Shown: positions 1 through 64,000 of the stretch, one piece after another
How positions within the stretch are numbered: the stretch's first letter is position 1
Layout: every line of letters starts with the position of its first letter
Assembly (NCBI GenBank): GCA_027604185.1
Contig: JADGKB010000029.1
Coordinates: forward strand, 62,001 to 126,000
Direction: 5' to 3'
Origin: Boothiomyces macroporosus
Taxonomy: Eukaryota; Chytridiomycota; Chytridiomycetes; Rhizophydiales; Terramycetaceae
Length of the DNA: 64,000 nt
Notes under the pieces: model-generated
What the model saw: only the letters and a program-made list of their open reading frames with translations
What the model was told of the DNA's origin: nothing
Databases searched by the model: none
Made by a program: the position numbers and the translations under genes

Positions 1-134
1 TACTTGATTTGCTAAACAAGAAGAGTTTGGATCTTTTCCTGGTTGATTCCTGTTTGAACCAGCTCAAACGCTTCCTGTCAAAGCCACTCCCCTATGTATG
101 CATTTATCACAAATAATAGATACCATTTTCTTTA

Positions 135-1274
135 TTAAATCCTCTTCATCTTTTTGGCTTGTTGCTTCTTTTGTTCCTTCTTTTTCAACTTTTCTTCTGC
201 TTTACGTTGACTTTCAGGCGACAATTTTTGAATATTTTCCAATAATTGCTTCTTTTCAGCTACTTTCTTGTCGGCCAATTCCTAGATTAGAAAAAATTAC
301 TCGCTTTCTTTCTTCTTCAAACTGTTTCAAAATGGTCTGTTCAGCAGCTGCCCGTAATCGCTTTGCTTTTTGCTTTCCTTCTGCTGACAATCTGCCATAC
401 TTGCCAATAGTATCAATGATATCAAATGCAACTTGAGATGCAATTGATTGTAAAGCTAAAGATTCATCATTTAATTCAGGGATTCTGAACACCAATTGAA
501 GTGTTTTTGGATGAGTCAAGTCTTCCAATTTTTCAGGTTTGTATGGAGGCAGGTTTGATAAAGAAATTTGTTCAACGATTGGATAACCAGAAGCATCGTT
601 ACCTACATTAGCCAAAAGTACCATTTTCATCTTTTCCTACTGATCCCCATAGTGCTTTCTTTAGACTAGGCAATTCCCAAATGCGGCTAGTAAATTCAGG
701 AGCGTCGGTCATCAAAGTATAAACTTGCTTTGGGAACCCTTGTAAATCTCTTGGTTTAGGAAAGTTGTCCAAATCCCATCTCTTTTTCAAAATACTTGCA
801 GCAGTGTCCTTTGGCAGTATCGCGAACGTAATGTCATCGCTCTCATCACTGTTCAATACACAATTGATTGTAACTTTGTCATAGACCTTTCCAATAGTTA
901 ATTTATCTATAAAGTATTCAATCCAGTCATGACGAGCTTCCAAACGAACCAAGCCGTACATTTTCTCGACATACACTCTTCCGGAACCGTACATTATGTA
1001 ATCCCTAGGACCATCTTTAACAAACTTATGGCCATTGTTATCCCCTACATGAGAGAAATTCTGCGCCCACAAGTCATAGTTTGCGTTCATCCTGTATTAG
1101 ATAATCGTACCATTTCCTCGCAATCTGTTTATTCTTTGCGTTGCCAGTATAATAAGTCAATAAATAAACAAGGATACCCGCGACAGCAGCTATTTCAATC
1201 CATAAATCAAATATAGTAATGGTCTGCCAGTCCAACGCTGGGCGATATTCTTGAAGCGGTTGAAAATCTGCCAT
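135..1274 (-). CDS. CCDC47-like (DUF1682) ER membrane protein
   Basis: Four exons encode about 360 aa, after removal of 19-nt introns at 1092-1110, 603-621 and 282-300. One membrane segment lies near residues 19-38 (LWIEIAAVAGILVYLLTYYTG), followed by a cytosolic domain with the family signature YGSGRVYVEKM, then EGKQKAKRLRAAAEQ and a Lys/Glu-rich tail typical of CCDC47 C-termini. Human CCDC47 is part of the PAT/multipass translocon and ER calcium handling. The only in-frame ATG is at 1274, so unlike human CCDC47 there is no signal peptide or acidic lumenal domain; upstream sequence in frame has only a GTG. The start lies 17 bp from the divergent OST2/DAD1 start, so both genes share a tiny promoter or begin inside each other. 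Family assignment is strong; the ER role is inferred. Confidence 0.85.
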
Positions 1275-1291
1275 AGATTGGTTTTTCAAAA

Positions 1292-1669
1292 ATGTCGAAA
1301 GCAGCAAAGCAGCAATCAGTTTTTGCACGATTATCAGCTTCGTATTCAGAAAGCACACCACAGCTGCTAAAACTGATTGACGTATTTCTTGGATTTGTTA
1401 TGGTAACGGGAATCGTTCAGTTTGGGTACATGATACTAGCCGGTACTTATCCATACAATGCTTTTCTCTCTGGATTCATTTGTTCAGTTGGAGTGTTTGT
1501 AAATTCAGGTATTTGATTGTTGATTCAGCCAACTTAAGAATCCAGTTGAACCCACAGAATGAAAAAGAGATTTCAAATGAACGGTAATAGTTACTTATGT
1601 AGTGCGATCGCTGACTATGTCTTTTCGACAATGGTGTTATTCTTGTTTGTAGTCTGCTTTATCGGTTAA
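1292..1669 (+). CDS. OST2: Oligosaccharyltransferase subunit OST2/DAD1
   Basis: Three exons encode 112 aa, the usual DAD1 length, with introns at 1509-1528 (20 nt) and 1584-1602 (19 nt). The protein has the DAD1 layout: a short basic N-terminus, three hydrophobic helices (LLKLIDVFLGFVMVTGIVQF, an AFLSGFICSVGVFV segment, and a C-terminal helix ending CFIG) and the conserved RIQLNPQN motif between helices 2 and 3. DAD1/Ost2 is an ER membrane subunit needed to assemble the oligosaccharyltransferase that N-glycosylates nascent proteins. The poly(A) signal AATAAA overlaps the TAA stop. It is transcribed away from the CCDC47-like gene, another ER translocon component, perhaps sharing control. Confidence 0.93.
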
Positions 1670-1794
1670 TAAACTCGTCAACTTGAATCCCGCTTATAGG
1701 TCCTTTAATGGGCTTTATCGCTACTATTAAGCTGCAAAATGAATGCAGTAGATCAAAGGATAGTGTAAATAATGAATTTATTGCTGTTCAGTGA

Positions 1795-2496
1795 TTACAA
1801 CTTGTTGAAAGCTACAATATCAACGGATTGAACATAATCGGCAAGAGATTCAGTGATTTCATCAATGATATCATCGGTACCAACCAAGTCATCAACAACG
1901 ACAGCAGTGATTGTGAGCTTCTTGATACCATAACCGATTGGGACGAGTTTGTTGGTACCCCACAACAAACCTTCCTTCTTGATGGCCAAAACACCATCGG
2001 TAAGAGCCTTCATGTCAGTTTCATCATCCCATGGCTTAACATCAAAGATGATCATAGATTTAGCATCAGGTCTTGGCTTTCCAGCTGCCTTCTTTCTGTT
2101 GTATTCAGCAACACGTTCTGCCTTGATTCTTTCATTTTCTTCATCTTCTTCGTCATCAGAACCGAACAAGTCAAGATCGTCATCATCTTCTTCCTTTGCT
2201 TCTTCCTTCTTGGCAGGAGCAGCTTTAGCTGGAGCTGGAGCAGCCTTTGCAGCTGGTTTAGTTCCTGGGAATGCTTTGAATTCAGCAGCAGTGTATGAGG
2301 ATAAGTGGTTGTACCAACGGGTAGCATTGACATATTTGGCAGCTGGTGCTGATTTGAATTGTTCGTAAACCGCTACATCAGCTTGGGATGGAGTGTATCT
2401 AACATGAATTCAAAATTACCCTTCAATGTAGGATTTGTCCAAAAGGTAATCATCAAGAGCTTTTGCGTCTTTATCAAGGTTGGTGAATTCTGGCAT
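1795..2496 (-). CDS. EFB1: Translation elongation factor 1-beta (eEF1B alpha)
   Basis: Two exons with one 21-nt intron at 2399-2419 encode 226 aa. Order: a GST-C-like N-terminal region (SQADVAVYEQFK, WYNHLSSY), an Ala/Pro/Lys linker, an acidic cluster DDDDLDLFGSDDEEDEE, and the guanine-exchange domain (SMIIFDVKPWDDETD, LVPIGYGIKKL, VDDLVGTDDIIDEI, SVDIVAFNKL). This is the complete eEF1B architecture; the protein reloads GTP on eEF1A in the cytosol. The C-terminal VDIVAFNKL, which contacts eEF1A, is intact. Length matches fungal and animal orthologues (about 206-230 aa). AATAAA lies about 15 nt past the stop. Confidence 0.97.
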
Positions 2497-3093
2497 TGAA
2501 CTTTGAGGCAAAGATTTGATCTTTGTTTTTTTTACAGAAGCAGAAAAACTGACCAATCAGATCGTGTGGCTGATCTGTAAAATTTAAAAAAAAAGAGTGC
2601 TTTGATTTTTTCCACGCGATTCCAAAGGTAGGGTTCAGAGAAAGCAGGGTATTTGTGAAATACTCGATGATTAGAAAAAAGATTACTCCATAGACAATCC
2701 ATGCTGAATGATCTTGGGTGAACAATCAATGACGGGCTTTCTTTTTTTGTTTTTCTAATATCTAGATGTTTTATCCAACGCTGTTGCCTTGTGTGAACCG
2801 TCTTTTGGATTGCGACTCTTAATGAGCCTGTATTTCATTCTCTGATGATTACACCCAAAGATAGGGACAGCTGAAAATGATGCTGATTTATCGGAACTAT
2901 GCGGAGACGCCTCTGGTGTGAATGAAGGGAATGTAATATACTGTATATTTTTGATTAAATTATTTTGATTTCCTAGGGGCAGTCCTTTGTGTTCCTGAAA
3001 TTGTTTGGCTTGGTTTGATTTGCATAGCCGCAGAGTACATGGCGCATTGTCGCTATTTAAGCAGAGGTTTTTCATGCTGTATTATATTTCAAA
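2497..3093. other. Intergenic stretch with no supported gene
   Basis: About 600 bp between the divergent eEF1B and first WW-protein genes. Open frames here (for example 2755-3075 on the minus strand) show no domain, codon bias or splice-consistent extension. A CTATTTAAG element at 3053-3061, about 35 bp before the WW start, is a plausible TATA-like box; an identical CTATTTAAG precedes the second WW gene. Confidence 0.5.
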
Positions 3094-3822
3094 ATGGAAA
3101 ACGTACCTCTACCTCCAGGTTTCATTTCTCAATGGGATCAGAATTACCAGAGATACTTTTATGTAAATACAGCAACCGGGAAAAGCCAGTGGGAAGATCC
3201 TCGAATTCAACCACCAAGTGGGCCTCCTCCTCCCGATAACAAGTACGGAACTCCTGTAAACCAAACTCCTCAATACAACTCGAGTTTACAACCGAATCAA
3301 GTTCCAAATCGTCAGCCTTCGCCCCAACCTTATCCAAGTTCACCATACAACCAACCATCACCTCAACCCTACGCTAACCAACCATATCCAAGTTCGCCTC
3401 AGCCTTATCCACAGCCATCACCTCAAATGTATCAAAACCAACCAAATAGACAGCCTTCTCAACCGTATGCTCAACAACCACCCCAGCCCCAAAAAAGCGG
3501 AATGAATCCAATGACAGCTGGTTTAGCTGGATTAGCTGGCGGTGCAGTCGGCGGATTCCTTCTTGGTGAATTGGTGGAAAAAGGCAAAGAACAGTTCCAC
3601 CACCACAGACATCACAATAATGTATTTGTTGAAAATGACGGGTGGGGAAGAAACAACGTTGTAGAAGAAGTGTTCATTGACAATAACAGGTGGGGAGGCG
3701 ATCGAGTGGAAGAAGTGTTCATCGAGAATAACAGGTGGGGAGGCGATCGAGTAGAAGAAGTGTTCATCGAAAATAGTAACGGAAATGTTGAAGAGATCAT
3801 TTATGACAACAATGATTGGTAA
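3094..3822 (+). CDS. WW-domain protein with glycine-zipper and acidic C-terminal repeats
   Basis: Intronless, 242 aa. An N-terminal WW domain (residues about 4-37: LPPGFISQWDQ, YFYVNTATGKSQWEDPR) with both signature tryptophans and the distal proline would bind proline-rich ligands. A long Pro/Gln/Tyr/Asn-rich low-complexity stretch follows (about 45-140), then a glycine-zipper hydrophobic hairpin (GLAGLAGGAVGGFLLGELVE, about 146-166), a His-rich patch, and three tandem copies of an acidic VEEVFIENNRWGGDR unit. The layout resembles low-complexity WW/YSK-type proteins with glycine-zipper membrane or aggregation motifs; no function is assigned. The next gene is a paralogue with the same order, so this is a tandem duplication. 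Confidence 0.85.
   Translation: MENVPLPPGFISQWDQNYQRYFYVNTATGKSQWEDPRIQPPSGPPPPDNKYGTPVNQTPQYNSSLQPNQVPNRQPSPQPYPSSPYNQPSPQPYANQPYPSSPQPYPQPSPQMYQNQPNRQPSQPYAQQPPQPQKSGMNPMTAGLAGLAGGAVGGFLLGELVEKGKEQFHHHRHHNNVFVENDGWGRNNVVEEVFIDNNRWGGDRVEEVFIENNRWGGDRVEEVFIENSNGNVEEIIYDNNDW
3661..3780 (+). repeat. 45-bp in-frame tandem repeat
   Basis: Units at 3661-3705, 3706-3750 and a partial third at 3751-3780 are near-identical in DNA and encode VEEVFIDNNRWGGDR-type units. Differences are mostly single substitutions, which suggests recent expansion by slippage or unequal exchange within the first WW gene. The paralogue downstream lacks the repeat. Confidence 0.9.
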
Positions 3823-3920
3823 TATATTTCATTGTGTCAATGTTTCATATCCACCCTCTCCAATTTTGAAATTGTTCCCTTACGCCCTATTTAAGTGGGT
3901 GGTGAATTGACCAAGCAGTA

Positions 3921-4592
3921 ATGAACTATCCGCCTCCAGCACAAGGACCAACTCAAGCAGCTCTTCCAGACGGATTCATTGCCCAGTGGAATGCTCAATA
4001 CCAGAGAAACTTTTACGTAAACACTAAAACTGGTCAAAGCCAATGGGAAGATCCAAGAACACAATTCGCAACACCTGCAATCCCACCTCCAGGTGCTGCT
4101 CCAGGTGCTCCTGTTCAATCTCCTGGTGCTCAAACAGATAGGGGCATTTTGAATAATCAAGCTCCTCCACCTTATCAAGGTCAAAATTACCAGTATCAAA
4201 GTGCAGGCAATCCATACCCAGGTCAACCTATGCCATATGGGCAACCACCTCAACAGTACGGTCAACCAATGCCATACGGACAACCACCACAACAATATGG
4301 ACAGCCTCAGCAATACGGGCAGTACCCAGGACAAGCTCCACCTCAACAACCTCAATCAGGCTTTGCAGCAGCAATGCATAATCCAATGGCTACCGGGTTT
4401 GCCGGTGCTGCTGCTGGTTTACTTGGCGGTGTCTTGCTGGGAGAAGAAATGGAAAAAATTAAAGAAAGGCATCATCCTAACCAGCAACCAGTGGTTGTTC
4501 CTCAATACCAACAGCAGCCACAAGTAATTGAAGAAATTGTTTACGTGAACGAGAATCCTGGTCATCACAAGCACCATCATCACAACTATTAG
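3921..4592 (+). CDS. WW-domain protein, tandem paralogue
   Basis: Intronless, 223 aa, about 100 bp downstream of its paralogue and on the same strand. The WW domain lies at about 16-50 (LPDGFIAQWNAQYQR, FYVNTKTGQSQWEDPR). It is followed by Pro/Gly/Gln/Tyr-rich repeats (YGQPMPYGQPPQQ twice), a glycine-zipper segment (MATGFAGAAAGLLGGVLLGE) and a C-terminus ending in a His-rich tail. The shared order WW, low-complexity, glycine-zipper, His/acidic tail shows common descent. The repeats resemble YGQP-type prion-like domains, so condensate or membrane association is conceivable but is inference. A CTATTTAAG box lies about 35 bp upstream. Confidence 0.85.
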   Translation: MNYPPPAQGPTQAALPDGFIAQWNAQYQRNFYVNTKTGQSQWEDPRTQFATPAIPPPGAAPGAPVQSPGAQTDRGILNNQAPPPYQGQNYQYQSAGNPYPGQPMPYGQPPQQYGQPMPYGQPPQQYGQPQQYGQYPGQAPPQQPQSGFAAAMHNPMATGFAGAAAGLLGGVLLGEEMEKIKERHHPNQQPVVVPQYQQQPQVIEEIVYVNENPGHHKHHHHNY

Positions 4593-4757
4593 TGGAGAAT
4601 AAAAGCTTGATCTAAAATATCTTTTTTCGTTATTTTCTGTCATGATTCTAGTGGGTGGGAAACTACGGATTTTTTTCCGGTTCTGTGGCTTGGAAGAATT
4701 ATGAGTAATAATAAGCTCATCGTCACAGAAGAATGATATTTTTTGTCTTTCTTTAAA

Positions 4758-5009
4758 ATGGAGGTCGTGGACAAGTCAGACTTGGACGATTCAGATATTT
4801 GCTGTTTAAACGGCGACTGTGAGGAATGTACAGAGTTGGACGATATTTTGCAGCAGTACCAGGAACGTGTGAACCATATGCTGTCATCATCACTGGAATT
4901 TCAGCGAAGGCTAAATGTGCTAGAAATGGAGCACCAGGTCCAGAAAAATAAAGAAACGCAGCTAGTGTCGCTGATTGATACATTAAAATCCAAAATTGAA
5001 AAGAAATAA
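4758..5009 (+). CDS. Small acidic coiled-coil protein, unknown
   Basis: Intronless ORF of 83 aa from the ATG at 4758. The N-terminal third is acidic with a Cys cluster (DICCLNGDCEECTEL), which might bind metal. The remainder is a predicted amphipathic coiled coil (ILQQYQERVNHMLSSS, LNVLEMEHQVQKNKETQ) ending in Lys. No family is recognised with confidence; small kinetochore, autophagy or trafficking adaptors of this size have similar composition. Support for a real gene is the coding-like composition, an ATG in an AAAATGG context, and an ATAATAAAG poly(A)-like signal just after the stop. Confidence 0.6.
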   Translation: MEVVDKSDLDDSDICCLNGDCEECTELDDILQQYQERVNHMLSSSLEFQRRLNVLEMEHQVQKNKETQLVSLIDTLKSKIEKK

Positions 5010-5701
5010 GTTGTTATAATAAAGTAGTTTAATAGTTTTTTGATTGTATAGGTTTATGAACTCCAAGAGTTTTGCATTGTCATCGTGGGATTGATGCTGC
5101 CCTAACATTTCGCTACAAACCATTCTTTGTAACTAGTCAATCGAAACCCTCAGTATCATACAAGATGTGCTGTATTTTTAAAGAATGCACTACCTATACA
5201 AAGAATGTATTCATAAATTCTCTAATTCACATTGCCATGTAATGTGCAACCCACAAAAATGTAGGTTAAGTTATTAATAGTAATCCTAATTTGCAAAAAG
5301 GAGATATCCACAAAGTGATTTGAACCATAAATCTAATTTATACTGAGCACCCTATCGCGTAGGGACAACCCAATGTAGATTCACAATAAAACAAACCAGT
5401 AATTATTTCTCTGATATCAAAAGTAACAATGAATCTTGCACAGAATGCTACCCATTCCTCTAGGCGATCCAACTCTGATTAGGTTTTATCCATTTCGCCA
5501 GATAGCAATTCGATTGTACACACTCTGACAAATAGATTTCCTGACAGCAGGTGAATCTCAAGTCACATCATAATTCCGCTGTAAGACTCGCCTTGAGATT
5601 CTGGTACCATTTGGTGCCCTATACAAACTAGTCAATCAAAACCCTCATTTGTTTTGTGGGCTTTATTCTATTGAATTTGTCAGCCACTTTCCGATTCAAA
5701 A
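5010..5701. other. Longest gene-free stretch; no RNA gene recognised
   Basis: About 690 bp with no open frame that joins across plausible 19-23 nt introns. It carries a near-perfect 22-bp direct repeat (5131-5152 and 5626-5647) and a short inverted CCCTA/TAGGG element at about 5350-5364. No tRNA A/B boxes or snRNA-like conserved blocks were seen. Confidence 0.5.
5131..5647. repeat. Pair of 22-bp direct repeats 495 bp apart
   Basis: AACTAGTCAATC followed by R and AAACCCTCA occurs at 5131-5152 and again at 5626-5647, with a single difference (G versus A at the 13th base). Both copies lie in the gene-free stretch before the hexose-phosphate epimerase gene. The copies could be regulatory, or remnants of a duplication or excised element; no element ends are visible. 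Confidence 0.6.
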
Positions 5702-6608
5702 ATGCCAGTTGAACAATCTCAAAACAAAGTCACTTTAAAACACGGAAAATCAACCGTTCAAATTTATTTACTTGGGGCTACTCTCACCAGTTGGGTGTTT
5801 GACGGCCAAGAACGTATTTTTGTCAGGTAATCTTTCCTAATCATTAGTTCAAAAGCTAATTACGATGGCCCTAAAGCGATTCGCGGTGGAATGTATATAT
5901 AGCTAACCCTAGTCCATTGGTGTTCCCTCAATTTGGTCCAAAAGGACCTCTCCCACAACACGGCTTTGCAAGAGTTTCTAAATGGGACTGGCTAGGAGTT
6001 ACAACCGAAAACGCATCCGAATTGACTGTATCTTTTGGTTTGAAACCAGATGCTGTCCCTGAATCACAAAGAAAGATCTGGAGTCACGATTTCAAATTAT
6101 TGTACACTGTTACTCTCATTGGAAACACTTTGAAAACTAAATTGACTGTACATAACACTAGTTCCGGACCGTTTGGGTTTACTAGCTTGTTGCACACTTA
6201 TATCCGTGTCAAGGATGTAACCAAAGCACAAGTGGTAGGATTGACTGGATACACACTTGAAGATACAATCAACAATAACTTGATTTCTACAGAATCTCGC
6301 CATGGAGTTACTGTCGCTGGTGAAGTCGACAGAGTATATCAAAATGTAACCAACAACATTTTGACAATTGAAAATACGCACATTGGTGCTGGATTCATTA
6401 TTTCGAAATCCAACTTTAAAGATGTTGTTGTTTGGAATCCCTGGATAGAAAATGCCAAAAAGATGGCAGATTTCGATGATGAAGGTAATTGTTACTTATC
6501 GTAGAGTATCTCAATATGATTTGCGTCGAAGTAGGCAATGTTGCTTCTCCAATTCAATTAGCGCCAGGCGGTGTTTGGGAAGGTGAACAAACTTTGGTCG
6601 CAATATAA
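5702..6608 (+). CDS. Glucose-6-phosphate 1-epimerase (YMR099C/aldose-1-epimerase family)
   Basis: Four exons, 281 aa; introns at 5827-5847 (21 nt), 5893-5912 (20) and 6485-6504 (20). Conserved blocks include YLLGATLTSWVFDG, SSKANYDGPKAIRGGIPLVF, FGPKGPLPQHGFAR (active-site His), LHTYIRVKD and VVVWNPWIENAKKMADF. The third intron joins FDDE to a run ending in VEVGNV, restoring the catalytic Glu region that yeast YMR099C has as ICIEPG. The enzyme interconverts alpha and beta glucose 6-phosphate in the cytosol, feeding the G6P dehydrogenase encoded elsewhere in this window. Length matches the family (about 297 aa in yeast). AATAAA overlaps the stop; the FOL1 stop follows convergently after 25 bp. 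Confidence 0.92.
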
Positions 6609-6633
6609 TAAAACAATTGAAGACTATATTTGA

Positions 6634-8812
6634 TTATTTATGTAAGCATCCATCAGCTACCAGTGCAACATCCTTCATCTCTTTAACATCGTGAACTCTA
6701 ATTATCGATGCACCTGCTATTATCGCTGCCGTATTGGCAGCTGCAGTTCCCCATACTCTATCTGCTGGTTTGGTCTGTCCGGTAGCAGTTCCAATAAATC
6801 TCTTGCGAGATAGCCCTACTAAAATGGGCATACCAGATAGTTTTGGTTCGCTTAGAGTTAGTTGGCGAAGGTTTTTGATTATTTCAAAGTTTTGCTCTGT
6901 ATTCTTGGCAAATCCTACACCGGGATCAACAACAATATTCCATCTACATACTCCAGCCTCGAGAGCCTGTTCGGTGCATCTGGATAGTTCAGTAGCGATA
7001 ACAGGAACAAGACTGCCTTCATACTTGGTTAAAGAGTCCATAGTTTTGCTATCACCTCTCATATGCATCAAACACACAGGAACGTGGCATTCTGACATTA
7101 CTTTGAGCATATTTGGATCCCGCATTCCACCAGAGATGTCATTTATAAGGTTTGCACCAGCTTCAACGGCAGCCTTGGCAACTTCTGCCCTAAAAGTATC
7201 CACAGATATAGCTATATCCTTATTCTTTTCTCTAATAGCTTTGATTACAGGAACAACTCTTTCAATCTCTGCCGCAGTTTCAATTTCTTCTACATTAGGA
7301 GCAGTTGACTGTCCTCCAATATCAATAATATCCGCGCCTTCTGCAGCCATCTTTAGTGTATTTGCCACCGCCGCATCAAGTGTATTGTACTTTCCTCCAT
7401 CGCTAAATGAATCTGGAGTGACATTAAGGATGCCCATAATGAAAGTGCGTTTGGACAAATTCCATGCAGCATTGCCAACAGGAACTACTTTGTAGATTGA
7501 ATCTTTTGAAGAGTTCTTGTATCTGGCCAATTCCAAAAGTCTTCCTACGGTACGGTAAAGTACTGGGTGATAAAAGTTTTCAGCAATACTAAAATCAGTT
7601 TAATAGTACTCTGCTAATGGCTCTAGAACAAATAGACGTTCTTGAATTCTAGGATGCGGAATGACCAAGCTATCTGTCTTGTATTCAATATGGTTAAAGA
7701 ATAGTATATCCAAGTCGATCGGACGAGGGCCATTTCTAACTGCTGAAAAGTCTCTTCCGAGCTTTCCTTCAATCTCTTTCAACTGAACCAAAAGTTCTTC
7801 AGGATTCAATTTTGTTTCAACCTTCCGTTAACTTTGCTTACCTTTAAAGCAGCATTGAGGAATTTCGGTTGATCTTCCACATACATTGGCGCGGTTTCAT
7901 ATAAAAAGGAAGTATCAGTAACTTTGATATTCCTTGCTTTCAGTTCTGAAATTGCACGCTGAATATTTCCATGTCTATCGCCCAAATTAGTTCCAACTGC
8001 CAAGTAAGCAATATTGATAATAACTTCATCTTTCTTTCCAACAACTTTTTTGCTCTTTGTAATTTCAACACCTGCCAATGCAAACATCAATGCAGAAGGT
8101 TTTTGCACTTTAACTGTTACTTTATCCACATTGCATTGAGCCAACACCACATCACAAATTGCAATTACCATAGTTTCCAGAGTTTCGTATTTGGAATTTT
8201 CGACAAATTCAGACACCTGGCGCGCAATGGTTTTGTAATTGTTTCTGTCTGGGCTTTGATTAGGATTGGCCTGCTCGGGTTTGAAATGAGCAGAGATATT
8301 GATCAACACCCGCTGCTTTTCAATGCGTTCATGAGGATGAATTCCAATGATGCAAGATAAAGTTAAATCTTTGATAAAGATCACATCTTCGGCTGTTGGA
8401 TCTGGATATTCAATGTACACCGAATTCGAAGGTTTGAGAAATTCAATATCATTAACAGATCTTGTAATCTCAATACCTACAGTATCGGCATGTAACAGCG
8501 CATTGCACTTTTCAATTTTAACAGTAACCTTCTTTAACCCCATCAAAAGCAAATCTAACGCAATTTTGGCAGAGAGAGCTTCCAAGGTCTTTAAGCTGGT
8601 ATCATTTTCAACAAACTTTTGAATCTTGTTTGCCATAGCAGAATAAGAAACTAGATGAAAAGTTATTTACCAGTATCTTCGATCTTGTCGTTTGTTTGAA
8701 AGGTAATATATCCAATAATATTGAATATAAGCATGATCTGTTTCGGCATTCCCCAATGGTTCGATCCCACTTGGCCTTTAACCTTGAAATCTTGCAGGAT
8801 AATTTTGTCCAT
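6634..8812 (-). CDS. FOL1: Trifunctional folate synthesis protein FOL1
   Basis: Four exons, about 705 aa; introns at 8651-8670 (20 nt), 7822-7841 (20) and 7589-7609 (21). Order: dihydroneopterin aldolase-like domain 1 (VGSNHWG, DTVSYSAMANK), domain 2 (LSCIIGIHPHERIEKQRVLI, YKTIARQVSEF), HPPK (AYLAVGTNLGDRHGNI, FLYETAPMY, RPIDLDILFF) and DHPS (FIMGILNVTPDSFSDGG, IIDIGGQSTAP, NDISGG, VDPGVGFAK, LVGLSRKRFIG). These make 6-hydroxymethyl-dihydropterin and condense its pyrophosphate with p-aminobenzoate, the pathway blocked by sulfonamides. The fusion order is typical of fungi. The start at 8812 has a strong context (AAAAAAATGG). An in-frame ATG at 8926 would add 38 residues with no acidic residue, like a mitochondrial presequence, matching yeast Fol1 location. 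Confidence 0.95.
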
Positions 8813-8858
8813 TTTTTTTGGTAGACTTTTTGGCTGGAGAAAATATTTTGCAGAGAAC

Positions 8859-9149
8859 TTACGTAAGCAGATTCCTTGATTCCATCTCTGTCCAAATATG
8901 CTCCGCAAAGATGGTATTATAGCCATGTGTAAGTGTGTTTTGGGAGACAAATATTAATTTCAGAAAAAAGACAAGAATGAGAAATATCCCACTGCAATTT
9001 TTCATTTTTCTGGTATGGTTTGAGTCTGACAATCCGATCGCTTTGGAATCTTGGGAATAAAGATATGCTTCTTCAACTCCAAACAATTTAGGATCAAAGG
9101 GCGAATTATAGTCAACAACTTTTGCAAAGGACACAAGCAGTCTGTCCAT
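8859..9149 (-). CDS. Possible small membrane protein; weak
   Basis: A 96-aa frame starting MDRLLVSFAKVVDYNS with one hydrophobic segment (CSGIFLILVFFLKLIFV). It lies just upstream of, on the same strand as, and in a different frame from the possible FOL1 presequence, so the two readings of 8859-8926 compete. No family is recognised and no overlapping poly(A) signal is seen. It may be part of the FOL1 promoter or 5' leader instead. Confidence 0.22.
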   Translation of the reverse strand: MDRLLVSFAKVVDYNSPFDPKLFGVEEAYLYSQDSKAIGLSDSNHTRKMKNCSGIFLILVFFLKLIFVSQNTLTHGYNTIFAEHIWTEMESRNLLT

Positions 9150-9587
9150 AGAATACCATTTATTAGTCAAGAATACCATTCAATATCGCTTACGAAACAA
9201 TTCAATCTTTATCAATGAAGAGCACCAGCAATAGTTAACCATTCCAAGTTTGAATTTGACTTGATCTTTTTGATGACCAAGTTACAGTGTATGTGTTTAG
9301 GGATATTTTAGCAAGTGATTATCAGAGAGAGTGGCATCAAGGGGGAGATGTCAATGCCATGATGCTGTGAAGGGCTGGATTGCTAATGAAGCAATAATCC
9401 AGTATCAATAAAGAACTTTTAATGTAGTTATGACGCACATTGAAATAAATGCAACAACCTCACAATCGCAGTTTGATGAATTGCACTATTAATCATTTCC
9501 AATCATCTGCTTGTGAGAGTGGGTGGTAATGTGAACAAAACTGGAACGGATCGGGAAACTAATAGTAATTTTTCCATTTGTTTACCA
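9150..9587. other. Intergenic stretch with no supported gene
   Basis: About 440 bp upstream of the MFS transporter. An in-frame GTG at 9513 precedes the chosen ATG (9588) without a stop, but the first ATG in that frame is 9588. Nothing else is supportable here. Confidence 0.4.
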
Positions 9588-11130
9588 ATGGATGGGCAGG
9601 TAGTAATCCTACAAGAAACGACAGAAAAATCAAATAATAGACTAGGATTCTGGAAATTCTCAGTTGGATTAAGACATAGTTACACCTCCTTGCAAATTTG
9701 GATTTACTTGCTTGGAGTTGCAATGACAATTGCGTTATTTGTATTTCTCAATTCAACACAAGGTTTTGTACTCAAGGAAATTCTTAATTATCCAACTGAT
9801 AACCTGGGGTATGCCTCTGGGTCTTTGGTGTTTTACGACGAGTTGTTATCACTTTTTATGGTTGCAGTGTGGGGGATTCTTTCGGATTTAGTGGACAGAT
9901 TTTCAATATTTGGATTAGGGTTTCTTTTTAGTGCGTTGGGATTAGGAGTATTTACGTACGCATCAAATCTATACCCACAGTTGTTGCTGTTTAGACTTGT
10001 ATTTGCAATTGGTGGTTCCGCATGTAGCGCAATGCTGACGGCTATTTTATCTGATGTCGTATTGGAACAAGATAGAGGCAAACTAAGCGGGATTACTGGA
10101 CTAATGTCTGGAGCGGGTGCGTTGTTGGGCGTGTTTTTGTTTTTGCCGTTGCCTGCAAAGTTTGGAGATGGCCCTGATGCCATCCACAAGTCTTACTTGA
10201 TTGTTGCAGGTGTCGCTATCTTCATCGCGACATTATTGTTTGCAGTAAGCATTGCTAGATATTACCAAGATAAGCCTCTTCCACTGCAGTCTGACCTTAC
10301 AGGACAGCACAGTGATTCAGGGTCTTCAAATGAAGGTTTGGATTCAGAAGAAAGGCTCCTGCCAACAAACGGAACAGTAGGCAAACTGTGGGATTCAATT
10401 TCATTGGGATTTTCAGCAAGTAAAAACCCAAATATTCTAATGGGCCACTTGGCTAGTTTCTTGGCAAGAGGCGATTCTCTATCTTTAACTCTATTTATTC
10501 CATTATGGGTTTATCAATACTATTTGGTAAACGGATTGTGTAATACAAACACATCCCCAGAGAACGCAGATAAGGATACTTGTAACGAAGCATATATCAA
10601 AGCCTCTATTTTGAGCGGTGTAGCACAGACGTTTGCTTTAGTCGGTGCCCCAATATTTGGTAAGCTATTCCTAATTTGCAGGCTATCTAAGTGACAAAAT
10701 CTATCGGCCATTTGCCCTGCTATTTGCCTCAGTGTTGGCAGCCATCGGATATTTATTATTGTCACTTCAGCAAAATCCTATTGCAGGTATCAACTTTTTA
10801 TTCTTATTTTTGGTTGGATTTGGAGAAATAGGACTGATTATTGTATCGCTAGGGCTGGTAACTCATACATCGGTGCCAAATGGCAGTAAAGGTAGCGTAG
10901 CTGGCATTGCTTCATTTTCTGGTGCTCTGGGTATTCTTGTAATTTCAAAGCTTGGGGGCTACTTGTTTGACTCTTGGTTCCCTGGAGCACCATTCCTGCT
11001 ATTGGCCATACTCCACTTTGTATTCATTGCACTATCTTTAATTATTATTGCATCGCAAGTGTCTGCGAATGGTGGATGGTCGCTTTCCACCTTTACAAAA
11101 TTAAGAAACGATTTTCAGTTAATCGAATAA
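9588..11130 (+). CDS. Major facilitator superfamily transporter
   Basis: Two exons, 506 aa, one 22-nt intron at 10660-10681 that joins GAPIFG to YLSDKIYRP (second MFS motif A half). About 12 membrane helices are visible as two bundles split by a Ser/Gly/Glu-rich cytosolic loop at about residues 225-265. Motif-A-like WGILSDLVDRF sits between TM2 and TM3 and its repeat GYLSDKIYRP between TM8 and TM9, as in canonical MFS proteins. The N-terminal FLNSTQGFVLKEIL segment resembles a conserved but uncharacterised fungal MFS family. Substrate cannot be told from sequence; no sugar-porter signature is evident. The stop overlaps AATAAA. Confidence 0.85.
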
Positions 11131-11296
11131 ACCAAGCATAGTAATGCATTCGTGCAGTATCAGTTCAATTATTATCAAAGTCATAATCTCCATTGATAAG
11201 AATTTTTTTTAATTAATCTCAAAATGGAAGGTAATTTATAGGTACCTGTACGACGAACGACGGCCAATCAATTCTGACTAACGATGAGAATTTTTT

Positions 11297-12510
11297 ATGG
11301 GTCAAAAAACTTCAAAACTTGCACCTCATCCAGAGATGTCGATTCAACTTGCCAAGACCATCGCCAAAATTCCAAAAGGAATGAGAGCATTGAACACTTC
11401 AGTTACTGTTGATTTCCCTGAAAACACCTTTGTAACTCACAACTGCGATTTACCTCCACTTCAAACCGTCGCTACCAGAGATGAAGTATTGTCCTTGTAC
11501 AAGGTCATGGTAGAAATTAGAAGATTGGAAATGGCTTGCGATCAAGTACTTGCGACTAATATAGGCATACAAAGCTAAACAGATTCGTGGGTTCTGTCAC
11601 TTGTCGATTGGACAAGAAGCTATTGCTGCAGGTATGGAAGCCGCAATCACCAAAAATGACTCTATTATTACTGCCTACAGATGTCATGGTTTTACCCTTA
11701 CTCGTGGTCAAACTGCAACCAGTATTATTGCAGAATTGATGGGCAAGAGGATTGGTAGCTCCTTGGGCAAAGGGGGATCTATGCACTTGTTTGGACCTGA
11801 ATTTTATGGTGGTAACGGTATCGTTGGAGCTCAAGTTCCATTAGGTGCTGGTATTGCTTTGGCACACAAATACAGAGAAAACAATGCAATGTGTTTCTCA
11901 CTCTACGGTGATGGTGCCGCAAACCAAGGGCAAGTATTTGAAGCTTACAATATGGCTAAATTATGGAACTTGCCATGTGTGGTAATCGCTTTTTTAATTG
12001 CAGTTTGTTTGTGAAAACAATAACTATGGTATGGGTACCGCTGCTGCTAGAGCTGCTGCTTCAACTAAATATTATACTCGTGGTGACTATATTCCTGGAT
12101 TGAGAGTTAACGGTATGGATGTTTTAGCTGTTCGTGAAGCAAGCAAATACGCTAGAGAATGGACTTTGTCTGGAAAAGGACCTCTTGTTATGGAAATGGT
12201 AACCTATCGTTATGGTGGCCACTCCATGTCTGATCCTGGTACTACTTATCGTACCCGTGAAGAAATTCAACATATGCGTTCAACCAGTGATCCTATCAAC
12301 GGATTGAAGGACAGAATCCTCAAGAACGACATGGCTACTGAAGATGAATTGAAGCAGATTGAAAAGCAAGTCCGTGTTGAAATGGATAAAGCCGTTGCCG
12401 AGTCTATGGCTGCTGCTGAACCAGATGAAGCTGAATTATACACCCAAATCTATGCTCCAGGAAGTGAACCAAAGTCCGTAAGAGGAGTTAATAGTGTACA
12501 CTACTATTGA
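11297..12510 (+). CDS. PDA1: Pyruvate dehydrogenase E1 component alpha subunit
   Basis: Three exons, 390 aa; introns at 11548-11566 (19 nt) and 11982-12003 (22). After splicing the order is [71 protein letters not shown], the thiamine-diphosphate motif [17 protein letters not shown] with [10 protein letters not shown], and [20 protein letters not shown]. The last holds the Ser of the PDH-kinase site and ThDP phosphorylation loop. E1alpha/beta decarboxylates pyruvate and acetylates lipoyl-E2 in the mitochondrial matrix. The start is uncertain: ATG 11297 gives [13 protein letters not shown], while ATG 11336 gives [19 protein letters not shown], a textbook presequence. A CCAAT box lies at 11263-11267. 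The gene indicates aerobic pyruvate oxidation. Confidence 0.96.
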
Positions 12511-12582
12511 TCAATAAATTTAAGCTTATAATCTTAAATTTAAGCTTTTCATCTTTTTTCACAGTTTGCAAATTGAGCAGAA

Positions 12583-13531
12583 ATGCAAATCTTGAAAATA
12601 CTTTTGGCCGCAACTTTGGTTTGGGCATATGGCGGCATCGGCCATTCTCTCAGTGGACGAGTTGCGCAGGAGCTGCTATCACCCGAAGCTACTGCGCTGG
12701 TAAAGAAGCTGTTGCCCAAACAAAAAGGCCAGCTTAAGGATGTAGCCAGTTGGGCTGACGAAATCAAAGGCAACAAAAAATACGACTGGGCTAAACCGCT
12801 TCACTACATCAATCCAGTAAACGATGATCCTCCAAGACTCTGTACATATAGCGGGATACCGCAAGATTGTCCAAATGATGTCTGCGTTGTTGCCGCAATT
12901 CACAACTTTACGAATAGGCTAATCCACTCGAATGACAAGGAAGAGGCTCTTAAATTCCTAGTTCATTTCATCGGCGATATACATCAACCATTGCACGTAA
13001 TAATTACTAAACCCTAGTCAACTGGAAAATTCCGTGGTGGTACCCAAGCTCAAGTGAGATATAATGGGAAACTGACAAACTTACACTCATTATGGGATAG
13101 CACTCTCTTCCAGGTACAAGTAGCTAATACAGCAACGTATACGTTCCGATTTCAAAAATAATCCTGATACATATGCGCAGTTTATTGTTAAACAAATTGG
13201 TACTACATGGAGAGCTGAAGTTCCTGAATGGTTGACTTGTCCAGAAGTTACACCAGCCCTAACTTTCCAAAATGACCAAATGAACTTTAATTGCTTGGAT
13301 GGAAACTGTCAAAGAACCAACGAATTGGAAAACTTGGTATGCCCAGAAATTTGGGCTAAATACGCAAACCAAATTAATTGCGATGTTACTTTCAGAGGCT
13401 ACAAGCGTAGAGCCAATCTGCCTGCTGATTACTACAAAGTTAGCATTGAAGTTGAAGAAAAGATGCTCGCTCAAGCTGGCGTTCGAATGGCAGCTATTTT
13501 GGATGAAATTGCCAAAGTTGTAAAACTTTAG
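12583..13531 (+). CDS. Secreted S1/P1-type nuclease
   Basis: Three exons, 302 aa; introns at 12997-13017 (21 nt) and 13114-13132 (19). A signal peptide (MQILKILLAATLVWA) precedes a mature start YGGIGH. Zinc ligands of the S1-P1 family are recognisable: H in GGIGH, D in SWADEI, H in PLHYIN, H, D and H in VHFIGDIHQPLH, and H and D in NLHSLWDSTL. The usual N-terminal Trp, whose amino group binds zinc, is Tyr here if cleavage is after VWA. These enzymes are extracellular or vacuolar zinc nucleases that degrade single-stranded nucleic acid and release nucleoside 5'-phosphates, useful for nutrient scavenging. The C-terminal region carries several Cys, likely disulfide-bonded. Confidence 0.9.
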
Positions 13532-13555
13532 GGATTGAAATACGCAATAAATCTA

Positions 13556-13939
13556 TTAATTGAAATCGCAAACTAGATTTCCACCAGATGCCCCACATCC
13601 AACATTTGTGAATCCGTCATCAAGTATAATTTTACAATGGCCACCCTGGCAAACACCGCTTCCAAAAGAGGTCATTTCGTTTTCCACCCACAGTTTTATT
13701 GCTTCATTGCAATCTTCAGTGCCCGCCATAATTTGTCCTTTAACGAATCCACCAGCTCCATCACCCAAATCATGGTGGCCCACCCATGGATTAGCTACAG
13801 CGGCAGCTCTATTTGCAAAATCTTGGTTCCAGCTCAATGGCGTTGAAATTCCCCTGTATTGCAACCGTTTTGCAGACAGTGCATCCAGGCAGTAATTTTC
13901 AGCGAGAACAGCTGTTAAGAAGTACGCAATGTGGAGCAT
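13556..13939 (-). CDS. Short secreted CAP/SCP-domain protein
   Basis: Intronless, 127 aa. A signal peptide (MLHIAYFLTAVLA) is followed by a compact CAP domain: LSWNQDFANRAAAVANPW, the His-containing HHDLGDGAGGFVKGQ, AIKLWVENEM, and CQGGHCKIILDDGFTNVGCG with C-terminal LVCDFN. These correspond to CAP motifs (helix with N/H, GH-x-QVVW-like strand, GCG, VC-Y). Two-thirds the usual CAP length, so a minimal form. CAP proteins are secreted, often lipid-binding, and linked to host interaction or sterol export; the role here is unknown. It ends 24 bp from the convergent nuclease stop. Confidence 0.8.
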   Translation of the reverse strand: MLHIAYFLTAVLAENYCLDALSAKRLQYRGISTPLSWNQDFANRAAAVANPWVGHHDLGDGAGGFVKGQIMAGTEDCNEAIKLWVENEMTSFGSGVCQGGHCKIILDDGFTNVGCGASGGNLVCDFN

Positions 13940-14205
13940 TTTAACTATCGTGAAATCTAGAATATTTATAGATTATGAACGCGACGCCTGTGCATGATTA
14001 AAAGCTGATGTTCAGCCCTTTGCTCTGTGATAAGCAAACATTCTTTTATGGTGTCCCCCATTTGGCTGGGAGGAAACAGCTTTCTCAATATCACACACAA
14101 AAACATTCTCATAATTTCTATGCTCAGACTTGTAGCAGGACCAACATTCCTGAAAGCAGAGGAATATTCAAAATATATTAAGATTAACCCCAGATAATTT
14201 ATCGA

Positions 14206-15768
14206 CTATGAAACCAAATAACTATAAAATATTATTTTACTTGTATTTTGCCCAATCCATCAACAGCTTCTTGTAAGGTGGATTGGGAGAAAGTGATTCT
14301 ATTCTAAATTTCCCTTTGAACAAGCAAACCCCAAAGTGAAGGGTTTTATAACAGTGACTCCCGAGATCACTCTCGCCTACCAGCTGATTGTAAACTTGAA
14401 GTGAGAGTTCTGCGTCAATAGACCAAGTTGAATCTTGTAACGTTAAAATAACAGGCGAATAAAAGAATGAATCTGTGGTCCATTCTTGGCAGTTCATACA
14501 GAAATCAATACTGTCCATTCGATCTACAGGATTCTCGCATTTGGAATCTACATTAGGAGCATATTACGGACAAGCCTTTGCTCTAGAACCTTATATTTTG
14601 TGATTACAGCCCTTGTTACGAAAAAGTTTAGAGCTGTCGTCTTTAGGATTCTTAAAGGAACCACTTTATGCAGTATTGAGGATGAGGGTATACACTGCAT
14701 CATCGAGACTATTATTAGGATTAATTACTATTGTAAATATGCGAGTCATTCTGATTGAGTAATACAAGATTGTCTCCAATCGACACACATTTAAAATTGT
14801 AAAGATATACAAAAGTGCCTAGTTTGAAATTACTACCCAACAAGCTCCAGTCCGTAATTGACACATCACATTCGCCTGTTTCATCCTGAATCCTACTTTA
14901 GCTTGGATGAATACCTCAACCCGTATAAGTTTGATCCATCCTCAATAGTTGGCTACGTTAAACTAAACCTACCAAATTAGTCAAGAAGACAATCCGTCCA
15001 TATAAACAAACAGTTGTCCCATCATCAAGCGATTTAACTAAATTTCTACTATATTTCTCCAACGTATTTGATTCTCCCTTTACTACAAACAAAATACTAT
15101 CTTCAGCGTACTCCAAAACTATTTCAAAATTCTGTACAATCACCAATGGGTTCCAAAAACACAAATATTCCCCTTTAGAAAAGAGATTGGATATATTTGA
15201 AGATTTTGAAACGATGAATACAGCAGATTTGGACGAATCAGATACATGGATCACATGAACATTTCCTGTTTGATTAATCTCATCAATCTGGATTAGCTTT
15301 GATTACTTTTAAATATAATTTCATATTCTGTCGAGAGTCTTCCAAGAAATCTTTGGTTTCCTCCACAATCTTGCACTTTGACGGTATTTCAAACACAACG
15401 GACTCTGTAGGCAAAATATACTTTATAAACTCATCATCTTCCAACTGACTAACTGTAATAACGTTTGTAATGCGTAACGGATACCCTTGATCAATAAATG
15501 CCAGATATTTCGAGTGTAAAAAGTGCTCGATTTTAGAGCAAGTATCCATCAAGTATCCAGAGTCGTATTTACAATAATACACACCGTATTGAAGCAAATC
15601 TGATAGTTTATGTTTCTTTGGTTTGTTTTGTTCCAGCGATGATTCAATGATTGTCCTTGTTATTCCGCCAGGATAATCCATCATTAACTTGAATAAAGTA
15701 GTGGCGATGAAATTCCAAGGGAGCCCAAATGATTGCTGTAATGAATCAGCAAAGTCCAAGATTTCCAT
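14206..15768 (-). CDS. RPA1/MEIOB-like OB-fold single-strand DNA-binding protein
   Basis: Seven exons reconstructed, 480 aa; introns at 15288-15306, 14953-14972, 14893-14914, 14709-14728, 14548-14567 and 14222-14240 (19-22 nt). The N-terminal about 150 residues match no family known to me. The middle contains OB-fold-like strands (GEYLCFWNPLVIVQNFEIVL, then LRIQDETGECDVSITDWSLL with GTFVYLYNFKCV). The C-terminal part has a Cys-containing SKCENPVD/CMNCQEW element followed by LTLQDSTWSIDAELSLQVYNQLVG, the arrangement of the zinc-ribbon OB fold of RPA1 and MEIOB. MEIOB binds single-stranded DNA during meiotic recombination. Individually these exons look like unrelated small frames; the total length becomes divisible by three only with all six introns removed. 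Family call moderate; MEIOB versus RPA1 or shieldin-like not resolved. Confidence 0.6.
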
Positions 15769-15885
15769 GAAAATAATCGGACGATTGTCCGAAGTTTAAA
15801 AAACAAATTAAACTTTTTGGAAACCCTGTTCAACTGTAAATTAGAAACCTTATTCAAGAAATTATACCAACTTTAAATTGCAATC

Positions 15886-18117
15886 TTATTTATTTTGATA
15901 CTGGTGAATTTGATTATAGTTTCCATTAGATGGAAATGAATTCAGTTGCATCGCATTATCCAGCTCAGACTCTATAGCAGATATTCGAAGATCAGAGCCA
16001 AAGCTGGGAGTTTCCATCATCTGATTTCTATTCATAGCATTTGCATCTACTTGATTGCGTCTATTAGGATCCATCATTGGATTTCTGTTCATATTATCCA
16101 CCATTTGTACTCTGCTCATGTCCATCATTTGACCTCTGTTTCCCATTTGCATTTGGTTGTTTAATAATCTGGGATCGATATTTCTATTTTCCATTGACAT
16201 GGGGCTAAATCGGTCACTCATTGGGCTATTTCTATTTGGGTCCATCATCATTTGCTGGTTTCTATTTGGGTCAATTCTCATCTCCATTCCATGAGGGCTA
16301 AATCTATTTGGATCTAGAATTCTGCCGTCCTGAGAAGCCATTCGTTCATTTATAGACAGAGTTCGGGAAGAGTTGCTGTTTGATCTAGCAAGCTCATTCA
16401 TCGACATACTTCTGGATGTATCTACAAATCGCATGTTAGGATCCTGCTTCATTTGCATGTGAAGCTGATATTCAGTGGGACTTTGACTATTTTGCATGAA
16501 CTGGCGATTTACTGGACTTCCTCTATTGAACTGTTGAGAATTGATATTTGGTAAATGATGCTCCCTATTGTAGTTGCCTTTCCCCATCATGGTGTCTGGT
16601 AGAGAATTCATTGAGCTCTCGCTGTTGAAAGAAGCTGGTGCGTCTTGCTTTCCAGGAATCATCCCTTCGTTCTGGAATGGGCTTCCACTCATTGGACTTT
16701 CCTTGTTCATATGGCTTTTGTATGGTGAATTATTCAGATTTCTCGTATCAATACTCATTCGCTCGTCCATTTTCCTAGGATCATATCCATATTGTTGATC
16801 GTTGCGACTTCTTTGATTGTACATATCGGGTTTTGAAGGGATTCTTTCAAGCATAGGTGGCTTTGTTGTAAAGTTTGGTTGAACTGGTGGTTGCCATTCT
16901 TGTTGGTTGATGAATTTATACATTTTTTGATCATTTCTCTGTCCTTGAGGATCAGTTTGAGACTGAATAAATTGCTGCTCATTAATCCTCTCCTGTACAG
17001 CTTTCTGAAAGTTTGGTTGAATCGGAATTCGTTCATCTTGCATAAATTGCCCTTGATATTGAATTTCAGGATTTCCAAAGGGAGAGTTTGGAACAAGATT
17101 TGCCTTTTTAGCCATTTCTTTTTCCAGCTTTTTCGCATTTCTTTCCTGTCGCTGTCTCTCTAGCCTCTGGGCTTTCTCTGCCTTTTGGATCAGTTTTTCT
17201 TGAGTTGCAATCAACTCTGCCCTATCTTGCGAGTCGCTGACTTCAAGCTCCTTTGGCGAGTCTACCACAAGCTCTTCAGAAGATAACTGTCTCTTTTTTC
17301 TTGGTCTTTTTTCTTTCGGTTGATCAAACTTGATAAGTGCAATATCTACCTTTTGAAATTTAAATAATGTACACTGATCAGCATTTGGCATGGCTTGAAT
17401 TAATTTCATAATAGTTGGCTGACTAAACCCAAAGTAGTCTGGACCAGATGCAGAGTTGGAATGATCCTTGTTTCTAATCTTATTTGCGGCTTAGTCAACA
17501 AATAGGTACCTCTAATTACAGCAATCCAGGCGCCAGTTGCAGACTGTGCGACTATTGGATGTGTTTCTAGATAAGTAATTTAAATACCATCATCTTTAGC
17601 CACAATTTGAAACTTTGGTCCATCTCCACCGTCAAGCACTGTACTGGTATATTCTGTCACATTATTTGGGTCAATCATACTCAGATATTGCCGAACAGTT
17701 TGGAATCCAACCGGATAAATATATCGATCGGTATGGAACCCAGGTTTCGTTGTTATCGTTCCCAGATTTACTAAAGTTATTACACCTAATTGAAGCGGTA
17801 ACTGAGGGGCTCCATCGATCGTTGGTACATCCAGAGTTTTCTTTGCTTTCGGCTCTCGCTTCTTTCGCTTCTTCTTTTCCTCCTTTACCTCCTCCTTTGA
17901 ACTGTCGGTCGCATCGGAATCACTGGTCAATAGCAAGGTATCCAAAGTAGTGATCCTGTCCATTAAGAGTGATTTCTCTTTCTTTAACAGGTGATTCTTG
18001 TAGGCGAGCTTTTTTAATTTATCGTTTATTATTTCGTTTTCTTCCAAGACTTCTTTGAGCTGACCTTCAGTTTATAATTACCCTCTTTTTCATCAGCTTG
18101 TATTTTTCACTGTCCAT
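15886..18117 (-). CDS. FYR-domain (FYRN-FYRC) nuclear protein, TBRG1-like
   Basis: Four exons, 722 aa; introns at 18060-18081 (22 nt), 17567-17587 (21) and 17490-17509 (20). An N-terminal coiled coil (KLMKKRLKEVLEENEI, KKEKSLLMDRI) is followed by an acidic/Lys-rich nuclear-type stretch. FYRN comes next (GVITLVNLGTI, GFHTDRYIYPVGFQTVRQY), then FYRC (THPIVAQSATGAWIAVIR, then SGPDYFGFSQPTIMKLIQ). The final about 480 residues are Met/Asn/Gln/Arg-rich low complexity with DPNR repeats. The coiled coil plus FYRN-FYRC order is that of TBRG1/NIAM and some SET1-related factors, implying chromatin or transcription roles in the nucleus; the Gln/Met tail resembles coactivator interaction regions. The last codons contain the AATAAA signal. 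Confidence 0.85.
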
Positions 18118-18181
18118 TTTCGTGATTGCTTGTTTGAAAGATTCAAGTTGAGGGCGTTCCAAAAGTGTTTTTATTTTTTAA

Positions 18182-18757
18182 ATGAAAGGCCAGTCGCTCA
18201 ATATTGACGGGATTCTAGGATTTTGCAAGACGTTGCTCTCCCCATCCCTGTTTGTCCCCCGCCTGCAGACAAATAATCTTACCACCCTCAACTTTCAGAA
18301 ATTGAAAGCACTTGGAATAAGAGCGATAGTATTTGACAAGGATAATACTGTCACTAGACCTTATGAGAACCATGTCTATCCACCATTTCAAAAAGCGTGG
18401 GATGAATGCCGCTCTCAATTCAAAGTCTTGATAGTCTCTAATTCAGTGGGATCAAAAGATGACCAGGAAAAAACATATTTACAAGTAGAACGAGAAACAG
18501 GAGCCAAAGTCCTTTTACATACCAACAAGAAACCAAGTGGTGCAGAAGTGCTACCGAAATATTTCGACTGTAAGCCATCAGAAATCGCAGTCGTGGGAGA
18601 CAGATTATTCACCGACATTGTATATGGAAATAGAATAGGTGCGTACACTATTCTGGTTACAGAAATCATTACTGAAAAGGGAGACAATCCATTTGCGATC
18701 CAAATTCGTAAATTTGAGCGGCTGTTCTTAAAAGTACTTGAACGATTAGCGAAATAA
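18182..18757 (+). CDS. GEP4: Mitochondrial phosphatidylglycerophosphatase GEP4
   Basis: Intronless, 191 aa, a typical Gep4 length. The N-terminal segment has the family pattern LLSPSLFVPRL, then the HAD motif I as FDKDNTVT, the PYENHVYPP block, motif II SNS, and motif III/IV GDRLFTDIVYGNRIG. Gep4 removes phosphate from phosphatidylglycerophosphate at the inner mitochondrial membrane, a step to cardiolipin. The HAD nucleophile and acid (DKD) and the GDR..TD pair are intact, so an active enzyme is expected. Consistent with the other mitochondrial genes in this window. The stop overlaps AATAAA. Confidence 0.93.
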   Translation: MKGQSLNIDGILGFCKTLLSPSLFVPRLQTNNLTTLNFQKLKALGIRAIVFDKDNTVTRPYENHVYPPFQKAWDECRSQFKVLIVSNSVGSKDDQEKTYLQVERETGAKVLLHTNKKPSGAEVLPKYFDCKPSEIAVVGDRLFTDIVYGNRIGAYTILVTEIITEKGDNPFAIQIRKFERLFLKVLERLAK

Positions 18758-18808
18758 ACTATTGTGACGTGGCAGCTAATTTCTCACAATTTTACATTTG
18801 AAATCGAA

Positions 18809-19372
18809 ATGCCATCACTTCCACAAATACTTTTAGGGATCCTTATTGGATATTTCGGTTCGCAAGCTCAAGTTGAATGCGTTTGGTAATAGCATTCTTA
18901 TTGTAGGTGGCCGCATCTGTTTTCTGCACCAGATACTCTCAAATCCAAAGTACCACTAACACAACGAGGAAATGCAGCTGTAATTATACCATAATCATAG
19001 GCATTCTACAAGAGCGTATCTGAGGCTCCGCCAAACTTTGATTACTTTTTGTTGGCTTCGACTGCACTGTTGTTACTCTCCTTTGTTGGTGGAATTGTCC
19101 AGCACCCAAAGAAACGAGTGCTCTACACACTCTCCACTGTATTGTTATCTATTGCTAGTGTAGTTGAGGTTGTATTTGCCAGACCAATTATCAAATTGGT
19201 TATCCAAAAGAAAAAGAACTTGATTGAAAACCTATTCAATGTTGCGTTTTACCATGCAATTGTTCTTGGTAGTTTATTGATTATCATGGCTTTGCAAACC
19301 TCTTATGATGACGATGGTGTTGAGGAAGAGGAAGAGCCAAAGGAAAAGAAAAAGAAGGAAAAGAATGAATAG
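18809..19372 (+). CDS. Shr3-like ER membrane chaperone
   Basis: Three exons, 173 aa; introns at 18886-18906 (21 nt) and 18980-19000 (21). Four hydrophobic segments can be seen: N-terminal PQILLGILIGYFGSQ, YFLLASTALLLLSFVGGIV, a TLSTVLLSIASVVEVV segment and HAIVLGSLLIIMAL. The cytosolic tail is acidic then Lys-rich (DDDGVEEEEEPKEKKKK). Topology, size and tail match fungal Shr3/Psh3, which folds amino acid permeases in the ER and prepares them for COPII export. Sequence identity to any named motif is modest, so the call rests on architecture. The tail ends in a KKEKNE stretch resembling ER-retention signals. Confidence 0.55.
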
Positions 19373-19415
19373 TATTAATATATTGCATTGGCTGTTGATC
19401 GTTTTAGTGCGATTT

Positions 19416-20309
19416 TTACGATTCTACTGGTTGTGAGATTTTAGATGATGGTGGTTTTACTTCTGGAACATGCGGTATAGTCGCAACCAGATTGGACTCT
19501 GTGATTGGTTTTGATGGCTTTGGAGCAGTGCTTTTTTTAACTTGAGTGGATACAATACTCTTATAACTATGCAGTATAAAAGACAGCCCTATACAATGTA
19601 AGCCAGAACAAGCAGTTACTAGATGTAAAACCAGTAATTCGGTAAACGCTACATTAGTTAAAAGTTACGCGAAACAAAATACTTTGAGCTTAGGTATATG
19701 AGAGCCCCAATCCAATCCGCCATTACCAATGCCAACATGCATATACGAAGTCGCTTTAGCCCTACCTGTGCTTTGATGGTTTTGAACTTCAAATTAGTCG
19801 ATATAAAGTAGCTAATGTAAAATGTTTGAACATTGTCATAGATTGCAATGAGGCAGCACGTACCAAAGTACGCCATCTAAGTTAGATTAAATTACCAGAC
19901 TATAGTATGGCGAATCCCAGAATAATTGAAAGTAATATAGGAGCTCAAAGCAAATGAATATTGAAATGCAACAAATGAATGCAACCAGAATTCCCCTTTT
20001 CGATACCACCCTAATCAAGTTTACAAATTTTGACAGTATTTCCAGATCAATCAACACAACCCCCAGTAAATTAAAATCACCATTGACAGCCATTATAAAA
20101 GTATCAACCTTTCCAAGTGGAAATTGATTAATGAGATAGAATCTATGTGCAAGTGTGAAAAAATTGTTTAGAACGATTATGAGGAAAATGTAGTATATCC
20201 GCTGCTTTGTTTTCAGTGCGCGCAGAGCATAGAAATACAGTGTCATTCCTGAAGCTGCCATTGAAATGGCCATTATGGACAATGAAAACCATTCAAACGC
20301 TGTAAACAT
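19416..20309 (-). CDS. Seven-helix membrane protein, orphan receptor-like
   Basis: Three exons, 284 aa; introns at 19877-19895 (19 nt) and 19649-19668 (20). Seven hydrophobic helices are evident in order: WFSLSIMAISMAASGMTLY, YYIFLIIVLNNFFTLAH, FNLLGVVLIDLEILSKFV, ILVAFICCISIFICFELLYY, YFGTCCLIAIYDNVQTFY, ICMLALVMADWIGALIYL and LLVLHLVTACSGLHCIGL. A Ser/Pro/Lys tail of about 50 residues follows. No DRY, NPxxY or rhodopsin retinal-lysine motif is obvious. The short loops and polar tail are compatible with a G-protein-coupled receptor or another 7TM family; identity is unknown. Spliced length is divisible by three and frame joins occur inside helices, supporting the model. Confidence 0.7.
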
Positions 20310-20470
20310 TTTGATAATCTTTGGAAGAAAGTCTATGGTGATGTCACTTTTGGAAACACCACGTTATAGCTGTGTAAACTGGGTATTCATAACAATTAGT
20401 TCTTAAGGGTTGATGCCGCATTCTGTAACCAGTATAGGACTCTTTTTTAGGCGTTTCTTTTTTCCAAAAA

Positions 20471-21427
20471 ATGGCACCTAAATCTTCTGATGCCGTTCGT
20501 GAAACCATTATTCAATGGCTTCAAGTGCCAGAAAACTTCCAATTGATTACTGGATCTATCGGATTTCATTCTGCTCTCATCTCTGGCCAAAAACTCAAAA
20601 AGAAAGACGCATATGTAAAACTTGCTCAATTTGTTAATCAAAAGCACAATGAAACTTTCACTGAAAGAGAAATGAAATGCAAATATGATTGGATGCTTCA
20701 AAAGTTCAAGAAAGCCAATGAAAAATTAAAATCTGAACCTGAAATCGACATACAAAAGCTGGAGGAGATCTGTCCTTTTTACAAGGACTTGGATGCAATA
20801 TTCGGAGTTCGTCAAAACATTAACTCCTTTAGTCTAATTGAACCTATTATCCCTGATAGAATTGATGGTGTTGATAATGCGTTTAGTAGATCACTTGATA
20901 GTGAGTTTAGCGAAGAAATAATAAATGATCAAAGCAAAAAAAGAAGTAATCAAGAACCAGCAAGTCACACCAAAAAGAAGCAAGTTTTCTCAAAGAATCA
21001 CGAAATCAGTTCTAAAGAGAAATCTCCATTCAATTCAAAATCAAATTCTTTAGGAAAGAAAGACCTTACACCTCAAAATGAGAATTGGAAGATGGAGAAA
21101 GAGTATAAGCAACAGGAATTGGTATTACATAAAATCCAGTTGGATAAAGAAACCGAAATCAAAGAAAAAGAAGTAGAAATAAAAGAAAAGGAAGTGGAAA
21201 TCAAATACCAAGAAGTTGAATATAAACAACAGGAATTGCAATTACATAAAACCAGATTAGATAAAGAAGTTGAAATAAAAGAGAAGGAATTGGATGCGAA
21301 TATCAAACTACGAAGAGAAGAAATGGAATTTCAGGCGAAACAGACCAAGATGCAATTGGTTAAAGAAATGATATCACAAGGAAAATCGCAAGAAGAGATC
21401 AAGGAATTGCTTGAATTGCTAAAGTAA
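20471..21427 (+). CDS. Myb/SANT-like DNA-binding plus charged coiled-coil protein
   Basis: Intronless, 318 aa. Residues about 5-105 resemble the Myb/SANT-like trihelix domain found in Harbinger-type elements and derived host proteins: an acidic helix (RETIIQWLQVPENFQLI), a basic middle helix, and FTEREMKCKYDWMLQKFKKANEK. A Ser/Lys-rich linker follows. The C-terminus is an extreme Lys/Glu coiled coil with a repeated EIKEKEVEIKEKEVE and YKQQELxLHKxxLDKE unit that appears twice. This layout is common among lineage-expanded, transposon-derived families. No transposase or terminal repeats are next to it. DNA binding is inferred. Confidence 0.6.
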   Translation: MAPKSSDAVRETIIQWLQVPENFQLITGSIGFHSALISGQKLKKKDAYVKLAQFVNQKHNETFTEREMKCKYDWMLQKFKKANEKLKSEPEIDIQKLEEICPFYKDLDAIFGVRQNINSFSLIEPIIPDRIDGVDNAFSRSLDSEFSEEIINDQSKKRSNQEPASHTKKKQVFSKNHEISSKEKSPFNSKSNSLGKKDLTPQNENWKMEKEYKQQELVLHKIQLDKETEIKEKEVEIKEKEVEIKYQEVEYKQQELQLHKTRLDKEVEIKEKELDANIKLRREEMEFQAKQTKMQLVKEMISQGKSQEEIKELLELLK

Positions 21428-21681
21428 ATTATACCTTTTTTAATTATACAAAAAATAAAGGATAAATAGTCCTATATTTACGCTAGTGTTGTTTATTAAA
21501 CTAATGTTGTTTTAAAATCTCGCGCATTTCCATAGATATACTGGATTGCATAAATCCTTTCTAAATGAATGTTATTTTTATAAAATCTACTGTTTGTTAG
21601 AATAGCAGAGTGCACATCTTGGTTTAAACTAAAGTTGATATTCCATCCAAGTGATAAGAAACATTAATAAACTTGAATAAT

Positions 21682-23482
21682 TTATTCGTCAAGCATTTTG
21701 GTCCAATCAAAGTCGCTCCAGGCTTCCATGAACTGTTTTCTTCTTCTGCCAACTTCATGTGGTTCAATATACTTTGGCCGCCGCCATAAATCAGGGGGCA
21801 AGTCCATTGCACTTGCTATCACTTGCTATAATTAATTAACAATTACCCTTCCGAACCAATGTTGCCACTCTTTTGGTTCTTCTATCACATGCCCCATACC
21901 ATGATTTGGGTCAAACCAAATATGAAAGTATGGTAGGTTCTTTACCAAAGATCGACGGAAACCTTTATCGGTATTAATAATGCTTTTGTGCTGTGTATAT
22001 TCGCCTTCAACATTCAAAAGTGCTTCTTTAAAATAGCCCGGCAGATCTTCGTGTACTTCATTCGGTACTGGTATACATTCAATAACAGTGTGTCGCTGCT
22101 GCTTTATAAAAATTACTTGCTCCATAAATACTATTGACAAATTTTTTGAAGCACACATTCGAATAAGACATTTTTGAAAATTCTGATTAATAAGAATATA
22201 CCCTAATCTCATCCCAAGCTTGGTCATCCAGTTCCAAAGTAGTATTTGCGTGCTGTATCGGGACGATTAAACAGTGATATTTTACCATATCAATAGTTTC
22301 TGGCAGAGCCAAGTAGACAGAGTTACCAATTGAAATCATTGTAATTTTTGGCGGTTGGTTATCATGATAACAGTATACACATTCTGCTAGCGCAGCTTCT
22401 GACTTTTTGTAGTCTAATATCATCAAAAAAGTACCTCGTATAGCTCTTTTTTCAGAATTATCCCGTTTATCCTTCTTTTTTCGCGAAAGTCTATCAGAAC
22501 TATCATCCATGTAATCGAGATCATCTTTGAAGGTAGAATCTCTAGCAATTTGATGAGACAAATTTTTATCAAAATCGGATGTTTTGTTCAATTTTTCATA
22601 ACGAACAAGATCATCCAAAGTTTGCTCCCCTTCATCTTCATACCCAAGTCTATTGCCTTTCTTGTCGTGCGTGTTCCTATTTCTAGTAATTGCTTCCTCC
22701 GGCGCATGTAATTCTCCTTTGCTATTTACTGAAGGAACAACAATAATCTTGTCTCCAGATTCAGCTTTTGCTAATTCATAGTAATACTCCTCTTCCAGTT
22801 CTTCCAGCTCCGGAAGTTTAAGCATCTTTGCTTTCAGCACTTTAGCATGTAACTTGTTTAATTGATCTTTGGAGAGTACAGGCTCATCCAACTCGTATTT
22901 AACCACTGGAGCAATAGCTTGAGGCAATGGGGCTTTTCTTGTAGGTGAATCATCTTTTCGCCTTCTATAAACGGTGTCGTCTTCTTCCTTCTTGGAATTT
23001 GAGCTATCCCTATCTATTTCCTCCCTATTTCGATGAGAGGATTTTTCCAGTTTGTTTGGTCTTGCAAATTCAGATGGCGGTTTGAAACTTGGACGCTTTA
23101 AATTTGATTTAGTTCCATGTTGGTTGGACTTTTTATCTAGATCCAGAAATTCTCTTTCTTTAAGTGCTTCCTGATATTCCTCCAGAACACCATATCTTTC
23201 AAGTGCGATTTTTTCAACAGAGACACCTTCCTCTTTCGCAATGTCAAACACCCTCTTTAATTTCATCATTCTCCAAGAAGACCCTTTATCTCCATATTCA
23301 TATCCCCTGGAAGAATTCTCAATTGGCTTGATTTCTCTTTCCTTTCTGATTCTTTCTGATTCCTGTTGCTGCCTTTCCCTTTCAATCTCTCTGTTTGTTT
23401 TCTCCCTTCCAGAAGCCCTGAACACATCGGTCATTTCATTTTGAGGGTCCAGCATCCATCCCTGTCTTTTCGAATCACCCAT
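21682..23482 (-). CDS. CWF19: CWF19-like spliceosome-associated protein
   Basis: Three exons, 586 aa; introns at 22183-22201 (19 nt) and 21826-21846 (21). Order: N-terminal charged region (RQGWMLDPQNEMTDVFRASG), a conserved LPELEELEEEYYYELAKAES block, then CwfJ domain 1 (ECVYCYHDNQPPKITMISIGN, HCLIVPIQHANTTLELDD, DEIRNFQKCLIRM) and CwfJ domain 2 (HFHIWFDPNHGMGHVI-like region, RRKQFMEAWSDFDWTKML). CWF19/CWF19L2 acts in intron-lariat turnover with the debranching enzyme Dbr1 in the nucleus. The HIT-like HIWFD and HANT motifs are present. The start is ATG 23482; an upstream in-frame TTG is not used. Notable in a genome whose introns are only about 20 nt and so make very small lariats. Confidence 0.93.
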
Positions 23483-23761
23483 TAAATTTTTAGAGATTTG
23501 CAATTAAGTTTTGGAAAGAATATTTTCTGGGTATATTTGAATATCTCACTAGAAGTGCCAAGGGATGGGGAGGAAATAGGGAGTTGGGTCCAAAGAATTA
23601 GATATCTTCAGAATTCATTTGGTAGGTCAACTGGGAACCAACAGATCTATGTCTCAATAATCTGTTATTCTGGAAGGTAGCAATTCCACTGGCATTGATT
23701 GGAGGAATAACCTCGGAGCTGGTCTTTTTCCGCATGATTTAAAGTAAGTCATTAAGCCAAA

Positions 23762-25470
23762 ATGGAAAAACAATCTCTCTTGGGAGGAAGAAAAAAGACT
23801 TCAAAACGATGGACCTTTCTCGGGATTTTTGTTCCGTTATTGCTCATTGGAACTCTATTGCTTACCTACTGGCCTGATTTGAATAAAGTTTCTCTAGATG
23901 ATGAATGTGTGCAAGAACCGAGCTATGTTCCTACTGGTGAACGTGCAGCAGAATTGAATCAAAGATACGAAGAATACTTGACATCTTCTGGATTTGCCGA
24001 TTCCGCTGCGAAGCGGTTTTCAGGTGCAATCAAAATCCCTACAGTCTCTTATGATGAAATGACTGCACAAGTACCTCAGGATCCAGTATCGCACAAGCCT
24101 TTCTTGGAATTTCATAAATATCTGGAAAAAAGTTATCCACTAGTCCATCAAAGATTGGAAAAACACGTTGTAAATGAATATTCGTTGGTTTTCTACTGGA
24201 AAGGGTCTGATATCTCTCTGAAACCTACCATGTTGATGGCACATATTGATGTTGTCCCTGTTGATCCTGCAACTGCCAATGAATGGAAATATCCGCCATT
24301 TTCCGGGGAAATTGCTGATGGAAAAGTTTGGGGAAGAGGTACTCTGGATTTAACTTAGGCACTGCCGATACCAAAATGTCATTGATTGGTATTTTGGAAT
24401 CAGTTGAAGCTCTTCTTGAAGTGAACTACGAGCCTAAAAGGTCTGTCATTGTAGCTTTCGGTCATGACGAAGAAATCACTGGATTCAATGGCGCCCAGAA
24501 TATTGTAAAGTTCATTGAAAACAATCTCGCTATTCCACACCACGGGGTCGAAATGATTTTGGATGAAGGAATGACCCTTGCCATAGTCGAAGACCCCAAG
24601 ATTGGAGTGATGAAACAACGTGAAATCACTTTTGCTAATATTGGTATCGCCGAAAAGGGATATGTCAATGTTAATATCTCTGTTTCGATGGATATTGGTG
24701 GTCACGCTTCAATCGCTCCCCAGCACACTGGAATAGGAATTCTTTCCCAAGTAATCGTTGCTCTTGAAAACAACCCTTTTGCTCCTGACTTGGAAGAATC
24801 CAATCCAATCTTAAAGTCCTTGAATTGCCAAGCAGCTCACACTAACAAGTTTTCAAAGCGTGAAAAGTACATCTTGAAACATTGGAAGGCTTTCAAGCAT
24901 GTGCTTTTGAAAGTATTCTCTGCCAATCCCGCTTTAAATGCTGCAGTGACAACTTCTCAAGCTATTGATGTCATTCAAGGCGGAGTAAAAGTGAATGCAC
25001 TTCCTCAATTTTCTTTTGAAGTGGCCAATCATCGAATTGCTCTTCACGAAACTGTTGACACTACTCTGGATCACATTTATTCTCTTGTTCGGCCAATTGC
25101 CAAAAAGAATAATCTTGATTTCCTTCCTACTCCTGACACTCCTCGAACCAAAGGAACTAAGGGTGCTATTTCAGTAAATCATCTAGGATTCAACCCATCT
25201 CCCATTTCTCCAACTGATGCTTCTCCATACAAAGTTCTTTCTTCTGTTATTCGCCGTGTGTTCCCAGACTCGATTGTTGCTCCTTCCTTGATGACAGCGA
25301 ACACTGATACTAGATGGGTATGGAATTTGTCTGAATCTATATTCCGATTTGTTCCTGACATCTCAACTGGCGACGAAGGGATTCATACTGTGAATGAAAA
25401 CAATAGCATCGAAAACTTGGTTGGCATTGCCCGATTTTATCATGAACTCATCAGAGCTTTTGATGAATAA
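23762..25470 (+). CDS. CPS1: Membrane-anchored M20 carboxypeptidase S
   Basis: Two exons, 562 aa; one 20-nt intron at 24339-24358. The N-terminus has a cytosolic basic tail then one membrane anchor (FLGIFVPLLLIGTLLLTYW), the type II topology of vacuolar CPS1. Peptidase M20 motifs: MLMAHIDVVPVDP (metal-binding His and catalytic Asp), WGRGTADTK (bridging Asp, joined by the intron), FGHDEEITGFNGA (catalytic Glu and metal Glu), and TDTRWVWNLS with a C-terminal GDEGIHTVNE metal His. The enzyme releases C-terminal amino acids from peptides in the vacuole for nitrogen recycling. Length matches yeast Cps1 (576 aa). The convergent ZIP4 stop lies 22 bp beyond. Confidence 0.93.
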
Positions 25471-25492
25471 TGCAATAAATGTTTTATTTCAG

Positions 25493-28108
25493 TTAAATTT
25501 GGAAATGTTGGCCAGAATCTAATTGAATAGAGAGTACTTGATCAACCTGGTGGCATTTCTGAATATGATTGGCGTACTTGATTGAGATATCAAACCATTT
25601 CCTGGCATTCACCACATCTTTGATTCTGCATTAGCCATACTTACCCCCACAAATCTGTCGCATAATTCCATAGCTTAATTGTAATCCATAACAAATCTTT
25701 GCTTTCAAAAGTGCCATTCAGTAACGACAAGAGTTCAGTTGCCTTTTCATAGCACACTGATTTGTTTTTAGCGATTAACACCCTTACTAACTCCTTGTAC
25801 CATTTGAATAACCCTTCAATACCTACATTTTCAACAGCCAAAGAGTCTATAATTTTAGAATAAATCAATTGCTTGTACTCCCATGGGCATTCAACTGATT
25901 CACAAACACTGTGGAACTTTTCTAGTTGGCCAAATGGAAGTGGTTCGTTCAGAATATCTCTAGCGGGTTTCCAATCCCTTTTTCTGCAGTGCAGTTCAAA
26001 TTCTAGCCATTTAATATTCTTGTTTGATGGAAAATTGGTTGATAAGTATTCAATATATTCAAATGCCTTGTCAATATGCTCTACAGAGTTATTTTTTTGA
26101 ATCAGTTGCGTGGCAGTTGAAATTAAAAGGACCAATATTGTTTGGATACTAGCTACATGTAACGGAGACTTTTCTTTGATTAGTTGCAGAATCTTGAAAG
26201 TAAGGGCAAAGTAATGAACTTGAAGGTCAACTAACGCCAAACATTGATGCACAAAGCCTGACTCGTTCCAAGTAGTCCTGAAAAGCCATTCTATTTCTGC
26301 ACAATTTGAAGGATCAGATTGATCTAGATCAGAGCATAGTTGGTAAAGTCGGTTTAGTGTTTGCAATTGCTCATTGAAGTTGACATCAGACGGATTCGAC
26401 CTCAATTCTTCGCTTGAAAGAACAATTAGTGATCTGTACACTATAAATAGATTTGAGACGGCTTTTGGGTCGACGATTGAAGAATAGTTTGTTATTGCCT
26501 TAAGAATTAAAAGCAGAATTTCCTTGTTGTCGTTCTATGTTATCAAATACCATTACTTGAAGGACAACTTCGGCTGCGGAAATCCACATATCTGATCTAT
26601 CATTAAATGAAATTTGTTTGAGATGGATAATAGCTATATTACCGTTAATTACCTTGTTCATATTGATTGAGATTAAAATATACTAGAAATAGTAGGTAGT
26701 CGTTTAATGGAGATTCCCTAGAGTCTAGTCCAACAGCTTTTTGCACATGAATTAAGCTTTGGTTATAATCTTTTAATTCAACATAGGAATTGGCTATTTT
26801 TTGGTATAACAACGCTTTTAACCTAGAATCGGCTAAATTCAATGACAAGAATAGTATTGCGAGATTGTAATATTCGATAGCGATCTCATAGGCAGTCTGT
26901 GTAAAAGAATCGTCTCCTGCACTCCAAAACAGGTCCATTAAACTTGATGCTAGTTTAGTTCCTACATCGATATTTCCATATTTCGAAATTTGGGTATTAA
27001 TTCTTTCAATTCTGTTTGTAACGGCTGATTTCGTAATCAAATAGCAAGTGCTCAGTAAAACCTGTCCTTTGTGAGATATTTTATCTGGGGTCTCGGTTAG
27101 ATTAAAACTGTAGTCTGTTTGGATATTTTCAAGGTATTCGATTGCAGAAACACTATTGCTTGGTAAAAGATTGGCGGCAGACATGTACCAAGGTAAGTTT
27201 GCTTCATTAAATTCGTACTTTTCAGTCATACTTGTGAATTCTAGGTTAGTTTTTCATACTTTTTTCCAGAGAATCTGTTTGATTAGTGTTTTGCAGGATC
27301 AACATTTCCAAATACTCCACTTCAATATCTTTGGAATTCTATCAATTGAATTGTAAATTACTTGATCTAATCCATTCAACAATTGCTGAGCGCTTATAAA
27401 TTCCTTAGCTTCAGTTTTGACATGAACTAGTTCTGTAACAAATACTCGCTTGAATTCGTCATATCCACACGACTCCATTATTTTTAACCCTAACTGAAGC
27501 CATTTACTCTTGTCTTCTGTCTGAGAATCTTTAGCTAAATTCAGAATTGTGATTATCAATTCGCGCACCAATTCGTGATTATCGGACGTCATATTTTGCA
27601 ATAGAAAGAAGGCTTTGGAATTTCCCTGTTTCCATAACAATCTTGCTTTCAGTAGCTGTAGAAAGTAGGAATACTTGATAAACTTTGGGCTGTTTTTGGG
27701 AATAATATCATGGTGCATTTCTTGCTGCTGGTTAACAAGCGCCATAATTTCTTCTACCCTAGAATCATCAGCTTCGAGCAAACAATGTACAGTTTTCAAT
27801 CCAACGTCCAGCAACACAATGACTGATTTTTCCGTGTTTCCTACATTACCTAAACTTACGAGCATGCTTCAATCCACCAATCATCAATTTAAAACCAATT
27901 ATACGTACTTATTAATTTTTGAATTACATTCCTTTTCTAGTAGTTTTGATTTGAATTTCGATTGAATCGCAGTATGCCAGAACCAAGTTGCAAGCTCCCG
28001 TTGCTCGACAGTAGCACTCTCTGGGACTGGCATTAACGATAATTCAAGAACTTGTTGCTCATCCAAGCCATCTGAAAAGTTGTTTCTAAAATCTCTGAAT
28101 GCTTCCAT
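25493..28108 (-). CDS. ZIP4: Meiotic crossover TPR protein ZIP4/SPO22
   Basis: Seven exons, 823 aa; introns at 27867-27908 (42 nt, boundaries uncertain), 27339-27361 (23), 27241-27259 (19), 26634-26652 (19), 26535-26556 (22) and 25626-25644 (19). The family core is clear: LASSLMDLFWSAGDDSFTQ, ILFLSLNLADSRLKALLYQK, IANSYVELKDYNQSLIH and the SPO22 signature AEIEWLFRTTWNESGF, then KDVVNARKWFDIS. TPR-like helices run throughout. ZIP4/SPO22/TEX11 scaffolds the ZMM complex on meiotic chromosome axes and promotes class I crossovers. Its presence implies a meiotic cycle. The first join (KINN to MLVSLGNVG) uses an atypically long intron and is the least certain. Confidence 0.85.
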
Positions 28109-28548
28109 TTTTCAAAGAATATTTAACTCTAAAGTTTAATTCATGCATGTGATCTTGAACTAGAGCAAACTCAAACGTGATTCATTAAATAGTTTGTGAG
28201 GTGGATTAAACTATTTAAATGGTTTCCTTGAATACAACTGCAACCCCAATCTAGATGGATTTTCGGTTGACATGATCTACCACAAAATAAAAGAATTATG
28301 GAATCACGTGGCATTGCATAAATTGGATCTCAAATATAGTCATTCCAATGAAATGATTGAATCTAGGATTCAATGATTAGAATTCTATCTACCCCCTGCA
28401 GTAGCGTGAACTAATAGATGCGACACTGACCAATGGCCCATCAATACTCGATACTTTCTACTAGGATTCAATTTACTATTCTTTCCTGTTGCTGTTCATT
28501 GTTCATAGACCCTTTGCTCTCAACGCCACTCTTTGGTGTATAAAAATA
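28109..28548. other. Intergenic; divergent promoter region of ZIP4 and APP1-like
   Basis: About 440 bp with no supportable gene. A TATAAAAA element at 28539-28546 lies 10 bp before ATG 28549 and about 49 bp before a second in-frame ATG at 28588, which weakly favours the second start for the APP1-like gene. Confidence 0.4.
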
Positions 28549-29888
28549 ATGTTTCACCGCCTGAGGAGAACAAGAATCAAGCACAAAATGATGGGAACAA
28601 CTCAAACTCAGATTCTGCTCTTTCCTACTTATGCATCATTGAATGAAGTGACCAACGAATGGAAGCTTAATATTAAAGGATGGGCATTCAAATCTACAGA
28701 GTCATCAAAGAGAAGTAGATTCTTTAGAAGTGTAACTCGTAGAATGTTGGCTCCAATAAATGGAAGCAGCGAACACAACAAGCAAGTTTTTGCTGAGCGC
28801 ACCTCCTCATTCTTTTCAGCACCACTAGAAAAATCCACTGTACGAATTTGTGTAGTTGGAGTTGCACCACCTCATGATATTACTGCTGAAAAGAAAGATG
28901 CTGAAGCAGAAGATAAGAATGATGAGTTGGAGTTTGACAAGTTGGACAAGGCAAAATTGACTGGGGACGACTATATTCATGCAGATATGCAAACTGATCA
29001 AAATGGAATTTTCACTGGGTCGATAAACATTCCTCAAGCTAAAGTTGACGAAATAACCAAAGATACAAAAGAGGAATTCCATGGAAGAACTAGATTGCGA
29101 GTCATTGCATTTCTACCTAACGAATTGGAGTCTAATGTGTTTGGAAACATTCCGTTGATTGAACCAGAAGGTATTTCTCTTGTATCCGATGTAGATGACA
29201 CCATCAAACATTCAGTAATTGATTTTAATATTAGTGTGTATACGATGGATTATTGACAGCCGCCAAAGTTTCTTTATTTGGCGACTTTAAGGATGTGCCT
29301 GGCATGAGAGATTCTTATAACCTCTTGGTAATATTAATGTAATTCTAGTACTCTAAAAAGACCGCTTTCCATTATGTTAGTGCTGGACCATTTCAACTAT
29401 TACCTGTTGTTGGCACATTTATAAACTCCTTCAACTTTCCTGAAGGATCCTTGATTCTCCGTAATACCTCTGAAGTCGGTCCAGTGGATTACAAAATCAA
29501 AGTTATCAAAGCAATCATTAAAGATTTCCCAAAAAGAAAATTCATTATGGTTGGCGACAGTGGTGAATACGATATCGAAGTATATTCCAAAGTACACTTG
29601 GCTTATCCTGAACAAGTATCGAAGATCTTTATCAGGAATGTAGGCACTGGCCAAGACGTAGCAGAACTTGAAAAAAGAGCAAAGACAGCTGCAACTGATG
29701 CGCCATTAGCCTCTACTACATGGACAAAGTTGACCAACAAAGTAAAGAGTGAAGAAGTTAAGGTAAGGCAAATCAAGCAGGATGAAGTAAAAGTAATCAA
29801 AGAACTTTCTTGGAAACTCTTTGCTGACCCAACTGATTTGATTACTGACACACTTGTACTTGAAACTATGAAGATGTCATTGCAATAA
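28549..29888 (+). CDS. APP1-type phosphatidate phosphatase (DUF2183)
   Basis: Three exons, 432 aa from ATG 28549 (or 419 aa from 28588); introns at 29215-29234 (20 nt) and 29328-29348 (21). N-terminal fold: ILLFPTYASLNEVTNEWKLN then GWAF. The catalytic block is SLVSDVDDTIKHS, the DxDxT motif of HAD-type Mg-dependent phosphatidate phosphatases, followed by DFKDVPGMRDSY, HYVSAGPFQLLPVV, and KFIMVGDSGEYDIEVYS. Yeast App1 converts phosphatidate to diacylglycerol at actin patches and endocytic membranes. All HAD motifs are intact after splicing; both introns lie inside the catalytic domain. The stop overlaps AATAAA. Confidence 0.92.
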
Positions 29889-30462
29889 AGCGTTTTACAA
29901 AAAGATAGTTGTATTAGTATAGTTAAATGGTTGATTGTATTATTTCATAGATGCCAGTTGCTGTTCTGAGATTCTACTTTCGATTATGCAACCAAAACGT
30001 TTTCGCATATCCTTGAAACTCTTGGACAATTCAGTTGATTAATCTCGTTTCTCATTCATATTGCACAACCATTTACTCGGATATCCTGGTTTTTCATTCC
30101 GTGATCTTTCTGGTTTATGGAAATCTTGACTCATGGTGTGTAAAAATAAGAAATTTCTTATCCGGCTTCTTTTAGGGATTGTCACCTGCGATCAAGACAC
30201 TACCCTGATCAAAAAAAGTTTTTGATTGATCATCCAAGGTGCAAGTAGGAGAAGGAGTACTGGACAATTACTTTTACCTTAAAATACTCTTTCTAACCTT
30301 TAATTTTCATTGAGATTCGTCCCTAGTTGGCATGGTATCTATTTCCAGCAATTTTGAGTGTGTGTGGCGGGATAAATTTTTTCATCCGGATGAGTAACCG
30401 GATGAAATCTGGACTGTAAAGCTCTCGAAAGGAATTTTTTGGATTTCCCAAATAATTAAATT
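29889..30462. other. Intergenic; likely SKN7 promoter
   Basis: About 570 bp with no supported coding or RNA gene. It holds the CCGGATGAA inverted repeat at 30381-30406 and a related TTATCCGG element at about 30159. Confidence 0.4.
30381..30406. promoter_or_regulatory. Perfect 9-bp inverted repeat upstream of SKN7
   Basis: TTCATCCGG at 30381-30389 and CCGGATGAA at 30398-30406 form a perfect inverted repeat with an 8-bp spacer, and the left arm is itself inside the palindrome TCATCCGGATGA. It ends 56 bp before the SKN7 start codon. It could be a dimeric factor site; no factor is known. Confidence 0.45.
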
Positions 30463-31668
30463 ATGCAAGACGAACAGAGCGAAGAGGAGAAGAATATAGT
30501 CGTTCCATTTATACAAAAGCTCAACATGTACAGTGTAACTAAGTATAGGATGCTGTCCGACGATACTCAGGACACTATAGTTTGGGGGAAAAATGGAGAA
30601 TCGATTATAATAAAGAACAGCACCGAATTTACGAAAACCGTATTACCTCAATACTTCCGACACAACCAATTGGCGTCATTTATAAGGCAATTGAATAAGC
30701 ATGGATTTCGCCGAAGCAAATCAACATTTCCGAATTCAGGAGATCATGTAGACATTATTAATATAGTCATCAGAGTATTCGCATCAGTATTTTAAAAGGG
30801 CTAAAAAGGATCAATGGTCGAAAATTGGGTGGAATTTAAACCCAAAGACAGGTTTTGTAACATTAATATTTGATAATCGCCACGGGACAGATGTCACTAG
30901 ACAAATCGAAACGCTTAGAGCTATAAACGCAGAACTAGACAGTAAAGTTGCTGAAACAGAAGCGCGATGCTGTTTGATAGAGGAAAATATGTATGCGATG
31001 AGACAAACGATTCTTCGACAAACTCAAATGATTACTCAATTGGTGTATCTACTCCCAGAGCATGCCAAGCCCAAGTTTCTTGTGGATCAATGTACATATT
31101 AGTAACTCTAGTTCAAGAGTTTGCGGAAAAAGAACCTACTCTAAAAAACGACTCGCCCAAAGTGCCATCAGTTTGGGAAAGGCCAACTCCTACAGCAGTA
31201 GAAACAGGCTCAAATTCATCTACAAAAACTCGATCCAGTATACCTTCATTGCTAGAAGACAGGTCAGTCTCACCGAATGTATCACAGTATGCAGAGACTC
31301 CTAGGTAGCTGTGATTAATGATTAGAAAACCGTCAATTTTACTCTACTCTAAAAGCGAATCGCCCTTTTTGATACCACTTCTCGATCAACTCAAATGCAA
31401 TACCATACAGGCAAAAGATGAGTACTTTTTATACAGCACACTGCAAAAATCCGACAACTTTGATTTTTTCATTTTCGATGGGAATGAGTCTGGCTGTCAA
31501 AGAATCACAAAGCAAATCAAATCCATAAACCATCAAATACCAATACTTTGCACTGTTAGTGGTAAAGGCGCCGATTATTCATATTCTAGTAGTGTGGATG
31601 AGATTCTTACCACTCCTGTAACCATACACACCATCGCTGGCATAATGAATAGGTTTTATCGTTCCTGA
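30463..31668 (+). CDS. SKN7: SKN7-type response regulator (HSF DNA-binding plus degenerate receiver)
   Basis: Four exons, 381 aa; introns at 30748-30766 (19 nt), 31092-31111 (20) and 31305-31325 (21). An HSF-type DNA-binding domain comes first (VPFIQKLNMYSV, DTIVWGKNGES, VLPQYFRHNQLASFIRQLNK HGFRR, HQYFKRAKKDQW), then a coiled coil (IETLRAINAELDSKVAETEA), a Ser/Pro linker and a C-terminal receiver (KPSILLYSKSES, NFDFFIFDGNES, SSVDEILTTPVTI). HSF domain, coiled coil, receiver is the Skn7/Prr1 order, the output of fungal Sln1-type phosphorelays in oxidative and osmotic stress. The phosphoacceptor-type Asp (FIFDG) remains, but the metal-binding acidic pair after strand 1 is replaced by YSKSES and the strand-5 Lys by Thr, so phosphorylation may be lost. 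Confidence 0.88.
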
Positions 31669-31729
31669 CACTAGATATTTTTCAGCTAAATAAAAACTTT
31701 ATATTGACTTTTTTTGGCGCGTAAACAAG

Positions 31730-33341
31730 ATGAGTCTGTTTAAGCAAAAGCAATATTCCTCAACGGATCTGTCCTATGAAACCAAGAAACAACGGGGAGT
31801 TCAGTCTGGTACTTGTTACTAACACAGCATTTCGAGACCTGTCTGAAAACGCATCGTTCTTCAGGGATAAGCTGATCCAAGAATTCAACATTATTGAAGT
31901 ACCTAAAAATAACACCAGAGTTTGGATATAGTTTCGTCAACTTCATTAAACGGATCAAGGTACACTACCAGAGATTTCATGGATCCTGAAATACGGCAGA
32001 AGCTGCTGATTGAGTCACCATCATCTGTTATTTGGTGTGCAGTAATCTGCGATAATATTAGGAAATTAGGAGAAAGGCAAACGAAAAAGGCAAAGTTGAT
32101 AGAAGATTGATTAGGACGAGGAACCAGCAAGTGATACCTATTGGCGCATGGGCAAGATGGCTAACAAATCTTCCTGTATACCAGAATTTAATTCTACTTT
32201 TGATTCTGGTATATTCATTGAACATTGGGTTCATGGCAGAATATTTCCACCAACAGGATGTATACTACTATGCCCTACAAATAATCCCATTGATAAATAC
32301 GTCAGTTTTATGTATATTGGTTATGGACATCTTGCTGTATTGGATTGATGATTTCTCTGGATATTGGGATAATAGATGGCGAATCTTTGATTTTATCATT
32401 ACTGTTGGAGTATTTGGGCCAAATATATACAACTTGATGTATGGTTACTCTACAGTAGCCAGTAAATACACCAGCGTGGTTCAGGTATTAGTGATTCCAA
32501 AAATCATTGTCAGAATGGAAAGTCTTCGCACTATCGTTGTCACCATATTCCAAGCGCTTCAGGTAATTCCTACTCATATAGTCCATGAATTTCATCATTC
32601 TATTCATCATTTTGGCGGCAACAGTGTATGCAAATGTTGGCCTGAATCTCTACGAAGATTATGTGCATTCAACGAATATTGGGTTGGTATACCAAGACTA
32701 TTTTGCTTCCATTGGTGAATCTTTTGAAAGTATATTTATTCTCATGACTTTTGATCAATGGGATCCTCTAAATAGGAATCTGGGCCAGGTTACAAACCCA
32801 ATCTTGTCGTATATATTTATTCTAAGTTGGTCCTGGCTGGGAGCGTTCGTGTTTAGAAACATCTTTGTGGGTGTAATGATTCACAATTTCAAGAGAATTG
32901 CCGGTAAATATTGCTAATGTAGCAAAACTGGATGAAGAGCGCCAAGCAGAAATGGAAGCAAAGAAGTTAGAGAGAATGAAATTGAAGCTGAAAAAGCAGT
33001 TGGAGCAAGAAAGTCGAAAAGAGGCACCAAATCCACTACTTTCAAATGATCAGCGAAATGAAGAGTTGGAGCAAATACACAAACGGATGGAGGATAAGAT
33101 GAATGTTGATAGTAATGAAAACCTAATTGTAGCTTGGGACAAAATGGTTGAAGAAACATTGGAAGCACTGGAGGCAGAAAGAGATTTAGAGGCATTTTGG
33201 CCTCGTGACGTAATGTTCAAATATTTGCAAGCGCTGGAATCACTAATGGAAAATATTCAAGAATTTAGAGAGCTCAATCTGATGGCTAGTAACATCACGC
33301 TAATACTAGGACGTACACTTTTAGAATTACATGATGATTAA
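31730..33341 (+). CDS. Single-domain CatSper-like voltage-gated calcium channel
   Basis: Six exons, 504 aa; introns at 31809-31827, 31899-31918, 32095-32114, 32563-32581 and 32904-32922 (19-20 nt). A cytosolic N-terminus of about 110 residues precedes a six-helix channel: LILLLILVYSLNIGFMAEYF (S1), IIPLINTSVLCILVMDILLY (S2), IFDFIITVGVFGPNIYNLMY (S3), an S4-like VLVIPKIIVRMESLRTIVVT with few charges, S5, and a pore FILMTFDQWDPL whose TxDxW is the CatSper selectivity motif. S6 (WLGAFVFRNIFVGVMIHNF) leads into a Lys/Glu coiled coil, then AWDKMVEETLEALEAERDLE, FWPRDVMFKYLQALESLM. CatSper channels tetramerise from different single-domain subunits in flagellar membranes. Its presence suggests a flagellated stage. 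Which CatSper subunit it matches is not resolved. Confidence 0.8.
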
Positions 33342-33415
33342 GTTAATATAATAATTGGTTTAATTTTGTGGACCCACCATTGTTTGAACGTGCCTGTCAA
33401 ATCTCTTTCTTTTAA

Positions 33416-34839
33416 ATGGGATTCTGCAACAGCTGCGGTGAAATACTGTATGACAACAAGTGCAAATGTGGAGGAGGAAAGAAGGAACTGGACGGATTCG
33501 AAAATAGTCAACCCTCACAAATACCAAATGTGTACCTTTCCCAAGGGTTTCGCGGCGGTGTCGAATCTAGTCTAAAAACAATGATGTATGGAGATGACCA
33601 ACCAGTTAATTACAAGTGCGTTAACTGCAGTAAGGCTTTAGTCAAAAGTGAACAGGGTTTTCCTGGGTTGACAGGTGAGCACGAAGGCAAACCTTTTTGC
33701 GAAACTTGCTATGCTTCAAAATGGAATAAAGGTAATTGCAAGGGGTGCAATAAAGCTGTTTTGGGCCAAGGAAAGGTTTGGGTAAAAGATTCAGATGGAG
33801 GACTATGGCACAAGGAATGTTTCAGAGGGAAACCATGCACGAGCTGTCATTCTGAAATTATTGGCCACGGAGTTGGTGTAGAAGATTTGATGTTTCACGA
33901 AAAGTGCTTTAACTGTGAAATTTGCAACGTTAGCTTGTTAAAGAATGGTCAATTTGCTTTGAGGAACAAGTCAGTTATTTGTTCCAATTGCGCTTCCACA
34001 GCTCAAATTCCAAAATCAAACGAAAAGATTAAAGGCAATGCAACTGCAAGCAATTCATCCTTGACAGGCGAAAAGAAAGAAAAGATTATTCTGAACAATA
34101 GCCAAGGGAAGCAGAATTGTAGTTTTTGCAACGCAGTTCTTGGAACAAACGAGGAGCTGCTTCAAATCAGTCCTGAACTTCTTATTCATGCAAAGTGTCT
34201 AAAGTGTGGAAAATGCGGAAAGCAAATTGATAATTCCAAAGGTTTCGTCAAAGGAACTGGCAACCAATACTATCATCCAACATGTGTTAATGCGGGAGGT
34301 CCAAAGCCAGTATGCTCGACTTGCTATCAAGATATCACAGATGGATTCGTTGATTTTGAAGGAAAGAAATTTCATTCCAATTGCTTCAAATGTTGCAAAT
34401 GCTCCAAATCTCTGGCAGGCGTTCCTTTTGGCAAGCTTCAAGGAGAACTTGCTTGCGAAGCTTGCTTACTCGGACAGTTGAAAAGCGAGAAGCCCAAAGT
34501 GGTTCAAAATACTGGTGGATCGACCATTACGTACGGCCTAAAACCAGGATTCACCGTCAATCCATTGACTGGCGAAAAAGAAACTCGAGACGCTGGCTTT
34601 GCAAACAATGTCGCAAAGAAACTGAACAATTTGGGAGGATCGAATATCTGTCCTAGATGCCAAAAAACAATGTATCCAGGCGACAAGGTATTTCCAACTA
34701 ACTACAGATTCCTGGACCAAATGCTAATGACTGGCATCCAGGCTGCCTAAAGTGCAACGGGTGCAAGAAGCAACTAGATTCTGCTGCAAAGCTTAAAGAT
34801 GATATTCCATACTGCTCCAACTGCATTTCCAAAAAATAA
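33416..34839 (+). CDS. Multi-LIM-domain protein
   Basis: Two exons, 467 aa; one 20-nt intron at 34688-34707. Begins with a small zinc-ribbon-like element (CNSCGEILYDNKCKC), followed by about five LIM or half-LIM modules: CVNCSKALV..CETC, CKGCNKAVLG..HKECF..CTSCHSEI..HEKCFNCEIC..CSNC, CSFCNAVLG..HAKCLKCGKCG..HPTCV, CSTCYQDI..HSNCFKCCKCSKSL..CEAC and CPRCQKTM..HPGCLKCNGCKKQL..CSNC. The intron joins the last module. LIM proteins of this type act as adaptors on actin or at polarity sites (paxillin, Pxl1-like). No GAP or kinase domain is present. AATAAA overlaps the stop. Confidence 0.88.
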
Positions 34840-34851
34840 ATTCCGTTTATT

Positions 34852-35073
34852 TTAAAGATATAACACCAGACAAATAAATATACCGACTGCGCTAAAGAAC
34901 ACTCTTAACGCTGTTTGTGCTGAATCCCTTTCACGGCGATAGACGATTTGGCTTTCCTTCTGTGCAGGTTTTTCTCTCTTGCTTTCAGCGCTATTTGCGA
35001 TTATTAATTTTGAGTTTCTATGACTGACTGAATAGCAATTTTCTCCAGTGCAGCTGTATGAGTAACACTTCAT
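34852..35073 (-). CDS. Small tail-anchored-type membrane protein, unknown
   Basis: Intronless, 73 aa. The N-terminus is Cys/Ser/Tyr-rich (MKCYSYSCTGENCYSVSHR), the middle is charged, and the only hydrophobic segment lies at the extreme C-terminus (ALRVFFSAVGIFICLVLYL), as in tail-anchored proteins. The ORF ends 12 bp from the convergent LIM gene stop, which matches the spacing of other convergent pairs here and supports reality. The N-terminal CYSYSC..C pattern could be an AN1-like or other small zinc element, but this is not established. Confidence 0.55.
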   Translation of the reverse strand: MKCYSYSCTGENCYSVSHRNSKLIIANSAESKREKPAQKESQIVYRRERDSAQTALRVFFSAVGIFICLVLYL

Positions 35074-35264
35074 GTGGTGTTTTTTGTAAAGTTTTCACAC
35101 TGCGGGATAATTATTAATACTGGTTACACAATATTATTGGTATTAATATCCTTATTTACCCACGCTTGGCTGAAACCCACTAGGTCAATGGCGGTTCGTT
35201 CTTTGACTCCCCCTTAGCCAGCTCTTTGTATCAGATTGGCTGTGTGTGGCTCACGCGGCTAAAA

Positions 35265-35270
35265 TATAAA
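35265..35270 (+). promoter_or_regulatory. TATA box of TMEM198-like gene
   Basis: TATAAA at 35265-35270 is 26 bp upstream of the ATG at 35296, so transcription would begin only bases from the start codon if spacing is metazoan-like. It is the clearest TATA element in the window. Confidence 0.45.
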
Positions 35271-35295
35271 AGAGCATGAATTTTCGTTGCCAACA

Positions 35296-36045
35296 ATGTC
35301 TCCACTGTTTATGATATTTTGCATGATTATGCAGGTGCTTGGTGCTCCTGTTTTGGATATATTGAAAAGGGATACAACTACTTCGTCTTACACAGGACAG
35401 GATATCTTTATTGCGGCAATTGCTATTGTTGGTGGTCTGTTCTTGCTTTTCTCTGGATACAGGCTATTCAGAGCTGCGTTATATCTTGCTGGCTTTGTGT
35501 TCTTTGCAAATTTGGCCTTGTATTTGATGTTGAAATTTGAACCAAGTAGCGGGTATAGCCATCGAGACATATTGTTGCTAATCGTTCCAATCGTTGCTGG
35601 TATCTTGGGTGGTTTCCTTGCTCAAGCGATTTGGAGAATCGGTCTATCATTGATTGGTTTCTTGGCTGGTGGTGCTTTGGCTATGTTGCTGCTCTCACTT
35701 AAAGATGGAGGTTTGATTTCAAGTCAAGGCGGTCAACTAGCGTTCATTTTGGTAGTTGGAATCATCTGTGCTGTCGCTATTCATTGGTTTGAAATCCCTG
35801 CAATTATTGGTGGCACATCACTTATTGGCGCATACTCCTTCATGTATGGCGTTGATATCTTTGCAAAAACCGGATTCACTGCTGCCGTACAATCATTCTT
35901 GTTTGGAAGCAATCCATATCAAACAGTCGTGTTTACTGCCAGCACCAGCATCACAATCATGGTCATCGCAACCCTTGTCTTGGCTGCCATTGGTGCCTAC
36001 TCTCAGTACAGAACCACCAGGAATCATAAGCATCGCACCTATTAA
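35296..36045 (+). CDS. TMEM198/DUF4203-family multipass membrane protein
   Basis: Intronless, 249 aa. A cleavable N-terminal signal sequence (FMIFCMIMQVLGA) precedes an ectodomain of about 20 residues and about seven hydrophobic segments, for example DIFIAAIAIVGGLFLLFSGY, FRAALYLAGFVFFANLALYL, LLLIVP IVAGILGGFLAQAI and GLSLIGFLAGGALAMLLLSL. A short basic C-tail follows (RTTRNHKHRTY). Gly-rich helices and the FLAGG-type pattern match DUF4203/TMEM198-like proteins found across fungi; human TMEM198 has been linked to Wnt co-receptor recruitment. Function in fungi is unknown. The start is the ATG at 35296, not the upstream TTG. Confidence 0.75.
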   Translation: MSPLFMIFCMIMQVLGAPVLDILKRDTTTSSYTGQDIFIAAIAIVGGLFLLFSGYRLFRAALYLAGFVFFANLALYLMLKFEPSSGYSHRDILLLIVPIVAGILGGFLAQAIWRIGLSLIGFLAGGALAMLLLSLKDGGLISSQGGQLAFILVVGIICAVAIHWFEIPAIIGGTSLIGAYSFMYGVDIFAKTGFTAAVQSFLFGSNPYQTVVFTASTSITIMVIATLVLAAIGAYSQYRTTRNHKHRTY

Positions 36046-36381
36046 ATAGCTAATATAATCTTTTTTTTCTGAATAAGAATTTCTTGGACTGTTTTATATC
36101 GGTATACCAGCCCAAATTTCTAATCCAAGCGGATCCCACTTGAAATTGATATTGAAGTTTAATTTTCTCACGGACGGCCTTGGTTACACAAATTCATTTA
36201 ACTGAATCGAGAAGGAATAAACGAGATGGATATACAGGACTGGTGAGCGATTGATAGTGAGTTGGATTCACACGCGATTACGGTTTTAATTTCCATTGAA
36301 ACGCTGGCTATATTTGGCTTCGCTGAAACTTATGCCACATTCCAACCCCTCAAAAAAATCAAGAAAAAGTCTTCCATCAAA

Positions 36382-38514
36382 ATGCCATTCGCAGCAAGTA
36401 AATAAAAGACTAATTCGTCTAGTCGACACAAAATCAATCAATACTGTAAGAACTGTTGCCGCAGATGTAGTTCAGAAGGCCAATTCTGGTCACCCTGGGT
36501 AGATCGTGTTCTAACAGTAGAGCTCCTATGGGTTGTGCTCCAATGGCCCACGTATTATTCTCCAAATTCGTCAAGGTTAATCCTGCCAATCCAACCTGGA
36601 TCAACAGGGATAGATTTGTCCTATCCAATGGCCATGGTTGTGTTTTGCAATATGTAATGTGGCATTTGATTGGATACAACATCTCCATTGACGATCTAAA
36701 ATCATTCCGTCAAATGGGAAGCAAGTGAGTTTTTTATTAACCATAGAACTCCTGGGCATCCAGAAGCTAATCACGGAATTGATGGAATCGAAGTATCTAC
36801 TGGGCCTTTGGGTCAAGGTATTTCCAACGCCGTTGGTTTGGCTTTGGCTGAAGAACACATGGCTGCAACTTTCAACAGACCTGGTTATGAAATCATCAAC
36901 AACTATACCTATGTTATCCTTGGTGACGGTTGTTTGCAAGAAGGTGTACAAAATGAAGCTGTGGCATTGGCAGGGTAGCATTTATTTGATTCTAGTCATT
37001 TGAAACTTGGAAAACTCATTGCATTATATGATGATAACCATATTCAAATCGATGGTGATACTTCCCTTGGTTTTACTGAAGATGTATGTATGAGACTCGA
37101 AGCTTGTGGATGGCACACAATTGTTGTCGGAAACGGTGATTCAGATTTGGAAAGCATGGAAAAAGCTATCGAACAAGCCAAAGCTGTTACCGACAAACCA
37201 TCCTTGATCAAAATCAGAACTACTATCGGCTTTGGATCAAAGAATGAAGGTGAAGAAAAGGTTCACGGCGCACCACTTGGAGCTGAAGATGTTGCCAATG
37301 TAAAGACAAAGTTTGGATTCAACAAGGACGAGCATTTCCACGTTTCTGCTGATGTTTATGATTTCTGGAAGGCTGTAGTTGCTAAAAATACTGCAATCGA
37401 AACCCAATGGAAAGAAACGTTTGCTAAATACTCTGCTGCTTACCCAGAATTGGCAGCTGAATTGAACAGAAGAATTTCAAAGAAGCTCCCTGCAAACTTC
37501 AGAAGCTTGCTGCCAACTTACAAACCAACTGATTCTGCAATTGCTACTCGTAAGCTTTCAGAAACTGTGTTGAACAAGATTGCTGAATCCATTCCAGAAC
37601 TTATTGGTGGATCTGCTGACTTGACCGGCTCAAACTTGACCAGATGGAAGACTGCCAAAGATTTCCAACATCCATCAACCAACCTTGGTGACTACTCTGG
37701 CAGATACATCCGTTTTGGTGTAAGAGAACATGGTATGGCAGCTATTTGTAATGGTATTCAAGCTTATGGAGGTTTAATTCCATTTGGTGCTACTTTCTTC
37801 AACTTTATCAGTTACGCTCTTGGAGCAGTGCGATTGTCAGCATTATCCAAGCATCAGGTATTGTACATCATGACCCACGACTCTATTGGTCTAGGAGAAG
37901 ATGGTCCAACTCATCAACCTATTGAAACTTTGGCAAGTATTAGAGCTCTTCCAAACTTGATTTCTTTAAGACCAGCTGATGGTAATGAAGTATCCGGTGC
38001 ATACGCTGCAGCTCTTGAAAATACCACCAGACCTTCAGTACTCATCTTGACACGCCAAAACTTGCCACATTTGGAAGGTTCTTCACTTGAAAAGACCTTG
38101 AGGGGTGCCTATGTTCTTTCTGATTCTCCAAATGCATCTGTTTGTTTCGTTGCCTCTGGTTCAGAAGTTTCTCTCGTTGTAGATGCTGCCAAACTTTTGG
38201 CTCAAGAAGGTATCCACTCCAGAGTTGTTTCTATGCCATCATGGGAGTTGTTTGAAGAACAATCCCACGAATACAAGGAATCTGTGTTCCCAAAAGGGAT
38301 CCCAGTCATCTCAGCTGAAGCAATGTCTACCTTTGGGTGGAGCAAATATGCTCATGTTTCTCTCGGTTTGGACACTTTTGGCATGTCTGCTCCATATCAG
38401 CAAATCTACAAGAAAGTTGGTTTGGTACCGGATGTTGTAGCAGAAAAAGCCAAAAAGGTTATTGCTCATTACAAGACTGCTGTTCCAGAATACAAATTGG
38501 CTACTATTCTTTAA
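36382..38514 (+). CDS. TKL1: Transketolase
   Basis: Five exons, 680 aa; introns at 36398-36422 (25 nt), 36499-36520 (22), 36725-36746 (22) and 36975-36995 (21). Conserved blocks: [17 protein letters not shown] (His of the active site), [28 protein letters not shown], the ThDP/Mg motif [69 protein letters not shown] and SWELFEEQ. This enzyme moves two-carbon units between ketoses and aldoses in the non-oxidative pentose phosphate pathway, downstream of the G6P dehydrogenase in this window. Full length versus 680 aa in yeast. Introns cluster in the first quarter. Its last 11 bp overlap the end of the convergent gene at 38504-38857. Confidence 0.97.
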
Positions 38515-38857
38515 ATAAAGTGTTTTGATAAAAATTAGACGTTAAATTAAACTCGCTTGTATTCGGCCGTTCGCACTTTTGTAATATCGTTAAATTTAGT
38601 TTCCGTGATTCAATGTTGCTATCCTCGATATTTGTTAAGAATTCATATGGTTGATCAAGCAGCCATCCCCAATAAGGCGTCTTACTTGCGTATGTGTTCA
38701 AGCCATCTTTAGATGTTTACCTCACTGTATTTCACACTTGTCCAATCAATCTTGACGTGGAAAGAGCGCCTCCATACCGCAAGGCCAATCAGATAATTTC
38801 GGTCGTAAGTAGGGCGGCAACTGCGACTACCCTGGAATAGTTGCCTCAATACGCCAT
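38504..38857 (-). CDS. Unknown 100-aa protein overlapping transketolase 3' end
   Basis: Three exons, 100 aa; introns at 38821-38852 (32 nt) and 38707-38725 (19, GTGAGG donor). The ATG sits in an ideal ACCATGG context and only five bases lie before the first intron. Protein has aromatic/basic blocks (YDRNYLIGLAVWRRSFHVK, DWTSVKYNG, PYWGWLLDQPYEF) and no membrane segment. No family recognised. The two-intron join is supported by restored frame and coding-like composition, but the 32-nt first intron is unusual here. The stop codon lies inside the last codons of transketolase on the other strand. Confidence 0.5.
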
Positions 38858-38921
38858 GGTTATGAAATATATAATTTGGCTGGGGAACTGGCAAAACCTG
38901 TGAATTTGTGAATCACCCAAA

Positions 38922-39377
38922 ATGCCCATACCACAATTTACACTGATAATAATAATTATTTGTATAATTACAGTAATAGGAATAGGAGTTGCCATAATTT
39001 TGCAATTTAAATGCCAAGAGGAAGAGGTTGATGATATGGAAATTGGGAATCCTGTGATTGATGACAACCCGCTACGAAGCAACAAGAAAATCATTGCCAA
39101 GTACTCCCAATTCACGAACCAAGTAATAGTCAAGCCAAAGCCCATAAGAGCAAAGGAAGGGAGCAGCTTTTCACAAGATACTCTCTTTGACAATGAAGCC
39201 AATAATATACGCATTGACACTCAGCCTGTTGGAAAATCAAAGTTGCAGCTGGACTGCGACTCTTTTGGAATAGAAATTCCAGAACTTATTTATAACACTA
39301 GCCCGCTGTCTGTTAGCAGTGACCATGGTACTGGCTATACGCCATCTCATATCATTAGCATATTAAATAAAGCATAG
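38922..39377 (+). CDS. Single-pass membrane protein, unknown (first of pair)
   Basis: Intronless, 151 aa. One membrane segment at residues about 7-28 (LIIIIICIITVIGIGVAII) leaves a very short lumenal or extracellular N-terminus and a cytosolic tail of about 120 residues with acidic, Lys/Pro and Ser/Thr-rich parts (IVKPKPIRAKEGSSF). No enzymatic domain. The next gene has the same plan, which suggests related adaptor or sorting proteins, though sequence similarity is slight. It is divergent from the small gene ending at 38504. Confidence 0.6.
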   Translation: MPIPQFTLIIIIICIITVIGIGVAIILQFKCQEEEVDDMEIGNPVIDDNPLRSNKKIIAKYSQFTNQVIVKPKPIRAKEGSSFSQDTLFDNEANNIRIDTQPVGKSKLQLDCDSFGIEIPELIYNTSPLSVSSDHGTGYTPSHIISILNKA

Positions 39378-39667
39378 ATGGAATTTTGGTTTGGGATCCA
39401 AAAGAGTTGTGGGCTCATTTTATTTCACTGAGCTGGGTTAATTGGTGCATTACATCATTAATACAGTAAAGGCACAAGTTTGTATTTGAACTGCCCTGCT
39501 GGGTCACCTATTTCTTTTCTAAATATTTCCATTTCTTGCCAAATGGAATTTCTTTGGTGTTTCAGTTTGATTTCAAGCATTTGGGATTTTAAGAACAAGC
39601 CCATATATCATGGATATAAAGAGCCAGGACACAAGGTTGGTATTATTACCTATTCATTTGTGCAAGT

Positions 39668-40186
39668 ATGCCAGTATATCCCCAGCCTATTTATTCAGAT
39701 TTGCGGAAGAGATCCACCGATTTCTCGATTGATTCAAACATTGGCCCGATAATAGCAATTAGCGCCATGTCCCTACTTCTGGTTGTACTCATTATATTAT
39801 TGGTTCAGCTTTATAGAAGCACCAGCAAGTTGGAAAAGGAAATAAATGAAAAGCAGCAAGTCCTGGATGCGCCGAATGTATTCACCGATCCTTCAAAGCG
39901 ATACAAACGGACTACCAGTCTACCAAGAAATGAAAAGATACTAGTGTCTGATTATGAGGCCCCCAAGGTGCAGCCTCAGGAAGATCAGGAAACTGAAATA
40001 GAAGGCGAACTGACGAAACCCGAATATGCGTTTTCTCCATCCAGTGTAAATATCCGTGACTCTATAATATCGAAATCTGGTGATGATTTCCGATTCTCGA
40101 TCTTGTCAAGAACTGAGCAAGGTCCAAACGATCCAAACAATTATTCATCTTCATTGATGCGACTAATGAAAACTTATGGCACTTGA
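39668..40186 (+). CDS. Single-pass membrane protein, unknown (second of pair)
   Basis: Intronless, 172 aa. An N-terminal polar region of about 24 residues precedes a membrane helix (PIIAISAMSLLLVVLIILLV), then a cytosolic tail with a Lys/Glu helix (STSKLEKEINEKQQ), several RR/KR and Ser sites (RYKRTTSLPRNEK) and Ser/Asp-rich motifs. Several sequences look like kinase sites, so the tail may be regulated. No family is recognised. It follows the first gene of the pair on the same strand after 290 bp. Confidence 0.6.
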   Translation: MPVYPQPIYSDLRKRSTDFSIDSNIGPIIAISAMSLLLVVLIILLVQLYRSTSKLEKEINEKQQVLDAPNVFTDPSKRYKRTTSLPRNEKILVSDYEAPKVQPQEDQETEIEGELTKPEYAFSPSSVNIRDSIISKSGDDFRFSILSRTEQGPNDPNNYSSSLMRLMKTYGT

Positions 40187-40237
40187 TTCAGCTGGACTGA
40201 GAAATAAAGTTGTTTTCCTATTTTTTAACTTTGAAAA

Positions 40238-41579
40238 ATGACGATCCTAACACCAAAACAAGAGCATGAATTGTAACCGTAATTAACACCAGGCGAATAG
40301 CAATTCTCGATTATCTGGCAAACTCTGGTCTCGATAGATCGTTTGAAACATTTGCGTCAGAGACTGGGATCGTCTACGAACAGCCATCAACCACTGATTT
40401 ATTAGAAAAGAAATGGACTTCAGTATTACGCTTGCAGAAAAAAGTAGAAACCAATTAATGTTCAAGGTAGTCGAACTTGAATCGAAAGTGTTGGAATTGG
40501 AAGCAGAAGTGAACGCTCAGCCATTTCACAAGAAAGCGGGCAAATTGGATTATTCAGTTCCAAATGAAGAAGAAAAGTTTATATTGAAAAGCCATACGAG
40601 AGGGATTAATTCAATGGCTTTCCATCCTACTTTTGGATATCTCGCTTCTGCCAGTGATGACACTACTGTAAAGATTTGGGATTTTGAAACAGGATCTTTC
40701 GAAAAGACTTTAAAAGGTCATACGCAAGCTGTTCAGGATGTAGTATTTACTGCTGATGGACAATATTTGAGTACCTGACAATTTACTTTAGTTTCCTGTT
40801 CAAATGACCTTTCAATCAAGATATGGGATGTTTCAAACAATTATGCTTGTATACGTACTTTACACGGACATGATCATGCAATATCTGGAATCTGCTTTAT
40901 TCCTCAAGGCGATTTGATTGTCTCTGTGTCCAGGGATTGTGCAGTTCGAGTATGGGAATTTGCTACTGGGTTTTCATCATTTAATTCTAGATTTTGTGTA
41001 AAAACATTGAATGGGCATTCGGATTGGGTTAGGTGTTTGGACTATTCTGAAAGTCTGAATATGTTGGCAACAGCAGGGAGCGATCAAGTAATTAAATAAT
41101 CTAAAATCAGTCAATAATATTGTGGAATACATCAACTTGGACTGAAATCACAACAATGACTGGGCATGAGCATGTGATTGAAAATATACAGTTTGCCCCA
41201 CAAAAAGCAAATGATACAATCTCAAAATATTTAAATGTTACCCAAAAAGTAGACTACTTGGCATCAGTTAGTAGAGACCGTCAAATCAAACTATGGAACG
41301 TACAATCAGGGGAATGTATGCACACTTTTGTAACTAAAACTAATATAGACTGGACATGAAAACTGGGTTCGTGATCTGTCATTCTACCCGTCTGGATTAC
41401 TACTCGCAACAGTTTCAGATGATTCAACCCTACGTATATGGGATTTATCGCAAGGTAAACTAATCAAATCAATCAAAAGCCATACCCAATTTGTATCAAG
41501 TGTTCTGGTTCATCCATCACTGCCTCTTTTAGTAACTGGATCAATGGACCAAACAATTAAATGTTGGATGCTATCATAG
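40238..41579 (+). CDS. PAC1: LIS1/PAC1 dynein regulator
   Basis: Seven exons, 404 aa (human LIS1: 410); introns at 40273-40292, 40444-40466, 40771-40791, 40970-40990, 41088-41110 and 41330-41348 (19-23 nt). Order: LisH ([20 protein letters not shown]), coiled coil ([20 protein letters not shown]), then seven WD40 repeats, e.g. [93 protein letters not shown]1 dimers bind cytoplasmic dynein and promote active dynein-dynactin complexes for nuclear movement and, in flagellates, other transport. Intron 4 is 21 nt with no in-frame stop; LIS1 alignment shows seven extra residues unless it is spliced. The stop is followed directly by AATAAA. Confidence 0.96.
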
Positions 41580-41612
41580 AATAAAATGTAGGATGAATAA
41601 TGTTGAACACTT

Positions 41613-43694
41613 TTATTTACGCGATGAAATTACTTTACGAACTTGCTCTAAATCAAGTGTTTCTTCTTCTACTAATGATTTTGCTAATTGATGTAGCTCT
41701 CTTTCACGCGACTTTAGTAGTTGTGCTACTCTAGAATATGAATTCTATGTTAAGATGGTATTACATTTAGCATGTTTTTGATTTCCAGTTCGATGGCGGC
41801 TTTTGTAGCTGGGGAGGCCCTAGCAAAGTCGTCTTCAGACCAGGATATCAGGCCAATCGTATCAGACATGCCGTACTTTAGCACCATGCTTCTTGCTGTT
41901 CTCGTTGCATTTTCAAGGTCGTTGGAAGCCCCGGTGGTAACATTTTGAGCGCCATATATAAGTTCTTCAGCAACCCTTCCCCCCATTGCAACATCTAATG
42001 AAGCAAATAATTCTTCTTTTGTATAATTTGATCGGTCGGCTTCAGGTAGCATTACAGTAACCCCTAATGCATTTCCACGCGGAATTACTGTTACTTTATG
42101 TAACGGCATTGCCCCTTTTGTATAAAGAGCAACCAGTGTATGTCCTCCTTCATGGTATGCAGTCATTTCCTTGTTTTTTGGTGTAATTACTGCAGACTTT
42201 TTCTCTGCACCCATGATAATCTTGTCTTTTGCCCACTCCAATTCTTTCATGGTAACTGCCTTGGCTTGATCCTTTGAGGCTTTAATTGCTGCCTGGTTAA
42301 CCAGGTTTGCTAAATCAGCACCAGAAAATCCTGGTGTACCTCTTGCAATAATTTCTGGATTGACATCAGGCCCAAATGCAACATCCCGCATATGTACTTT
42401 GAGGATTTGTTGTCTTCCTTTCACATCAGGTAAAGGAACAGGAACTAATCTGTCAAATCTACCAGGTCTGACGAGAGCCTTGTCGAGAGAGTCAGGGGTA
42501 TTGGTTGCTGCTATTAAAATTACTCCAGAGGAAGAGTTGAATCCATCCATTTCAACCAACAACTGATTTAATGTCTGTCTCATATAAGATTGATCTTTTC
42601 CCGAACGTTTTGAGCCCACTGCATCCAATTCATCAATAAAAATGATACACGGAGATCTCTTTTTAGCGGCAGCAAATAGCTCACGAACTCTTCGAGCACC
42701 TACACCAACATACAGCTCATCAAATTCACTGCCCGACATTTGGAAGAATGGAACTCCAGCTTCTCCAGCAACGGCACGAGCCTTTCATTAATAATAATTA
42801 CCAAATGGGTTTTACCTGTTCCAGGAGGACCATAGAGTAAAATACCTTTTGGAAGTTTACCACCCAACTCCATGAATTTCGATGGTTCCTTTAGAAATGC
42901 AACAATTTCTTCCAATTCATGCTTTGCTTCATCAACTCCTTGAACATCGTTGAATGTAACTGTTGACCCAGAAGTCAACGGTTCTACTTCGTTATTCATG
43001 CCTAGATAAATTAATAGTTACCATTCTTTAATATTCCTTGTTGATCCAACACTACAGATAGACCAGTGATTAGCAATATTCCATAGATTAGCTTTGTTCC
43101 AATATTCCTAGAGAACTTTGACCACGACCAGGCTTCACTCAACACAACTTGAATTGGGCCTTCATCCTTCCTGGGCAACCCCTTATTAAAGGACGAATAT
43201 TGAGAGTTTGGCTGAGAGCGATCAATTGAATTTTGAAATTGATTCAAATCTGTCTTCATCCAATGAACCCTAGATTCTGAAGTACTAGGGATGATTGGTT
43301 CTGGCGGAGGTGGTGGAGTAATGTTGCCTGATTGCTGATATATTGGTGATAGTTTTTCAATTAATTTACTGGATTTCCCGTCCATTACTAGGGAAGACAA
43401 ATACATTTCCAAAATCACAGGGTCTGATTGAATCGCCAAGACATCTTCGTTCCTAATTTCTGGTGGATATCGCATCGACGGCGGAGGTAACTGCGGTTGC
43501 GTCTCAAATCTCTGAATTACTTTTTTGAAATTTCCGCTTGTGTATAACTCCTTGAATAACGCACGCTGCTTGCTTGCGTCTTTTTTATTTAGCGGTTCGT
43601 TTGCTTCCTGCTCTAATTTGAATAATTTGCGCTCGGCAAAGAACGTCCTTTTGAATATACTTGGAATGCTAATTTTTTTACCCGCCCTCAGCAT
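41613..43694 (-). CDS. YME1: Mitochondrial i-AAA protease Yme1 (FtsH family)
   Basis: Four exons, 673 aa; introns at 43002-43021, 42782-42801 and 41745-41764 (all 20 nt). A basic presequence ([19 protein letters not shown]) leads to a divergent N-domain and one membrane segment ([15 protein letters not shown]). The AAA module has [19 protein letters not shown], Walker [11 protein letters not shown], the pore [10 protein letters not shown], Walker [13 protein letters not shown] and the arginine-finger block RPGRFDR. The M41 protease motif YHEGGHTL is intact. A single membrane span and the [15 protein letters not shown] pore identify the intermembrane-space-facing i-AAA type, which degrades inner-membrane and IMS proteins and processes OPA1-type dynamins. 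Start is ATG 43694. Confidence 0.95.
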
Positions 43695-44032
43695 CACAGA
43701 TTGAAAAAAAAGGAATTGGGTTTGAAACTTGAGGCGAATAATTTCTGGGTTGGATTAACCAGTATCGACTACCAGCGAAACCCCAGTCATACCCGGAATA
43801 GTTTGCTGGATACTTGCCCAACGAATTTACTTGGAGCCTTGGAGATAAATTAATACTATTTCCTAGAGACCATTTGATAATTTGAGAATACTAAATCCCA
43901 AGTCTTTGCTTCCATTATTTTTCAGCTATCAATCGAATGGTGTCAATGGCGTTAACGAGGGTGGTTGACCGTCAAGCCCCAAACATAAACAAAAGTGTGA
44001 TTCCGCTTTTTTAATTTCATTTCCATTCTCTA
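43695..44032. other. Intergenic; divergent promoter
   Basis: About 340 bp between the divergent YME1 and GPI-type protein genes. No coding, RNA or repeat feature seen. Confidence 0.4.
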
Positions 44033-44533
44033 ATGTCCGTAACAGATGTTATCGCAACATGCTTTCCTGCCTGTGCCTTGATGGCACCCACAGATTCCAC
44101 CACCATCTCTGTTAATTACAATCCAACATCAACAATTGTTCAGGCTCCCCACCTATCTACATTTACATTAAATGTTACAGACACAAAAAACAGTATGAAT
44201 TCAAAAGCCAAGACTTTTGACTGGCCACTTACTACTCCGTATACTAAGCAGCAGAATGTTACATTTGTGCCAAGTCAATGGGTCAATGCTTCATCACTTG
44301 CCGTTAGACTACAATGGAAAGAACTTAATTTTGATAATACAATTGCAAAGATTGGCGATACTACTGCATTCTATATTGAAGTGTCGAATAGTCCACAAAT
44401 TACCTCTACGACTGCTGCAGCTTCACCAACTGGAAGCAATGTTCAAATTATAGGTAGTGGAAACGGAAACTCCAATAGTGCCGTCAAAGTAGGTTATAAT
44501 TTGTTATTACTTGTTCCTTTTCTTGTGCAATAA
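44033..44533 (+). CDS. Ser/Thr-rich protein with GPI-type C-terminus
   Basis: Intronless, 166 aa. A Ser/Thr/Asn-rich beta-sandwich-like body carries many N-x-S/T sites (NVTD, NVTF, NASSL), then a Ser/Gly/Asn linker (TGSNVQIIGSGNGNSNSA) and a short hydrophobic tail (VGYNLLLLVPFLVQ) typical of a GPI-attachment signal. This resembles fungal Ser/Thr-rich cell-surface proteins related in plan to Kre9/Knh1. No classical N-terminal signal peptide is present in the ATG 44033 reading, though IATCFPACALMAP is mildly hydrophobic; an upstream exon or an intron near the start is possible. The stop overlaps AATAAA; the AMSH stop is 25 bp away. Confidence 0.6.
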   Translation: MSVTDVIATCFPACALMAPTDSTTISVNYNPTSTIVQAPHLSTFTLNVTDTKNSMNSKAKTFDWPLTTPYTKQQNVTFVPSQWVNASSLAVRLQWKELNFDNTIAKIGDTTAFYIEVSNSPQITSTTAAASPTGSNVQIIGSGNGNSNSAVKVGYNLLLLVPFLVQ

Positions 44534-44558
44534 AGTGTAGAAATTAGTTTATTTTACA

Positions 44559-46048
44559 TTAGCGTAAATCCACTACTTTGCATGAGATGGATGTGTATTC
44601 GATATTATCGACTGTTTCATAAATTTCATCGTTGCGTGGGTGTGGGTGGAATGTTTGAGGGTTTCTGCAGCTTGCTACAATGTCTATTCCCGGTGGGTCG
44701 GTTAACCTGAAAATACCCAAGGATGGCTTTTTAGACGGAGCTACCACTATTGCTATTGCTTCAGGCAGCATTAATCTAGGTTAAAATTGTATACTGGTAT
44801 GAACAGTGAGTATGAACGTCTACGGATGACATGAAGCAAGATTGCGTAGGATGAGAATGGATCCAGCCAAATGTCATTAAATTATGTTGATCTTGATACT
44901 CAAAAACAGCCATTTCATCTGTCGTAGAGCATGTATCTATATTACTTTGATGTTACCTGAAGTGGCAGTTTGTGGAGGTATTAAAAGCGTATTTACATGC
45001 AATTTGTTCAACTTTAGTATTCCACATAGTATTCCACAAGTTTCTAGATTGTTTTTAGTGTTTTTAGCAGATATTTGCAAGAAATGAGAGACAAGGGACT
45101 CTGGCAGAGTAACAGTGCGAAGAGGACCTCCGGTTGGAGATACCATTGTTTCTTGTACTGGTTTTGTGGGAACAGGTGGTGGTGTATCCTGAACCGTTGG
45201 CTTTGGAGCCACTTGGGGAAGAGTAATATTTTGAGGAATTGGAAGATTAGTGATTCGGTTTGGTTCTGACAAAATATTTGCTCGAGTAACGAGTGATGGT
45301 TGGTATACGGGAGCAGAAATAGGAGGTGGGAGACTATTGAAGCTAGGTGTAGTATATGACGAGTTGTAAGTAGTTTGGAAATTATTTGAAGGAGAAATGT
45401 AGTTTGTAGTATGGTCGGCTGAACTGCTTTGTAAGTTTCCAGGATAGGCAACAGCAGTGTTGGTGTAGACTGGATTCCTCAGCGTCTGACTTAATCTTTC
45501 AGGATTTTCGAGCAAATCGATTTGAGAATACTGTGTGCTATCTTGCCTTTGCCTTTCCTCTAATATCTTTTGTTGCTCCACACGAACTCGCTCTTGTTCT
45601 ATCCGTTCCATCTCCATTTGTTGTTGATAAGCCTGCTCCTTTTCGAATCTTATTCGCTCTTGCTCGGCCTTTACCCTTTCCTCTTCTTTTTGCTTTTCCA
45701 GCCTTTCCTTCTCCTTGATCAATAACTCTTGTTTTTTAAAGAAAGTTTCCAGTAACGGTTTAATTCTTTCAAGGGAATCCATCGCTGTTATGCAATTATT
45801 TCTCAGCTTTGTAACATTTTCTTTGGGGTAGTCGGGATGCTTGGGAAATTCAGTCACAACGAGTGTTGAATATTTCATGTAAAGGATGTAGGCGTTCACA
45901 TAGTCCTGTTCCTTATCATATACAGCAGCTTGCTTGAGTAGCATTTCCGCAGAGCGCATATACAACTAGAATTAAATTGTTTTACTCTGAGGGGTTTCTT
46001 GCGGTCTATTGCGATATGTGCTCTGGCGTTTAGCTCCTTAAAATTCAT
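44559..46048 (-). CDS. AMSH/STAMBP K63-specific deubiquitinase
   Basis: Four exons, 476 aa; introns at 45966-45985 (20 nt), 44937-44956 (20) and 44776-44794 (19). Order: USP8-dimerisation/MIT-like helices ([35 protein letters not shown]), a long Glu/Arg coiled coil, a Pro/Thr/Asn linker, and the JAMM/MPN+ domain ([24 protein letters not shown]). Its zinc signature is [20 protein letters not shown], followed by [19 protein letters not shown] has an insert CSSC/CxxxHxH zinc site; the HPHPR and ISCKVVDLR tail fits. AMSH enzymes trim Lys63 ubiquitin chains on cargo at endosomal ESCRT. The two C-terminal introns are needed to restore the HSHP and YQLMLPE frame. Confidence 0.93.
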
Positions 46049-46630
46049 CTCGAAAAAAGTTAAATTTAAAAACTGGAAAACATTAGAAATATGTCTACCA
46101 AATTGCTATTTATTCAACTGCTTGTTGATGAATCAATGCAAAGACGGTTTAGAGCAATATCTTGATCGTTTATTCAGACTGGCTTTTGTAGTGGGGAAAA
46201 TATTACTTTGCATTAGGAATATATGTCCACCCAATAACCTTGATTTGGGATGTACTTTCAATCGCGGTTAGCTCTCTTTACAAACCGGATCACTTTGCCT
46301 TCAAAATGCATTTGAATTGACAGTAAGGCAGTTGGAATAGCCCAAAGGATAACTACTCCATGTCAGTGTTGCGAGTTGAATTTCCCTGTAATAATTACGC
46401 GTCAACGCTGGCTAATAAATCAATGGTTTTGTAGCGGATATCATCATGCTATTTGCATTAAGTTTAGTCGTCCGATTGATCTCAATGGGCTTTTTTCCGC
46501 TCACAATCTAATTTATGAACACGCCACTTGATTATTTTTCAAAACGATTTCCAAAATCAAACCCCATAAAGTCACCCTTAGGTCTGTAACAAACTCTCTC
46601 AAACAACTCATCAGATATATTGTATTCGAA
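46049..46630. other. Intergenic; unresolved coding potential
   Basis: About 580 bp upstream of G6PDH. Frames near 46080-46320 give protein-like segments (for example YYFALGIYVHPITLIWDVL on the plus strand at about 46197) but no combination of 19-31 nt introns joined them to an ATG in frame. Nothing can be called. Confidence 0.3.
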
Positions 46631-48208
46631 ATGGCACCAGTATCACCAACTAAAAGCGATCATTGCTGCATCATTGTTCTCGGTGCATCAGGTAATTTAT
46701 GCTGATTGAAGGCGATTTAGCATTCAAGAAAACTTATCCAGCTCTCTTTGGATTGTACAGAAACAACTTTTTACCTACCAATGTCCACATAATTGGTAAG
46801 CGGATTTTAAACCAGGCTACGCTCGTTCCAAAATTGAACTTGGCGAATTTAGGAAAAGAATCAGTTCAAAAATCAAGCTCCATAATGACAAGGAAAAAGT
46901 ATTGTTGGACGAATTCTTGGCCAAATGTACCTATGAAAGCGGAAGCTACGACGATGAAGCAGCCTACAAAAAATTGAATGAGGCGGTAGAGAAGACGCAA
47001 ATCGGATTTGCCCGTACTGACAGAATCTTTTACATGGCACTCCCTCCATCAGTCTTTGCTGCTGCTTCGCACGGGTTGAAATCTCAAGTGTACACCACCA
47101 CTGGAACCAACAGAATTATTGTTGAAAAGCCGTTCGGAAAAGACTCTGCCTCATCCAAAGTGTTGGGAGATTTGTTGGCAAAGAACTGGCATGAAGATGA
47201 GGTAGATTGTTACTAATTATTGATTTACAGAATCGATCATTATCTCGGAAAGGAAATGGTAAAGAATTTGATGGTGTTGAGATTCGCCAATGTATTCTTT
47301 GGAGCTGTTTGGAACCGTTTTTATATTGCTAATGTTCAAATTACTTTTAAAGAGCCAATCGGGACCCAAGGAAGAGGAGGTTACTTTGACGAATTTGGTA
47401 TTATTCGCGATGTATTTGAACATTAATTGTAGGTAATGCAAAACCACTTGCTCCAAATTTTGACTATCGTTGCGATGGAAAAGCCAGTCACTTTGGATTC
47501 GGAAGATGTTCGTAATGAAAAAGTAAAGGTATTAAGAGCCATCAAGCCATTGGAATTGGACCATGTCTTGCTTGGACAATACTCTGCCAGTGCTGATGGT
47601 AAAGAACCAGGCTATTTGGATGACCCTACTGTTCCAAAAGGATCTATTACTCCTACTTTTGCCGCTGCTGTGTTCAACATCAACAATGAACGATGGGAAG
47701 GCGTTCCGTTCATCTTGAAGTGCGGAAAAGGTATATTGTGATTAATTCAGCTCTTAATGAACAAAAAACCGAAGTCAGAATCCAATTCAAAGATGTTGCT
47801 GGAAACATTTACAAGGATACTACTCGCAATGAACTTGTTATTCGCGTGCAGCCGCAAGAAGCAGTCTACATGAAATTCATGAACAAGATGCCTGGATTGT
47901 CAAACACTGCTACTATTTCTGAACTTGATCTTTCTTATGGAAAGCGATATGGTGATATTAAGATTCCAGACGCTTATGAATCGCTCATTCTTGACTGCTT
48001 AAAGGGTGACAAGTCTAATTTCGTTCGTGACGACGAATTAGACGCGGCTTGGAAAATCTTTACTCCTCTATTGCACGAGCTTGAGGCAAAGAAGGTTCAA
48101 CCAGAACCATATACATTTGGAACACGCGGCCCTGCGAAATTGAATCAGTTTGTTGAAAAGCTTGGATACGCTCGTAACGAAAACTATGTATGGCAAGCGA
48201 AAGTTTAA
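46631..48208 (+). CDS. ZWF1: Glucose-6-phosphate 1-dehydrogenase
   Basis: Six exons, 491 aa; introns at 46692-46711 (20 nt), 46796-46815 (20), 47202-47222 (21), 47412-47432 (21) and 47731-47750 (20). The Rossmann [16 protein letters not shown] is followed by [18 protein letters not shown], the active-site [54 protein letters not shown] and LKCGKAL. The enzyme makes 6-phosphogluconolactone and NADPH at the entry to the oxidative pentose phosphate pathway. Intron 3 must end ...ATTG to keep EIYRIDHY in frame; the nearest AG (ending 47230) shifts the frame. This GT-TG boundary is the only non-AG acceptor needed in the window. Protein length then matches the family exactly. Confidence 0.95.
47202..47222 (+). 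other. Apparent 21-nt intron with GT-TG ends in ZWF1
   Basis: The donor GTAG follows codon GAG; ACTAAT lies seven bases from the end, as in its neighbours. The required acceptor is TTG, directly before ATT TAC AGA ATC GAT CAT (IYRIDH). A downstream AG at 47229-47230 would give a 29-nt intron but breaks the frame. Confidence 0.6.
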
Positions 48209-48277
48209 AATAAACCATGTTTTGCACAATGTCCGTTTTGTCTAGTCAAAAAAAATTTGCACCCTTGCATCTGAAAG

Positions 48278-51003
48278 ATGAACCCCATACTGAGTGATCT
48301 ACCAAAGAGGCCAGGTATTTACTCGTTCTTATATAGATAATGGAGGTATTGCGGGTAAAAATATTAGAGTTGCAGTCAATATATTCCCCGTTACCCAGAT
48401 TTCGTCATCCGACGCATTCCAATACGATGTTCAAATAACTCCGGATGTGCCGGCAGAGAAAGCCAGAAGAGCATTTAGACAAGCGGAAGCAATCATCAAA
48501 CAATCGTATCCAAACGCATGGTTCGCTTTTGACGGTCAAAAGAACGCTTACTCGCTCACAAACATTGAAAACCAAAACTTTGAAGTGATTATTCCTGATT
48601 TGGTTGATATAGAAATCCCCGAGCTACCACGAGCAGAAAGGGATAGTAATCGCGGTGGAAGAGGAGGTTTTCGTGGTGGTCGTGGCGGAGGCAGAGGTGG
48701 TCACAGTGTACCATATGTCCCTCCATCAATGGAGCTGAAACCTGCAATTATCTATACCAAGGATACCGTGGTTGGAAAATCGCTTACTCTAAAGTTTGCA
48801 ATTAGAAAGACTGCCACCATCAGTCTGCACGACCTCTTGCTCTTTGCAAAAGGTAAAACGGTAGAATCGGAGGGCGTGCTGCATGCAGCTACTGCTCTCT
48901 CTGTAGTTTTAAGACATATTCCTTCAATGTTGTTTACTCCAGTGGGTTCAAACTTTTTCTCCCCTGTTGGCAGAACTCCAATCAGTGGGGGATTGGAAGT
49001 CTGGAGAGGGTATCTGACAATTGATATAGGTACCATCAATCTGTTCGGTCATTAATGGCGGGCCATTTAGGCATCAATATTGACATTGCAACCACCATCT
49101 TTAGAAAGGGAAATATGCCACTCTTGGACTACCTGATGGAAGTTTTAAATTGTAGAAATGAAAATGATCTCTCTAGAATACCAGCGCAACAATTGGACAA
49201 AGCATGTCGAGGTGTTAACTGCATTACTACCCATAGAGGTGATCAAAAGCAAAGATTCAGCATTAAACGTTTATCCAAAGATTCAGCGCTGACTATGAAA
49301 TTTGAAAAGGATGGTCGCCTCGTCTCTGTCGCTGATTATTTCCAAGACGAATTTAATTGGCGCTTAAGATATCCAAATTTACCACTCGCCCTCAAAGCCA
49401 ATGGTAAAACTGCTTTCCCTCTGGAATGCTTGACTATTCAGCCAGCACAACGAGTAAAGGAAAAATTGAACGGTAATCAAACTGCGGATATGATTCGAGC
49501 AACCGTTCAAAGACCAAGTGACAGAAGACGGCAAATCGAAGATGCTGTGATCGAGTCTTTGAAATATAACGAAAACCCCTACATGAAGTCATTTGGAGTA
49601 AAAGTTGAGCCAAAGATGATGGAAATTCAATCAAGAATACTTCCAGCTCCAAAGGTTGTTTTTGGAGGCAATTCTTCATTAAACGCCCAAGAAGGAGCTT
49701 GGAATTTACGTAATCAAAGGGTAAATTTGTGCTAACATTAGCTTGTTGATACCCCTCTTATGGACTCTTTTGCCTTTGTATTCTTCACCAGAGTTTCAAC
49801 AAACGATGCAAGAGAAGTCAAGGACACAATTTTAAGAAAATGGAAACAATATGGAATGGATATTCCAAACTTTGACTGTCCAATTTTGGTAGCAAACCCA
49901 CAATCAGAGCTAAATGTCAAAGGTGCCCTTATGCAAGCATACCATGAGGCTTCCAAGAATATGCGGTCCAGGTGCAAGATCATTTTATGTATTGTCGAAA
50001 ACAATGGCAAAGCATTATATGAACAAATTAAAAGAGTTACTTTATGTGAAGGAGGCATTGTCACCCAGGTTATGGTTGGCAAGCATGTTCTCAATCCTAG
50101 AAACATCAAGGACCAATATATTTGCAATGTTGCGATGAAAGCAAACATCAAGCTTGGAGGCGGAACCAATCATGTCGATCATTTACCGTTCCAAAACGAA
50201 GGTACTATGTTCTGCGGAGCAGATGTAACCCACCCAAGTCCGGGATCGAATGCGCCCTCAATTGTAGCTGTAGTTGCGTCGACAGACAACCAAGCTATTA
50301 AATACAATACTTACTGTAGAGCCCAAGGCCACCGAAGAGAACTGATTGAAGATTTGGAGGCTGTTATGGCACAAGCTTTGGCTGACTACAAGAGAGCCAA
50401 CAGAGGTAATTTACCAAAACGCATTGTTTTCTTTAGAGACGGAATCGGTGCCGGACAATTTAAAGAGGTAAGGGAAATTGAAGTTGAACACATCAAAGAA
50501 GCTATGGCAAAAGCAAAATGCGATGCTCTATTAACATTAATTGTTGTCCAAAAGCGACATCATATTAGATTATTCCCAATAGACAATAACCAAGATCGAT
50601 CAGGAAATTGCTGTTCTGGGACTGTGATTGATTCTAACGTTGTTCATCCAACTGAATTCAACTTTATTTTGCAATCACATTCTGGACTTCAAGGAATGTC
50701 TCGACCTACCATTTATCACGTATTGTACGATGAAGCAAAAATGACCAGCGATGAATGCCAGCAATTGTGCTATAGTCTTTGCTTTCTGGCAGAAAGAGCT
50801 ACCAGGGCAATCTCAATGGTCTCTCCTGCGTACAGGGCACAGCTTGCTGCATATTGTAGTTCTATGCTAATTTAGATGCAAGGATGTTTTTGGAAGGTGA
50901 AGATATTAGCGACAACGCTTCTGTTCGAAGCGAAGATGTCCAAATGAAGTTCAAGCTGACTCCATTTGCTCCAGGTGTTGAAAACAAAATGTACTACATG
51001 TGA
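48278..51003 (+). CDS. AGO1: Argonaute protein with RGG insert
   Basis: Five exons, 880 aa; introns at 48315-48336 (22 nt), 49010-49029 (20), 49721-49741 (21) and 50856-50875 (20). Order: N-domain (LPKRPDNGGIAGKN, AWFAFDG), an Arg-Gly box (RGGRGGFRGGRGGGRGG), linker DUF1785 (GLEVWRGYHQSVR), PAZ (YPNLPLALKANGK, LECLTIQPAQRV), MID and PIWI (GADVTHPSPG, RRELIEDLE, FFRDGIGAGQF, VVHPTEFNFIL). Guide 5'-phosphate residues are kept (Y and K in ALYEQIKRV, Q in VTQVM, K in ANIKLGG). Of the DEDH slicer tetrad, D, E and D are present but the final His is Gln (SPAYRAQLAAYYARMF). It probably loads small RNAs in RNA silencing, with doubtful slicing. Ends MYYM. Confidence 0.96.
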
Positions 51004-51062
51004 TGAGCGCAAGTTCCACAGATTTTCCCGATTAAAAGTTTCAATTTGCTATTTATTATGGA

Positions 51063-53318
51063 TTAAACTTTTAGTGCAAGATCGTTACCTTCCTTTACTA
51101 CATGAACTGTATCGCCGTCCTTGATTCTGTTGTCGATCAATTTCTTTGCTAGTGGATTCATTATCTTTTTCTGTATCAATCTAGACAATGGTCGCGCACC
51201 AAATGCAACATCATAACCATGTTGACCGAGCCAGTCTTTTGCTTCATCTTCCACAATGATAGTAAGATTCTGGTGTGACAATCTTTCTTTCAGTTCGTTA
51301 ATTCTAATATCCACAATTTTACGCAGGGATTCTCTGCCCAGCCTATTGAATACTATCAGGTCATCAATACGGTTCAAAAACTCTGGCGAGAAATGATGTT
51401 TTACCGCTGATTGCACACTTGCTTTCGTCTCTTGTGAAATCTCTCCGTCTCCAAAATCTTCTAGATACGCTTCAGCTCCCAAGTTAGATGTCATGACTAT
51501 GATTGTGTTTTTAAAATCAACCTTACGACCTTGGGAATCAGTCAACGCGCCTTCATCCAATACTTGCAAGAGAATGTTCGAAACATCCTTGTGTGCCTTT
51601 TCAATTTCATCAAACAAGACAATGCTAAACGGCTTTCTACGTACTGCTTCGGTTAAAGTACCTCCTTCATCGTAACCAACGTAACCTGGGGGAGCGCCAA
51701 TCAATTTTGACACTGAATGTTTCTCCATAAACTCGGACATGTCAATTCGAACAATCGATTGATCAGAGTCAAACAAGAAGTGTGCAATCGACTTGCAAAG
51801 TTCAGTCTTACCACAGCCAGTAGGGCCAAGGAACATGAATGACGCTACTGGCCTATTTGGAAGCGATAGCCCAGTTCTTCCTAATCTAACAGAGTCACAA
51901 ACTGAGGCAATTGCAGTATCCTGCCCAATCACTCTTTTCTTCAACTCTTCTTCCATTCTCTGCAGCTTTTCACGTTCACCCTGCACTAAGGAGGTTAAAG
52001 GAATTCCAGTTGATCTTGAGATTACTTGGGCGATATCGTTTGATGTAACTCTTTCATGCAGGAGCGTATTGTTTTCTTGCTGTTCATTTTCATTTGGTAT
52101 TTTAGCCTGCAGCTTTGGGATAGTATCATACAGCAGTCTCGAAGCTTTAGTTAGATCTCCTTTTCTTTGTGCAATGTCATATTCCTGTCGAGCTTCTTCG
52201 AGTTCTTGTTTGATTTGCTTTCTTTCTCTCAACTTTTCCCTTTCGGTATCCCAAGTTTCTTTGAGCTTGCTGTACTGGGATTCATAATCAGTCAACTGGG
52301 CTTGAATAGCTTCACGGCGCTCATTACTCTTTTTGTCACTTTCCTATTATCAGTCAATAATTACCTTTTTGAGTGATTCCAATTCAATCTTTAAAGTCAA
52401 AATTTGTCTGTCAAGTTTTTCAAGTTCTTCAGGTTTACTTTCTTGAACTAGCTTTAGCATTGAACAGGCTTCGTCCACCAAATCGATTGCTTTATCGGGA
52501 AGATATCGATCATTGATATAGCGTGCAGACAGTTCTGCAGCAGCAACCAAGGCATCGTCTGCAATTTGAACACCATGGTGAACTTCATATCTTTCTTTTA
52601 ATCCTCTAAGAATAGATATAGTTGCTGCTACGGTTGGCTCATCCACAATTACAGGTTGGAATCTTCTTGCTAATGCAGGATCTTTTTCGATATATTTGCG
52701 ATATTCGTCCATTGTAGTAGCACCGCAGCAGCGCAGCGTCCCTCTTGCTAATGCAGGCTTCAGCAAGTTGCTTGCATCCATACTTCCCTCAGTTTTACCC
52801 AAACCAAATAGCATATGCAATTCTATAATCAAATTCAACTTACCATCAATGAACAAGACTAGATTGCCTTGGGCATCTTCCACATCTTTAATTACTGCTT
52901 TCAATCTCTCCTCGAATTCACCACGATATTTACTTCCTGCAACTAATGCGCCTAAATCCAACGAAACGATTTTCTGATTCTTCATACTTTCAGGCACTTC
53001 GTTGTTTACAATTCGTTGTGCTAATCCTTCAGCGATTGCAGTCTTTCCCACTCCAGCTTTCCCAATCAAGACTGGATTGTTCTTTGTTCGACGAGATAGA
53101 ACCTGCAGCGCTCTTCTTATTTCATTATCCCTTCCAATTACAGGGTCCAATATTCCATCAGAGGCTTGCTGGGTTAAATCAACTCCGTATGAATCTAGTG
53201 CTTCTCCTGGTTTTCGCTGTGGTGCTTCTTGCTGCATCCCATTAAACGATCTGGCGAGCACTCTGTTGAATTGAACTCTTTTTAATAGATTAATTGTATT
53301 CAATCTTAATATCGGCAT
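51063..53318 (-). CDS. HSP78: Mitochondrial ClpB-type disaggregase Hsp78
   Basis: Three exons, 737 aa; introns at 52823-52843 and 52344-52364 (21 nt each). A basic presequence ([20 protein letters not shown]) leads straight into NBD1 ([20 protein letters not shown], Walker [18 protein letters not shown], pore [11 protein letters not shown], Walker B LFIDELHMLFG after splicing), the middle coiled-coil domain, and NBD2 ([46 protein letters not shown]). It lacks the Clp N-domain, as does yeast Hsp78 (811 aa). It disaggregates proteins in the mitochondrial matrix with Hsp70. Intron 1 has no in-frame stop and disrupts Walker B unless removed. The Argonaute stop lies about 60 bp away, convergent. 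Confidence 0.96.
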
Positions 53319-53439
53319 TCAAACTTGGAATTTGATTTTGGAAAAAGTTTAAAAATCAAGACCGAAAAATTTGGAAAAACGTAGAAAAACCGAGAATTAG
53401 AATTCATTTTTACTAATATTGATTCCTGATGACTGGTAA

Positions 53440-54603
53440 TTAATTATCCGCCACTGGTTCGACTTCTTCCAAATGAACAGAAGGTTTTAAACAAAATGGA
53501 GGGCTGACTACATCGTTGAATAAAAATGTTCTGAGTTAGAATGAAATTACCCGTAGATTAATACAATGAACCCTACCACTTGGAGCGACTTGAAAGATTC
53601 CCATCCGAGTGCCAAGGAGGCCATCCAAATGAACATGGTCCTGCTTGTGTCGATAGTGGATCTGGAAGTTGCACTGATGTTCTGAGTGACTGCTAATCCA
53701 CACCAATTGAAGATTGAAATTGAAAACATAATTCCAAATCCTGCCCAAAGCACTTGAGGGAACATGATCTGGCGATACATTTCGTACATGTCAAAAACAT
53801 TGCCTGGTTCTCCATTAACACCCAAGGTGAAATGCAAGATTGGCACTGCTGCGACAGTAAGGAACAATCCAAAGAATCCTTCCAAACCCACAGCTTTCAA
53901 AGGCTCAATAGAGTACTTGCTCATGATTTTTTCTTCCACGACAAATTGTGTAGCAGTAAATCCTTGGGCTACAACAACTAAAAAGACACCAATTGGTGAA
54001 GTAGGTCTTGCGGCAGATTCGCTAGCTTGAAACACACTCGATAACCCAACGATTGCAACACCCAAAAAGACAACAAATAGCGCTGCCCATCTATATGCTG
54101 GATGCTTCCTTCCTAAAAATAATGTAGAAAAGATTCCAGTAAACAGCACAACAGATCCTCTAAGCATTTGATAAATAGAAGCTGAAACAAAGATTAATCC
54201 CACATTCATCAGTGTAGTAGCTGTAAGATCGCAAAGGGTAGGGATTAAGAATAGTACCTGCTTCCATCCAGTCAATTCAGCCTTTGCATCTATTTCATCA
54301 TAAATAGTTTCTTGATTTTCCGGTTGATCTTCTACTTCAGCAACAGGCTGATATTCATTCTTTGACTTTCTCCACTTCATAAATTCAAATACAAAGAGGC
54401 ACATTATTTCCCCGATAAACATATTCTAAATTAGGAGCAAATACAATCGTCTGGAAAAGCGGCTGTTCGAAATAGTGTCTTTGAGACGGGTCTTGATCAC
54501 AGTGAGACACACAAGTGAGATCCTGTAATTTGTTTAGGAGAGTGTTGATGGTGCCGGTAAAGAGCATACCAGCTACTAGCACATAGATAAACACTGAATT
54601 CAT
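53440..54603 (-). CDS. SLC35F6-like drug/metabolite transporter family protein
   Basis: Three exons, 374 aa; introns at 54426-54444 (19 nt) and 53531-53550 (20). About ten helices: VFIYVLVAGMLFTGTINTLL, FQTINMFIGEIMCLFVFEFM, LFLIPTLCDLTATTLMNVGL, then MLRGSVVLFTGIFSTLFLGR, WAALFVVFLGVAIVGLSSVF and further pairs, ending VLIYGTFLFNDVV. A signal-anchor-like start is at ATG 54603. SLC35F6 (C2orf18/ANT2BP) sits in lysosome or mitochondria; the transported substrate is unknown. The LCDLTATTLMNVGL and RGSVVLFTGIFS motifs are the family's hallmarks. Helix order fits the 10-TM DMT fold. Confidence 0.88.
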
Positions 54604-54716
54604 TTTCAATTACTTGCTGTGGGGCAAAGAAAATTACGGCTCAAAATCACCTGTCACTTTTCTGAAACAAAATGATTAGATCAAGTTTATTTTCATTTCT
54701 ATTCTATTATATGGTA

Positions 54717-55652
54717 TTAATTAGGAACAGAAGATGCGTCTAATCCAAAGTCAGTCTTTTTCATCAACTCGAATTGGATAACGAAAAATTCAACAGATTG
54801 ATCCCTGGTTTTGCAAACGTATCGCAATATCTGTCCATCCCAATATTTCAATCCATTGAGGGAGAATCCGGGTAGTTTGATTGCGCAAGTTGCTAGATCG
54901 AAATATGCATCGTAAAAGTCCATACAATAGATGTTGTTTGGAGAAATCACAGCTGATGTGCGATTCTTTAAATTTCCAAAATGCTTCTTTCTTTTTTCAT
55001 AAGTAGTGATAGCTGTGCGTTGGCCGTCATCTGGGAATAGCAAGTCTGGGATTTCTGGAACCATAATATTTTCGTAATGCCACGACTTGCAGTCCAACGG
55101 TTCAGAAGTGCCTAATTGAATAGAATATTTTGATTTCGTGAAATCAGAAGAAGACCCCAACTCTGTGGTGTTGCTGTCGTATATAGCCAAGGCGTTCATG
55201 GATGACACGATAGGGGAATAGATGTAAGGCTGCTGAGCAAACGCATCTGCCTCAATAGCAGGATCCAACCATTTAGCAATCCTTAAACCAATAGAGATAC
55301 CAGGGGGTAAGGTAGTCACGGGTTTGTCGAAATCAGCCCCAAATAACACTTCATCCCCATTCCACTCTTTTTTGAATCTTCCTTGAATTGTAATAGAGTA
55401 TTTTCTGCTTCTGCCTTCAAAGTAATTTGACTTTGGCTTTGGAATTGAATTGTACAGCTTTGCTGATGGATTTTCGTCCATCTCTGGAGTAACTCCGTTA
55501 AAGTTTAGTATTTTCACTGATATATATCCTGTAAAAGTATCTGAATTGACGAATATCGGATTTGCTTCGTCGTTCACTTGTATTGTTTTTAAATTGTTGT
55601 AGTCTGGACCTACTTTGATTCGCATCAAATAATCTTTTGGATCGTAGCTCAT
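54717..55652 (-). CDS. DUF1769 family (UPF0590) protein
   Basis: Intronless, 311 aa. The family core is present: YFEGRSRKYSITIQGRFKKEW, NGDEVLFGADFDKPVTTLPPG, LDPAIEADAFAQQPYIYSP and MNALAIYDS. The C-terminal half has W-H-Y and Y-MDFYDAYFDLATCAIKLPG strands predicted as beta-rich. DUF1769 proteins are widespread in fungi, about 300-450 aa, cytosolic, with no known activity. No signal peptide, membrane segment or catalytic triad is apparent. Confidence 0.85.
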   Translation of the reverse strand: MSYDPKDYLMRIKVGPDYNNLKTIQVNDEANPIFVNSDTFTGYISVKILNFNGVTPEMDENPSAKLYNSIPKPKSNYFEGRSRKYSITIQGRFKKEWNGDEVLFGADFDKPVTTLPPGISIGLRIAKWLDPAIEADAFAQQPYIYSPIVSSMNALAIYDSNTTELGSSSDFTKSKYSIQLGTSEPLDCKSWHYENIMVPEIPDLLFPDDGQRTAITTYEKRKKHFGNLKNRTSAVISPNNIYCMDFYDAYFDLATCAIKLPGFSLNGLKYWDGQILRYVCKTRDQSVEFFVIQFELMKKTDFGLDASSVPN

Positions 55653-56053
55653 TGATATTTTGTGAAAATTATCCTCGTTAAATTAGGTGGATATTCCAGT
55701 AAGCCACGCGTCGCCATCTACAACTGATATTTAAAAAGGTAATCCAGAGAGATTTATATCCTAAATGAGATTGCCTTGTCGATACTCTGCCAATACGCGC
55801 CTGGTATTTTGCATGGCCATTTTCTTGGGAAAGTAACTCTGCTAAATGGTAAAACGTTCAAATTTATTAAATTAGTATTAGTGCAAACCCATCATTTTCA
55901 ACATTCGGCAATTGTTTCGCTTTTCTATTGTAGTTCTTGGTCTATTCGCATTCTTCATGTGTGGCTGAAAATCGGAATATTTTTAGACGAATTTGATTGG
56001 CTGATACAAATGAAAAACAAAAAAAGAAAAGACCAAGTTCTTACCTTTCAACT
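55653..56053. other. Intergenic; RPL24 promoter region
   Basis: About 400 bp between the divergent DUF1769 and RPL24 genes. A plus-strand frame at 55776-56057 has no recognisable domain and overlaps the RPL24 start in another frame, so it is not called. No RNA gene seen. Confidence 0.4.
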
Positions 56054-56646
56054 ATGAAGTAAGTACAGAAATAATTCTTTCAATTAAATGGACATGGAAT
56101 TATAATTGACATTTGGAGAACAGCGATTAACTTTAACAGGATCGAAACTTGCAACTTTTCCGGCTTCAAAATCTACCCAGGACATGGAAGTTTATATGTT
56201 CGTGTAGACTCTAGAGTATGGATTCAAGTTAATCTTAGGTCTACCGTTTCGTAAACTCCAAGAACAAGTCTTTGTTCTTGCAACGTAAGAAGCCAGCCAA
56301 ATTCGACTGGACTATTGTATTCCGTCGTTTGCACAAGAAGGGAATTGATGAAACCGCCACCAAAAAGCGCTCAAAGAAGACTGTTAAAGTTCAACGTTCC
56401 GTCGTTGGTGCTTCATTGGATGTTATTAAAGCTAAGCGTGAACAAACCGCTGAAGCTCGTCTTTCAGAACGCAAGAAGGCTATTGATGCTGTCAAGGAAA
56501 AGAAGAAGGCTGCACAACAAAAGAAAGCTGCTGAAAAGGTTATTTTATACTAATCTCAGAAAGTACACCAAAAGAATGCTCAACCAAAAGTAAGCAAGCA
56601 ACAAGCTAAAGGATTCGCTCCAAAGGCTGCTGCCACTTCTCGTTAA
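56054..56646 (+). CDS. RPL24: 60S ribosomal protein L24
   Basis: Four exons, 155 aa; introns at 56059-56139 (81 nt), 56216-56238 (23) and 56539-56559 (21). The first exon is only ATGAA. Protein: MKIETCNFSGFKIYPGHGS, YVRVDSRVYRFVNSKNKSLFLQRKKP, DWTIVFRRLHKKG, SVVGASLDVIKAKREQ and a Lys/Ala-rich tail. The two N-terminal zinc cysteines of eL24 reduce to one Cys here (ETCNFSG); many eukaryotic copies also lack the full set. eL24 sits on the large subunit at a bridge to the small subunit. The long first intron directly after the start codon follows a pattern seen in yeasts and microsporidia for ribosomal protein genes, and here contrasts with about 20-nt introns elsewhere. Confidence 0.95.
56059..56139 (+). 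other. 81-nt first intron of RPL24
   Basis: Donor GTAAGT, acceptor TTTAACAG, phase 2 within codon 2. It is nearly four times the length of any typical intron in this window. A stretch ATGGACATGGAATTATAATT lies inside, but no ORF or snoRNA boxes were recognised. Confidence 0.85.
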
Positions 56647-56736
56647 GATGTTGTATTTTGATAAAATAAATATCAAGCAATAATTGTTTACATTTTTTGC
56701 AGTTGAAAGCTTTGACAGCCGTGGATACTTTTCCCA

Positions 56737-56907
56737 ATGAAGTACAACCTCACCAGCTATCGAATCAACATCAGAAAGAATTATTTCGGTCCAAAGTTCG
56801 GGCACTACTATCAGCCAGTAGTTGTCAATAAGCGACAAAACAATAACGCCATGAATTCACCAATCTCGCACTTTACAAACTATTTGAAAAAGTATTTCAT
56901 TAAATAA
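56737..56907 (+). CDS. Possible 56-aa basic protein
   Basis: A short frame starting MKYNLTSYRINIRKNYFG, rich in Asn, Tyr and Lys, ending YLKKYFIK. Support is limited to the AATAAA signal overlapping its TAA stop, as in accepted genes here, and basic composition like a mitochondrial ribosomal protein. Alternative frames on both strands of this segment also look protein-like, so the strand is not certain. No family recognised. Confidence 0.3.
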   Translation: MKYNLTSYRINIRKNYFGPKFGHYYQPVVVNKRQNNNAMNSPISHFTNYLKKYFIK

Positions 56908-57109
56908 AGATCAATAGTTCATTACATCCTGAATGTTAATTGGTGTTTCTTCTCGTTGATTTATTGAAGGATGCTTTTGTGTTTGAAATAACGAACGTAT
57001 ACACGTGGTTGTCTGATTGATAGCAGACTGAATTCAATGAAATTCAAAAGTACCAAGTCTTGAATTAAGCTTGTAATTTTTGCGCGTATCGAAAACAAGC
57101 AAACAAAAA

Positions 57110-57479
57110 ATGGAACGTAGAGATTCATTGGAAAACCCGCTAATAAGAATTTCAACAGATTCTCGATCGGATACTGATCGGCAGGTAATTAAATCCTATT
57201 TGGGAGAATCAATCATCATTTCCGTATCTTCTTGCTGTTGCTGTGTAATTCAAATTAATGTAGTGTGTATTGCCCGTATCTTTAATCGCAGTATATTTCG
57301 CATCCAAAGTAAAAATAGATTAATAGCAGGTAGACCCATTGGCCCACTCTGGCAAAAATAATGATGCAGTAAGATACTCGAAAATAGCGAGATTTCTCGT
57401 TTATTTATCACTCGCGATGGGGATATTAGCATACTTGACTATTTTTATAATTATAATACAGTTGTTACGGCCGTTGTAA
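57110..57479 (+). CDS. CD225/dispanin-type two-helix membrane protein
   Basis: Three exons, 109 aa; introns at 57245-57263 (19 nt) and 57309-57329 (21). A polar N-terminus is followed by YLGESIIISVSSCCCCCVL, LIAVYFASKVDPLAHSGK, NNDAVRYSKIARFLVYLS and LAMGILAYLTIFIIIIQLL. The pattern hydrophobic-CCxxP-like-hydrophobic, SKV, then Ala/Ser-rich loop and second helix is the CD225 (IFITM/dispanin/PRRT) signature. Five consecutive cysteines next to the first helix are likely palmitoylated. Animal members affect membrane fusion and SNAREs; the role here is unknown. Both introns lie in phase 0 and the exons are exact multiples of three, so the ORF depends on splicing only for stops. Confidence 0.75.
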
Positions 57480-57515
57480 TAAATGCAGCTTATATCTTGA
57501 ATCTTTTGCTTTTTC

Positions 57516-58297
57516 ATGAAAATCATTGAAAACATACCGTATGGAGGGATCATTCACCCAAACCGATGCTTGGATTTATATATCCCTGATAAATTGAATG
57601 AGAGCATTTCGATAGCTTTCTTGGTTCATGGCGGTGCTTGGTGTACTGGAGACCGAAAAGATGTAACATAATTTAACCAAAGTTAGGACCATTGGCCACG
57701 GAATTGGCCAATAGAGGGGTAGTAACTGCTACTGCGGGATATAGGCTTACAACTAAAGATGGAAAGAGCGAAATCGTTGCTCCAATGCATACTCAGGATG
57801 TTGCAGATGGTTTGACAATGCTACATGACCGCATTAAAGAGTACATTCACTTTCAACCATCTGGAGTTGTATTACACGGACATTCGGCTGGTGCTCACAT
57901 AACTGGCTTAATTTCATTGCAATCTGGTTGGGTGTCTGATACAGTAGCTTCTTGGATAAAGAGAAACGTCTCGTCAGAGGGTATCTTTTGCATTGAGCAA
58001 TTGCTAAAGGAGTATCCTAGTTACGGCGACTGGTTCTTGTTCCATGCATTTCCAGATAGATCAACATGGGATAGATATTCACTGTACAAGAAGCCGTTCA
58101 GAAAGATTCCGCAAACTATTGTCCACTCTGAACAAGACTCTTTGTTGCGATATGCGTTATCGGATGAGTATTTCAAACATGTATCGGAAATCCCGGGTTC
58201 CGATAGTCATTTACTCCACGGCTATGACCACGATGAAGTTCTTCAGGCTAAAGAATTTTATGATTTACTAAGCGGATACTTTGTTCTCATTCAATAA
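57516..58297 (+). CDS. Alpha/beta-hydrolase, kynurenine formamidase-like
   Basis: Two exons, 253 aa; one 20-nt intron at 57663-57682 ending AAAG. The oxyanion motif is FLVHGGAWCTGDRKD, the nucleophile elbow is GVVLHGHSAGAHI, and the fold ends with HSEQDSLLR (Asp) and LLHGYDHDEV (His). HGG-x-W and GHSAG match arylformamidase/BNA7 and related carboxylesterases; BNA7 hydrolyses N-formylkynurenine in tryptophan breakdown. A ceramide- or lipid-directed esterase is an alternative. Length matches yeast Bna7 (261 aa). The stop overlaps AATAAA. No other kynurenine gene is in the window. Confidence 0.75.
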
Positions 58298-58395
58298 ATA
58301 TTTGTTTATGAGTTCATTATGATACCACAAAGGGCAAGGGGATTTGTTTTGCAACGACAAAAAACGAGTGGCGCAAATTGTTTCCTATTAACTTG

Positions 58396-61300
58396 ATGCC
58401 AGAGATAAATTTGCAGTTGGAGGGACTTTACAGCGTCGTACTTTGGGGCTAATATTAGGAATGCATTCAATTGGTTCAAAATGCGATTTCAATACTCCCT
58501 GGGATCAATTCGTTAAATGTGGAATTACATAACTTGACTGTGGATTATGATGCCGACATTCTGGACAAGGGAGAGATAGTGGATGCAATCAAAGATGCCG
58601 GATACAAAGCACTGGACTCTAATGTTATAATTAAACTTTCTATTAAAGGAATGACTTGCCAGTCTTGTGTAAAAAGTATAAAATCACTATTGGCTGGACA
58701 AGTGGGGATCAAATCAGCAGAGATCAGTCTGGAAGCAGAAACCGGTGTAATTGAAATCGATGAGTTGCAGATTGTACCAAGCACCGTTATCTCTATCATA
58801 GAGGATGCTGGATTTGAAGCGTCATTGATTTCAGATACGAACCATTCCTCCATCAAAGTTATCATCAAAGGAATGACTTGCCAGAGCTGTGTCAAAAGCA
58901 TCAAAGCGGCGGTATCCGGACACCACGGAGTTGAATCGATTGATATTAATTTGGAAGAAGAGGTGGGCACGTTTGAGTTCAACGAATCCTTCATCTACCC
59001 TGAAAAGATTGTTCGGATTATCGAGGATTGTGGATTTGAAGCCAAGTTATTACCGAATACGAAAACTGTAAAGATATCCATCAAAGGAATGACATGTAAT
59101 CCAAACTGATATTAGGCCAATCATGCGTCAAGAGCATTACAAATTCTGTCTCTCAGAGTCCTGGGGTTGAAAAGATCAATATCAGCTTGAAATCAGAAAT
59201 GGGAACTTTTGAATTCAACCCTTTGTTGATTTCAGAGGAAAAGCTGGTAAAGATAATCGATGATTGCGGATTTGATGCATCTCTAATTACTCATCAGTCA
59301 AATACCACAATCCATGTTTCCATCAAAGGCATGACTTGCCAATCTTGTGTAAAAAGTATATCCAGTGCACTCTCGCAAAACCCAGGAATTATCGCATCAA
59401 AGATTGATCTTAGTACTGAAAGCGGTACTATTGAAATTGACGAATCAAAAATTACAGGTAAAGATGTAGTGCAGACTATAGAAGATTGTGGTTTTGATTG
59501 CAAGCTATCTGACGGACCCCAACTAATTTCATTTGATGACGAAGATGTCCCTAGAAAGAAGCCTGTTAAATCGGTTTTGCAAGCTTCAAAATCCACCTTA
59601 AACACCCTGAAAAACGAAGAGATTGAGCTTGAAGACTTTGGGAGAAAAATGAAGAATTCTGTAGTGGGATTACCAGATTCTATCATCACTACATTTGAAA
59701 TTCAAGGTATGACTTGCGCTTCTTGTGTTGCATCAATCGAAAAACACTTGGCTACAGTAAAGGGCATTTACAAATCATCTGTGGCTTTGGCTTTGGAGAG
59801 AGCTGAAATCGAACATTCGTTAGATCTCTCACCTGATTCTATTGCTCAAATCATCAATGATATCGGGTTTAAAGCAAGGGCGATTACGGAAAATGAAACT
59901 GGAGTGGTAGATTTGACAATCCTTGGAATGACATGTGCAAGTTGTTCTGGCAAAATTGAAAATCATCTGAGTAGAATGCCTGGAGTATATTCAGTATCCG
60001 TTAACCTACTGGGGCAAACAGGAAGATTCGAGATAAACAAATACACAGTTGGGATTAGAGATTTAGTGGAAGAAATTGAATCTTTAGGTTTCAAAGCGTT
60101 TATACCCGATAGTTCCACAAATTCACAAGTGGAGTCTTTGGCAAGAACCAGAGAGATTAGTAAATGGAGAGATTCATTTTGGGCTTCATTTAAACTAGCC
60201 TTACCTGTCAGTATTATTTCAATGGTTCTTCCATCTTGCATACCAGATTTAGTGAACTACACTGTTATTTTCCCTGGTTTAACTCTTGGTGACCTAACAA
60301 TGATGTTGCTCACGATACCAATTCAATTTCACATTGGATCTCACTTTTATATCCAAGCATACAAAGCCCTAAAGCATGGCAGCTACACTATGGATGTCCT
60401 AATCGCCCTGGGTACATCTTTGGCATTTGGATTTTCAGTTATTTCCATTTTGAACAGCATGGCAAGAGGAGGAAAGCCCCCAGCGCAGGTTTCATTCGAA
60501 ACCTCATCAACCTTAATTACATTTGTAACATTTGGAAGGTACATTGAAAACCGAGCAAAGGCAAAGACTTCAAGTGCATTGTCAACACTAATCTCTTTGG
60601 CACCATCGTTTGCTACTTTGGTGGAAATGGACTCGGCCCAGCAAATCACTACAAAGCAAATACCGTCCGAATTTATCAAAATTGGAGATTTGTTGAAGAT
60701 TTTACCCGGGGAAAGAATTCCTTGTGATGGGACCATAGAATCTGGTGAATCATCAGTTGATGAATCCGTTGTTACTGGTGAACCGCTCCCTGTGGAAAAA
60801 TCTGTCGGATCAAAGGCAATTGCTGGAACTGTCAATGGTACAGGTGCTCTCATGGTCAGAGCAGAAAGAGTAGGAGGCGATACAACTTTGTCTCAAATCG
60901 TAAAATTGGTCAGTGGTGCCCAAGCATCCAAGGCGCCTATTCAAGCAGTAGCTGACAAAATTGCAGGAGTTTTTGTTCCGGTTATCATTGCCCTAGCATT
61001 ATTTACCTTCTTTACTTGGCTAATTGTAATTGAAACTACTGGGTGGATTCCACCATCGTTCCCAAAAGATAGTAACACTTTGTTTGTCTGTCTAAGCATG
61101 TGTATATCTGTTATTGTTGTTGCTTGTCCATGTGCTTTGGGTTTGGCTACTCCAACCGCTGTGATGGTTGGAACAGGCGTTGGTGCAAAGTTGGGTATAT
61201 TGATTAAAGGTGGAGGGCCTCTCGAAATGGCGCATAAAATCACCAAAATTGTTTTCGACAAGACTGGTACTTTAACCAACGGAAAGATGACTGTTCACAC

Positions 61301-62444
61301 TTTCGATGTATTCCCAACATCGATACTGACTAAGCCTGAAATCTTGGAAATGGTTGGTTTGGTAGAAGCAGAGAGTGAACACCCAATTGCCAAAAGTATT
61401 GTAAAGTTCTGTGGTGATAAGGTCACTCACAAAATTGTATCGTCAGAATCTATTCACGGTGCTGGAGTTAAAGCAAGCGTAACACACGGAATTTCTGGCC
61501 ATACTTATTTGGTTTCAATTGGAAATCTAAAGTTTATGGAATCGAATGGATGTACAACTCCTCTAAATCTCTCGTCAATTCAGACTCATCACGAATCGGA
61601 AGGAAGAACTGTTGTGTTTGCTGCCATTAATAATACCATTGCAGCAATTATTGCGTTATCCGATACAATAAAACCAGAAGCTCCGGCGGTGGTTAAATGC
61701 TTGCAGAATATGGGTATTAGTGTGGCGATGATTACTGGGGATCAGTTATTGACTGCACAAATGATTGCGCAGCAGTGTAATATTACCGAAGTTCACGCTG
61801 GCGTATCTCCTAGTGGAAAGCAAAGTTTGATATCCTCTATGCAACTCTCAGATGTTGTTGCTATGGTGGGTGATGGTGTAAACGACTCTGCTTCCTTGGC
61901 GCAGTCAGATATGGGTATTGCTGTGTATGGAGGTACTGATGTTGCAATAGCAGCTGCTTCAATCGTGCTCATGAGACCCGATCTTCAGGATGTTATATCC
62001 GCGATTGATCTGTCTAGAACAATCATGAGAAGAATTTGGCTAAACTTTTTCTTTGCATCCATATATAATTTAGTAATGGTACCACTAGCTATGGGTGTTG
62101 GAGCACCATGGGGTAATTCAAAACTAATTCTAGGTATAACTCTCCCTGCAATGGTTACAGGGATGGCAATGTCAATGTCATCAGTATCAGTGGTAATTTC
62201 GTCTCTATTGCTACAATTATACCGAAGAAGGACAGTACAAACTGATGGTACATTTAAACCACCTACTTTTACCCAAGAATTTACAGAGGAGTTGACAGAC
62301 CTAAGGTTCTCTGACATCTTTGATCCTGAAGTCGAAACCAAAACAACAGCGGTCTCGCAGTTCAAGAAAGCACTCTCCTCAGCAATGACGATGATTGGAG
62401 GCAATGCATACGCAAAATTACAAGACAGTGAACATGAAGTGTAA
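58396..62444 (+). CDS. CCC2: Copper-transporting P1B-ATPase with seven N-terminal HMA modules
   Basis: Three exons, 1335 aa; introns at 58438-58458 (21 nt) and 59096-59115 (20). Seven heavy-metal-associated modules: module 1 ([16 protein letters not shown]) lacks the CxxC pair; modules 2-5 carry near-identical [11 protein letters not shown]; modules 6 and 7 carry [11 protein letters not shown] and [11 protein letters not shown]. The pump has eight helices, TGE ([13 protein letters not shown]), the CPC metal motif [23 protein letters not shown] phosphorylation, SEHPIAKS and [12 protein letters not shown]. It exports Cu(I) into the Golgi or out of the cell. Human ATP7A/B has six modules and yeast Ccc2 two. 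Intron 2 splits the TGC of the fourth module's CxxC. Neighbour at the right end is a phytochelatin-synthase-like gene. Confidence 0.97.
58600..60110 (+). repeat. Tandem HMA-module array inside the copper ATPase gene
   Basis: Modules of about 70-75 residues recur from about 58630 to 60110. The heptad [11 protein letters not shown] occurs four times in succession (about 58650, 58871, 59088 with an intron inside, and 59330), with similar flanks ([12 protein letters not shown]). The last two have MTCASC. The four similar ones look like recent internal duplications. Confidence 0.85.
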
Positions 62445-62462
62445 AATTAACAATAAATTTAA

Positions 62463-62997
62463 TCAAAAGCCGTACTTGTTTCTTTTTTCAATTTCCTTCT
62501 TGACTGCTTGCAAAGCTTGATCATATCTTTCTTGCCCAAATACTGTAATTAGCTGGGCATCCATTTCCCCGTCTACAAAATCATCAAAGGAAATAACCCG
62601 TTCTCCAGGATTAACCATACCTGAATTAGCAATTACTACCATCTCTTCTCCATTGTTGAGACATTCTCTTTCTTGGCCAGTCACGCAAGATGACACATCC
62701 TTTTAGCGCTTTATCTCTGTTTAACTCTGCTCTAGGTTGGTCTTCTTCATCCTTTTTCTTTGAGTTTCGTCTGCTCTTTGCAACAGCTTGGAAAGGATAA
62801 ACCACCAACTGATAAAATGTTTGGTTTGGAGAAGGTGCGAGTTCCTGAAAGTCAATAACTGGCCGTAATGAATGATATTGCTCGGGGACTAATTCCTGCA
62901 TGGTCTTCTTTGACGGGAGCGCTGGTTTTAAATCGTTTTCGCTGAAATCTTTAAATCCATCGGCTGTATTTGGTTTTGTAGAAACTGGTCTTGACAT
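62463..62997 (-). CDS. Unknown 171-aa protein
   Basis: Two exons, one 19-nt intron at 62667-62685 with a GTGACT donor and GAG acceptor. The N-terminal part is polar (MSRPVSTKPNTADGF) with YQLVVYPFQAVAKSRRNSKKK; the C-terminal part has ILQCLNNGEEMVVIANSGM, FDDFVDGEMDAQLITVFGQ and an ending helix (YDQALQAVKKEIEKRN). No family is recognised. The splice is the only mod-3-consistent GT-AG join found; without it there are two separate frames. It ends 18 bp from the copper ATPase stop, convergent. Confidence 0.5.
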
Positions 62998-63085
62998 ATT
63001 CGACGCGTAAAACGTTTCACCAAATCTGATGATTCATTACTATGTAATAAAGCCAAACTGAACATTTTTATTGGATATGAAAGGC

Positions 63086-63865
63086 TTACAAGATCTGTGT
63101 TACTATCAGACCTCTACTTTGATTAGACAGTGGATCCAGGGTGTCTACTGCTGAAAACAATCTTTTCGCATCAACCAAATAAGTGCAGTATGTGTGATTA
63201 ACATCAAATATCGCAACCAAATCCCTTCTTTGATCATATCCAATTACAATTGAGAAATGGCCTCCAAACATTCCCATTATGAGATGACTTGGGAGAGGGC
63301 TGTCGAAGCCAAATAATGGAGAGCGCAAGAAATTTATGCCAATACGATAATTGACATCATTGGCAAGTCTAATATGTTTCATGAATTGAGTGTAACCTTC
63401 AGACCCAAAGACAACTTTGGTTGAAGTTTTCCCATTAGTGTATTCGTCAATTGTTGGGGCAATTTTAGTAATATTTTGAGGTCCCTTAACTAGTTCTGGT
63501 AAATCAAAGTTTCCAATACTCTTTATGATATTGCGTGCTGTACTTGGCGCACAATAGCCTTCCATTAGTTGGTACTCCAAGTCGGCATGGATATACATCT
63601 GACCAACCGGCTTCTTCCAGATTTCATCCAGTATTTGCTTGTCTGTATAAGTGGGTTCCTTTTTGATTGACCGTCTAATTCCCTTGACAATAATTGATGA
63701 AAGGGCGGTCCATTTAATGAGAATTACAGGAAGCAGGCCAATCAGACCAACGATATCCATTAGCCGAAACACGATAAATCTGCGAGCCTGAAAGGAAAAG
63801 GATCTCTCGGGAGGTATTTCCGGTTTGCTGAATTCTTTGTGTTTAACTTGCTTGCGGTTGTTCAT
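63086..63865 (-). CDS. Phytochelatin-synthase-like papain-fold enzyme
   Basis: Intronless, 259 aa. A basic N-terminus and a hydrophobic segment (FIVFRLMDIVGLIGLLPVIL, residues about 29-50) suggest membrane association. The catalytic triad of peptidase family C83 can be read as Cys in EGYCAPSTARNII, His in MFGGHFSIVIGYDQ, and Asp in AIFDVNHTYCTYLV, followed by LDPLSNQSRGLIV. Phytochelatin synthases join gamma-glutamylcysteine units of glutathione to make metal-binding peptides, or hydrolyse glutathione conjugates; short forms without the Cys-rich C-terminal domain usually do the latter. No C-terminal metal-sensing domain is present. Proximity to a copper ATPase suggests a metal-homeostasis neighbourhood. 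Confidence 0.8.
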   Translation of the reverse strand: MNNRKQVKHKEFSKPEIPPERSFSFQARRFIVFRLMDIVGLIGLLPVILIKWTALSSIIVKGIRRSIKKEPTYTDKQILDEIWKKPVGQMYIHADLEYQLMEGYCAPSTARNIIKSIGNFDLPELVKGPQNITKIAPTIDEYTNGKTSTKVVFGSEGYTQFMKHIRLANDVNYRIGINFLRSPLFGFDSPLPSHLIMGMFGGHFSIVIGYDQRRDLVAIFDVNHTYCTYLVDAKRLFSAVDTLDPLSNQSRGLIVTQIL

Positions 63866-63976
63866 ACAAGGGTAAAAATTTCTCCACCAATTTTATGCTT
63901 TTAGAGTCGATTTACAAATTATTTCAACCCATATCATTGTACATTGACGAATACCTACTACACGGAAATAGACAAG

Positions 63977-64000
63977 ATGATAGGCTTCAAAACGAGTTTG
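63977..64000 (+). CDS. Possible 5' end of a further gene, cut by window edge
   Basis: An ATG at 63977 begins MIGFKTSL and stays open to the last base. It is divergent from the phytochelatin-synthase-like gene, with about 110 bp between starts, as for other divergent pairs here. Too short to identify. Confidence 0.25.

Follow-up and report, generated by a model that had tools for sequence, protein, structure and literature searches.

Predicted ultrashort introns of uniform length in the genome of the chytrid fungus Boothiomyces macroporosus

The genes of the chytrid fungus Boothiomyces macroporosus appear, on the basis of the gene models analyzed here, to be interrupted by many introns almost all 19-23 nt in length, among the shortest known. 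They are very probably U2-type spliceosomal introns which have been reduced to a uniform length of 19-22 nt in a fungal nuclear genome, each composed of two abutting blocks, with a lower limit of 14 + 5 nt. The window, i.e., the whole stretch of 64,000 nucleotides that was analyzed, is part of a 135,226-bp contig.

Intron lengths and gene models

The window carries 32 gene models, 27 of which contain introns (Table 1). Sixty-two of its 65 introns are 19-23 nt long (14, 24, 15, 7, and 2 introns from 19 to 23 nt, respectively), and the three longer ones measure 105, 181, and 267 nt. In the refined models, for which the acceptor matrix was anchored at the AG and intron length was given a prior, 263 of the 277 introns fall in the same range (59, 114, 63, 20, and 7, respectively), and 14 longer introns were kept in this length-penalized run. 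These figures bear out the claim of a previous sequence-only reading of this DNA that nearly all the introns are 19-23 nt long, and the three introns it quoted were located on the + strand at 11546-11564 (PDA1), 13114-13132 (S1/P1), and 32904-32922 (CatSper-like). Its counts of about 33 genes and 90 introns, about 86 of them short, are compatible with ours, since the gene finder misses some introns.

Table 1. Intron-bearing gene models of the window, with their predicted introns and the support for them
Feature	Position	Strand	Introns (length, nt)	Support
CCDC47-like gene	135..1274	-	1092-1110, 603-621, 282-300 (19, 19, 19)	Pfam CCDC47 across all three
Gene model	1795..2496	-	2399-2419 (21)	model only
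Aldose epimerase-like gene	5702..6608	+	5827-5847, 5893-5912, 6485-6504 (21, 20, 20)	Pfam Aldose_epim across all three
FolB-HPPK-Pterin_bind gene	6634..8812	-	8651-8670, 7822-7841, 7589-7609 (20, 20, 21)	2/3 junctions within HPPK match
Gene model	9588..11130	+	10660-10681 (22)	model only
PDA1-like (E1_dh) gene	11297..12510	+	11546-11564, 11982-12003 (19, 22)	Pfam E1_dh across both
S1/P1 nuclease gene	12583..13531	+	12997-13017, 13114-13132 (21, 19)	Pfam S1-P1_nuclease across both
Gene model	14237..15768	-	15288-15306, 14953-14972, 14893-14914 (19, 20, 22)	model
Doubtful call in model 14237..15768	14548-14728	-	(181)	starts as short-intron-like unit
Gene model	15886..17963	-	17567-17587, 17490-17509 (21, 20)	model only
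Mitochondrial PGP phosphatase-like gene	18182..19372	+	18734-19000 (267, doubtful call)	outside domain; perhaps two genes
Gene model	22187..23482	-	22414-22434 (21)	model only
Gene model	23762..25470	+	24339-24358 (20)	model only
Gene model	25493..28108	-	27339-27361, 27241-27259, 26634-26652, 26535-26556, 25626-25644 (23, 19, 19, 22, 19)	model only
Doubtful call in model 25493..28108	27823-27927	-	(105)	model only
Gene model	28588..29888	+	29215-29234, 29328-29348 (20, 21)	model only
Ion_trans (CatSper-like in the earlier reading) gene	31776..33341	+	31899-31918, 32042-32061, 32563-32581, 32904-32922 (20, 20, 19, 19)	2/4 within Ion_trans match
Gene model	33416..34839	+	34688-34707 (20)	model only
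Transketolase gene	36332..38514	+	36499-36520, 36725-36746, 36975-36995 (22, 22, 21)	Pfam Transketolase_N across all three
WD40 protein gene	40413..41579	+	40771-40791, 41088-41110, 41330-41348 (21, 23, 19)	within listed WD40-type matches, one only in below-cut-off matches
AAA-M41 protease gene	41613..43694	-	43002-43021, 42782-42801, 41745-41764 (20, 20, 20)	2/3 within Pfam AAA and Peptidase_M41
Gene model	44559..46048	-	45966-45985, 44937-44956, 44776-44794 (20, 20, 19)	model only
Two adjoining models, probably one dehydrogenase gene	46631..48208	+	46692-46711, 46796-46815, 47412-47432, 47731-47750 (20, 20, 21, 20)	model only
Argonaute gene	48278..51003	+	48315-48336, 49010-49029, 49721-49741, 50856-50875 (22, 20, 21, 20)	homologue alignment
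ClpB-like gene	51063..53318	-	52823-52843, 52344-52364 (21, 21)	Pfam AAA and AAA_lid_9 across junctions
Nucleotide-sugar/triose-phosphate transporter-like gene	53440..54603	-	54426-54444, 53531-53550 (19, 20)	Pfam TPT across both
Gene model	57516..58297	+	57663-57682 (20)	model only
Long gene model	58396..62444	+	58438-58458, 59096-59115, 62113-62133 (21, 20, 21)	model only

Chance is excluded in the case of the 19-21 nt GT..AG introns: an agnostic gene finder that treated all intron lengths alike and required nothing but GT..AG, run on 264 kb, yielded 56 of them vs. 2-5 for each of 11 control dinucleotide pairs, and 35 of these 56 end in YTRAY-N2/3-AG, as compared with 857 of the 30,775 AGs present (2.8%). 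Scanning the whole genome for GTAAN{4,34}CTAATNYAG, which involves no gene models, gave 1,122 matches vs. 208 for the reversed control; among the first 100 matches listed, 47, 25, 9, and 2 are 19, 20, 21, and 22 nt long, respectively, none are 17-18 nt long, and 17 are 25-47 nt long. In the motif-only scan of the 264 kb, lengths of 22 nt (18 vs. 17 in the control) and 23 nt (7 vs. 9) remain at the control level, and introns of these two lengths therefore rest on the gene models and protein alignments.

In the window, 26 of the 31 junctions in 12 of the 27 intron-bearing models fall within listed Pfam matches. Where models were tested, their Pfam domains and their alignments to chytrid homologues become continuous on splicing, 53 of the 67 homologue-junction cells being gap-free within 5 residues. 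Assembly indels or pseudogenes might produce frame breaks mimicking tiny introns, as such breaks are common in draft assemblies and the present assembly has large repeated segments. However, such fixed-length segments beginning with GTA, carrying the branch motif, and ending in YAG are far in excess of the controls, their removal gives conserved proteins aligning without gain or loss at most of the junctions tested, and the deposited annotation splices two segments at identical places (the deposited transketolase model removes 36725-36746 and 36975-36995 and misses 36499-36520), which makes this explanation scarcely credible.

It might also be argued that the short introns are only one class and that ordinary longer introns, forming a second class of some size, went undetected. 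When splice-site matrices were combined with a flat length prior, 190 of the 278 calls were 19-23 nt long and 86 were at least 24 nt long, and the 14 longer introns mentioned above survived the penalized run. Yet with the agnostic finder, the 24-150 nt GT..AG calls (93) show no excess and are fewer than those obtained with every one of the 11 control pairs (95-139), all 26 junctions within Pfam matches stem from 19-23 nt introns, and the single long call in the 12 Pfam-scanned proteins (267 nt) lies outside its domain; a class of this kind is therefore improbable. Since there is no excess over the controls and 26 of the 86 flat-prior calls of at least 24 nt start or finish as a complete 19-23 nt unit, we read most of these calls as probable skipped short exons or gene fusions, among which there may be a few true longer introns. 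The two remaining flat-prior calls, of 16 and 18 nt, were dropped by the refined run, where the former corresponds to the end of the 22-nt intron 26535-26556.

If retained, 250 of the 263 short introns would cause a frameshift or introduce a stop, since 200 are not divisible by three and 50 of the 63 others contain an in-frame stop; the stops in these 21-nt introns were not accepted as a sign of selection, because the finder detects stop-free introns with a length that is a multiple of three less well. The intron density amounts to 2.1 per model (129 models, 100 of them intron-bearing). By extrapolation, the 15.2-Mb genome would contain approximately 15,000 introns.

Branch site, spacers, and the 19-nt floor

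The floor at 19 nt is real: none of the 263 short introns in the refined models is shorter, and in the whole genome the strict motif occurs at 17-18 nt 8 times vs. 11 in the reversed control, which is the control level. The absence of introns of 18 nt or less claimed previously therefore stands, but the mode is 20 nt and not 19. The strict branch motif (YTRAY) was found in 194 of the 263 introns and is missing from 69; it lies 5-6 nt from the intron end in 174 of the 194, vs. a mean of 10 and a maximum of 17 after shuffling, although these counts are partly selected, because the acceptor matrix and the length prior were used to build the models. The agnostic finder and the genome-wide scan are free of this selection. 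The branch A is nearly fixed, at intron nt 14-16 in 183 of the 194 strict motifs (nt 10-13: 9; nt 13: 1; nt 14: 95). The commonest combinations of its position and its distance to the end are (14,5), (14,6), (15,5), and (15,6), with 50, 41, 36, and 29 introns, and the two vary independently (p = 1.0). The floor thus resolves into two walls with independent spacing: about nt 14 is the earliest position of the branch A, and at least about 5 nt follow it.

In the structure we propose, the first 8 nt or so would form a GTAATT-like block for the 5' splice site, which would abut a branch site block in which the A of YTRAY occupies nt 14-16 and the 5-6 nt after it end in YAG. Two spacers that vary independently would add up to the intron length, and the floor of 19 would be reached when both are at their minimum (14 + 5). 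This presupposes that the 19-22 nt units are spliced from the RNA in vivo and that branching takes place at the second A of the motif; the two walls might then be the footprints of U1/U6 and U2.

The previous proposal that the floor is a steric limit of the spliceosome survives in part. The two-wall pattern is compatible with the B. macroporosus spliceosome having a footprint or steric limit, but the floor is lineage-specific and not a general limit, since other lineages reach 15-16 nt. A recognition limit, set by the room required for the two splice sites and the branch site to be specified, is a serious contender to which we give somewhat less than an even chance: most of the 19 nt lie within conserved blocks, both spacers cluster at their minimum and vary independently, and introns of 15-17 nt are spliced elsewhere, according to excerpts of PMC9505925 and PMC10245619, whereas the wall between nt 13 and nt 14 is abrupt, as would equally be expected of a physical limit. 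The sequence does not allow steric and recognition limits to be distinguished.

Splicing machinery

The snRNA searches, which covered U1, U2, and U6, identified two U2 genes, one U6 gene, and a U1-like gene scoring 68.8 bits, just under the gathering score of 69.5, with the 5' end ATACTTACCTG. The snRNA contact regions look canonical. It is on these snRNA genes, the GT-AG ends, and the branch motif that the assignment of the introns to the U2 type is based, and they have the appearance of spliceosomal introns from the nucleus of a chytrid fungus, in line with the earlier attribution to a Holomycota nuclear genome. Removal of the segments by a non-spliceosomal process, for example DNA elimination or ribosome bypassing, has a negligible probability in view of the GT-AG ends, the branch motif matching the canonical-looking U2, and the presence of spliceosomal snRNA genes. 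Only 16% of the introns have a G at +5, which is expected to pair with U1 and U6. In the window, no Rfam family was matched at gathering thresholds and no tRNA was detected by ARAGORN.

As regards the proteins, the best piece of the U2AF large subunit scores 230.7 bits, below the curated cut-off of 310.3, and the N-terminus of Yju2 is canonical. A Cwc25-like protein, identified by its Cir_N match and the description of CCDC49 in the excerpts of PMC9505925, starts with MGGGDLNLKKSWHP and is not of the Stentor type (Cwc25 without the N-terminal GGG plug). With the canonical snRNA contacts and N-termini of Yju2 and Cwc25, a Stentor-style loss of this plug would not be required. Splicing of short introns of the human type needs Smu1/RED; the RED_N and RED_C profiles had no match in the genome, nor did they match the control genomes, so that the lack of a match is no sign that RED is absent.

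For the human B complex, a minimum of about 52 nt between the 5' splice site and the branch site was estimated (excerpts of PMC6692369), and the B. macroporosus introns are well below what the human splicing machine studied is thought to handle; with their predicted branch A at nt 14-16, this geometry could not be universal. Whether the spliceosome of this fungus works with about 13 nt from the intron 5' end to the branch A, with a different B-complex geometry and possibly without RED, seems to us evenly balanced. If it does, about 13 nt cannot accommodate both of the human-type helices, the extended one of U6 with the 5' splice site and the 14-nt one of U2 with the branch, which together imply about 52 nt.

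Comparison with other ultrashort introns

Judging from the excerpts of the articles cited, uniform ultrashort introns are known from heterotrich ciliates, mikrocytids, and chlorarachniophyte nucleomorphs. A limited search of the open-licence PMC literature revealed no chytrid or other fungus for which 20-nt introns had been reported, and chytrid intron lengths are not given in the parts available of PMC5364385, PMC13391722, and PMC3569864. The heterotrich Stentor coeruleus has introns of 15-16 nt, in which the branch A occupies nt 10-11 without a strong branch consensus, and a Cwc25 devoid of the GGG plug (PMC9505925, in part). B. macroporosus resembles it in having uniform ultrashort GT-AG introns with a nearly fixed branch A in a free-living organism, and differs in its 19-22 nt introns, branch A at nt 14-16, clear YTRAY, and Cwc25-like protein starting with MGGGDLNLKKSWHP.

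The chlorarachniophyte nucleomorph, with more than 800 introns of 18-21 bp, shows a similarly narrow range of ultrashort introns, but it is the relic of an algal nucleus and has introns in about 300 genes, as against the main fungal nucleus of 15.2 Mb studied here. The mikrocytid Mikrocytos mackini, an intracellular parasite with a reduced spliceosome, likewise has tiny, highly uniform introns of conserved sequence (16-17 nt), which number 224 vs. the extrapolated 15,000 or so in B. macroporosus (excerpts of PMC10245619 in both cases). A clear branch motif fixed a few nt from the 3' end is shared with Yarrowia lipolytica and Trichomonas (PMC2483917, in part); these are intron-poor and the Yarrowia introns are rather long, whereas most B. 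macroporosus models carry introns and the upstream spacer is also nearly fixed.

As a fungus, nearer to yeast and human than the protists are, B. macroporosus might provide a practical system for studying the lower size limit of the spliceosomal intron. Its relatives are culturable, and one of them, Terramyces, perhaps shares the ultrashort-intron spliceosome, in view of its broken gene models. Some surveys drop introns of less than 30 nt (excerpts of PMC10639083) and are blind to ultrashort-intron genomes, and gene models in the family of Boothiomyces will be wrong wherever a tiny intron has been missed.

Intron length in gene models and motif scans

The coding model of the gene finder was trained solely on 119 long stop-free frames, and the finder was run on 264 kb, made up of the window plus twenty 10-kb stretches. 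In the agnostic run, the intron length was flat from 8 to 150 nt and the sole requirement was the two end dinucleotides. At a penalty of -5, GT..AG yielded 19, 22, and 15 introns of 19, 20, and 21 nt, respectively, versus 2-5 introns at these three lengths combined with eleven control dinucleotide pairs. The counts in the other classes were 10 versus 4-19 in the controls (8-13 nt), 1 versus 4-11 (14-18 nt), and 93 versus 95-139 (24-150 nt). With the penalty set at -8, 26 GT..AG introns of 19-21 nt were obtained versus 1-4 in the controls. Among the 56 agnostic introns of 19-21 nt called at -5, 49 began with GTA and 35 ended in YTRAY-N2/3-AG, an ending found at 2.8% of all AGs.

Splice-site matrices combined with a flat length gave 278 introns in the same 264 kb, 190 of them 19-23 nt long, 2 shorter, and 86 longer. 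The length-penalised run gave 277 introns in 129 models (193.5 kb of CDS, 2.1 introns per model on average, 29 models intronless): 263 were short introns of 19, 20, 21, 22, or 23 nt (59, 114, 63, 20, and 7, respectively), while the long calls consisted of one of 24 nt and 13 of 43-283 nt. Phases 0, 1, and 2 accounted for 42, 32, and 25% of the introns. The window, which corresponds to positions 62001-126000 of contig C29 in the assembly (15.2 Mb, 216 contigs), carries 65 introns in the refined models, 62 of which are short; extrapolated to the 15.2 Mb genome, the density of 263 short introns in 264 kb corresponds to about 15,000 introns.

Scans made without gene models were also performed. The motif GTAAN{4,34}CTAATNYAG matched 1,122 times genome-wide (208 times in the reversed control). 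Among the first 100 matches listed, which come from contigs C1-C4 and include a few in repeated segments, 47 were 19 nt long, 25 were 20 nt, 9 were 21 nt, 2 were 22 nt, and 17 were 25-47 nt, with none at 17-18 nt; over the whole genome, there were 8 matches at 17-18 nt versus 11 in the control. In the 264 kb, GTA..YTRAY-N2/3-AG units of 18, 19, 20, 21, 22, and 23 nt numbered 7, 66, 104, 54, 18, and 7, versus 11, 18, 14, 11, 17, and 9 in the reversed control. Since this excess is confined to 19-21 nt, the introns of 22-23 nt rest on the gene models and protein alignments.

Identical matches recur within single contigs at distances of about 42.6 kb (C2), 21.6 kb (C3), 53.7 kb (C10), 45.1 kb (C20), and 18.8 kb (C65), possibly reflecting uncollapsed haplotypes or assembly duplication.

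Protein matches and deposited annotation

The sequence-only reading had rightly placed the host in Holomycota, as its taxonomy is Chytridiomycota, Rhizophydiales, Terramycetaceae. The spliced transketolase model is 100% identical across 92% of its length to a deposited Boothiomyces macroporosus protein, and the best matches of the Argonaute and CCDC47 models are from Terramyces sp. JEL0728 (84% identity over 95% and 88% over 79%, respectively).

Twelve of the window's 27 models with introns, containing 31 junctions in all, were scanned with Pfam. Twenty-six junctions, every one from a 19-23 nt intron, lie inside a listed Pfam match (among them three within Transketolase_N and three within CCDC47, plus two each within E1_dh and the S1-P1 nuclease); three others lie at most five residues from the end of a match, and one, in a WD40 protein, is covered only by matches below the cut-off. 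Selected homologues were aligned for three genes: 7 from a list of 120 for Argonaute, all 7 for CCDC47, and 6 from a list of 120 for transketolase, one of which is the record deposited for the window gene itself. Gaps were absent within five residues of the junction in 53 of the 67 homologue-junction cells. The other 14 fall in a CCDC47 loop that is variable, differ by a single residue, or come from records that are truncated or apparently misannotated.

Some tiny introns are already machine-called in the deposited annotation: the Boothiomyces transketolase record P0128 splices a 22-nt and a 21-nt intron exactly, at residues 124 and 200. Its start is Met59, directly past the 22-nt intron modelled at residue 56, a junction across which the five other aligned chytrid transketolases show no gap. 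The start Met of the Terramyces CCDC47 record P0121 directly follows the modelled 19-nt junction, and the Terramyces Argonaute record P0001 terminates at modelled junction 839, plus a few unrelated residues. We infer that these deposited models start or end where tiny introns were missed; public annotation thus includes some tiny introns and breaks genes at others. The breaks in the deposited Terramyces models suggest that Terramyces may share these introns.

Coordinates of individual window features
Feature	Window position	Strand	Observation
Single-domain ion-transport protein	31776-33341	+	Pfam match to Ion_trans only; CatSper-like in the sequence-only reading
Transketolase	36332-38514		Gene of record P0128
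Apparent single glucose-6-phosphate dehydrogenase gene (by eye)	46631-48208	+	Split into two models; a junction may be missing

Intron anatomy and splicing machinery

Strict YTRAY was present in 194 of the 263 short introns. With its second A taken as the branch A, and in these models, whose calling used an AG-anchored matrix, this residue lies 5-6 nt before the intron end in 174 of the 194 (shuffles: mean 10, maximum 17), at nt 14-16 in 183, and at nt 10-13 in 9. The combinations (14,5), (14,6), (15,5), and (15,6) of branch position and 3' spacer occur in 50, 41, 36, and 29 introns, and the two spacers are independent (p=1.0). The branch A occurs once at nt 13, and four times at most 4 nt follow it. 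A genome-wide scan fixing only the 3' spacer showed the same wall at nt 14 (none at nt 12-13 and 47 at nt 14 among the first 100 matches listed). A T-rich stretch precedes the branch site, and the segment from this site to the 3' end is too short to hold a polypyrimidine tract. The 5' splice site of the 263 short introns is GTAATT-like (A at +3 in 93%, A at +4 in 58%, T at +6 in 61%).

At least two U2 genes, one U6 gene, and one U1-like gene (68.8 bits versus a cut-off of 69.5) were identified. Their contact regions, U1 ACTTACCTG, U2 GTAGTA, and U6 ACAGAGA (reverse strand of the stretch L031), are what we take to be the canonical sequences. At +5 of the short introns, T is common (44%) and G rare (16%), despite the canonical-looking U1 and U6 contact sequences. 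The U2AF large subunit has a match under the curated cut-off; the RED_N and RED_C profiles, run without a positive control, gave no match. The N-termini of Yju2 and of a Cwc25-like protein (MGGGDLNLKKSWHP) look canonical next to their human counterparts. The Cwc25-like gene region is present twice (L036 and L037, on contigs C49 and C100), with identical translations across the printed part. In Stentor, passages of PMC9505925 describe a conserved Yju2 N-terminus and a Cwc25 without GGG, and propose that a steric clash is thereby avoided; if our Cwc25 assignment is right, loss of GGG would be unnecessary at a 14-nt loop.

Most likely, the intron consists of two recognition blocks placed end to end: its initial 6-8 nt would pair with U1 and later U6, the next block, through the branch A, would pair with U2, and YAG follows 5-6 nt past the branch A, giving a 19-nt floor of 14 + 5. 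As PMC6692369 describes human B complexes, a span of about 52 nt follows from the extended helix between U6 and the 5' splice site together with the 14-nt helix between U2 and the branch site. A branch A at nt 14-16 would leave no room for both of these helices at once, so this spliceosome presumably activates via shorter helices or a different arrangement.

Introns of 15-16 nt in Stentor, 16-17 nt in mikrocytids, and 18-21 nt in the nucleomorph are described in parts of PMC9505925 and PMC10245619. No fungus with such ultrashort introns was found in a limited search of the open-licence literature, and this is the first fungal case of uniform ultrashort introns that we could find. The branch motif is clearer in the Boothiomyces introns than in those of Stentor.
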